Positions 1 to 38,978 of a DNA stretch of 38,978 bases are shown piece by piece. This stretch comes from an uncultured Eubacteriales bacterium (GTDB lineage Bacteria > Bacillota > Clostridia > Christensenellales > UBA1242): NCBI GenBank assembly GCA_900321185.1, contig ONVD01000033.1:1-38978 (forward strand). The letters run 5' to 3'. The notes below the pieces were generated by a model. The model ran no database searches. It saw only the letters and a program-made list of their open reading frames with translations, and was not told the origin of the DNA. The translations under genes and the position numbers were made by a program. Within the stretch, counting starts at the first letter, position 1; each line of letters opens with the position of its first letter.

Positions 1-1444
1 CGTCCTTCATTACAGGTGCTTTTTTGACATGTCTCGTAGTTAGCAATCTACATACTTCACCTATTGGCAAATTAATGTCCACAACCACTGCATTTTTAAC
101 CGCAACATCCCCAACTTTGAGTTGAGACAAAACCTTTAGTTGTGAGTCTAATTCGTTGTCGTGACCATTAGTTACGGCATATGCATAAGAGAATTTGATA
201 CTCGAATGATTGGTAGCAAGATAGCGTATAATATCTCCGTCGCTTAAAAAACCAGCAAATTTGCCGTCTTTGTCTACTACAGGAGCTCCGCTAATATGTT
301 TATCTAAAAATAATTTCATAGCATCTAGAATGCTGGCATCTTGTGGGATAGTGTAAATGTCGTACAGCATTATATCCTCAAGTGTTGCGTCTGTGTGAGC
401 CTCACTAATTGGTTGTGCAACTTGCTTTTTCTTGTTTGTTACAATAATGGCTAAGATTACACCAACCATACTTAACACAACCGCCAATCCGCCTACAATC
501 CAAAATGCATAATGTGCATCTGCGTTGTGTAATAGTGCATTATTCCCTATAACTCCAGAAATAGCAAAAGTATAAACACTAGAAAACAACGAAGAACCAA
601 TGCAACCAGCAATCTGAAAGCCTGTGCTGAGGATTGTTACGCCGTGTGGGTTTTGTTGTGGTTGCAAAAAAGATAATGCAAAACTCTGCACTGGTCCAAT
701 GATAAGGGCTGAGCCAATGACAACAAAGGCATACAAAACACCAATAACAAAGAATTGTGAGTCAATGAATAATGATAAAAACAATAAAAATATAGCCATA
801 ACCACAAAGCCTGTGATTAGCAAACCTCTTGCTCCATGTTTGTCAAAAATGCGTCCAGCAAATGGAGCGACAATGCATGCAAGCAACGTAGCGGGGAAGA
901 GTGTCAATGACGCTGTCAAGGGTTGGGCCCCTAATACAGATTGCATATATTGTGGCAATAAAATATTCATTGCAAAGATGATGATTAACGCTAACATATT
1001 GAGAATAACACCTATAGTGAATGGCATAACTTTAAGCGGACTAAGGTTGATGAGCGGGTCCTTTAGATGTTTTTGCCTAATGCAAAACAGTACTAGGCAC
1101 AAGACTCCGATAGTCAATATTATAATGGCAAGCCACCAATTAGCAAACACACTAGATACAGCGTATAGTATACCGATAAGAGCAAAACCAATAAGAATAA
1201 CGGACAAAATGTCTAATTTTAAATTTTTAAGTTCAGCAATATTACCAACAAAACAAGCACCTAAAATGAACAATAACAAAGATAATCCGCCAAACACATA
1301 AAACAATACATGCCAGTTGCCAAGGCTAAGCAACACCCCTGCTAACACTATGCTGACAGACGGCCCCAAAGTTGTCATTGAGCCCATAATACCCATGTAT
1401 GTACCTAGTTTTACTCGAGGTGCAATTTCTAACGTTATGTTCAT
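1..1444 (-). CDS. MFS transporter, C-terminal part, fused to tandem CBS domains (runs off left edge)
   Basis: Read from an ATG at 1444, this frame is open to the window edge. It encodes the remaining membrane helices of a DHA2/EmrB-like drug:proton antiporter (MGIMGSMTTLGPS, then further hydrophobic segments). A lysine-rich linker follows at about 430, then two CBS repeats (first: LYDIYTIPQDASILDAM to SGAPVVDKDG; second: VGDVAVKNAVVVDIN to HVKKAPVMKD). CBS pairs bind adenosyl ligands in many proteins, so nucleotide gating of export is a reasonable inference. The N-terminal helices lie in the adjoining frame (1441-1782). The two frames meet at an ATGA overlap and together restore the MFS motif GRVIQALGSCLMNIT. 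There is no good RBS before 1444, so this half would need frameshifting or reinitiation, or the gene is broken by a one-base deletion. Gene identity is firm; intactness is uncertain. Confidence 0.8.
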   Translation of the reverse strand, partial: MNITLEIAPRVKLGTYMGIMGSMTTLGPSVSIVLAGVLLSLGNWHVLFYVFGGLSLLLFILGACFVGNIAELKNLKLDILSVILIGFALIGILYAVSSVFANWWLAIIILTIGVLCLVLFCIRQKHLKDPLINLSPLKVMPFTIGVILNMLALIIIFAMNILLPQYMQSVLGAQPLTASLTLFPATLLACIVAPFAGRIFDKHGARGLLITGFVVMAIFLLFLSLFIDSQFFVIGVLYAFVVIGSALIIGPVQSFALSFLQPQQNPHGVTILSTGFQIAGCIGSSLFSSVYTFAISGVIGNNALLHNADAHYAFWIVGGLAVVLSMVGVILAIIVTNKKKQVAQPISEAHTDATLEDIMLYDIYTIPQDASILDAMKLFLDKHISGAPVVDKDGKFAGFLSDGDIIRYLATNHSSIKFSYAYAVTNGHDNELDSQLKVLSQLKVGDVAVKNAVVVDINLPIGEVCRLLTTRHVKKAPVMKD

Positions 1445-1782
1445 AGACAAGAACCCAATGCTTGGATAACTCGTCCCATTAACAAAACTACAAAAGTATT
1501 GGCAAGCATACATACCAAACTACCAACAATAAAGCATGATACAGTTAGCAAGAATAATACTTTTGTCGGCACTTTGCGATACAAAAACGCTGACACAGGC
1601 ACCATAACGGCGGCACCCAGCATATATGCTGTAGCTAACCATTGTACAGTGTTAAACTCCACACCTAAACTCTCGGCAATTTTAGAAAAACCCACATTTA
1701 AAAATGTTTCGTTGAATGTTGCCAAAAATGCCGAAAAAGCACATACAACAAACATAAGTACAGAACGTTGTTTAGTAGTCAT
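1441..1782 (-). CDS. MFS transporter (DHA2-like), N-terminal part, frame ends at ATGA junction
   Basis: The start MTTKQRSVLMFV at 1782 has a clear AAAGGAG site 7 nt upstream. About 113 residues hold the first three to four helices, the family motif LATAYMLGAAVMVPVSAFLYRKVPTK (loop 2-3 region) and GRVIQALGSCL. The frame then stops at TGA (1443-1441), where a typical DHA2 protein continues through GxxLMxxM. The downstream frame, one base back, continues the protein without a gap. This is either a recent frameshift, an assembly error, or a programmed -1 event. No classic slippery heptamer is seen. Expression is probably controlled by the attenuator-like leader just upstream (1806-1851). Confidence 0.8.
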   Translation of the reverse strand: MTTKQRSVLMFVVCAFSAFLATFNETFLNVGFSKIAESLGVEFNTVQWLATAYMLGAAVMVPVSAFLYRKVPTKVLFLLTVSCFIVGSLVCMLANTFVVLLMGRVIQALGSCL

Positions 1783-1805
1783 AAAAAATCTCCTTTGGAT
1801 ATTAA

Positions 1806-1851
1806 AAAAACAAAACAAAAAAAAGAAAAACGGTAGTGCATACTACCGTTT
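1806..1851 (-). terminator. Terminator hairpin in the leader of the MFS gene (possible attenuator)
   Basis: On the minus strand a perfect 10-bp stem (AAACGGTAGT / ACTACCGTTT, loop ATGC) is followed by a long T-rich run. It sits only about 10-15 nt before the MFS ribosome binding site and downstream of a good promoter (1909-1937). Any transcript from that promoter must therefore pass this terminator. The leader also contains AAAAACG (1890-1896), complementary to the CGTTTTT in the 3' arm, a candidate antiterminator pairing. It could instead simply end the upstream 2167-3051 transcript. Confidence 0.7.
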
Positions 1852-1908
1852 CAATTAAAAACAAACCCCTAAGATTTGCTTATTTGTGTCGTTTTTAGCG
1901 TAAGTATT

Positions 1909-1937
1909 ATTTTAGGCTTAAAATTACAAAAAGTCAA
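1909..1937 (-). promoter_or_regulatory. Sigma-A promoter for the MFS-CBS gene
   Basis: Minus strand TTGACT, 17-bp spacer, TAAAAT. The predicted start near 1902 gives a leader of about 120 nt containing the terminator hairpin at 1806-1851. Confidence 0.7.
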
Positions 1938-2166
1938 CAAATTTTTAACAAAAATTACAGTTTTTGCAAAAACGTTAGCCAAACTAAGAATAATCTTTTG
2001 GTAACCAAACACAAGAGATGTAATTTCACAAGGACAAAAAGAGTGTGCCACAATGTCACTTTTTAAACAACACTATTTGATAACGAGTTGTTTTTATTTG
2101 GCTAATAGAATGTACAAAATTTGTTTGTTGTGCTTGTTCTTTAAGCGCTTGTTTGTTAAAATGCTT

Positions 2167-3051
2167 TTACAGACTGTTTTTGATTACAAATTTAATTTCG
2201 TCATCTTTGTTCACAAATTCGAAATCTGAGGCACCAATATCTTTTAGAGTGTAGGCAAAACCTTTGTTTTGTTCGTTACCAATGAGTCCGTTGACGAAGT
2301 TTTCGCCAATAATTTTATTTACATCATTACTTGTGCCAGTGTTTAACAATGCGTTCAACAGAGTGAAGATTTCGTCAACTTTGTTTTGCTCTAAGGTGTT
2401 TAGGATGAGTGAACTAGATGCTACTGTGTAACTAAATGCACTAGAGTTTTTGGTAACGATTACGGTCGAACTTATATAGATTTTTTCGGGCATACGAGAT
2501 TTTAACATAGAAAGTGGGAAAGAGTTCATCTTTGTAGTTAACTGTTCCAAACTAAGGCTAGCAACGATGTTAAATTTAACTGTGTTTGCAGTTGTATCTA
2601 GGTCACTAAAAGCGACTTGAAGCAACTCAAAGTCATAGTCCTTAAGACTGATAGTTTCGCTACCTAGTGTGATACTTAGGTCGTTATCTCGCAAAAATAT
2701 ATTCATAATGGCACATACTTGTTTGTCTGTAAATGTCATATCTTGGAGCATTATAGGTAATGTAACAGTGTCATTTAGTTGATAGTCGCCGTTTTCATCC
2801 TGAGTAAAAAGTCCAACAACGCTGGCGTTGGCAACTTGCACAGCGCTGTTTGTATCCTCGTCTGTTATTTGTTTGGGTGCAATTATTGTAGTATCCACTG
2901 TTTTACTCAGTTCATTTACAGATGACATTATACTAAAAATATTAACCTTGTACTTTGCGTACGCAATTCCCCATGCACAACCAACCGCGATGGCAAGTAT
3001 TAATAAAATTGTAATTAATAAACGTAAAATTACTTTTAAAACAATATTCAT
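2167..3051 (-). CDS. Membrane-anchored extracytoplasmic protein of unknown function
   Basis: 294 aa. It starts with a clear RBS (AAAAGGAG then ATG at 3051) and its own promoter (3070-3098). Residues about 5-32 form one strong membrane helix (LRLLITILLILAIAVG), followed by a polar, mostly beta/alpha domain expected outside the cell. The region FTDKQVCAIMN and the later SLSLEQLTTKMNSFPLSML followed by beta-like strands faintly recall YpmS/DUF2140-type anchored proteins, but this is an impression, not an assignment. There are no catalytic motifs and few cysteines. It stands alone between the ATPase pair and the MFS leader. Confidence 0.75.
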   Translation of the reverse strand: MNIVLKVILRLLITILLILAIAVGCAWGIAYAKYKVNIFSIMSSVNELSKTVDTTIIAPKQITDEDTNSAVQVANASVVGLFTQDENGDYQLNDTVTLPIMLQDMTFTDKQVCAIMNIFLRDNDLSITLGSETISLKDYDFELLQVAFSDLDTTANTVKFNIVASLSLEQLTTKMNSFPLSMLKSRMPEKIYISSTVIVTKNSSAFSYTVASSSLILNTLEQNKVDEIFTLLNALLNTGTSNDVNKIIGENFVNGLIGNEQNKGFAYTLKDIGASDFEFVNKDDEIKFVIKNSL

Positions 3052-3069
3052 GGCAAACTCCTTTTGACC

Positions 3070-3098
3070 ATTATATTATATTCTTTGAGAATTTACAA
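3070..3098 (-). promoter_or_regulatory. Promoter of the 2167-3051 gene
   Basis: Minus strand TTGTAA, 17-bp spacer, TATAAT, followed by the AAAGGAG site of the gene. The leader is short. Confidence 0.6.
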
Positions 3099-3372
3099 TA
3101 TCTTCAATCATGATTTTGTGATATATTTTGTAATATCTTTGATATATTTTTATATTTCGTCTATATGGGTTAGATTAAAATTAATTTGGTTTAAGAATAT
3201 TTTATATTTGTAACAAAACAGACATTGCTTAGTATTAATTGTGTCTAAGTTTTGGTATTAAGATATGTTTTGATATTTTGAGTTGATTTTGAGCGTTAGA
3301 TATTTTTGTTTTTACAAAATAATATATGATGGAGGTGTCATGACAAAAGAGTTGTGTATCTAGTCAATATCT
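3099..3372. other. AT-rich intergenic stretch between the yhaN-like gene and the 2167-3051 gene
   Basis: Very AT-rich, with no terminator that I can defend for the yhaN-like gene. The only translation-like signal is a plus-strand GGAGG followed at 3340 by a 7-codon open frame (ATG to TAG at 3363). No other structure is seen. Confidence 0.5.
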
Positions 3373-5706
3373 TTAATAAACACGGCTAGGATGGCAAGCA
3401 AAATATATTATTTGTCGTTCTTTAGAGATGTTTTTTATTAATTCTAGACCGTTGTGTGTATTTTGTTCATCTAAGTTAATGAATGGGTCATCTAGTATAA
3501 CTATGGGTTTTTCGCTTGGAAATATCGCATCTACCAAAGCAAAACGCATACACAAGTCTACAATATCTCGATAACCTGCGCTAAGATATTTTTTGTCACG
3601 TTTTGCACCCTCTGCCTCAAATTGTACATCTAGGTCTGTGTTGATACTGACTGTATTTAAACGATTATTGGATAACAAGTTAGCATAATGTAAAAAACTT
3701 TTTGTAATAGGTGATAGATATTTTGATGTCAACGCTTCGTTAGCAGATTTCAAAAAGTGCAACACGTTGTCTAGCACCTTTACTTCGTAAATTATGTTTG
3801 ATTCGCGTTCTTTGAGAGTGGCAATCTCTTGCTCGTATGCACCTATATTGTCTACTTCTGTACTCAAGCTCTTGATAATTGCCAAAGTTTGTCCGTGAGA
3901 GGTATTAAGATTTTTTAACTCATCTGACAATATTATCTTTTGCTCATTTAGAGTCTTGACCTTATCTATGTCTGTTTGTGTGATTTTTTGTTGTTCGTCT
4001 ATGCCTTTTTGTTGTATATATGTCTGTAGTGTTTGATAACTTTGGATTTTTTCCTTATCTAGACGCTCCAGGTCATTTAATTTTTGTTCTATGATATTTA
4101 GCATATGCTGATATCCTGAATTTGTGTCATCAAAATACTGATTAAAAAATTTGTCCAAGGCGTTCTTTACCAACCCTACATCTTTAGTTAAATTGGCTTT
4201 GTTTTGCTGATATTGAGCCTCTCGCTTTTTAAGAGTATTGAGGTTGTCTTTTTTACTACGGATGTTGGATAGGTCATACAAAGGTGACGAGGTAGGTGTC
4301 AAGAACATTTGCAAAAAATTGTTTAGTTGGCTTTTTAGCCCATCAATCTCAGATTGTAGCCTTTGTTGGTTTTTGTCAAATTCATCTGATTTACGTTGAT
4401 TATCTATCTTTTGGTGAGTGAGTAAGGCTTGTTGTTTTTGTTGGTTGTTATGCCAAGTTATGCCACCAAAAACACCACAGCCAAACCCTAATACCATGAT
4501 AATGCTACCTACAATCCAATTTGCTACCACTCCCAAACACAACCCTAGTACTAGTGTCACTATACCTAACAAGACAAAGTATATAGAGTAATTTTTGGTT
4601 TTTTGTGGTATACTTTCGCTAAGAATATTTGGTGTAACCATGGTGTCTAGTTGTTTTTCTAGTTTGTCTATTTGAGCACATTTGCTAGCATAGTCATCTA
4701 ACTCAGTCTCTGTAGGAATATGCATTTTAAAAAAGTTTTGCAAGTATTCTAGTTCGGTGTTATCTATATCATTAACAAGGCCGTTTAGGAGGGCTTGTTT
4801 TTCATTGTAAGTGTTGATTTGATTTTGTATATCTTGTGTAGTGGCGTAATCTAATGGTTGCCCTTTAAAGAAAGCAAGGTCTTTTGAATATTCATTTTTG
4901 ATACGTTCTAGATTTTGCTTTAAACTCTCATAATGTTCAATTTCTGCGTTTTTGGCGTGCGCTTTTTCGAGGGCGGAAATTTGTTTTTCGAGTTCTGCTA
5001 GTTGGTGTTGTTTTTGCACAATTTGTATTTTTTGTTCGTCATATTCTTTTTGCTTGGATTCGAGTTCTAATTTTTTGTTAAGAGCATTGCTAAGTTTGAG
5101 GTTTTCGTTCTCTATCTGTGCCCTTACTTCCTCTATTTCACCGCCTTTACCGCGATAGAGTTGTTTTTCTTTTCGGCGTTCGTTAACAAGTTCTTGTGCA
5201 CGTTCAAAATTGCTTTCATTTTCGTTTTGCAGTAGGTTACCAAGTCTTGCTTTTACACTGTCGCCAAGTTCAGCGTTAAGTTGCCCTTGAGAAATATATG
5301 TACTGCGTTCAAAAGTGTCGGCGTTAATGCCAAAATATTCTTCCATAATATTAGGAGAGTAGTCTTGGGCAATATTGTTGGTAGATAGGTCATACAAGGT
5401 GGCACTGTCTTGATTTTGTTTTGCTCCAAACCAGCGTTCTAGTCTGTATGCTTTATTATTCAGCACAAATTCCACATAGCCACCAAATTTAGTTTTGTTC
5501 CATGGTAAATATTTTAGGCGGTCATTTTGGTCAAGGTCTCGTTTGGTTGTCGTGTTTAGTCCAAATAAAATCGCTTTGACGAAGTCAGCAAGGGTAGATT
5601 TGCCCCAACCGTTGGGCTGATTAATGGTATTGAGCCCACTATTAAAATCTAGAGTGACATCGTGCAGTTTACCAAAATCTTGAACGTGGCATTTGGTTAA
5701 TTGCAT
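3373..5706 (-). CDS. YhaN/SbcC-like AAA ATPase with coiled coils and a central membrane hairpin
   Basis: 777 aa, an SMC/Rad50-type ATPase. The N-terminal half-domain carries the P-loop PNGWGKST (about residues 31-38). Long coiled coils flank a strongly hydrophobic segment at about 372-418 (two helices, FVLLGIVTLVLGLCLGVV then IVGSIIMVLGFGCGVFGG). The C-terminal half has the ABC-type signature YLSAGYRDIVDL (about 697-708) and Walker B PIVILDDPFINLDE. A membrane segment inside the coiled coil is characteristic of YhaN rather than SbcC. Its start overlaps the phosphoesterase stop by one base (TAATG), so the two are translationally coupled. By analogy with SbcCD/Rad50-Mre11, the pair probably processes DNA ends or structures, here perhaps at the membrane (inference). 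Confidence 0.9.
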   Translation of the reverse strand: MQLTKCHVQDFGKLHDVTLDFNSGLNTINQPNGWGKSTLADFVKAILFGLNTTTKRDLDQNDRLKYLPWNKTKFGGYVEFVLNNKAYRLERWFGAKQNQDSATLYDLSTNNIAQDYSPNIMEEYFGINADTFERSTYISQGQLNAELGDSVKARLGNLLQNENESNFERAQELVNERRKEKQLYRGKGGEIEEVRAQIENENLKLSNALNKKLELESKQKEYDEQKIQIVQKQHQLAELEKQISALEKAHAKNAEIEHYESLKQNLERIKNEYSKDLAFFKGQPLDYATTQDIQNQINTYNEKQALLNGLVNDIDNTELEYLQNFFKMHIPTETELDDYASKCAQIDKLEKQLDTMVTPNILSESIPQKTKNYSIYFVLLGIVTLVLGLCLGVVANWIVGSIIMVLGFGCGVFGGITWHNNQQKQQALLTHQKIDNQRKSDEFDKNQQRLQSEIDGLKSQLNNFLQMFLTPTSSPLYDLSNIRSKKDNLNTLKKREAQYQQNKANLTKDVGLVKNALDKFFNQYFDDTNSGYQHMLNIIEQKLNDLERLDKEKIQSYQTLQTYIQQKGIDEQQKITQTDIDKVKTLNEQKIILSDELKNLNTSHGQTLAIIKSLSTEVDNIGAYEQEIATLKERESNIIYEVKVLDNVLHFLKSANEALTSKYLSPITKSFLHYANLLSNNRLNTVSINTDLDVQFEAEGAKRDKKYLSAGYRDIVDLCMRFALVDAIFPSEKPIVILDDPFINLDEQNTHNGLELIKNISKERQIIYFACHPSRVY

Positions 5707-6773
5707 TATTCTCGCGCCTCCTTAATGATTTTTAGTCCAGCAGTCATTATATCTTGTTTTTCTTGGTCAGATAAATTACTGTCTTCTACTTGACGCAAAA
5801 ATTCTCCTACAAGAGAAACTTCGTTCTTGTAAGTTTCTGGGGATATGTAGAGTGATGTTTCGTCCTTTACATCTGCATAAAAAAATTTGTTTTCTAATTG
5901 ATGTTGGAGCATAGATGTATTTTTGTCCGTATCCAAAGTGTATTCACCAGTAAGTATTAACCTAACAATGTTGTTGGCACCGATGTTAGCAACGCTAGCA
6001 TTGCATTTTTGAGATATATCATAAAAACTATACAACCCTGTTATGTCTACTTTAATTTCGATATATTCACGTTTCATAAACGGAACAAAGGTAGAATGTA
6101 GTTTTTTGTCGTGAATATCTAACAATACAAAACCTTTTGGTCCACATTCGTCAAAACCACGTCCTTCTAGACAGCCCGAATACGCATACACTCCGCGATT
6201 GTCTAATTTTTCTTGCTTGTAGCTGTGGATATGTCCAAGTGCAAGATAGTCTATATATTTGTTTTGCAATGCTTTTAGATTGATAAGTTCGCCGTCCGCT
6301 TTTTGCCCAACAAATTCTTGTCCGTGCAAAACCACGATATTAAACTTATCTGGATTAAGTTTGAGACCTTGGTAGTCTGAGTTATCCAATTTACCTTCTT
6401 TGCCAGTTATGACCACATCTTCTGGACATTCAAAACTTTTCCATTCAGCACCAAAGTTGCGTAAATTTTGTGGTAATTGGGCTTTTCGTAGTAATGAATC
6501 TTTGTCGTGGTTACCACATAGATAAACAAAAATAATGTCACTATATCCATTAATTACATCTAGAATATGCTCGCGCGTGTTGTATGTGGCAGTGTCAGTA
6601 TCCAAAAAGTCACCTGCGATAATGATTACATTGACACCATTTGTCCTTGCGTATTCTGCAAGCCTGTCAAAATTGTACAAAATCTCGTCACGTCTAATTT
6701 TTGCCTTTGACGCATCTAATCTTGATTCCATTTTGGACCCCAAGTGTAAATCTGCACAGTGAATAATCTTCAT
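5706..6773 (-). CDS. YhaO/SbcD-like metallophosphoesterase (Mre11 family nuclease partner)
   Basis: 355 aa from the ATG at 6773, chosen over longer frames because TTTGGAGG lies just upstream and the protein then begins MKIIHCADLHLGS, as family members do. The calcineurin-like metal-binding motifs are in order: DLH (residues 8-10), GDFLD (about 53-57), GNHD (about 88), HGQE (about 149) and GHIH (about 180). The C-terminal 120 residues form the capping/partner region. It is the first gene of a two-gene operon with the YhaN-like ATPase and has its own promoter at 6792-6820. Family function is metal-dependent DNA exo/endonuclease activity driven by the partner ATPase. Confidence 0.92.
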   Translation of the reverse strand: MKIIHCADLHLGSKMESRLDASKAKIRRDEILYNFDRLAEYARTNGVNVIIIAGDFLDTDTATYNTREHILDVINGYSDIIFVYLCGNHDKDSLLRKAQLPQNLRNFGAEWKSFECPEDVVITGKEGKLDNSDYQGLKLNPDKFNIVVLHGQEFVGQKADGELINLKALQNKYIDYLALGHIHSYKQEKLDNRGVYAYSGCLEGRGFDECGPKGFVLLDIHDKKLHSTFVPFMKREYIEIKVDITGLYSFYDISQKCNASVANIGANNIVRLILTGEYTLDTDKNTSMLQHQLENKFFYADVKDETSLYISPETYKNEVSLVGEFLRQVEDSNLSDQEKQDIMTAGLKIIKEARE

Positions 6774-6791
6774 TCGTTGCCTCCAAAAAAT

Positions 6792-6820
6792 ATTATACCA
6801 CACCGCTATATTTATGGCAA
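6792..6820 (-). promoter_or_regulatory. Promoter of the phosphoesterase-ATPase operon
   Basis: Minus strand TTGCCA, 17-bp spacer, TATAAT, placing the transcript start only a few bases before the GGAGG site. The predicted leader is very short. Confidence 0.75.
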
Positions 6821-6905
6821 TCTCTTGGGCAAAAATCTCGGGTTTTTCGAACGGTTGTATCTTATATTGAGTGGTAATAATACTATCCGAATGTATGTTT
6901 TGGAG

Positions 6906-7165
6906 TGCATAGCACCTATTCTTAGTACATATGCATAACACCTACATATTACTGAGCGTAGTCAGCACAAACAAAAGTATAATATATTTTTGAATATGCA
7001 AATCTCAGTTTTAAATCTTTGGGACGTAAATACTACAAGTGCATAGTATTGGTAGGATAGTCTATTTAAGGTATATAACTGCATATTATACTGTATAAAA
7101 TTTAAAAAACGCGTTATAATTGCTAAAAAACGCGTTTTTATTATAAAAAATTGTTGTACTATGCA
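6906..7165. repeat. Cluster of GTACTATGCA-family repeats
   Basis: This intergenic stretch carries one exact copy at 7156-7165 (GTACTATGCA), a one-mismatch inverse copy at 7040-7049 (TGCATAGTAT), and weaker variants at 6906-6915 (TGCATAGCAC), 6932-6941 (TGCATAACAC) and 7080-7091 (TGCATATTATAC). The outer inverse pair 7040/7156 brackets the terminator at 7105-7141. The same 10-mer recurs in four other intergenic regions of the window. Confidence 0.7.
7105..7141 (-). terminator. Terminator of the rlmN-glycosyltransferase-acyltransferase operon
   Basis: AAAAACGCG and CGCGTTTTT form a 9-bp stem around a 17-nt loop. Read on the minus strand it ends in a T run just after the acyltransferase stop. 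The T/A flanks make it usable in both directions. Confidence 0.7.
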
Positions 7166-7175
7166 TTCATTTTAA

Positions 7176-8021
7176 TTAGATTTTGTAATCTAAATATTTT
7201 TTTAACTCTTGTTTAACCTCTTCGTTTTGTGTTGTATATTCTAGTTTTTGTCCATAAACCTCTTCGTATTTGTCTCTCCATAACGCAAAATTAGTGTATC
7301 TCAAAATTTCTGCATTTTCGGCTTTGGATTTTTTGGGGTCAGGATAGATTGGTGGTAAGATGTGCATGGTTAGATTATATTTTGGCAAACCATCACGTCG
7401 TGGTTTTTTGCGTGGAGCAAAGGTAATAAACATAGGTAGGATAGGGACGTTGTTTTTGGTAGCATAATAGTAAGCACCCCTTTTAAGAGGGCGAGGTTTT
7501 TTGTAATTCCACCAAAGTTCTGCCTCAGGATAGAATACAACAAAACTACCTTTGTCTAACAGTTCGGATATAGCCCGAGATAAGTTTTTGGTATTGGTTA
7601 AGGACCCGCCCAAAGGTAAAATACCACCTTGGCGCAAAAAGAATCCTGCAATACCTTTTTTGTTATTGTTTTCAGACACTGTGTAAAAAATACGTTTATG
7701 TCTAACGCTGTGAGCAATGTAAGTACAATCTAAGTCATGAATATGGTTGCAAGTGATGATTGCACTATTGATATTCTTTAGATTTTGTTTGCCAACGACT
7801 CTTAGATGAGCAATCCCAGAGAAACAGTCACCAGCAATGCGTACAACACCATGCGCCATATATGTGCCCAGTTTGTAAAAAATGTTATGCCTAAGATAGA
7901 CGTAGTCATCTTTTAATTCTGCGACAAGGTTTGGGTTGACAGGTTGAGTTGGTTGGTCAAATAACCCCAAACGTTCGTTCCTCTCAATATTACTTACTAT
8001 TTGTCTTTTCGGTATTCCCAT
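7176..8021 (-). CDS. 1-acyl-glycerol-3-phosphate acyltransferase family protein (PlsC-like)
   Basis: 281 aa from ATG 8021 (GGTGAG 6 nt upstream); an alternative start at 8033 has a weaker site. The PlsC acyltransferase signature NHIHDLD (HX4D, about residues 91-98) and the second block FVVFYPEAELWWN (in place of FPEGTRS, about 160-170) are both present. The RPLKRGAYYYATKNNVPILPMFIT block follows, as in this family. Such enzymes transfer an acyl chain from acyl-ACP or acyl-CoA to lysophosphatidate or another lysolipid at the inner face of the membrane. It overlaps the upstream glycosyltransferase by about 30 bp, so the two are likely co-translated and may act on the same glycolipid (inference). 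Confidence 0.88.
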   Translation of the reverse strand: MGIPKRQIVSNIERNERLGLFDQPTQPVNPNLVAELKDDYVYLRHNIFYKLGTYMAHGVVRIAGDCFSGIAHLRVVGKQNLKNINSAIITCNHIHDLDCTYIAHSVRHKRIFYTVSENNNKKGIAGFFLRQGGILPLGGSLTNTKNLSRAISELLDKGSFVVFYPEAELWWNYKKPRPLKRGAYYYATKNNVPILPMFITFAPRKKPRRDGLPKYNLTMHILPPIYPDPKKSKAENAEILRYTNFALWRDKYEEVYGQKLEYTTQNEEVKQELKKYLDYKI

Positions 8022-9309
8022 AAATCTCACCATTTTCTTCGTAATTGATTCGTTTTATGTGTGTCCATTTAGTATTATTTTTGTTAAAATAGCCAATAAA
8101 AAACGCATTTAGATAGCCAACAAGGTAGATAGGGTTGTAGAGCATGATAGCCAAACGTTCGCCTTTTGTTAATCTAGAATAACTGTCCATTGTGGCTTTG
8201 ACTGCTAGACCTGTGTAAGCCATGAGTCCTAGATAGGATACAGCCAGTATTACCAACGCATCGATTAGGCCCCAGTACCATAATGGGTCATTATTCGCGC
8301 CTAGCACAATAGCACCAATTAAGCCAATCAATAGACATATAAAAGCACTCACACCATATAGTACAATAGGCCAAATGATGTAAACATATTCCCAAGCCCC
8401 TTTATTGGTAGGCTGTCCCTTTGTATGAATCATCTTTTTGACGGTTTTTGTATACATTGACATACATTGCATTGCACCAGTCAGCCACCTTATACGTCTA
8501 ATAACAGTTTGCTTAAATTGTACAGGCTCTTCGGCATAGATAATAGCGTAAGGATAGTACATTGTAGTGTAGCCGTGCAAAATGCACATAACCTTTAATT
8601 CGTTATCCTCAACAATGGTATGGAATTTCCAACCGCCAAAGTCATCTAGGACTCTTTTTTTGACCAGCATTCCTTGGCCACAGAGGTTATCTGGTATACC
8701 ATTTTCATCACGGTAGATGTTGCCAAGGTCATCATTCATGGCATTCATTAACCCCGAGCAAAATGCGAATACGCTGTGCGACTTTTTGTTACCGTCAAAG
8801 GCGTTTTTAATGCGCTTGTGAGGCAGTATTACATCTTTGCCACTGGCCATAGCATTGTTCATTTCTGTGAGATAATTAGGGTCGAGTAAGTTGTCTGCAT
8901 CAATGATTATGTATGCGTCTAATTGAAAGTCTGTTTTGTTTATCTCAGTTACAGCGTAATCTAGGACGTCTCCTTTGCAAGTTTGGTCAGTCTTGACTAA
9001 CACTGTCATATCTGGATAATTTGTCTTGACATATTCACACGTGGGGTCCTGTGGGTCTGCCACTACAACAAAGACTTTGTAAAATTCTTTTGGATATGTC
9101 TGATATTTGAAACTCCCCAAAAGATGTTCTATTGTGCCACTCTCATTACGTGCTGGGATAATAATTGCAAACTTGTTGCGTTTGGAATTGTTAAACTTTG
9201 GAACTTTGTGAAAAGTGCTAAAAAAGTATTTTATGCGTGGTATATACAATAACATAGATAAAATTGCTAATCCAAAAAATGTTGGTAACAAAATTTGTAG
9301 AAAGTTCAT
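7990..9309 (-). CDS. Processive-type family 2 glycosyltransferase, membrane bound
   Basis: 439 aa from ATG 9309 (GATAAGGAGGAG upstream, inside the end of rlmN). There is an N-terminal membrane helix, then a GT-A domain with IIIPARNES (about 50-60), the DXD-like IIIDADNL (about 135), EDNELKV (acceptor/catalytic Asp region) and RRIRW, a variant of the QxxRW motif of processive enzymes. Three to four C-terminal membrane helices follow. It probably moves a sugar from UDP- or GDP-sugar to a lipid or polymer at the cytoplasmic face. Neighbouring PlsC suggests a glycolipid or cell-envelope polymer. Its substrate cannot be told from sequence. Confidence 0.88.
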   Translation of the reverse strand: MNFLQILLPTFFGLAILSMLLYIPRIKYFFSTFHKVPKFNNSKRNKFAIIIPARNESGTIEHLLGSFKYQTYPKEFYKVFVVVADPQDPTCEYVKTNYPDMTVLVKTDQTCKGDVLDYAVTEINKTDFQLDAYIIIDADNLLDPNYLTEMNNAMASGKDVILPHKRIKNAFDGNKKSHSVFAFCSGLMNAMNDDLGNIYRDENGIPDNLCGQGMLVKKRVLDDFGGWKFHTIVEDNELKVMCILHGYTTMYYPYAIIYAEEPVQFKQTVIRRIRWLTGAMQCMSMYTKTVKKMIHTKGQPTNKGAWEYVYIIWPIVLYGVSAFICLLIGLIGAIVLGANNDPLWYWGLIDALVILAVSYLGLMAYTGLAVKATMDSYSRLTKGERLAIMLYNPIYLVGYLNAFFIGYFNKNNTKWTHIKRINYEENGEIYGNTEKTNSK

Positions 9310-9310
9310 T

Positions 9311-10363
9311 TTACTCCTCCTTATCTGTTTGCTCGGCGATAAATTTTGCTCGCAGTTGTCCGCAAGCACCATCAATATCCTCGCCCATGGTACGTCTAAC
9401 CGTAGCAGAAGTACCAAGTTTTTGCAAAGTCTCGGCAAAGCGGTAAGCATCCTTGCGTGTCACACTTTCTAGATTACGCTCTTTGACTTCGTTTAGTGGA
9501 ATAACGTTAAGGTGAGTAGGAAAGCCAGAGAGTAGTTTGTGCAAAGTGCGTGCACACTCCATGGAGTCATTCACTCCACGAATGAGTGCATATTCAAAGA
9601 TAACACGTCTGCCAGTCGCATTAAAATACCTATGTGCACTGTCTATAATTTGCTCTATGGTGTATTTGTTGGCAATAGGCATGATGGTTTTGCGTATCTC
9701 ATCAGTTGGTGCGTGTAGAGAAATGGTTAATACAATTTGCAATTTTAATTTTGCTAGTTTGTCTATCTGTGGTACCAATCCACAGGTGGATACGCTGATA
9801 TTGCGTTGAGATATATTGATACCTTCAGGAGCATTCACTAGATATACAAACTTAACTACGTTGTCAAAGTTGTCTAATGGCTCGCCACTACCCATTAACA
9901 CAATGTTAGTTATCTTTCTAGTTTTGTTATCTCCACCCAGCATTCGATTGACCACCAAAACTTGTGCTAAAATTTCACCACTTGACAAACTACGAATCAA
10001 TCCATTTAGCGTCGATGCACAAAACTTGCACCCCATACGACAACCTACTTGCGTAGATACACATAGCGTATTGCCATATTCATAGGACAATAGTACACCC
10101 TCTATGATGTTGCCGTCGTGTAGTTTGTACAGATACTTTTGTGTACCGTCCTTGCTAACAAGTGTGTGAATAATAGTTAACGGTGTGTCTATATATTGCA
10201 CTTTTAATTTATCTTTTAGGTCTTTTGGAATATTGGACATTTCATCTAAATTTTTGCCCAAGTGCAAATTTTCAAAAATTTGTTTTGCGCGATATTTGGG
10301 TTGTCCCAAATTTAGACAGACTTGTGTTAATTCCTCAAGGCTAAGGTCTTGAATTATTTGCAT
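9311..10363 (-). CDS. rlmN: 23S rRNA (adenine2503-C2)/tRNA A37 methyltransferase RlmN, radical SAM
   Basis: 350 aa from ATG 10363 with TTTGGAGG upstream. The radical SAM cluster motif is GCRMGCKFCAST (CX3CX2C, about residues 106-117). The second catalytic Cys lies in the C-terminal GACGQL block (about 333), and MGSGEPLDN and NISVSTCG are typical of RlmN. It methylates C2 of A2503 in 23S rRNA and A37 in some tRNAs using a Cys-linked intermediate. It is the first gene of an operon with the glycosyltransferase (1-nt gap) and acyltransferase, from a promoter at 10380-10408. Confidence 0.96.
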   Translation of the reverse strand: MQIIQDLSLEELTQVCLNLGQPKYRAKQIFENLHLGKNLDEMSNIPKDLKDKLKVQYIDTPLTIIHTLVSKDGTQKYLYKLHDGNIIEGVLLSYEYGNTLCVSTQVGCRMGCKFCASTLNGLIRSLSSGEILAQVLVVNRMLGGDNKTRKITNIVLMGSGEPLDNFDNVVKFVYLVNAPEGINISQRNISVSTCGLVPQIDKLAKLKLQIVLTISLHAPTDEIRKTIMPIANKYTIEQIIDSAHRYFNATGRRVIFEYALIRGVNDSMECARTLHKLLSGFPTHLNVIPLNEVKERNLESVTRKDAYRFAETLQKLGTSATVRRTMGEDIDGACGQLRAKFIAEQTDKEE

Positions 10364-10379
10364 ACTTCCTCCAAAGTTA

Positions 10380-10408
10380 ATTTTACTAAATTGTGTTTTT
10401 TTAGTCAA
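10380..10408 (-). promoter_or_regulatory. Promoter of the rlmN operon
   Basis: Minus strand TTGACT, 17-bp spacer, TAAAAT, just ahead of the rlmN GGAGG site. Confidence 0.75.
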
Positions 10409-10496
10409 TATCTAATTTGCATAAAATGTCTAAAAATATAAACAATTGTAAAAAATCGTCAAATAAGAAGTATTTTTGCAAGTTTTGGCAAAATAG

Positions 10497-10525
10497 TTGC
10501 CAATTTATCATACTGAATGTATACT
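10497..10525 (+). promoter_or_regulatory. Promoter of the pepF gene
   Basis: TTGCCA (10497-10502), 17-bp spacer, TATACT (10520-10525). The leader is about 25 nt, ending with TTGGAGG. Confidence 0.7.
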
Positions 10526-10556
10526 ATACTAATATACAATTTTGGAGGCGTAAACA

Positions 10557-12332
10557 ATGGAAACCAACAATAAATACACGTGGGACACTACCAAATTTTG
10601 TACGAATCAAGCAGAGTTTGATGAGCGTGTAACAAAGATAACATCTTTAGTAAGTCAGATTGCTAAATACAAGGGTAAACTAGGACAAAAAGAGTCGTTG
10701 CGTGAATATTTGATGCTAGATGACCAACTCTCAGATATGCTTGAAGCTCCGTTTATGTGGGCGCATTGTGCTACTGATGTAGATGTGACAGATGCTAAGC
10801 AAAATGCTAATCAACACAAGTTGGAAGTGCTGTCATCTCAAATAGGGCAAGAGCAGTCATTTGCTACACCTGAGATACTCAGCCAACCAGATAGTTTTTT
10901 TGATGACATTATTAATGATGACCAATTTTTGCCTTGGCGTCAAACTTTTAGAATCTTGAAACAACAAAAAAAGCATGTTCTTAATGACGAACAACAAAAG
11001 ATTGTGTCAGCCTTGTCACCAATTATGGAGAGCTTTACCAAAACTTTTTCGTCTTGCGTCTACGGAGATATCAAATTTGGTAAGATTATGGATAGCAAGG
11101 GGGTGGAGCATGAATTAACTAACACCAATTATCAATTTGTGCTCGAAGACCCAGACCGTACACTGCGCAAGAATGCGACCGAACGTTATTTTGAAGTGCA
11201 TGGACATTATCTCAACACTCTTACAGCCAACCTAAATGCTCAAGTCCAACGTAATACTATAATGGCGAAACTCTATCATTATCCTACGGTCTTTGATTCG
11301 GCATCATCGGGTCTAAACATCGACCGCGCATTTTATGATAAATTTATGGTCAACGTCCAACCGTTCTTTAAATTGTACAAACGTTTTAACGATTTACGTC
11401 TAAAAACAATAGCGAAGCAATATGGCATAAAAGACCTAAAGGAATATGATGCTGGTCTGCCGATAGGTAAAAAATTGGAAAATATAAGTTTCGAACAAGC
11501 GTTAGAAAAGGTCAAAAATGCACTGAGTATTTTGGGTAAAGACTATATCACTCAAATTGAACGTGCTGTCAACGAGAGATGGATAGACGTTTATCCAAGT
11601 GCTAATAAATTTTCGGGTGGATATTCTAGTTCTATCCACGGTTATTCTCCAGTTATTTTACTAAACTGGGAAAACTCGCTAGATGATGTATATACCCTTG
11701 CACACGAGTTGGGGCACGCTATTCGTCATGTGTATTGTGGAGAAACTGGCTATCGCGAAGCACCTCAAACGGCAATGTTTGTGGATGAAACGTTTAGCAC
11801 GACCAATCAAGTTTTGCTCTATCGTTACCTTGTGGAAAATGAAAAAAACAAAGATGCCAAAATATATATATTATCAGAATATATCTCCAATTTGTTACAT
11901 TACTTGTCATCTGTCCTAGATAGTAAATGTGAGGACTATTTGTATACCAAAATGTTACAAAATACACCTGCCAGCAAAGATGAAATTTTGGAGTATACCA
12001 AATCTGTTTATGCATGTATCCAGTCTGATATAATTAGTGAGCGTCATTCGTCAGTACGGACCCTTGTTATGTTTCATTATTACAGTTTGCCGTATTACGT
12101 TTGGCAATATACTTGCGGTATCTTAAACGCCAACTTTATCGCTAACAATATACTAAAGGGTGATAGTGCTTATGTAGACAAATATCTACAATTTTTAAGT
12201 TCAGGCTCTATGTATCCTTTGGATGCTTTAAAAATTGTAGATATAGACTACAATACTCAAGACGTTTTTGATGCCATGAGGGCGGAATTAAATATGCGTA
12301 TTGACCAACTAGAGAAACTTTTAAATGAGTAA
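10557..12332 (+). CDS. pepF: Oligoendopeptidase F, M3 family zinc metallopeptidase
   Basis: 591 aa, the usual length for PepF. The N-terminal M3_N helical region includes the W-D-x-T start (YTWDTTKFC). The zinc site is HELGHAIRH (HExxH, residues 383-387) with the third ligand in FVDETFST about 28 residues later. These cytoplasmic enzymes cleave peptides of roughly 7-17 residues and serve peptide turnover and nutrition. Start: TTTTGGAGG 8 nt upstream of ATG. It is a single-gene transcription unit with its own promoter and a 17-bp terminator stem. No active-site residue is missing. Confidence 0.93.
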   Translation: METNNKYTWDTTKFCTNQAEFDERVTKITSLVSQIAKYKGKLGQKESLREYLMLDDQLSDMLEAPFMWAHCATDVDVTDAKQNANQHKLEVLSSQIGQEQSFATPEILSQPDSFFDDIINDDQFLPWRQTFRILKQQKKHVLNDEQQKIVSALSPIMESFTKTFSSCVYGDIKFGKIMDSKGVEHELTNTNYQFVLEDPDRTLRKNATERYFEVHGHYLNTLTANLNAQVQRNTIMAKLYHYPTVFDSASSGLNIDRAFYDKFMVNVQPFFKLYKRFNDLRLKTIAKQYGIKDLKEYDAGLPIGKKLENISFEQALEKVKNALSILGKDYITQIERAVNERWIDVYPSANKFSGGYSSSIHGYSPVILLNWENSLDDVYTLAHELGHAIRHVYCGETGYREAPQTAMFVDETFSTTNQVLLYRYLVENEKNKDAKIYILSEYISNLLHYLSSVLDSKCEDYLYTKMLQNTPASKDEILEYTKSVYACIQSDIISERHSSVRTLVMFHYYSLPYYVWQYTCGILNANFIANNILKGDSAYVDKYLQFLSSGSMYPLDALKIVDIDYNTQDVFDAMRAELNMRIDQLEKLLNE

Positions 12333-12341
12333 TCATTAGTA

Positions 12342-12387
12342 AAACAAAATGACTTTACTTTGTGTTATGTAAAGTCATTTTGTTTAA
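12342..12387 (+). terminator. Terminator of pepF
   Basis: A perfect 17-bp stem (AAACAAAATGACTTTAC and its complement, 10-nt loop) lies 10 nt after the pepF stop. The arms end in T/A runs, so it may also stop minus-strand transcripts from 12595-13296. Confidence 0.85.
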
Positions 12388-12594
12388 ACATAATTGAATT
12401 AGTTTTGTCAAAAAATCAGCAAATTGTGGGTACTGGTTGTAACATAGTCTAATCATTAACAGAAAATTTGTTTTTAATTAAAGATTAATACTCTGAAAAT
12501 TAATAAAAAGTTGTAACAAGGTTTGTATGCTAAGTTGTTTGTTTGATGTCAAAAATCGTCTACCGAAGATATTTTTTGGTTTTTACGATATAGG

Positions 12595-13296
12595 TCAAGT
12601 GGTACTATCTTTTTGGTTCAGTTGCGGGTATTTTTGAGAGGCGTCTATTTGGTTCTCGATTTTGCCAACGTTTTGTCCTAATGTCTCATCAATGGTGATT
12701 TTGATTTTCTTTTTGGTTTCTGTCACAAGAGTAATTTTTGCGTGTGCAATTTTTGAAAATCGTATTTCTTCGTTTTTGTGTTCGATAATACCTAGGAATA
12801 TTAGGTCTACAGCTTCCCACAAAAATACCCAACTAGTTATGTCAATGATTTCAAAAATTGACACGTTGCTAGTTATGTCAAATAATAAGCGCAACAAAAA
12901 GTACAGCCCAAACACCAAAAGACCGATAACAAACATAAGCAAACCTTGTTGTACCTGTTTTTTATATTGTTTTTTGCTTTGAATAAGTTTTTTGGTGTAG
13001 TGGTTGTTGAGAGCTTCTTCGATGTTCTGTTTGTTGGCACTGTCGTCTTTTGGTGTGAGGATACGAAACTCCACATTATCTTTGAGTGATAAACAATCAC
13101 ATACGTTGTCGATATGGTCCACCAACCCCTCGTTGATAATAGGGTTGTTTTTGGTCGCAAACTCCGAATATATTTGCCCTTTGCCCAATTTTAACTCGTA
13201 GACTAAATCACCATCCTTATTAGTGCCAAACAAAGTTAAATCTCTGTGTTTGATTTTCTGTCTTACTTCATTCATTTTTTTGATTGATTTTAACAT
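12595..13296 (-). CDS. Two-helix membrane protein of unknown function
   Basis: 233 aa, start at 13296 with AGGGGTAAAA upstream. A cytosolic-type N-terminal domain of about 110 residues (start KIKHRDLTLFGTNKDGDLVYELKLGKG) is rich in charge. Two membrane helices follow (LLMFVIGLLVFGLYFLLRLLF and WVFLWEAVDLIFLGII), then a beta-like C-terminal tail (AKITLVTETKKKIKITI). I do not recognise a family. It has a good promoter at 13328-13356 and is transcribed alone. Confidence 0.72.
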   Translation of the reverse strand: MLKSIKKMNEVRQKIKHRDLTLFGTNKDGDLVYELKLGKGQIYSEFATKNNPIINEGLVDHIDNVCDCLSLKDNVEFRILTPKDDSANKQNIEEALNNHYTKKLIQSKKQYKKQVQQGLLMFVIGLLVFGLYFLLRLLFDITSNVSIFEIIDITSWVFLWEAVDLIFLGIIEHKNEEIRFSKIAHAKITLVTETKKKIKITIDETLGQNVGKIENQIDASQKYPQLNQKDSTT

Positions 13297-13327
13297 TTTT
13301 ACCCCTATTTAAAACTTTTTCGTAAAA

Positions 13328-13356
13328 ATTATATCTATTTTTTGTTTGTTTGACAA
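13328..13356 (-). promoter_or_regulatory. Promoter of the 12595-13296 gene
   Basis: Minus strand TTGTCA, 17-bp spacer, TATAAT. Confidence 0.75.
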
Positions 13357-13361
13357 CAAAA

Positions 13362-13391
13362 AATAAAAACATAACCAAAAATTTTGGTTAT
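13362..13391 (-). terminator. Terminator of the 13401-13997 gene
   Basis: The palindrome ATAACCAAAA / TTTTGGTTAT (13371-13391) directly follows the stop codon and is followed on the minus strand by a T-rich run. It lies just upstream of the next promoter. Confidence 0.7.
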
Positions 13392-13400
13392 ATTTCTTGG

Positions 13401-13997
13401 TTAAAGTTTTTGTGTTGTCAAGTCGTTCTTTGGTTGTGCAGGGTCAGTGTTGTTCTTCTTGACTATGTTGGTAATATTGATAACTAGCAACAAAAGCGCG
13501 AGGAATAATATTAGCATTATCCAAAAAAAGTTACCATAGAACAACTCGATGATTTCGCCTACATTGTAATGCGTGCTGATTACTTTGGCGTAAAACTGGT
13601 CAAGTAAAATTGTCGATGTGATTGTCCCGTCCGAAACTTGCATGGTGCCAGCCTCTGTATCTAGATTCAAAAATTTAACCACATAATAAACAGTGCGACC
13701 TGATGTGTTGGTGTCGGTGTAAATGATTAGGTCATCTGACGATAGCATGCTGAGATTGGCGCCCTTGTCGTAGACAACCGCAGTCGGCTCGTTCACGATG
13801 TTAGAACGCCAGCCATCGTTGTCTACTGTGGAGATGGCTAGACCTTGTTGCATGTTTGGGGCAATATATCCCAAGTAGGCGATTAATGGTACAAGCACCA
13901 TCACAACACAAAGCACTATAAATATGATTTGCAAGGCTACCAAAAAGTGATAGACTGGCAGTTTTTTGTAAGGTTGTTTTGGTATAGATTGAGACAT
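13401..13997 (-). CDS. Membrane protein with central extracytoplasmic domain, unknown
   Basis: 198 aa from ATG 13997 (TTGGAGGG 5 nt upstream, so the longer frame is not used). Topology: helix at about 18-42 (LVALQIIFIVLCVVMVLVPL), an outside domain of roughly 100 residues, helix near the C-terminus (FFWIMLILFLALLLLVINI), and a short polar tail. The outside domain (AVVYDKGANLSMLSSDDLIIYT, then a short beta-rich stretch) is reminiscent of the substrate-binding half of type I signal peptidases of the SipW kind. I see no catalytic Ser in an SGSMxP context, so an enzyme is not claimed. The 35270-35875 protein has the same layout. Confidence 0.72.
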   Translation of the reverse strand: MSQSIPKQPYKKLPVYHFLVALQIIFIVLCVVMVLVPLIAYLGYIAPNMQQGLAISTVDNDGWRSNIVNEPTAVVYDKGANLSMLSSDDLIIYTDTNTSGRTVYYVVKFLNLDTEAGTMQVSDGTITSTILLDQFYAKVISTHYNVGEIIELFYGNFFWIMLILFLALLLLVINITNIVKKNNTDPAQPKNDLTTQKL

Positions 13998-14020
13998 GTA
14001 ACCCTCCAATTATACAAGAG

Positions 14021-14049
14021 ATTATACACACTAGTTTGTTATTTGTCAA
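14021..14049 (-). promoter_or_regulatory. Consensus promoter of the 13401-13997 gene
   Basis: Minus strand TTGACA, 17-bp spacer, TATAAT: a perfect match. The predicted start near 14014 leaves a leader of only about 17 nt. Confidence 0.85.
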
Positions 14050-14090
14050 TTAAGTTGAAAAAACAAAATGATTAACCATAAAAAAAGCGG

Positions 14091-14120
14091 TTGACAAAAT
14101 CATGTATTTTGGTCTATAAT
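14091..14120 (+). promoter_or_regulatory. Consensus promoter of the 14159-16137 operon
   Basis: TTGACA (14091-14096), 18-bp spacer, TATAAT (14115-14120). It is divergent from the equally strong minus-strand promoter about 40 bp away, so both flanking units should be well expressed in growing cells. Confidence 0.85.
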
Positions 14121-14158
14121 AAAGATATACAAAAATCTAACTAAGGGGTGTTAACACT

Positions 14159-14752
14159 ATGGAAAATACTAAACAAGTTTTGGACAGCAAGGCAATGATT
14201 GTGGATGCCAACAAACAAAACGAAAAAATTGCTGAAATGTTGACAAAGGCAGACCAGATAATCGCTACCAACGACTTAAAGCAAATCAACACATATCTTT
14301 CGGAGTTAAAAGAGGCTGGAGGTATGTTGCCAAAAACAAAACTAAAAAAAATTGCTGACAACTTGTCTGTCAATATGACTGATGACCTCGGGGATATTGC
14401 GTTTTTTGTTAAAAATTATGGCGAGTTTGGTGCTATTAGTTCAAAATTGATCAAACGCATTATGATACAATACAACAAAGCTAGCGAAGCGGAGTTTATG
14501 ACATACTTTGCAGATATGGTATCTGGCATGAGTGACTCGGACCTTGACAAACTAATCGCCGAGACAAAGGGTAATCCAAAACTTAACGCTATTTGTCAAC
14601 GCATCAAAAAGCGTCGTATGGCTAACCAAGCAGTTCATGACATTGAGATGCACAACTTGCAGACATTTGAAGCACCAAAAATAAAACGTACCACACAAAA
14701 GAAAGCAACCAAACAAGATGAACAAGCAAATGTTAAGACCATGAGACGTTAA
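14159..14752 (+). CDS. Soluble helical protein of unknown function (first gene of a two-gene operon)
   Basis: 197 aa, RBS AAGGGGTG, ATG at 14159. No membrane segment or signal peptide. Predicted almost all helical: an N-terminal acidic/amphipathic helix region, a middle block (LSVNMTDDLGDIAFFVKNYGEF), and a highly basic C-terminal tail (IKRTTQKKATKQ, ending VKTMRR) suited to nucleic acid or partner binding. No family recognised. It is 26 bp upstream of the 452-aa gene, with one promoter and one terminator for both, so the two products probably work together. Confidence 0.75.
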   Translation: MENTKQVLDSKAMIVDANKQNEKIAEMLTKADQIIATNDLKQINTYLSELKEAGGMLPKTKLKKIADNLSVNMTDDLGDIAFFVKNYGEFGAISSKLIKRIMIQYNKASEAEFMTYFADMVSGMSDSDLDKLIAETKGNPKLNAICQRIKKRRMANQAVHDIEMHNLQTFEAPKIKRTTQKKATKQDEQANVKTMRR

Positions 14753-14778
14753 TATATACACTTTGGGAGAATAGAACT

Positions 14779-16137
14779 ATGAGTGCTATACAAGATAATA
14801 ACGAAACCATTGGCAATGGTGGAGTAGTTTATAGACGTCCAGACACAGACGCTGGCTTTATTACTGACGCAACCGAAATCATGCAAATGAAAGCTGTTCG
14901 AAAGTCGGATATTATTAATAGTGAGTTGCTAGGTGAATTTGATGAAAATGGTGTTTATACTATCGACAAAAACATAATAGTTCAACTGGTGCGATTACCA
15001 AAACGTATTACGCACAGTAACGCTTATGGTACTTTTGCCGAAGCAACTGTTGGCGAAAAAACATATCACTTTAGAGTGACTCCTACAAAAGTAAAAGATG
15101 GCAAACTTATGTCACAGCTAGAGTTGCTTGAGGAGATTTACCATGCTAATGGTTACACTATCGACACTCGCACAACCTTGCTTGCTAGCTACACGCTAGA
15201 CCCAGTTACCAATTTTGATAGCCTAGCATTAAAAAAATTTCACTTAAGCCCAAATCCAGACAATGATGATTTTGGTGGAGACCTAGGTGATGGCAACGGT
15301 GTTATGCGCCCAGATGAAGCAGATTACATCAAGCATCGTCAAGCATATCTAAAGGCTATGGCGCTTGTTAGCCTTGGGCTTTACGAAAGACTGGAAGAGG
15401 CGTATTACAAAAAACGCTTAAAAATTTTGAATAGTATTCCAGAGGCTGCCGTAGTGCTGGCTGAATACAAAAAACAACTTGCCAAACTTAGTCACTTTTT
15501 TATAGACAATTCGAAACGTAAATACCGTGCTATGAACGACCTTTTGACTGCTATCATAGAAGGGGAAAAAGGTGAAGCGTTACGTCGCAATCCACTATTC
15601 CGCGCCCAAATGCGCGATGCTAACCGTATCTATCTTAATACCGTCGAGCAGATTGATACAAGTGTGCAACAATCTATGGAAGTAATTAACGCAGTTGCCC
15701 AAAGTATGCCGATAGAAGAGCATCAAGAGATAAAGACAACTCCAGATTTTGTCGTCGCAGTGAGCAAAAAAGAGCAAAATAGCAACGAAACCAATCCAAG
15801 TAACAAGAGAGCCAACCAATCAAAACCAAAAGGACTAGGAAAATCCAAGTCTGGTGGTAGCAAAAGTGGGCCTAAAAAGGATAAAGGTAGCAAAGGTGAA
15901 AAGACTCCAGAAAAAAAGAAAATAATTGTTCCAAGTAGTATTACCCCCAAACAACAACCACCCACAAATCCAAAAGCCAACGAAGAGGCAAAAACCCCAT
16001 CCAAAACAACAGGGGCTCTTGAGATGCTTTATAATGACCAAGAAAACGGTGGTATGGAACGCGATACTCCTTTGTCCAGTGAGACTAATAGTTCTGTAGA
16101 TGATGAATTGATTCATGAAAAAGGCATGATTCGATAA
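14779..16137 (+). CDS. 452-aa soluble protein of unknown function with basic low-complexity tail
   Basis: RBS GGGAG upstream of ATG 14779. About 330 residues look globular: a beta-containing N-terminal part (GEFDENGVYTIDKNIIVQLV), then long helices (EADYIKHRQAYLKAMALVSLGLYERLEEAYYKKR). A disordered tail follows, rich in Lys, Gly, Ser, Pro and Gln (about residues 335-415), ending acidic. No membrane segments. I cannot name a family. Followed by a strong terminator at 16193. Together with the preceding gene it forms a two-component soluble system of unknown role. Confidence 0.75.
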   Translation: MSAIQDNNETIGNGGVVYRRPDTDAGFITDATEIMQMKAVRKSDIINSELLGEFDENGVYTIDKNIIVQLVRLPKRITHSNAYGTFAEATVGEKTYHFRVTPTKVKDGKLMSQLELLEEIYHANGYTIDTRTTLLASYTLDPVTNFDSLALKKFHLSPNPDNDDFGGDLGDGNGVMRPDEADYIKHRQAYLKAMALVSLGLYERLEEAYYKKRLKILNSIPEAAVVLAEYKKQLAKLSHFFIDNSKRKYRAMNDLLTAIIEGEKGEALRRNPLFRAQMRDANRIYLNTVEQIDTSVQQSMEVINAVAQSMPIEEHQEIKTTPDFVVAVSKKEQNSNETNPSNKRANQSKPKGLGKSKSGGSKSGPKKDKGSKGEKTPEKKKIIVPSSITPKQQPPTNPKANEEAKTPSKTTGALEMLYNDQENGGMERDTPLSSETNSSVDDELIHEKGMIR

Positions 16138-16192
16138 CTTTTGTGTTAATTTCGAGGTCAAGATATAATGTTTGAATATACTACAAACAGTT

Positions 16193-16227
16193 AAAACTTA
16201 AGTCTTTTTGAGACTTAAGTTTTTTAT
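16193..16227 (+). terminator. Terminator of the 14159-16137 operon
   Basis: AAAACTTAAGTCT and its complement form a 13-bp stem with a short T-rich loop, ending in a run of T. Confidence 0.85.
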
Positions 16228-16315
16228 TGTGTTCATACCAATACCCTAACTAACAAGATTTTACTATATATTAAAATTTAATGCTTATATCTGATATGTT
16301 CTATATTTATGCAAT

Positions 16316-16343
16316 AAACAAAAAACAAGGCGATTACCTTGTT
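16316..16343 (-). terminator. Terminator overlapping the stop codon of the 302-aa gene
   Basis: On the minus strand AACAAGG, a six-base loop TAATCG, then CCTTGTTTTTTG. The TAA stop of the gene is in the hairpin loop, so the 7-bp stem begins within the last codons. The ribosome would mask it while translating to the end. Confidence 0.65.
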
Positions 16344-17242
16344 CTCATTTGATTGTACCCTTCGTTAATTTCATTCTCTCTCCTTTTGGTGTGTCGCATT
16401 TCTTGGCTAAAGACCTGCAACCAATATTGAATATATCTTGTTTCGTATTTTCTAGGTGTGATTGTTACTTCGCTGTTGTATTTTTCTTTTGAAGGTGAGC
16501 CAGTTAAATCATTGACAAAATTGTGATGGTCTCCGTTTGGCATACCCCAATTTCTAAGGCTTTCGATTTTCATTTCGGTAAGTGGTATTGAGTACATTCT
16601 TTTTTCTATACCCGGAACAGTTTTTGCACGTGCAAGTGGGTCAGGTGAATAGGTAGGAGTGAATGTGGTAGATAAAGGCATTTTGTAAATATCAAATACC
16701 AATTGTTTTGCCTGTAATGTCTCGTTTGTTAATCCGCCAATTTTTGCGTTGATAGCACTAAGCAAGCCAAACATAACTCCAGCAGACATTAGGTCAAAGT
16801 AACGCGTAACTACTGTTTGTGCTCGTTTGTCGTTGTATTTGGAGATGTCGTCAATAAGCGACATGGTATCAAAGTACAAACCATACATTGATGAATTTAG
16901 CGACAGCACATGATATTGCCTAAGGAAAGCATTAACCATATCTTTTGTATCCTGACTAAATTTGGGATTGTTTAGTATTTTTTCCTCATATGCAGGTACG
17001 ACATTCTTATTGTAATATTCATAACTCTTATCAAATATGAATTGGCGATCGGAGATACTCTCAACTTTATCCCAATCTAGCACTTCACGACTACCTACAC
17101 CATATGCTCCCTCAAGCATGTAGGCGTGTTTTAATTCGGTGTTAGGTATACCCATTATGTGTGTTTGTAGGGTAACGGGTATGTATATAAATGGAAAATC
17201 ATCGTTTAAATCAACAGAGTTTTGTTCGTAAGAGGTGTTCAT
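16334..17242 (-). CDS. 302-aa soluble protein of unknown function
   Basis: ATG at 17242 with AAAGGAG 9 nt upstream and a consensus promoter at 17280-17308. No signal peptide. Mostly polar, with a moderately hydrophobic middle (YFDLMSAGVMFGLLSAINA), and Tyr- and Met-rich. The C-terminus is strongly charged (MRHTKRRENEINEGYNQMRTR region). No recognised motif. The upstream neighbour on the same strand is a decayed gene of unknown type (17360-17950), so the pair may have been one lineage-specific locus. Confidence 0.75.
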   Translation of the reverse strand: MNTSYEQNSVDLNDDFPFIYIPVTLQTHIMGIPNTELKHAYMLEGAYGVGSREVLDWDKVESISDRQFIFDKSYEYYNKNVVPAYEEKILNNPKFSQDTKDMVNAFLRQYHVLSLNSSMYGLYFDTMSLIDDISKYNDKRAQTVVTRYFDLMSAGVMFGLLSAINAKIGGLTNETLQAKQLVFDIYKMPLSTTFTPTYSPDPLARAKTVPGIEKRMYSIPLTEMKIESLRNWGMPNGDHHNFVNDLTGSPSKEKYNSEVTITPRKYETRYIQYWLQVFSQEMRHTKRRENEINEGYNQMRTR

Positions 17243-17279
17243 AATACAATCTCCTTTGTATTTATTTCGTATTTAACAT

Positions 17280-17308
17280 AGTATACTACTATTTATTCGA
17301 ATAGTCAA
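17280..17308 (-). promoter_or_regulatory. Promoter of the 302-aa gene
   Basis: Minus strand TTGACT, 17-bp spacer, TATACT. Confidence 0.75.
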
Positions 17309-17359
17309 TACCTATTTTTTAAATTTTTGTCTCAACGTGCGTTATGTAGGTTTACTATT

Positions 17360-17950
17360 TTATTTATGTTTAGTCATTGTTGCATCCTCTGTTATCTGTT
17401 CATTTTGATACTGTACGGTTGCTTTTCTCTCGTTGTTAAGTCTTTTTACATTTTTGTACCAATCTGGCTCATATCCATAATCATTATCCTTTATCTTGCG
17501 TCGCTCTTCAAATTATACTTTAGCATTCATTATAATATTTTCAATTTTATTCTCATCAATATTATCCAACTTGTATTCTAACGCGACTAGTGGCAAGCAT
17601 TTGTCTTGTTTAATTTGGTGATGTTCGATGACACCTTGCATAATGATGATAGACATAACCCCCGCTAACGTAGTAGTATAGAGAGTAGAGTTATTTTTTA
17701 TTAATTCTGTGGCGATAAGCGCTGGTACATACCACAGATGTTTTATTGCCGACTCGGCAACGTATTTAGTCATTTTTTTAGAAGCAAGATTTTAAGTTAT
17801 CTCATTCCATTGAGGATAGATAACTCTCTCATGTATACCATTTTTACCATTTAGTGGTTTAGTGCCAAACAGTTTTTTACGCTCTTTAAAATATGCTGTC
17901 TGAATAAAGTACCAAGACGGAAACAGTGTCGTTTGACTATTTTTTGAGTT
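17360..17950 (-). pseudogene. Decayed gene with two in-frame TAA codons, function unknown
   Basis: Three consecutive open stretches lie in one frame, separated by only TAA at 17792-17794 and TAA at 17513-17515, ending at 17360-17362. All three read like real protein: FPSWYFIQTAYFKERKKLFG to PQWNEIT; then MTKYVAESAIKHLWYVPALI through NIDENKIENIIMNAKV; then FEERRKIKDNDYGYEPDWYK to the C-terminus. Each stop could come from CAA (Gln) by one C-to-T change, and no frameshift is needed. The 5' end is unclear: no RBS or start is found and a TGCATAGTAC repeat abuts it. The middle part has one weakly hydrophobic segment. No family recognised. Confidence 0.6.
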
Positions 17951-17952
17951 AA

Positions 17953-17962
17953 TGCATAGTAC
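17953..17962. repeat. GTACTATGCA-family repeat, exact inverse copy
   Basis: TGCATAGTAC, immediately upstream (in minus-strand sense) of the pseudogene at 17360-17950. A partial TGCATA follows at 17983. Confidence 0.7.
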
Positions 17963-18079
17963 TGCCGTAAAATATAAAAAAATGCATATTTTTTGCAAAA
18001 AACAGTACTTTTATGGCAAAAATTGTGTGGTTTGTATTAAAAAATCTAGAATTTAGTGTGAAAAATTTGTTTTGTGATA

Positions 18080-18109
18080 TTGCATTTATTATCTAGTTTG
18101 TGTTATAAT
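18080..18109 (+). promoter_or_regulatory. Promoter of the 18199-19647 gene
   Basis: TTGCAT, 18-bp spacer, TATAAT (18104-18109). The leader is about 80 nt. Confidence 0.65.
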
Positions 18110-18198
18110 AGATAGAGATTTTTTAAATAACATATCAATTTGTTTGTGTTTTTTTATGTTATTTGTTAAACTATCAACAAAAGGAGGGCTATGGAGTT

Positions 18199-19647
18199 AT
18201 GTTGGCTAAAGACGAAGTTCAGCCTATTCAGGATATTTTTAATGAGTTAAGGTCTAGATCCAGCGCTTCTATTGTGCCTCGTACCATAGACCCTAATAAA
18301 AATTATACCATAGAGAGTGTATACGAAAACGAGTTGCAACACCGCAAACAACAAGTTATTGCCGACTTAAAACGTGAAGATGTTTTTATTGATACTCAGA
18401 TTGACGGCAAAGTGGAGACCTATTACAAGGGTAACGATACATATACAAACTTACTTAGGTCACAACTTATGGAAATTGACGGGCTTTTGCCTGATTTAAA
18501 AGCGCATTTGACTTATGTTCAGTTAAAATACAAACCTAACGGTGTTGAGTTGATTGGCGAAAAGCAAGTGGCAATTAAGCGCGATGGTATTATGACCAAA
18601 GAAAAACAACTCAAATGTCCTATATTCGTTGACGCTAATATTTTAGAGAGTCCCAAAGGCAAGGGGTATGGGATATTGATGCAAGAGTTAAAAGACAATG
18701 AATTGGCCTTTCATGACCCTATAACACTAGAAAAACGTGAACAAGAGGCAAAAAAAGCAGATGAATTTGTGGCTGAACATTTAGAAGATATACAACAAGA
18801 CGAAGATGTCGAGCAAAACAGTGAGTCAGAGGTAAATCAAATTATCCCACAACGGTCACCTCAAATAATTGACGAAGATATCGAGCAAAATGAGGATGAT
18901 ATGGTTACTGATACCATATTAGATGACTTGACAACACAAGATAACGAGACTAAATCTCATGTTGAGACCGAGTCAGAAACACAATCCGAGCCTGCATTAG
19001 ACTCTACATCTGAGTCAGAACCACAAGTAGACAATAATGATGACAATTCATTACAAGAATTGCTCTCGTTTATATCTCAAAAAAACAACGAACTCTTTAA
19101 GACATCTAACACATCATCAAAAGGACAAGAGGTATCTGATGCTATCAAGAGTGAAAACGCAAAAGATGATGATACAGCTAGTTTCGGTTGGCTGTTTGGT
19201 AACAATGAAGATATTTTACCAACTCCTCCACAAAAAGAAGTTGTACAAGATGCAGTGCAACCAAGCCCTGCACACAATGAACAGTCATTATTATCTAATG
19301 TAAAAGCACAAGTAGAGCAACTACTAATGACAGAGCACGAAATGAAACTCTATAACTTTAAACGTGCGGCAGAAGAGGTTGAGGATAGGATTATTGATGC
19401 ATATGGTGGAGACAAGGCACGTGCATCATTAGATGTGGATTATCAAAAACTAAAAGGTTTTGTGGATAATAAAATAGCCGAACAACAGCAAAATGTGGTG
19501 CCAGAACAACAAAAAGTTGACTGGAGTTTGCCCGAGAATAAACCTATCATGGACCAAGATTATCAGAAAAAACGTGATACGTTTTCCAAAAAATATAACG
19601 AAGATTTGTTTGGCGAAATTCAAGGACGTGCACAAAATACAAAATAA
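18199..19647 (+). CDS. 482-aa acidic soluble protein of unknown function
   Basis: Start chosen at ATG 18199 (MLAKDEVQPIQ), served by AAAGGAGGG or the nearer GGAG; the upstream frame has no site. Order: an ordered N-terminal domain of about 175 residues (PRTIDPNKNYTIESVYENEL, GKVETYYKGNDTYTNLLRS, VELIGEKQVAIKRDG). Then about 170 residues of Asp/Glu/Ser/Gln-rich disorder (TESETQSEPALDSTSESEPQ). Then a C-terminal helical region (VKAQVEQLLMTEHEMKLYNFKRAAEEVEDRI) ending in a charged tail. No membrane segment. No family recognised. A linker joining two interaction domains is the most that can be said. Confidence 0.78.
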   Translation: MLAKDEVQPIQDIFNELRSRSSASIVPRTIDPNKNYTIESVYENELQHRKQQVIADLKREDVFIDTQIDGKVETYYKGNDTYTNLLRSQLMEIDGLLPDLKAHLTYVQLKYKPNGVELIGEKQVAIKRDGIMTKEKQLKCPIFVDANILESPKGKGYGILMQELKDNELAFHDPITLEKREQEAKKADEFVAEHLEDIQQDEDVEQNSESEVNQIIPQRSPQIIDEDIEQNEDDMVTDTILDDLTTQDNETKSHVETESETQSEPALDSTSESEPQVDNNDDNSLQELLSFISQKNNELFKTSNTSSKGQEVSDAIKSENAKDDDTASFGWLFGNNEDILPTPPQKEVVQDAVQPSPAHNEQSLLSNVKAQVEQLLMTEHEMKLYNFKRAAEEVEDRIIDAYGGDKARASLDVDYQKLKGFVDNKIAEQQQNVVPEQQKVDWSLPENKPIMDQDYQKKRDTFSKKYNEDLFGEIQGRAQNTK

Positions 19648-19677
19648 AGATAGCATACATGTGCTGTCTTTTTTTTG
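19646..19677 (+). terminator. Terminator of the 18199-19647 gene
   Basis: A 10-bp stem (AAAGATAGCA with TGCTGTCTTT, one G-T pair) is followed by eight T. It overlaps the TAA stop. Confidence 0.8.
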
Positions 19678-19733
19678 ACATTTTGTAAAATAAAATGGCT
19701 TAATTATTAGAGTCACATTAAGTACTTTTGAAT

Positions 19734-19949
19734 GTATTATGCAGTATGCTAAGAGTGTCACAAGAATATAAATTAGTATTTAAAATATGTACTATGTACT
19801 ACATTTTTTAACATTACAAAACTAAGTACTATGCATTTATAATATTAAATTATTTGTATGTAATAAAATACCACGTAATATCAAGATAAATCTAGGTACT
19901 ATGCACTCTGCACACGTCTGTTATCATTTATGGAAGTAATGCATAGTAT
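19734..19949. repeat. Dense cluster of GTACTATGCA-family repeats
   Basis: Copies: 19734-19743 (GTATTATGCA), 19789-19798 (GTACTATGTA), 19826-19835 and 19896-19905 (both exact GTACTATGCA), and 19940-19949 (inverse, TGCATAGTAT). The 19896 and 19940 copies form an inverted pair with a 34-nt loop. The rest of 19678-20106 is AT-rich and I see no gene in it. Confidence 0.75.
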
Positions 19950-20106
19950 CTGTGCTACAATAAATTGGCATTGTATATAATATGCACTAGTTACGTTTGG
20001 GGGAAAATATATACAATATAAGTCTTTATTTCAAAAAGTAAAAATAACAATTTTTGAACATTTTTAAAAAATTTAACAAAAATTACTTTAAAGTATATCA
20101 AAATTA

Positions 20107-20135
20107 TTGACATTTTTTAGCAAATTTTATATTCT
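20107..20135 (+). promoter_or_regulatory. Promoter of the DUF1538-PII operon
   Basis: TTGACA (20107-20112), 17-bp spacer, TATTCT (20130-20135). The leader is about 20 nt. Confidence 0.65.
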
Positions 20136-20160
20136 CTTTTAAATGGGGGGAATAGTGGGT

Positions 20161-21639
20161 ATGAAAAATGCGTTGCTAGTTAAGTTAAAAGAGAGTTTTT
20201 TGTCAATTTTACCCATTACCTTAATTGTTTTGTTGCTGGGTGTTACGCTAGTACCATTATCGGGGCAAATTGTCCTCAATTTTTGTATTTCTTGTGTACT
20301 ATTGGCTGTTGGTATTGCGTTGTTTAATCTTGGTGCGGATACTGCTATGCTACCTATTGGTCAGCATATTGGTGGACATCTTAGTAAAAAGAATAACCCT
20401 TGGCTCATGGCGTTGTTTTGCTTTTTGTTAGGGGTGATTATTACTGTCGCTGAGCCAGACTTGATGGTGTTGGCTGAACAAGTCTCCAGTGTGGATACAT
20501 GGGCGTTTATAGTTACTGTATCTGTCGGTGTAGGTGCATTTTTGGTGCTTGGATTGTTGCGCATTTTGTTTAAGTGGAGCTTTAGTGTAGTCATATCTAT
20601 CTCTTATGTATTAATATTTATAATGGCTATTTTTGTAGATAGTGGCATTATTCCACTGTCGTTCGATTCGGGCAGTGTCACCACGGGGCCTATATCTGTA
20701 CCTTTTATTATGGCGTTTGGTATAGGTCTTGCGTCTGCTCGTGGTACTAACAACAAAGAAGATAGTTTTGGGCTGATTGGTTTTGCTAGTGCTGGCCCTA
20801 TTTTGGCTGTTATGATACTCATGTGTGCCCAAGGTGTCAATAGTGCCGAGCCTGTTATTTCCGAAAACTTAACATTTTTGCAAGCAATCCCTATATATCT
20901 AAAAGATGTGGGGCTAACAATCTTGCCTATTGCTCTATTTTTTATACTTTTCCAAATTTTTGCTCTCAAATTACCTTTTCATGAGGTTGGTAGGATAATC
21001 ATAGGACTTGTGTATACTTACATTGGTATTGTTATCTTTTTGGTTGGGGTAAACGTAGGTTTTATGCCTGTTGGCAAACTTATCGGTCAAGGCATGGCGT
21101 CCGAACATGCTTGGGCGCTGATTCCTATTTGTTTGGTCATTGGCTTTTGTATGGCGATGGTCGAACCTGCTGTACAAGTCTTAGCCAAGCAAATCGAAGA
21201 AATCACTGGTAGGACTGTTAAAAAAGGGGTTATGATTTTGTGTGTAGCAATAGGAGTGGCTATTGCATTGGCATTATGTGCTGTGCGAATTTTAACCCAT
21301 ATATCTATATTGTGGATTTTAGTTCCTGCATATGCTATTACCATTATACTTAGTTTTGTGGCACCCAAGTTGTTTGTCGGCATTGCATACGATTCGGGCG
21401 GAGTTGCCACAGGAGCGATTGCTACAACTTTTGCTTTGCCTATGATTATGGGCGCATGCACAACGTTAGGTGGCAATTTGTTGTATGACGCATTTGGTAC
21501 TCTAGCTTTTTGTGCCATTGCTCCAATATTGGTTGTACTAGTGTTTGGTGTTATTTACAAACTCAAAGCCAACAAAGTTAAGGCTAACACCGAAGAAACA
21601 GAAGAACTCAAGTGTATCGATATTGTAGAGTATGATTAG
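20161..21639 (+). CDS. DUF1538 family polytopic membrane protein (putative transporter)
   Basis: 492 aa. Start at ATG 20161, where GGGGGGAA gives a usable site; the ATG at 20143 has none. About 12 membrane helices are built as an internal duplication. Repeat one has GADTAMLPIGQHIGGHL, ITVAEPDLMVLAEQV and DSGSVTTGPISVPFIMAFG. Repeat two has GVNVGFMPVGKLIGQGM, AMVEPAVQVLAKQI and DSGGVATGAIATTFALP. The paired AEP/VEP and DSG-x-x-TG motifs define the DUF1538 family and suggest a transport path formed by two inverted or parallel halves. Substrate unknown. It lies 15 bp before the first of two PII-like genes, so its activity is probably controlled by them, as AmtB is by GlnK (inference). Confidence 0.88.
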   Translation: MKNALLVKLKESFLSILPITLIVLLLGVTLVPLSGQIVLNFCISCVLLAVGIALFNLGADTAMLPIGQHIGGHLSKKNNPWLMALFCFLLGVIITVAEPDLMVLAEQVSSVDTWAFIVTVSVGVGAFLVLGLLRILFKWSFSVVISISYVLIFIMAIFVDSGIIPLSFDSGSVTTGPISVPFIMAFGIGLASARGTNNKEDSFGLIGFASAGPILAVMILMCAQGVNSAEPVISENLTFLQAIPIYLKDVGLTILPIALFFILFQIFALKLPFHEVGRIIIGLVYTYIGIVIFLVGVNVGFMPVGKLIGQGMASEHAWALIPICLVIGFCMAMVEPAVQVLAKQIEEITGRTVKKGVMILCVAIGVAIALALCAVRILTHISILWILVPAYAITIILSFVAPKLFVGIAYDSGGVATGAIATTFALPMIMGACTTLGGNLLYDAFGTLAFCAIAPILVVLVFGVIYKLKANKVKANTEETEELKCIDIVEYD

Positions 21640-21654
21640 GAGGAAAATAGAGTT

Positions 21655-22071
21655 ATGAATAATAAAAAATCACCTATCAAAGTACTTTGTGCTCGTGTAC
21701 CTCGCACAGAGGCAGGAGAAGCGAGCGAATTGTTGTATCGCATGGGTGCTAGCGTGTGTCTGTCTATGTTGGGGCTACATACCAAAGATTTTACCGCATC
21801 AAATATATTAGGATTTAATCAAGAAGAATGTACAATCTTACTTAGCCTTGTGCCTACCGAGCATGCGCACGAAATTTTGACAAAGTTTTGTGATTATTTT
21901 GACCAGATGTCCGTACATTGTGTGGTATTTGTTACAAATATTAATGCAATTAGTCGAGATACACTCAATCAAAACAAAGATTTACAAAATGCGATTCAAC
22001 AAATCTTTATTGACGAAAACAATGAAAAATCGGTACAAAACGAAGTCGAACCGCAAAAGGAGGGTAAATAA
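21655..22071 (+). CDS. PII-like small regulatory protein (first copy)
   Basis: 138 aa, RBS TTAGGAGG overlapping the end of the transporter gene. The fold pattern is ferredoxin-like: beta (KVLCARVPR), alpha (EAGEASELLYRMGA), beta (CTILLSLVP), alpha (HAHEILTKFCDYF), beta (HCVVFVTNIN), the pattern of PII/GlnB-like trimers, though sequence identity to classic GlnB is low. The C-terminal 30 residues are polar and probably flexible. It is followed directly by a second PII-type gene. Probable role: ligand-responsive regulator of the DUF1538 protein. Confidence 0.65.
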   Translation: MNNKKSPIKVLCARVPRTEAGEASELLYRMGASVCLSMLGLHTKDFTASNILGFNQEECTILLSLVPTEHAHEILTKFCDYFDQMSVHCVVFVTNINAISRDTLNQNKDLQNAIQQIFIDENNEKSVQNEVEPQKEGK

Positions 22072-22476
22072 ATGTTATTCAAACAAGGTATGTCTCTAAT
22101 TATTACTATGGTAGATGCAGGTTTTTCGTCACAAGTTATCAAGGCTAGCAAGGCAGCAGGTGCCGAAGGTGCAACAGTTTTGCAGGGGCGTGGTACAAGT
22201 ATTCACGAAAATGAACATTTTATGGGTGTGGACATACAACCTAGTAAAGACATCGTGTTAATCATGGTAAAAAAGTCCCAACGCAAAATAATAATGAAAG
22301 AAATTGTGCGTGCATGCAATATGGCAAAACAGGGCAAAGGAATGACCTTGGCTGTGCCTATAGAAGAAGTAGCTGGTGTACCGCATTTGCTAAAAAAATC
22401 TAATGATGACTCAAGTATGCCAGATATTGAATCAGAAAATAAATCTTCAACCAAAGTTGATAAAAATGATGCATAG
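22072..22476 (+). CDS. PII family nitrogen-regulatory-type protein (second copy)
   Basis: 134 aa, RBS AAAGGAGGG, ATG immediately after the preceding stop. The PII fold is clear: a beta-strand start (MSLIITMVDAGFSSQVIKASK), GAEGATVLQGRG (like GAxGxTVxxVxGxG of GlnB), a T-loop region, DIVLIMVKKSQRKIIMKEIV, and the C-terminal GKGMTLAVPIEEVAGV block (compare GDGKIFVxPVEEV). The uridylylated Tyr of GlnB is not evident. The C-terminal 25 residues are acidic. Its last codons and TAG stop are built from a TGCATAGTAC repeat (22470-22479). Confidence 0.85.
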   Translation: MLFKQGMSLIITMVDAGFSSQVIKASKAAGAEGATVLQGRGTSIHENEHFMGVDIQPSKDIVLIMVKKSQRKIIMKEIVRACNMAKQGKGMTLAVPIEEVAGVPHLLKKSNDDSSMPDIESENKSSTKVDKNDA

Positions 22477-22479
22477 TAC
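22470..22479. repeat. GTACTATGCA-family repeat supplying a stop codon
   Basis: Exact inverse copy TGCATAGTAC. The TAG of this copy terminates the second PII-like gene (reading GAT GCA TAG). Confidence 0.75.
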
Positions 22480-22539
22480 CAGCAAAACGGCAACAATCTA
22501 GCTAAATAATATGTATTATCTTATGTTTTTTGCAAAATA

Positions 22540-22569
22540 AAAAATCTAACATGTCGTGTTAGATTTTTT
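22540..22569 (+). terminator. Bidirectional terminator between the PII operon and degV
   Basis: AAAAATCTAACA and its complement form a 12-bp stem around a 5-nt loop with T runs on both strands. It lies between convergent genes. Confidence 0.85.
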
Positions 22570-22647
22570 TGTTAAGTTTAACAATGTTTTGTTTTTGTTT
22601 TTTTTGTTATACCACCAACGCAGTTATTATACTTTTTGGTGTTTTTG

Positions 22648-23520
22648 TTATTTATAATATTCGCATGCAGTGATTGCAATAGCGCCTTCGCCAATGTGAC
22701 AAGAAACCGACAAACTGAGTGGGTCCAAAAATTCTACTTTTAGACCATATTTTTCTAGAGCTTTTTCTGCTTCTTCTTTAAATTGTAGACACTTATCTTT
22801 ATCATAAGTGTACGCCATACTGATTTGCATACGACCTTGTTTTTGCAAATCTGCAAAAATTGTATCTAGGTCTTTAATAATTTGGTCTATCATCTTTTTC
22901 TTTGCTTGAGCCACGGTCATTACTTGGCTAAATTTGTCTAGTTTTTGTCCCTCTATCTTTAGTACGGGCTTGATGTGTAGCAATGACCCAATCGCTGCGG
23001 CGGCTGGAGTAATGCGCCCACCTTTTTTGAGATACTTAAGTGTTTGCACCATAATGTAGATTTTTGCATTCATGCTCGTCTGCATTAGATAATCTTTGAT
23101 TTCTTTGGCGTTCTTACCCTCTTTTGCGAGTTTCAAAGCGTCATATACCGATAGTTTTTGCGTAACAGATATACGCTTGTTATCCACCACTTGCACCTTG
23201 CCGTCAAATTGTTTGGCAAAGTTGGTGGCTGTTTCGCAACTGGTTGACAGTCCGCTACTCATAGGAATGTGTACAATCTCGTCATAGGTCTTTAAAAGAT
23301 TTTCCCAAGTCTCCATAATAGTATATATGTTAGGTTGACTAGTCGATACATCTGCACCACCAAGAAGTTTTTCGTAAAATTGTTCTTGTGTTAGGTTAAC
23401 ATCTTCAAAATATTCTTCGTCATTGATTAAAAAAGGCATTGGAATGACTGTTACCCCTAGTTTTTTTGCCTCTTGTGGTGTGATTCCACTATTACTGTCA
23501 GTAACAATTGCTACTTTCAT
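22648..23520 (-). CDS. DegV family fatty-acid-binding protein
   Basis: 290 aa from ATG 23520 (TTGGGAGG upstream), starting KVAIVTDSNSGI as DegV proteins do. The fatty-acid-binding block HIPMSSGLSTSCETA (about residues 80-95), the VDNKRISV segment and the C-terminal SVSCHIGEGAIAI complete the fold. In Firmicutes these proteins (FakB type) bind exogenous fatty acids and present them to FakA kinase, which forms acyl-phosphate for phospholipid synthesis; no fakA is in the window. It is transcribed alone from the promoter at 23553-23581. Confidence 0.93.
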   Translation of the reverse strand: MKVAIVTDSNSGITPQEAKKLGVTVIPMPFLINDEEYFEDVNLTQEQFYEKLLGGADVSTSQPNIYTIMETWENLLKTYDEIVHIPMSSGLSTSCETATNFAKQFDGKVQVVDNKRISVTQKLSVYDALKLAKEGKNAKEIKDYLMQTSMNAKIYIMVQTLKYLKKGGRITPAAAAIGSLLHIKPVLKIEGQKLDKFSQVMTVAQAKKKMIDQIIKDLDTIFADLQKQGRMQISMAYTYDKDKCLQFKEEAEKALEKYGLKVEFLDPLSLSVSCHIGEGAIAITACEYYK

Positions 23521-23552
23521 TTTTTCCTCCCAAATAATTGTTATTTTAATTG

Positions 23553-23581
23553 ATAATACCAAAATTTTTGTTTCGCGTCAA
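23553..23581 (-). promoter_or_regulatory. Promoter of the degV gene
   Basis: Minus strand TTGACG, 17-bp spacer, TATTAT. Confidence 0.7.
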
Positions 23582-23640
23582 GCAAATTGACAGTCAAAGT
23601 TTTTTGCGTGCCAATTAGTTGTTTTTAGACACGCCAAATA

Positions 23641-23708
23641 ATACTATGCGGGAGTATTATGCAGGGTACTATGCAGTCAAAATTTGGTGGTTTTGGGGTG
23701 CATAGTAC
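23641..23708. repeat. Cluster of GTACTATGCA-family repeats with an inverted pair
   Basis: Four units in 68 bp: 23641 (ATACTATGCG), 23654 (GTATTATGCA), 23666-23675 (GTACTATGCA exact) and 23699-23708 (TGCATAGTAC exact). The last two form a perfect 10-bp inverted repeat with a 23-nt loop. No T tract follows, so it is not a terminator. Confidence 0.8.
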
Positions 23709-23725
23709 TTGTTTTTTGTGCCTAA

Positions 23726-23765
23726 ACTCACAAAAACGCGTAATAAAGCGTGCGTTTTTGTGAGT
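23726..23765. repeat. 14-bp perfect inverted repeat
   Basis: ACTCACAAAAACGC and its complement with a 12-nt loop, starting 17 bp after the GTACTATGCA cluster. Neither side has a T run, so a terminator is doubtful. It could be a protein-binding or RNA structure. Confidence 0.6.
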
Positions 23766-23863
23766 AACGCTAACAAGGAGGTTGTCTATTTTTTAATATT
23801 GGATAATTGACAAAAAATTTAATTTTTTTGTTTTACTCCTTGACAGCTAATTAAGACACAACT

Positions 23864-24316
23864 ATGAAACTGTGCTCTCTAAGTGCGGATTTTAGTGCGA
23901 CATTTAGCGACATTGGCGAGACGACAATAGACGCACCTGCCAACATTGCTATTACGGATATTTCCCTTTACGTTTATCCTAATAATATAGAGGCCGATGA
24001 TGAAAAAATTGACGGGATAGAGGTAAAGGACGGTTATATTGTGATTTCTCTTGATGATTACTCAACTTTTGGCATTAATTATAACATGAGTGACACATTT
24101 AATGATACAACTATCGACGCTATTAAGTACTCTTCTGAGGCAAAAGAGTTGCGTATCAATTTGGAATGGGCTAAAGCTAAAATTTCTGAGAGTCAATACT
24201 TTACTATCATCTCATTTGGTTCAGATAATCAATATAGCATTAGACTTTATATGTATCCATCTAAAACATCAACCGATGATACAACGGACTCTTCAGAGTC
24301 AACAACAAACGAATAA
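23864..24316 (+). CDS. Possible remnant of a secreted or surface protein
   Basis: Open frame of 150 aa with plausible beta-rich coding content (ADFSATFSDIGETTIDAPAN, TDISLYVYPNN, YTFNDTTIDAIKY-like) and a Ser/Thr/Asp tail. It lacks an RBS at its first ATG and no signal peptide is in frame. A strong AAGGAGG at 23776 has no usable start after it. A nearby frame encodes a hydrophobic KKFNFFVLLL stretch before a stop. This suggests the 5' end was lost by frameshift or deletion. A good terminator follows at 24337. Probably a truncated gene; a functional small protein is less likely. Confidence 0.45.
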   Translation: MKLCSLSADFSATFSDIGETTIDAPANIAITDISLYVYPNNIEADDEKIDGIEVKDGYIVISLDDYSTFGINYNMSDTFNDTTIDAIKYSSEAKELRINLEWAKAKISESQYFTIISFGSDNQYSIRLYMYPSKTSTDDTTDSSESTTNE

Positions 24317-24336
24317 AAATATTGTTAATAAAAATA

Positions 24337-24366
24337 AAAACTGCATTAGGTTAATGCAGTTTTTTT
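24337..24366 (+). terminator. Terminator after the 23864-24316 frame
   Basis: AAAACTGCATTA and its complement (12-bp stem, 3-nt loop) followed by seven T. Confidence 0.85.
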
Positions 24367-24817
24367 GTTGTTAAAATTGGTATCATTTGGTATATTCGCA
24401 AATTGCTATTTGCCGAGTCTATTGATTATTTGTAGTTGCTCTTGATGGTGCGTTTTTTGCGTTGTTAGATTGGATGAGAGTTGAATAAATTATTTTTTGT
24501 TAAGCACATTAGTTTGTTGATTTGTTAATTATATGGTAAAGCATTGTCTGTATTTTTTTGGTCACGCCCCATCCGACCTTTATTTACAAAAGAGTAAAAA
24601 TTTGACAATTTGGTATTGACTTTTGCTAATATATATGCAACAATGACCTTAATATTTAAAAAAAGGAGGAGTTAAAAAATGATTATTTACGTACATGTCG
24701 AGGTACTTGTCAAATAGATATCCAAGCAAAAAATGTTGTGTTTGTTTGGTGATTTGATTTGTGGCACAGTGGGTGTCACTTAGTAATTTAACAATTTAAT
24801 AAATCGAGGAGAGAATT
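24367..24817. promoter_or_regulatory. Leader region of the ABC exporter
   Basis: 450 bp without a long gene. It contains a small G+C-rich patch (GGTCACGCCCCATCCGACC at 24560-24578), a possible promoter (TTGACA at 24602, TAATAT at 24627, 19-bp spacer), a strong AAAAGGAGG, and a 12-codon open frame at 24679. A near-perfect hairpin (GTGGCAC / GTGTCAC) follows at about 24759. Its length and content suggest regulation of the exporter after transcription start. Confidence 0.4.
24679..24717 (+). CDS. Possible 12-codon leader peptide upstream of the ABC exporter
   Basis: ATG at 24679 has an excellent site (AAAAGGAGGAG, 8-10 nt spacing) and encodes MIIYVHVEVLVK, then TAG. It lies 100 bp before the exporter start, which has its own RBS (CGAGGAG). 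Short leader peptides before resistance or exporter genes act by ribosome stalling; that role here is inference. It could also be a stump of a lost gene. Confidence 0.4.
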   Translation: MIIYVHVEVLVK

Positions 24818-26668
24818 ATGAAGAATGAATTAAATTCTCTTACTCGTAAAGAACGAAAAGAACAAAAAAAATTAATTAAACGTGAACGCTATTTTCAAAA
24901 ATATGGCATTTATTCTCCTAATCTTCAAGAGAAAAAAGAATTATCTGGGCTCAAAAATACGGGCAAAATGTTCAGATATTTTAAGGGACACGGCTGGCAA
25001 CTGGCAATCATGGTTGTGTTGTTAATTTTGACAGTCGTTGTTGATATAGTTTCAAGTTGTAACCTTGCAATTGTTGTGGACAAAGTCGTTGCGGGCGATT
25101 TTGCACACATTTGGCCAAACTTGTTGCTTTACGGTTTAACTTTTTTTACTGGTATTATTTATTTTGTCTATGATATCGTCAGTGCGCGAATGAGGAATGA
25201 TGTAACTTACCAAATTCGAAAAGACGTTGTCAAGGCAACCGAAGCATCAAAAATTACAAAATTTGATACAATGGAATCTGGAAAGATAATTTCGAGACTT
25301 AACTCGGACCCCAGTTCTTTTGCAAGCAATTTTGACGATATTTTATTCAAAATAAAACAGTTGATAAATCGTTTTGGGGTATTGTTTATTTTTGTTGCTT
25401 TTAGTTGGAAATATAGTTTGTATCTTGTTGTGGCAGTGATTTTACTTTATTTAATCGATAGGTTTATCATAAACAAACTAATTATTCCAGCAAGGGCGCG
25501 AGACGAGGCCATAGATGACAATTTTAACAGTCAGTCATCCGAGTTGGTGCGTGGAATTAGGGATATCAAAAACTTAAATATAGCGCCACACTTTATCAAC
25601 AAATTTAACAAAACAGCAAAACATTTGCGAAATTCCAATATTGATGAAAGTGCAAAATCTGCTTTTGAAAACGATTTTTTTGGCGGGTCTGGTTTTTTTG
25701 ACATTATTTATTTGGGTGGTTTTTTATTGAGTATTTATCTAGTTTCTGTGGGCGAGTTAAGTGTAGGGCAGTTTTCAACAATGATGATGTATGCATATGA
25801 TGTATTTTTTATATCTTACAACTTTTCCAGCATTTACAAAATTGCGCGTAAAATGGAGGTAAGCGCAAAGCGTATGTGTGAACTTTTGGATGAGGACAAA
25901 AATCCAAAAGAGCAATTTGGCAATGTTGTTTTGCAAAATCCAAAAGGAAGCCTTGAGTTTGAGAACGTAAAGTTTGGTTATGACAACCAAGTTGTTTTTG
26001 ATAACTTGAGTTTTAAAATTCCTGCCAAAAAATGTGTGGGAATAGTGGGTGCAAGTGGCGAAGGTAAGAGTACTATTTTTAATTTAATTCAGCGTATGTA
26101 CGATGTTGATGATGGGCGTGTTTTGATTGATGGTACGGATGTGCGTGACCTAACAAAAGATAGTTTGCGCGACACCGTCAGCATCGTTTCGCAAAGTCCT
26201 TACATATTTAACATGACAATTTTGGAAAATCTCAAACTTGTCAATCCGCAGGCAACTCAAGACGAAATTGAGGAAGCGTGCAAACGTGCTGCGATTTTAG
26301 ATTTTATTTTGTCCAAACCAGATGGTTTCAACACTTTTGTGGGCGAAGGTGGAGTCATGCTTAGTGGCGGACAAAAACAAAGAATAGCAATCGCACGTGC
26401 ATTCCTAAAGAAGAGTAAAATCTTGCTTTTGGACGAAGCAACTAGTGCGTTGGACAACAAAAGTCAAAATGAGATAAAGAAAGCAATTCACAATATGCAA
26501 TCTACTTGTACAATCATGATTATTGCTCACCGCCTTAGTACCGTGCAAGATTGTGACACAATTATGGTGCTAGATGAGCACAAAGTTGTAGGCGCGGGCA
26601 AACACGAAGCGTTAATAAAAAATTGCAAAGCTTATCGTGAACTTTACGAGCAAGAAGAAAAAGAATAA
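24818..26668 (+). CDS. ABC exporter, fused membrane and ATPase domains
   Basis: 616 aa. A 50-residue basic N-terminal extension (RKERKEQKKLIKRERY) precedes six membrane helices (about 60-330, ABC_membrane type I exporter). The ATPase follows: Walker A GASGEGKST (about 411-419), Q-loop SIVSQSPY, signature LSGGQKQR (about 514), Walker B KILLLDEATSALD (about 533-545), H-loop AHRLS (about 571). All catalytic residues are present, so homodimeric export of a lipid, peptide or drug is expected. No partner half-transporter is nearby. By eye its codon choice (fewer CTA Leu, more GGC/GGG Gly) differs from neighbours, so it may be acquired. Confidence 0.93.
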   Translation: MKNELNSLTRKERKEQKKLIKRERYFQKYGIYSPNLQEKKELSGLKNTGKMFRYFKGHGWQLAIMVVLLILTVVVDIVSSCNLAIVVDKVVAGDFAHIWPNLLLYGLTFFTGIIYFVYDIVSARMRNDVTYQIRKDVVKATEASKITKFDTMESGKIISRLNSDPSSFASNFDDILFKIKQLINRFGVLFIFVAFSWKYSLYLVVAVILLYLIDRFIINKLIIPARARDEAIDDNFNSQSSELVRGIRDIKNLNIAPHFINKFNKTAKHLRNSNIDESAKSAFENDFFGGSGFFDIIYLGGFLLSIYLVSVGELSVGQFSTMMMYAYDVFFISYNFSSIYKIARKMEVSAKRMCELLDEDKNPKEQFGNVVLQNPKGSLEFENVKFGYDNQVVFDNLSFKIPAKKCVGIVGASGEGKSTIFNLIQRMYDVDDGRVLIDGTDVRDLTKDSLRDTVSIVSQSPYIFNMTILENLKLVNPQATQDEIEEACKRAAILDFILSKPDGFNTFVGEGGVMLSGGQKQRIAIARAFLKKSKILLLDEATSALDNKSQNEIKKAIHNMQSTCTIMIIAHRLSTVQDCDTIMVLDEHKVVGAGKHEALIKNCKAYRELYEQEEKE

Positions 26669-26671
26669 ATC

Positions 26672-26702
26672 AAAAAACATCGAATTAACTTCGGTGTTTT
26701 TT
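26672..26702 (+). terminator. Terminator of the ABC exporter
   Basis: AAAAAACATCGAA pairs with TTCGGTGTTTTTT (one G-T pair), with a T run in the 3' arm. Confidence 0.8.
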
Positions 26703-26921
26703 CCTTTTAAGTCTATCTTGCATATTTTTAAATCACAGTTTAGATTTAGTTAACAAAAATATTGGTAGTTTTTGCCCGTTCAATTTATGGTATGCAAAAA
26801 GTATTTTTGTAGTTAATTTTGTAAGACTTGCAAAAGTTTTATTTAAAAATTTTATGCGTTTTTTCATATTTATGCTTTTTGTAGAATATTTTAAATTAAC
26901 TTTACCTTTTAAGGAGTAATT

Positions 26922-28394
26922 ATGAACAATATTTACCAAGACATAGCTACCCGAACTAATGGTGACATCTATATTGGTGTGGTGGGCCCTGTGCGCGTGG
27001 GCAAATCTACGTTTATCACTCAGTTTATGCAGAGTTTTGTGCTTCCCAATATGGCAAACGACAGTGTCAAGACATTTACTATAGACGAGTTGCCACAATC
27101 TGCTGACGGAGTAGCGATTATGACCACCCAACCAAAATTTGTGCCAGCCAAGTCTGTGCGAGTCAATTTGGATGATACTATTAGTGCCAATGTGCGCCTG
27201 ATAGACTGCGTTGGTTATTTGGTTGATGGTGCGCAAGGTGATAAGGTAGACAACAAGGCACGAATGGTGCGCACACCTTGGTCCGAAAGTCCAATGCCAT
27301 TTGAAAAGGCAGCCGAATTTGGCACACACAAAGTGGTGGCAGAACATTCTACAGTTGCGGTGCTAGTTACCACCGACGGTAGTTTTGGTAATATCCCACG
27401 TGCCAATTTTGAGAATGCAGAAGGTCGTCTAGTAAAAGAATTGCATGAACATAACAAGCCGTTTGCTATAGTGTTAAACTCTAGTCATCCAACAGACGAT
27501 GATACACAAAAATTAGCACATGAGATGCAACAAAAATACAACGCAAGTGTGATACCTATGGATGTAAGGTCTATGCAGACAGAAGATGTAAAGCAGGTGT
27601 TTGAGGGTATTTTGCAAGATTTTGACGTAACTGCGATAGAGATGAATATGCCAGAATGGTTAACCGCGTTGCCATTTGACAATCCAATCATTCAAGAGGT
27701 GACCACTGCGTTATCCAATGTATCTGTGGGGGCGGACAAAGTTGTATCTTTTGCCAACATGGGTACATTGTTTGGCGACAGTGAACGTTTTGAACCACTA
27801 AATACAAGCAATATAGATATGGGCAATGGTCACGTGACATATGACCTTGTGCCGAAGCCAAGCCTATTTTACAATGTACTATCTAGTCAATGCGGAATGG
27901 AGATAAACTCAGACTTTGAACTTATATCTCACATAAAAGAATTGGCGTTAGCAAAAAAAGAGTATGACAAGTTAAAATCTGCCCTAGATGACGTCAGTGC
28001 TACTGGCTATGGAGTGGTAGAGCCAAGTGTAGATGATTTGGAGTTTGCAGAGCCAGAGTTGGTCCGTCAAGGTGGCAAATGGGGTGTAAGGTTGCGTGCT
28101 AGTGCACCTAGCATTCACCTTATGCGTGTAGACCTTGAGACCGAGATTAGTCCAATAGTTGGCTCGGAAGAACAATCTAAAGAGTTGATAGACTATATCA
28201 ATACACAGCGAGAGGAAAATCCACAAAATGTTTGGCAAATCAACATGTTTGGCAAAAGCTTGCAATCCATGATGACTGGCGGAATAGAATCCAAGATTAA
28301 TGCAATGCCAATTGAGGCACAAAAAAAGATGCGCAAGACCCTAACACGCATTGTTAACGAAGGCAAGGGTGGAATCATCTGCATATTGCTCTAA
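26922..28394 (+). CDS. spoIVA: Stage IV sporulation protein A, spore coat morphogenetic ATPase
   Basis: 490 aa, RBS TAAGGAG. Starts MNNIYQDIATRTNGDIYIGV with the P-loop GPVRVGKST (residues 22-30), as in SpoIVA of Bacillus and Clostridium. The middle domain includes LIDCVGYLV and TDGSFG, and the C-terminus ends NEGKGGIICILL, matching the SpoIVA tail that anchors to SpoVM on the forespore. It hydrolyses ATP to polymerise into the coat basement layer around the forespore. Expected to be made in the mother cell (sigma-E in model species); I could not find a convincing sigma-E promoter in the 220 bp upstream. It marks the organism as spore-forming or descended from spore formers. Confidence 0.96.
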   Translation: MNNIYQDIATRTNGDIYIGVVGPVRVGKSTFITQFMQSFVLPNMANDSVKTFTIDELPQSADGVAIMTTQPKFVPAKSVRVNLDDTISANVRLIDCVGYLVDGAQGDKVDNKARMVRTPWSESPMPFEKAAEFGTHKVVAEHSTVAVLVTTDGSFGNIPRANFENAEGRLVKELHEHNKPFAIVLNSSHPTDDDTQKLAHEMQQKYNASVIPMDVRSMQTEDVKQVFEGILQDFDVTAIEMNMPEWLTALPFDNPIIQEVTTALSNVSVGADKVVSFANMGTLFGDSERFEPLNTSNIDMGNGHVTYDLVPKPSLFYNVLSSQCGMEINSDFELISHIKELALAKKEYDKLKSALDDVSATGYGVVEPSVDDLEFAEPELVRQGGKWGVRLRASAPSIHLMRVDLETEISPIVGSEEQSKELIDYINTQREENPQNVWQINMFGKSLQSMMTGGIESKINAMPIEAQKKMRKTLTRIVNEGKGGIICILL

Positions 28395-28411
28395 TTTACA
28401 ATTTTAACTTA

Positions 28412-28441
28412 TGCATCTTATCTAACAGATAAGGTGTTTTT
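28412..28441 (+). terminator. Terminator of spoIVA
   Basis: CATCTTATCT, loop AAC, AGATAAGGTG (one G-T pair), then TTTTT. Confidence 0.8.
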
Positions 28442-28567
28442 GTATATTTTGGCTCTTTGATGGCAAAGCTAAAGATGGCAAAGTGTCAAAACATTCAATA
28501 ACTTGATTATTTTTTATAAAAACAAACCAAATCTTATTTTACTTTGCTTTATTTTTTTTTAACATTA

Positions 28568-28576
28568 TGCTATAAT
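28568..28576 (+). promoter_or_regulatory. Extended -10 promoter of ftsH
   Basis: TGCTATAAT is an extended -10 (TGnTATAAT). The -35 side is T-rich without a clear match at 17 bp. The leader is about 28 nt. Confidence 0.55.
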
Positions 28577-28609
28577 TTGATAAATAATTTTTTCAAAGGA
28601 GACATAATA

Positions 28610-30853
28610 GTGGCAGAATTACAACCAAGAAGGAAAATATCATGGCTATGGTGGATACTACTGGCAGTGCTTGTCATAGCCTTGATTATATCATTTGGTA
28701 TAAAGACTGATAACAAAGAGATAGACTGGTCTGAGTTTACGACACACGCCGAAGCAGGCGAGGTGTCTGATATCTATGCGGTGGGAGGTACAATCTATGG
28801 TCGTTATACTGAGAGCGCTGTTGACGAAAAAGGCAACAAACTAACCACTCTCTCAACTGAAGACCGTGAACGTGACGTCCAAGCGAGATATGATTTTACT
28901 TGCACATATGTAAGTAGTGAGTATCTTATGAATTATATTGACAAAGTCAACGAGACGCTAAGCAGTACTACAGGCATGACAAAGATTAATGCAGACTTTA
29001 AGGTACAAAGTGCAAGTTGGTTAGAACAAATTTGGCCTTTTGTCTACATTATACTCATGCTGTTGATGTTCTGGTTTATCTTTAGTGCACTCAATCGCAT
29101 GAACGGCAAAAATATGGACTTTGCCAAAAATAAAGCACGCGTTGACACGGACATAAAAGTTCGCTTTAGTGATGTGGCAGGTTGTGACGAAGAAAAACGC
29201 GAAGTGCAAGAATTGGTAGAGTTTTTAAAGAATCCAAAGAAGTTTACTGACCTTGGCGCACGCATACCAAAGGGTGTATTGTTAGTGGGTAAACCTGGTA
29301 CTGGTAAGACACTATTAGCCAAAGCTATCGCAGGTGAGGCTGGTGTGCCATTTTTTAGCATTACTGGTAGTGACTTTGTAGAGATGTTTGTGGGTGTTGG
29401 TGCGGCACGTGTTAGAGACCTTTTTGAGACAGCAAAGAAACAACAACCATGCATCATTTTTATTGACGAAATCGATGCAGTAGGTAGACATCGTGGCACG
29501 GGTATAGGCAACACAAATGACGAGCGTGAGCAGACACTCAACCAATTGTTGGTACAAATGGATGGTTTTGAATCTAGTGATGGTATAATAGTGCTGGCGG
29601 CAACCAACCGCCCAGATGTGCTAGACCCAGCATTACTTCGTGCTGGTAGGTTTGACCGACAAATTGTTGTCAACCCACCAGATGTAAGGGGTAGAGAAAA
29701 GATTTTGAGATTGTATGCAAAGAATAAACCTTTTGCAGATAATATCAACTTTGCAGAGATTGCAAAGATGATTCCTGGTGATACAGGTGCGGATATCGAG
29801 AATATTATCAACGAGGCCGCTATTCTTGCCGCTCGTGACAATCGTGCAATCATCACACAATCGGATATTATGGAAGGTATCAGCAAGGTCGAGATGGGGC
29901 CACAAAAACGCAGTGCTGTGATGACGCCAGAGCAACAAAAGTTGACTGCTTATCACGAATCTGGACATGCAATTGTGTCCAAGTCAGTTACTGAGTTTGC
30001 TCAGACCGTGCAAGAGATTAGTATTATCCAACGTGGTATGGCTGGCGGATATACAGCACACACACCAAAAGAAGATACCAATATGTTTACGCGTGAGCAA
30101 TTGTTAGACCACATTTGTATCGCCATGGGTGGACGTGCAGCTGAATATATCAAATATGGTAAATACAGCACTGGTCCAAGCAATGATATCAAGGTGGCAA
30201 CTGACATGGCGCGTGCAATGGTTACCGAGTACGGTATGAGTGACAAACTGGGTCCTGTGTGTTATTCTAACGAGCAAGAGATGTTTTTGGGTCGTGACTT
30301 CCAGTCTCAACGTAACTATAGTGAGCACACAGCACAACTAATTGACGATGAGATTAGAGACGTACTAGAACAGCAATTCCAACGTGCTATTGCTATCTTA
30401 AAAGAGAAAAATGCTATTCTTGAGAATATGATGGCAGTGTTAGTAAAGAAAGAGACAATCTATTCTCAAGATGTAGATGCGTTAATGTCTGGCGAGTCGG
30501 TAGACCAAGTTATTGAGAATATCGAAAAGCGTCAAGCAGAATTAGATAAACAGGACCAACAAGCACGAGAAGAAAAAGCAAAACGCGACAAAGAACGCGA
30601 AAAGCAAGAACAAGAAAAAATGAAAAACTTGCGTGAACAAGCTATGATGGCATACGAATTGGGTGTGGACACGGATGTAGTGTCGGATTTGCCTAAAACA
30701 CAAAATCAACAAACAGACGATACAAGTAAGCAACAAGCAAATACAGAATCGACAGGACAATCAATGACTAAAAACAACCCTGTCGAAACAACGACAGACG
30801 AACAAAAAACAAATACAACAAAAAAGACAGACGACAAACCAAAAGATAATTAA
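28610..30853 (+). CDS. ftsH: ATP-dependent zinc metalloprotease FtsH
   Basis: 747 aa from a GTG start at 28610, set by AAAGGAG 8 nt before it. Two membrane helices (about 12-31 and 140-160) flank a small extracytoplasmic domain. The AAA module has Walker A GKPGTGKT (about 227-234), Walker [16 protein letters not shown] and the second region of homology [18 protein letters not shown]. The protease zinc site is HESGH (449-453). It degrades membrane and short-lived cytosolic proteins. The length exceeds the usual 610-650 because of a Gln/Lys/Glu coiled tail and a Thr/Asn/Gln-rich end (about 620-747). Single-gene unit. Confidence 0.97.
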
Positions 30854-30870
30854 AAATTAGTGTATTTTGG

Positions 30871-30899
30871 TTGCTAGAATACAAAAAGTGTGTTATATT
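30871..30899 (+). promoter_or_regulatory. Promoter of the 30927-31520 gene
   Basis: TTGCTA, 17-bp spacer, TATATT, just after the ftsH stop. Confidence 0.6.
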
Positions 30900-30926
30900 G
30901 ATTGATATTAAATTAAGGTGGTTTTT

Positions 30927-31520
30927 ATGAAAGAGAAGACATCAAAAATTATTATGATTACCAGTTTCAGCATTATTGGTGTGCTGATTCTTGCCGTGAT
31001 TTTGTCAGCTGTGATTTCAGTCAATCGTGGTTTTGCGTTTAACGACAAACCAGATACACTGGTAGTACATTATGGAGACTCTAGCAAAGTGTTATATAGT
31101 GACAAAATAAGTGACCAAGACGGCATTTATGACGAGTTATTAGATAAACTAAGTGACGCTGGTAGATTTAAAGTCATAGACTCTACATTTGGTGGCTATG
31201 GAGACAAATCTGCAGGCACCGAATACTTGACTAGTAGTGTGACATTTTCGACATTGTACAATGAGAGTACCGAGGCATGTTTAGAGTTCCGTTGGCAAAA
31301 TGCTCAAAAGACGACATATGTAAATAGCGAGGGTAAGACTATAGACTATTCTTATGACCGTGCATACATCTCATTGTCTAGTGAAAATGGTGTAAAAAAG
31401 ATTAATGCATATCTTCGTACCAGTGGTACTACAAATACTTATTCTCGTGTGGTTTATTACGGATATCTTAATACCTGTGAGTTATATGAGTATGTTGCAT
31501 CATTAAATTATGGCGCATAA
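30927..31520 (+). CDS. N-terminally anchored extracytoplasmic protein, unknown
   Basis: 197 aa from ATG 30927 (AAGGTGG upstream). An N-terminal membrane helix (IIMITSFSIIGVLILAVILSAVI, about 6-30) is followed by a polar beta-rich domain outside the cell (DTLVVHYGDSSKVLYSD, STLYNESTEACLEFRW, SYDRAYISLSSENG) with several aromatic residues. It has two Cys far apart. No recognised family. It has its own promoter and a terminator. Confidence 0.75.
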   Translation: MKEKTSKIIMITSFSIIGVLILAVILSAVISVNRGFAFNDKPDTLVVHYGDSSKVLYSDKISDQDGIYDELLDKLSDAGRFKVIDSTFGGYGDKSAGTEYLTSSVTFSTLYNESTEACLEFRWQNAQKTTYVNSEGKTIDYSYDRAYISLSSENGVKKINAYLRTSGTTNTYSRVVYYGYLNTCELYEYVASLNYGA

Positions 31521-31550
31521 TTATCTTTAAAAATAATCTAATACAACAAT

Positions 31551-31583
31551 AAAAGAGTCTAACAAAAGTTAGGTTCTTTTTGT
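31551..31583 (+). terminator. Terminator of the 30927-31520 gene
   Basis: A 13-bp stem (AAAAGAGTCTAAC with GTTAGGTTCTTTT, two G-T pairs) with loop AAAA and a T run. Confidence 0.75.
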
Positions 31584-31662
31584 ATTTTGGGTCTATATCT
31601 CCTAACATACGGATACCCCAAATATCTATATTTATTTTGTGTTTCATCTAAAATGTTATATA

Positions 31663-31691
31663 TTGACAAAAAGTCTTTTTTATTATAAAAT
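31663..31691 (+). promoter_or_regulatory. Promoter of the first transglutaminase-like gene
   Basis: TTGACA (31663-31668), 17-bp spacer, TAAAAT (31686-31691). It overlaps the alternative upstream ATG at 31690, supporting the later start. Confidence 0.7.
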
Positions 31692-31719
31692 GAAATCAAC
31701 GAATAAGATAGGAGAATTA

Positions 31720-33063
31720 ATGCAACATATATATATTAATGGGAAAGATAATTGGACGTCTGAGGATATCAAAAAAATAGTTGGATATGCTCTATTAAGA
31801 AGGTATTTTCGTAGTGATACTTTTGGAGTAAAAGAGCGATTATCCCATGGAGACTACGTGTTTGTTGACACTGTACTCCGACCTTCTTCGTACTTTGACG
31901 TACTAAAGTACAAAGGAGTTTACGCACCTGTCCTAAATGAGCTGTGTAAAGAGTCAGTAGAATTATTTTTAAAAAAGAAAGCCCAAAAGCCAAGCACGGC
32001 AGTATTACCTAAATATACCATAAACTTAGTTTTTGACGTAAAGCCAGGTGAATTAACTAAAGAGAAGTGCCAAAATATATCTAACATTTTGGCAGAAATG
32101 AGGAAATACACGACCACTATTCTAGATGTTACTGCACGAAAATTAAGTAACGAAGAGTTTGACAATTTGTCGACCATACCTCAAGACTTGTTTAATTACA
32201 CATTGCTATCTTCGCAGGACTCATATGATGGTAGACGAAAAAACGGCAATTTTGTTTTTCATAAATACAAACTGACAGACTTTATTCAAGCATATGCCAA
32301 TGCAGATGAATTTTTGGATAGTCTAAAAGACAAAGATTTGACCCCGTTTGAGAAATACATCCTAATACATGACCATGTAGCTAATCGCATATACACAAAC
32401 CAAACAATTTATTGGGATACGATTAATAATGAATACACAGATGATCGCATGCATTATGGATATTTTTTTGAGCACGACACTAGGGATAACCGAAGGTTTA
32501 CTCAAGACCACTGTGTCAACCTAATTGGTTCACTTATAACAGATAATATCATTTGTGGTGGATACGCGAAACAAATGGCATATTTTTGCGAGCGCGTAGG
32601 CATACAATGTGAAGAGATTGCTTCTATGAACATTAACCACCCAAATAAATCTGGACATAAATATAATATAGTGCATATCAAAGATGACAAATACAACATA
32701 AATTCGACCTATCTTTGCGATGCATGTTGGGATTCTAGACAAACTAAGGACAGCAAAGAAAAAATTTATCTTTTTGCGTTTTTACCTATGCAAGATATAA
32801 AATATGATGACCACAGAGATTTCTTCCCACAAAGCCTTAAAATAAAATATTCTGGATATCAATCTCAAATTATCACTCTAGAAACTGTCAAAAAAGCAAT
32901 AGCCAGTGCATACAAGAAAATAGGTCAAAAACCCAACGTAGATGCAGATATGGAACACAACATATCCCTAAGTTATGTTTTTGACCCAGAAGCAGAGAAT
33001 TGCTTTAACCAAGCAGGTCTACAACAAGCTCTTAGACCAAAGGTGCAATTTGTTCGTAGATAA
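31720..33063 (+). CDS. Transglutaminase-like (papain-fold) protein, copy A, Asn at the expected Asp
   Basis: 447 aa from ATG 31720 (AGGAG 6 nt before; earlier ATGs lie inside the promoter). No signal peptide or membrane helix, so cytoplasmic. The C-terminal half holds the core: IICGGYAKQMAYFCERVGIQCEE (Cys279), SGHKYNIVHI (His313) and KYNINSTYLCDACWD, where the usual third triad residue is Asn328 instead of Asp. The N-terminal 230 residues (GKDNWTSEDIKKIVGYALL) are shared in outline with the neighbour. Members of this fold act as proteases, amidases or cross-linkers; with Asn at the third position activity may be reduced or altered. Tandem with copy B. Confidence 0.8.
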   Translation: MQHIYINGKDNWTSEDIKKIVGYALLRRYFRSDTFGVKERLSHGDYVFVDTVLRPSSYFDVLKYKGVYAPVLNELCKESVELFLKKKAQKPSTAVLPKYTINLVFDVKPGELTKEKCQNISNILAEMRKYTTTILDVTARKLSNEEFDNLSTIPQDLFNYTLLSSQDSYDGRRKNGNFVFHKYKLTDFIQAYANADEFLDSLKDKDLTPFEKYILIHDHVANRIYTNQTIYWDTINNEYTDDRMHYGYFFEHDTRDNRRFTQDHCVNLIGSLITDNIICGGYAKQMAYFCERVGIQCEEIASMNINHPNKSGHKYNIVHIKDDKYNINSTYLCDACWDSRQTKDSKEKIYLFAFLPMQDIKYDDHRDFFPQSLKIKYSGYQSQIITLETVKKAIASAYKKIGQKPNVDADMEHNISLSYVFDPEAENCFNQAGLQQALRPKVQFVRR

Positions 33064-33275
33064 TTTACACAATATATTGATAATGAAAAATAAAGATATG
33101 CATTAATACCACAAAGTTTTTTTGCTATATAATGACTTGAACCTAATATAAACTCACTAAAATTTTTTATTTGATAAAAGACCAAGCACAAAATTGTTTT
33201 ACAAAGCGTTTTAACCAACTTGACAAACAAAAATTATACAAAAAATAAAAAGCATTATGACCATGGAGGAATATT

Positions 33276-34895
33276 ATGGAACACAAAAAATTGGCAACTA
33301 ACCACGCTCTTTATGAAGAACATGTTGATGTAATTATGTCCATCTATGAAAAGGACTTGGCAAAAGCAAAATCTTTGAAAGATATACACAATGTCATCTT
33401 ATGTGACTTTATTGCACAATATATTATGGCAAAGGAGGAGATAGATTTAAAAGAGGTTGTTGGTACAGACATTGTATTAGATGCTAGTGCATACTTGTTT
33501 GTGCGTGAGATTTTGCTAAATCCTTCTCACGCTCTAGAATATGTAAACCCTGATTCCGAAATCTATAATCCACGTTGTGTCAAATTGTTTTCGGCTTTAG
33601 GAAATGGTATAACAACAAAGTATATATCAAAAATTGGTGCTACTCATCCTCAAAGTGCAATTCATTTAGTGTTGGATGCCGTAGACAAAGGTGAATTTAC
33701 GGAACGTCGTTGTGCATACATCAAAGAACTTTTGACAGAATTGCGTATGTATGCTAATACAGTGTGTGATGTACGTGCTCACGTGTTGAGTAAAAAAGAC
33801 CTCGCAAACTTGTTAACGCTTGACGTAGATGACCACAATTACACAACATTAATGGCGGATGACTCTATGGCTATTGGTACTGGACGTGAAGCGCGCTTTG
33901 CAACCTATAGGCTCACCAATTTCATTAAGGCATACGCCAAAGCAAATCGGTTTTTGACCAGTATCGAAGATAAAGGGTTGTCTCCACTAGAACAATACAT
34001 TTTGATTCACGATTATGTTTCTAACAATTTGTATAGTTATGATGCAGACACTACGCCATGGGGAATAGTGGATAGTCGCAATTTGATTGGTTCTATGACT
34101 ACAGACTCTATTGTCTGTGTAGGTTATGCACAACAGATGGCATATTTTTGTAAACGTGCTGGCATACAATGTGAATATGTATCCTCTGCCAATGTTCAAG
34201 ACTCAAAAAAAGATGGACATGCTTACAATGTAGTACATTTAAAAGACAAAAAATACAACATAGATTCGACATACATTTGTGATGCTTGCTGGGACCGTAA
34301 AGTTAGTAACATGGACAAAACAAAGAGTTATATGTATGCATTTTTACCTATCCAAGACGTACAATTTGATGGTCATGAAAACTTCTTTTCACAAGAATTA
34401 AAAGACAAATATGGACAAGTTGACTCGCAAGTTATGGATCTCAAAACCATAAGAAAAGCTGTAACTAACGCTTATCAAAAAGCGGGTTTGAACCTTGATG
34501 CTGATGCTAACATTAAATACACAATATCTCAAATAAAAAAAGATATGCCTCCAATGTATTATAGACAACAAAGCAATGCTCTTAGTCGTAATGTAGACGC
34601 GCTGAACACAAGCGAAAATGTGGCAAGAGTACTGAACAAACTCGGCATGCATGTTTCGGATTTAAGTTATTTGGAGTGGCGAGAAACATATTATACAACG
34701 AAAAAACGTTTACGAAACATAGTTGTTAATACAAACAATCATTTAAAACAAGAAGTTGAAGGTGTGGTTAAAAATGTTGTGGACAAATTGCGTCCTGTTA
34801 GACTCAGCAATATTCACAATGGTATGCAAAATTGTACAAAACAAGGCCCTGACATTGATAGAATAGAGGGTGAAAATAGTTTTACAAAACGTTAA
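33276..34895 (+). CDS. Transglutaminase-like (papain-fold) protein, copy B, intact triad
   Basis: 539 aa, RBS TGGAGG before ATG 33276. Clearly paralogous to copy A over about 420 residues: the same LSPLEQYILIHDYVSNN block, VCVGYAQQMAYFCKRAGIQCEY (Cys281), DGHAYNVVHL (His315) and KYNIDSTYICDACWD (Asp330). The Cys-His-Asp triad is complete, unlike copy A. An extra C-terminal stretch of about 100 residues (SNALSRNVDALNTSENVARV...) has basic, helical character and no match I know. No secretion signal, so an intracellular target is likely. Confidence 0.83.
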   Translation: MEHKKLATNHALYEEHVDVIMSIYEKDLAKAKSLKDIHNVILCDFIAQYIMAKEEIDLKEVVGTDIVLDASAYLFVREILLNPSHALEYVNPDSEIYNPRCVKLFSALGNGITTKYISKIGATHPQSAIHLVLDAVDKGEFTERRCAYIKELLTELRMYANTVCDVRAHVLSKKDLANLLTLDVDDHNYTTLMADDSMAIGTGREARFATYRLTNFIKAYAKANRFLTSIEDKGLSPLEQYILIHDYVSNNLYSYDADTTPWGIVDSRNLIGSMTTDSIVCVGYAQQMAYFCKRAGIQCEYVSSANVQDSKKDGHAYNVVHLKDKKYNIDSTYICDACWDRKVSNMDKTKSYMYAFLPIQDVQFDGHENFFSQELKDKYGQVDSQVMDLKTIRKAVTNAYQKAGLNLDADANIKYTISQIKKDMPPMYYRQQSNALSRNVDALNTSENVARVLNKLGMHVSDLSYLEWRETYYTTKKRLRNIVVNTNNHLKQEVEGVVKNVVDKLRPVRLSNIHNGMQNCTKQGPDIDRIEGENSFTKR

Positions 34896-35220
34896 CAACT
34901 CTATGCAAAAAATTAAAAAACTTTGATTAAAAGTTCCAAATTCTTGCTAAATATGTTTGTGTAGCAATGCATCACGAGTAAAACACAACAATATGTAGTG
35001 TAACAAACAAAAACACAAAAGCCGTGATATGGCTTTTTTGTTTTTGTGTTTTTAGATGTATTTTTTTGGGGGTAGGTTTGGTTTGTTTTAAGCAGCGTTT
35101 TTTAATTTGTTTTTATTTTCATTTTGTGGGTTAGTATGTAGATGGTTTGATAGAGATACAATAAATTTTTGTTTGGATTGATTTTTTGGACGTTTTGTTG
35201 TGCAAATACTTACAAAAAAG
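34896..35220. other. Intergenic stretch after the transglutaminase pair
   Basis: Contains the terminator at 35011-35046, followed by G/T-rich sequence with no gene that I can support. Confidence 0.5.
35011..35046 (+). terminator. Terminator of the transglutaminase-like genes
   Basis: AAAAGCC, 7-nt loop, GGCTTTTTT, with further A-rich/T-rich pairing outside the core stem. Confidence 0.75.
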
Positions 35221-35249
35221 TTGTCAAAATAGCAGTGGTGTGGTATAAT
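35221..35249 (+). promoter_or_regulatory. Promoter of the 35270-37756 unit
   Basis: TTGTCA (35221-35226), 17-bp spacer, TATAAT (35244-35249). The leader is about 14 nt. Confidence 0.75.
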
Positions 35250-35269
35250 CAGCCTAACGAGGTGAGTTT

Positions 35270-35875
35270 ATGAGTTCAGACAACCGTGGCTTTTTTAAGA
35301 GCGGATACTACTTGTCGCTTGTAATTTTTTTGGTACTACTATTAATACTTGGTGCTACCACATCTATTTGGCAAGTTGTGTCCAAAAATAACAATAAAGA
35401 TATATCCAGTGTGTTTGGGTATATAGACGTATATTCTCTAGCGCAAGATGAAGGATACGTCTTTAGCGTATGTAAGATAGACGACCTCAAAGATTTAAAA
35501 GAAGATACGGTTATCTTGTATGATAAAACTTATGATAGTGGAAAGACAGAGTTAATGATAGGCACTTTTAAGAGATATATAACAGACGGAGACTTTGGTA
35601 ATGTAGAATTAAAGAGTTGGCAAACAGGGACTGTAGAAACTTATCCATCAACTTATGTGTTGGGTGTACAAACTGATACAGATCATGTGGCGTACATTTT
35701 AGTTGCGTTATTCAATTCGTCCATAATGTTATGGGGCTTTACGATTGTACCTATAGTGGTGCTTATTGTGTTGTTAATTTGCCGTAAAAAATTTTCTAAT
35801 GCTAATGGTCTTACCTCAGCAAAAAAATCCAAACGTCAACAGAGATTGGCACAAATTGGTGCTAGCAACAAATAG
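35270..35875 (+). CDS. Membrane protein with central extracytoplasmic domain, unknown
   Basis: 201 aa, GAGGTGA before ATG. Helix at about 10-34 (YLSLVIFLVLLLILGA), an outside domain of about 110 residues (GYVFSVCKIDDLKDLKEDTVILYDK, then short beta strands), helix at about 150-172 (SSIMLWGFTIVPIVVLIVLLIC), and a basic tail (KKSKRQQRL). The layout matches the 13401-13997 protein, and both have a leucine-rich D-L-x-x-D-x-I-Y block, but sequence identity looks low. It is 108 bp before the OLD-like ATPase, possibly co-transcribed. Confidence 0.72.
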   Translation: MSSDNRGFFKSGYYLSLVIFLVLLLILGATTSIWQVVSKNNNKDISSVFGYIDVYSLAQDEGYVFSVCKIDDLKDLKEDTVILYDKTYDSGKTELMIGTFKRYITDGDFGNVELKSWQTGTVETYPSTYVLGVQTDTDHVAYILVALFNSSIMLWGFTIVPIVVLIVLLICRKKFSNANGLTSAKKSKRQQRLAQIGASNK

Positions 35876-35983
35876 CCTTAATTTAAAATTTAACAAAACT
35901 TAGTCACAAAAACTTGCGAATGATTACTGTGAAGTAAGCAGACTAAAATTATTGCCGTGAGGCAAAAGTGTAAAGGAGTTATT

Positions 35984-37756
35984 ATGAGACTAAGTTTATT
36001 CAAAATTCAGAACTTCCGCTCTTTTCACAATTCAGGCTGGGTGAGTTGTCAAGATGTCACTGCACTGGCAGGAGTGAATGAGGCAGGCAAGAGCAACATG
36101 CTAAAGGCCTTGTGGAAACTTAAACCCGCATTTAAGGTGGATAACAAAATCTTGATTTCGGATATTCCTCGAGATATGGTCAAAGAGATAATAGATAGCG
36201 GGGAATTGCCCACATTTATTACAGCAAAGTTTAAATTAGATACATCTGATTTAAGTTTGTTGCGAAAAAATTTTCCAACACTCAAGCCTTTTGATACTTG
36301 TGTGATTAGCAGAAGTCTTAATGGTAAGTATACCGTAGAGGTACCAGTAAATGTACCGGAACAAATGGAGGATGACTTACACAATTTTTTGGTTCGTATT
36401 ATGCCAGGATTTATCTATTTTAGCAACTATGGTAATTTAGACAGTAATATATATCTACCACAAATGCTATCCAAGTTTAACAAACAAGGTGTGAACGAAG
36501 CATCTAATGCAAAACGTAGGACAGTCAAACTGTTACTTATGTATATGGGCATAACACCAGAAATGCTCGCCGAAGATATGGCGTTGTTGTCTAACAACAA
36601 GCAAGATAATCTTACAAAATTTAGTGCAAAAGATTTGAGTGAACTTGCCAAAAAGCAAGAGAAATACAACCAGATTTTAAAAGATGCTGGGCAACGTTTG
36701 TCTAACGATTTTAATAATTGGTGGAAACAAGGCAAGTACAAGTTTGACTTTATGTTAGACAATGGTAACTTGCGTATTTGGGTAACTGACGAAAAAGGTA
36801 ACCGTGCACCATTAGAAGAACGTAGCGTGGGTATGCAATGGTTTTTGTCATTCTTTTTGGTATTTACACTAGAGAGTCAGTTGTTTTATACCAATACAAT
36901 ACTGCTACTTGACGAAAGTGGGATGACTTTACACGGACTGGCCCAAAAAGATTTGGTTAAACTATTTGAAAATCTCTCGCATACTAACCAAATTTTGTAC
37001 ACAACGCATTCTAGTTTTATGCTTCCTACCGAACAACTTAATCGTATAAAAGTTGTTTACAAAGACAACGATGGGCACAGTCAAATATCTAATGACCTCA
37101 ACCTAAACAGTGAACATACTAACGAACTTTCGCTTTACCCTATTAAGAGTTCTGTAGGTATCGAGCTTAGCACTAACATACTAAATAACGCTCGTCCAGT
37201 GATAGTAATTGGACAAGCCGACCAAATCTATATGAATTTAATCAAAAACTATGTGTTGACATCGGGTAAGTTTAAGAGTTTTTCGGATATTATCTTTGTA
37301 GTGGCTACATCTAATGGAATTGATGGTATGGCACAGATTTTGGGCAAAGGACAAGTATTACCAAAGGTGGTTTTGCCCAACACTGAGGGCGGTCTACACA
37401 TGAAAGAATACCTAGCTAAACATGCTTACAAAAATGCAGAAGACAAGATTTTGACTATTAGTGAGTTTGGTAAGTTTGACACTGTGGAAGATGTTATACC
37501 ATACCAGTTATTTGCTGTGGGAGCAGGGAATTATCTAGCGGATTTTTTTGGTAGAGAATTTGAGTTGGATACGTCCAAAGGCTTTATGGCACAGTTGACA
37601 TTTTATGCAAACGAGCATAACATAACCCTACCAGAAGATTTTCGTGATGAAGTGGCAACACGTGTCAACTCTTACTTTGCAAAACATTATAGTGAGATAA
37701 AGATACCACATGCAAAACGCAAACTATGGAAAAGTATTGTTGAAAAACTTTTTTAG
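35984..37756 (+). CDS. OLD-like AAA ATPase with degenerate TOPRIM region
   Basis: 590 aa from ATG 35984 (AAAGGAG 8 nt before). N-terminal RecF/OLD-type ATPase: FKIQNFRSF, P-loop AGVNEAGKSN (about 29-38), then Walker B ILLLDESGMTLH (about 306-317) and the switch His in ILYTTHSSFML. The C-terminal 180 residues align in outline with the TOPRIM nuclease of OLD proteins, but the catalytic Glu of VxVEGxSD is Ile in VIVIGQADQIY (about 406) and the LDxD block reads VLPNTEGG (about 464). The EFGKFDTVEDVIP segment that normally follows is kept. A nuclease seems unlikely; a structural or regulatory ATPase role is inferred. Confidence 0.82.
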   Translation: MRLSLFKIQNFRSFHNSGWVSCQDVTALAGVNEAGKSNMLKALWKLKPAFKVDNKILISDIPRDMVKEIIDSGELPTFITAKFKLDTSDLSLLRKNFPTLKPFDTCVISRSLNGKYTVEVPVNVPEQMEDDLHNFLVRIMPGFIYFSNYGNLDSNIYLPQMLSKFNKQGVNEASNAKRRTVKLLLMYMGITPEMLAEDMALLSNNKQDNLTKFSAKDLSELAKKQEKYNQILKDAGQRLSNDFNNWWKQGKYKFDFMLDNGNLRIWVTDEKGNRAPLEERSVGMQWFLSFFLVFTLESQLFYTNTILLLDESGMTLHGLAQKDLVKLFENLSHTNQILYTTHSSFMLPTEQLNRIKVVYKDNDGHSQISNDLNLNSEHTNELSLYPIKSSVGIELSTNILNNARPVIVIGQADQIYMNLIKNYVLTSGKFKSFSDIIFVVATSNGIDGMAQILGKGQVLPKVVLPNTEGGLHMKEYLAKHAYKNAEDKILTISEFGKFDTVEDVIPYQLFAVGAGNYLADFFGREFELDTSKGFMAQLTFYANEHNITLPEDFRDEVATRVNSYFAKHYSEIKIPHAKRKLWKSIVEKLF

Positions 37757-37794
37757 CTCAAAGATTATTTGAGTGAACGCTTTGGAATAAATCT

Positions 37795-37820
37795 AAAAAA
37801 ACCTATTTGTAGGTTTTTTT
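37795..37820 (+). terminator. Terminator of the OLD-like ATPase gene
   Basis: An 11-bp stem (AAAAAAACCTA with TAGGTTTTTTT, loop TTTG), T run in the 3' arm. Confidence 0.85.
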
Positions 37821-37887
37821 GTTAATTATTGTGGTGAATGCAAAAATATTGGGCAATACATTTTTTGTTTTGTTAGTGACTTGAACG

Positions 37888-37916
37888 TTGACTAAGTTAT
37901 ACCTTTGTGTTAAAAT
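37888..37916 (+). promoter_or_regulatory. Promoter of metG
   Basis: TTGACT (37888-37893), 17-bp spacer, TAAAAT (37911-37916). The leader is about 35 nt, too short for a T-box or S-box. Confidence 0.75.
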
Positions 37917-37956
37917 ATATCATTGTAGACTATTTTAGAAACAGCGAGGTACAAAA

Positions 37957-38978
37957 ATGAGTAAAAATGTAGTTATTGGTGTAGCATGGACATATGCAAA
38001 CAGTGATATTCATCTAGGGCATGTGTGCGCATATATTCCGGGTGACGTATTAGCAAGATATCACCGTGCCAAAGGAGATAATGTGTTGATGATTAGTGGT
38101 ACAGATTGCCATGGCACTCCTACCACCGAACGCGCTATTCGTGAGCATACTACTCCCGAAAGTATTGTAAATAGATACCACAATCAATATGTCGAAGTAT
38201 TTAAGGCGCTTGGTATGAGCTATGATGAATATACACTTACTGCTAGTCCTTACCATCACGAAAAAGTACAACAAATGGTTCAAAAACTTATGCAAAATGG
38301 TTATTTATACCCCAAGACCGAAGATGCAAGTTTTTGCCCTCAATGTAACAAGTTTGTCTATGATAGGGAAGTAGAGGTTGTTTGTCCAAAATGCGGAAAA
38401 GTTAGTAAAGGTGACCAATGTGGTGAGTGTGGTTACGTGTTTACCACCGAAGACTTGTTGTGTGGGAAATGCCGTATTTGTGGTGGTCGCACAGAGATAA
38501 GGAAAAACACTAACTTATATTTCAAACTCAGTGCTTTGTCTACTCAGTTAAAACAACACTTTGAACAATGCAAAGGCAATTGGCGTAAAAATTCAGTTAA
38601 TGAGACCGAGAAATTTTTGCGTGAAGGGTTGATTGACCGTGCCGTCACTCGTGACCTAAATTGGGGAGTAAAGGTTCCTTTTGATGGCTATGATGACAAG
38701 CGTATTTATGTTTGGGTAGACGCTGTTTGGGGCTATGTTTCGGCCGTTCAAAAATATTGCGATGAGCACAACTTAGATTTTCGTGATTATTGGTTTAAGG
38801 ATAATGACTACGAACATAAGATTTATATGTGTCATGGCAAAGACAATATTGTCTTTCATACAATTATTTTTCCTGCACTACTTATGGCGACGGATTCTCG
38901 CTTTTTGATGCCAGATACTTGTGTGGCAGTGGAATTTATGAATATTAACGACGAAAAAATGAGTAAGTCTAAGGGTAA
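37957..38978 (+). CDS. metG: Methionine-tRNA ligase, N-terminal part (runs off right edge)
   Basis: About 340 codons are present. The start has GCGAGG before ATG 37957. Class I signature HLGH (19-22, the HIGH motif) and EKMSKSKG (KMSKS at about 334-338) frame the catalytic domain. The connective region carries four CxxC-type knuckles (CPQC, CPKC, CGEC, CGKCRICGG) for zinc binding. GTDCHGTPTTE and YVWVDAVWGY are typical. The enzyme charges tRNA-Met in the cytosol. The C-terminal anticodon-binding domain lies outside the window. Confidence 0.95.
   Translation, partial: MSKNVVIGVAWTYANSDIHLGHVCAYIPGDVLARYHRAKGDNVLMISGTDCHGTPTTERAIREHTTPESIVNRYHNQYVEVFKALGMSYDEYTLTASPYHHEKVQQMVQKLMQNGYLYPKTEDASFCPQCNKFVYDREVEVVCPKCGKVSKGDQCGECGYVFTTEDLLCGKCRICGGRTEIRKNTNLYFKLSALSTQLKQHFEQCKGNWRKNSVNETEKFLREGLIDRAVTRDLNWGVKVPFDGYDDKRIYVWVDAVWGYVSAVQKYCDEHNLDFRDYWFKDNDYEHKIYMCHGKDNIVFHTIIFPALLMATDSRFLMPDTCVAVEFMNINDEKMSKSKG

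Follow-up and report, generated by a model that had tools for sequence, protein, structure and literature searches.

The dispersed 10-mer GTACTATGCA is well supported as a binding site of LPadR, a PadR-family protein with a predicted membrane anchor; the support is indirect and comes from the comparison of sequences, and it is firmer than that for our explanation as a whole. That explanation, which we regard as likely as stated, is that the word is an LPadR site that has been multiplied under selection and that may, besides controlling genes, have a role in linking the chromosome to the membrane. The word was found in a stretch of 38,978 nucleotides (contig ONVD01000033.1, here called the window) from an uncultured Eubacteriales bacterium. 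This connects an unexplained repeat with one specific protein, previously uncharacterised, of gut Clostridia that form a large uncultured family and have reduced genomes.

Copies of the word in the window and in the genome

The first-pass annotation of the window listed seven exact and five one-mismatch copies of the word, all of which are present. The first exact copy (7156..7165, + strand) lies in the gap that separates an acyltransferase gene (7176-8033, -) from a metallophosphoesterase gene (5706-6941, -), and the second (17953..17962, -) within a divergent gap. Two more are found at 19826..19835 (+), in the gap 5' of a DUF1538 gene (20143-21639), and at 19896..19905 (+). The copy at 22470..22479 (-) shares bases with the TAG codon that ends the second PII-like gene (22072-22476); it is the only one outside a gap, as had been described. 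The last two are inverted relative to each other, at 23666..23675 (+), in the divergent gap 5' of a DegV gene (22648-23562, -), and at 23699..23708 (-). The one-mismatch copies are ATACTATGCA at 7040..7049 (-) and 19940..19949 (-), GTATTATGCA at 19734..19743 (+) and 23654..23663 (+), and GTACTATGTA at 19789..19798 (+). We detected further one-mismatch copies at 1090, at 1837 and at 6906..6915 (-, GTGCTATGCA), the last of which is probably just 5' of the true start of the metallophosphoesterase gene. The sites discussed here form five groups (6906-7165, 17953, 19734-19949, 22470 and 23654-23708). With up to one mismatch, the window contains 15 sites (7 exact and 8 one-mismatch), compared to 2.8 +/- 1.8 in shuffled windows, and 0 of 100 shuffles reached 15. 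A second-order Markov model for both strands predicts about 0.14 exact copies per window (about 1.3 per 371 kb), in agreement with the earlier estimate of less than one. No gene in the window encodes LPadR.

The source assembly (G000; 906 kb in 60 unordered contigs, 97% complete) contains 121 exact copies, and the mixed orientation noted in the window holds genome-wide (56 on the + and 65 on the - strand). The reversed word occurs five times; since this control contains CG and may understate chance, the Markov expectation was used as well. Among 371 kb of stretches that carry 117 of the 121 exact copies, and from which the coding statistics were taken, the word is the most over-represented 10-mer (117 observed, 1.3 expected), an enrichment of about 90-fold. 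Within these stretches, 82 of 117 copies (70%) are intergenic, although only 16% of the sequence is non-coding and about 84% coding; the remaining 30% are inside called ORFs. Gaps of all three types (co-directional, divergent and convergent) contain copies, and these have no orientation bias relative to the nearest gene. Enrichment and intergenic bias are thus properties of the genome and not only of the window. Two genomes of the same genus have 43 and 81 copies, and other genera of the family have 0-11.

The word, written here as GTACTATGCA and present in G000 in the form RGTACTATGCAC, is part of a core block R-GTACTATGCA-C, with A or G at position -1 in 91% and C at position +11 in 64% of copies. 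The edges of this block are sharp, and information content is at background outside about 12 bp. Besides single copies there are direct pairs, whose linkers vary, inverted pairs and overlapping palindromes (TGCATAGTACTATGCA); longer overlapping chains also exist (e.g. GTACTATGCATAGTACTATGCA). The palindromic form, TGCA-N8-TGCA, is found in several G000 clusters and in the more distant genome G045, and most copies are single asymmetric 10-12-mers.

To examine conservation, we compared G000 to its congener G002, for which 55 orthologous gaps were comparable, with flanking proteins that are mostly 59-87% identical. Nine of the 11 gaps that contain a site in G000 (up to one mismatch) also contain one in G002, compared to 0 of the 44 other gaps (P=9e-9). 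Individual copies shift and turn over inside these conserved gaps. That the same gaps carry sites in both species while the copies turn over suggests selection on a binding site and argues against mobility.

LPadR, its promoter and its recognition helix

A scan for tandem pairs of the word over 84,980 genomes led to many metagenome-assembled genomes of gut Clostridia. Four of these have the tandem arrangement 5' of one gene starting MEIKEIPRGQLSTIILSTLLDGDKYGYEIIKDIE, which encodes the PadR protein that we call LPadR. The scan also matched Thermoguttaceae, Halomonas, Sulfurimonas, Pelagibacter and others, but these tandem pairs look unrelated, being either chance matches or part of short tandem arrays. 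LPadR is single-copy in G000 (domain at C26:21965-22186). Its N-terminus is a PF03551 winged helix (residues 10-83; 63.9 bits against a curated cut-off of 27) that PadR chains in the PDB match at E 3e-12. Next comes a long linker (several hundred residues), acidic, disordered and of low complexity, and the C-terminus has four hydrophobic segments that are predicted to be membrane helices. An AlphaFold2 model built with three sequences was uninformative (pLDDT 34), and our literature search found no paper on a membrane-anchored PadR protein.

The promoter of LPadR carries three sites in G000, one exact and two with one mismatch. We extended this comparison to the LPadR upstream regions of 108 genomes from 36 genera of the family, plus G045 from outside it. 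The motif with up to one mismatch occurs within 300 bp 5' of LPadR in 50 of the 108 genomes. When only low-copy genomes are considered, it is found in 45 of 101, compared to an average of 1.2 for 500 permuted motifs; a count of 45 came up for one permutation only, which was identical to the motif, and the runner-up (36) was a near copy shifted by one base. In a blind de novo word search over 11 genera, TTGCATAGT ranked first and was present in 42 of 43 genomes. For several genera (g5, g6, g8, g9, g14, g39 and g51), a TTGAC -35 box follows the site after a few bases, and the spacers between sites diverge. As is typical of PadR operators, the site is thus found in the promoter of its own padR gene, and its position just 5' of the -35 box suggests that LPadR is probably autoregulated. 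G045 (2.3 Mb) belongs to another family and is not among the 147 genomes of the family set; its LPadR promoter contains the palindrome TGCATAGTACTATGCA, and composite copies of the form TGCATAGTAC-N18-TGCATAGTACTATGCA are dispersed over the genome, about 20 in number. G130, the lone low-copy member of the site-rich genus g57, lacks PadR. There are exceptions: G149 (93% complete) has 134 degenerate copies and no PadR was found in it, and G165 and G188 have many copies and an LPadR without a proximal site.

The recognition helix of LPadR covaries with the site. Helix alpha3 reads 'SLYS' rather than 'TLYSC/TLYT' in 46 compared to 4 genomes with the site, and in 20 compared to 38 without it (P=3e-10); by genus, the counts are 18:1 with and 5:13 without the site (P=3e-5). 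Counter-examples are some 'SLYS' proteins without a proximal site, in g3, g17, g40, g53 and part of g14. Three g17 genomes that were looked at have 3-4 exact copies near LPadR and no proximal one, and this distal cluster lies in a convergent gap in the one genome with full context. The helix of g3 differs (KLPSLYSNL), and so does the inverted repeat found at this place of the promoter, ATAATACAC...GTGTATTAT. A motif search in the promoters of 'TLYSC' LPadRs gave only -35-like and coding words. We infer binding by LPadR from this covariation and from the precedent of cdPadR1 (see below). The first-pass annotation had offered a binding site for a chromosomal protein as one of two readings, and LPadR now provides a specific candidate for that protein. 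The covariation is also a data set for the rules of PadR DNA specificity.

Alternative readings and the cluster at parAB

LPadR could be an ordinary membrane-bound one-component regulator, similar to CadC/ToxR, with the copies as operators of a large regulon and no architectural role. We consider this a real possibility, somewhat short of an even chance. PadR proteins are transcription regulators, a site is found at the LPadR promoter, and low-copy genera have conserved sites at dacA, plsC-pheS and the spoIIIA operon. Against this stands the distribution of the copies in G000. Intergenic copies are nearer to 3' than to 5' ends of genes (49 vs 33), and we found no shared function among the adjoining genes. 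Convergent gaps have sites at least as often as promoter-bearing gaps (31% vs 15%, P=0.09); as this excess is suggestive in G000 and absent in G002, we do not claim an enrichment there. Furthermore, the densest cluster of sites is in a long non-coding gap beside parAB.

This cluster is on contig C2, between rsmG and parA-parB, where a non-coding gap of 2.3 kb contains nine exact copies and two perfect DnaA boxes. The start of parB, which encodes a disordered region, contains more copies, and the word is translated there in frame as VHST. Altogether, 4 kb around parAB contain 12 exact copies in G000, compared to no more than 5 in other places; in G002, about 10 sites (up to one mismatch) are found in 2.7 kb around parAB. 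A further reading is that ParB of this genus uses the word as its centromere site, as an equivalent of parS. The clustering around and inside parAB is in line with this, and so is the palindromic form, which is 16 bp long as is parS. Moreover, a parS-like site with up to two mismatches is missing from both G000 and G002, whose ParB has KxAPNSARAL where most have SAGHARAL. Nevertheless, this reading is improbable. The word differs from the ParB-bound tgTTtCACGTGaAAca core, and G001 has the same ParB variant and keeps a near-parS. We rank use of the word by ParB low because the site-rich G165 has both types of site, with two canonical parS adjoining parB and the word elsewhere. Across the family, the sites track LPadR rather than parB, and more than 100 scattered copies are unlike parS.

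The other reading of the first-pass annotation, a REP/REPIN-like family or another small mobile repeat, now appears very improbable, and we reject it. Dispersed intergenic copies of mixed orientation, at times in inverted pairs, would fit such a family, as would the composite element of about 44 bp in G045. However, a conserved hairpin unit of 20-30 bp is missing, since conservation ends at about 12 bp and the spacing is variable. A PF01797 search of G000 found no Y1/RAYT transposase, whereas control genomes matched. The occupation of the same gaps in two species and the fixed position 5' of the -35 box in many genera likewise speak against mobile repeats. Lastly, a DNA-uptake or methylation-linked word would also be 10 bp long, frequent and present in both orientations, yet this is very improbable, as it leaves the footprint at LPadR promoters and the covariation with the recognition helix unexplained.

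Proposed role and comparison with known systems

According to our explanation, GTACTATGCA would be the recognition site or half-site of LPadR. Ancestrally, LPadR would have bound one to three copies just 5' of its own -35 box and sites in a few other gaps. In g1, the genus that includes the window, and in g57, selection would have raised the number of sites to about 70-200 (counted as RTAYTATGCA), most of them in gaps, whatever the orientation of the genes, with the highest density in g1 around parA-parB/oriC. A membrane-anchored LPadR with about 100 chromosomal sites could then keep the nucleoid at the membrane, beginning with the origin region, and at the same time tune transcription near its sites. 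The tethering or architectural role is suggested by the architecture of the protein and is the tentative part of this explanation, plausible yet rather less likely than not. It is likewise possible, though rather unlikely, that LPadR represents a new system of chromosome anchoring that is independent of ParB. In that case, a transmembrane PadR protein with a very long flexible tether would bind about 100 sites that are under selection and most frequent at the origin. In the genus of the window, which lacks canonical parS and has a changed specificity helix in ParB, origin positioning or nucleoid occlusion might then have passed to LPadR.

The literature search for the 10-mer itself returned primer-like chance matches only. 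Compared to REP/REPIN sequences, which are also dispersed intergenic repeats of mixed orientation, the word is shorter, has conserved positions and comes without a RAYT or a long hairpin unit. PadR operators generally have the form ATGT-N8-ACAT (PMC3506622); the palindrome TGCA-N8-TGCA (TGCATAGTACTATGCA) has the same 4-8-4 layout with different bases. Such operators are usually dimeric palindromes, whereas most copies here are single, half-like 10-12-mers. The closest PadR protein is cdPadR1 of Clostridioides difficile, which binds GTACTAT(N2)ATTATA(N)AGTA in its own promoter and whose motif matches the genome at about 200 places, of which half are intragenic or convergent (PMC5050560). The two proteins share the family and the autoregulatory placement of the site, and the cdPadR1 motif starts with GTACTAT; however, it continues with N2-ATTATA-N-AGTA and not with GCA as in the LPadR word. 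Furthermore, cdPadR1 is a small soluble PadR-s2 protein without a long linker or membrane helices, both of which are predicted for LPadR. CadC and ToxR resemble LPadR in combining a DNA-binding domain, a linker and a membrane part in one protein (PMC6320335), but they have a DNA-binding domain of another family, few sites and a single membrane helix with a periplasmic sensor.

A parallel for the proposed role is Noc of Bacillus subtilis, where about 70 scattered sites and a membrane-binding protein recruit the chromosome to the membrane (PMC4331003). LPadR would share with it the dispersed specific sites (121 in G000) and, as predicted from its four C-terminal hydrophobic segments, an association with the membrane. 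Noc itself was considered and rejected: it is a ParB paralogue encoded beside ParB, and in G000 and most genomes of family f1 a TIGR04285 search found only one sub-threshold ParB-type protein and no second one of the ParB/Noc type. Noc has an amphipathic helix, whereas transmembrane helices are predicted for the PadR protein LPadR. LPadR is thus a candidate for holding chromosomes at the membrane without Noc and, here apparently, without canonical parS. If this is true, the PadR family, known for small soluble repressors, would be a source of membrane-anchored, chromosome-wide DNA-binding proteins.

Sites near window genes and within parB

In the window, sites of the dispersed 10-mer flank on both sides a gene for an acidic, mostly low-complexity protein of 494 aa (18163-19647), for which we found no matches in Pfam or NCBIfam. 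Positions 20143-22476 hold a DUF1538 gene, UmpA/UmpB-like with both halves joined in one gene, and after it a pair of PII-like genes.

The parAB region of the window's own assembly (G000) lies on contig C2 (L031, 4812-9094), and that of a congeneric species (G002) on contig C15 (L370). Within the G000 parB gene, the part encoding the disordered N-terminus holds three copies of the 10-mer, one with a mismatch, at a spacing of exactly 45 bp (L031, 8031-8130); each copy is read in frame as VHST or VNST. In the ParB specificity region of both genomes, APNSARAL replaces SAGHARAL, and no parS-like site with up to two mismatches was detected in the whole of G000 or G002.

The LPadR locus and low-copy genera

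A small metal-hydrolase-like (YgjP-type) gene is divergent from the gene of LPadR, the PadR-family protein proposed to recognize the 10-mer, at L187 and other LPadR loci of the closely read genomes. Genus g3 carries a different inverted repeat, ATAATACAC...GTGTATTAT, in its LPadR promoter (L191, L184 of genome G004 and other g3 genomes), which matches the different LPadR recognition helix of this genus.

In genera where the 10-mer is rare, conserved sites recur at plsC-pheS, dacA and the spoIIIAB/spoIIIAC gap (L376/L392, L378/L391 and L074/L092/L129). These sites possibly constitute a small ancestral regulon.

Short repeats in planctomycetes

Thermoguttaceae/planctomycete MAGs contain scattered short tandem repeats based on TAGTGCA / TGCATAGTACTTAG on either side of a GCAAAGCGCT core, an order that recurs (L064, L065, L077, L119, L121, L126, L132, L140 and L152). 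Apparently, these belong to an unrelated STRR/hairpin repeat family.
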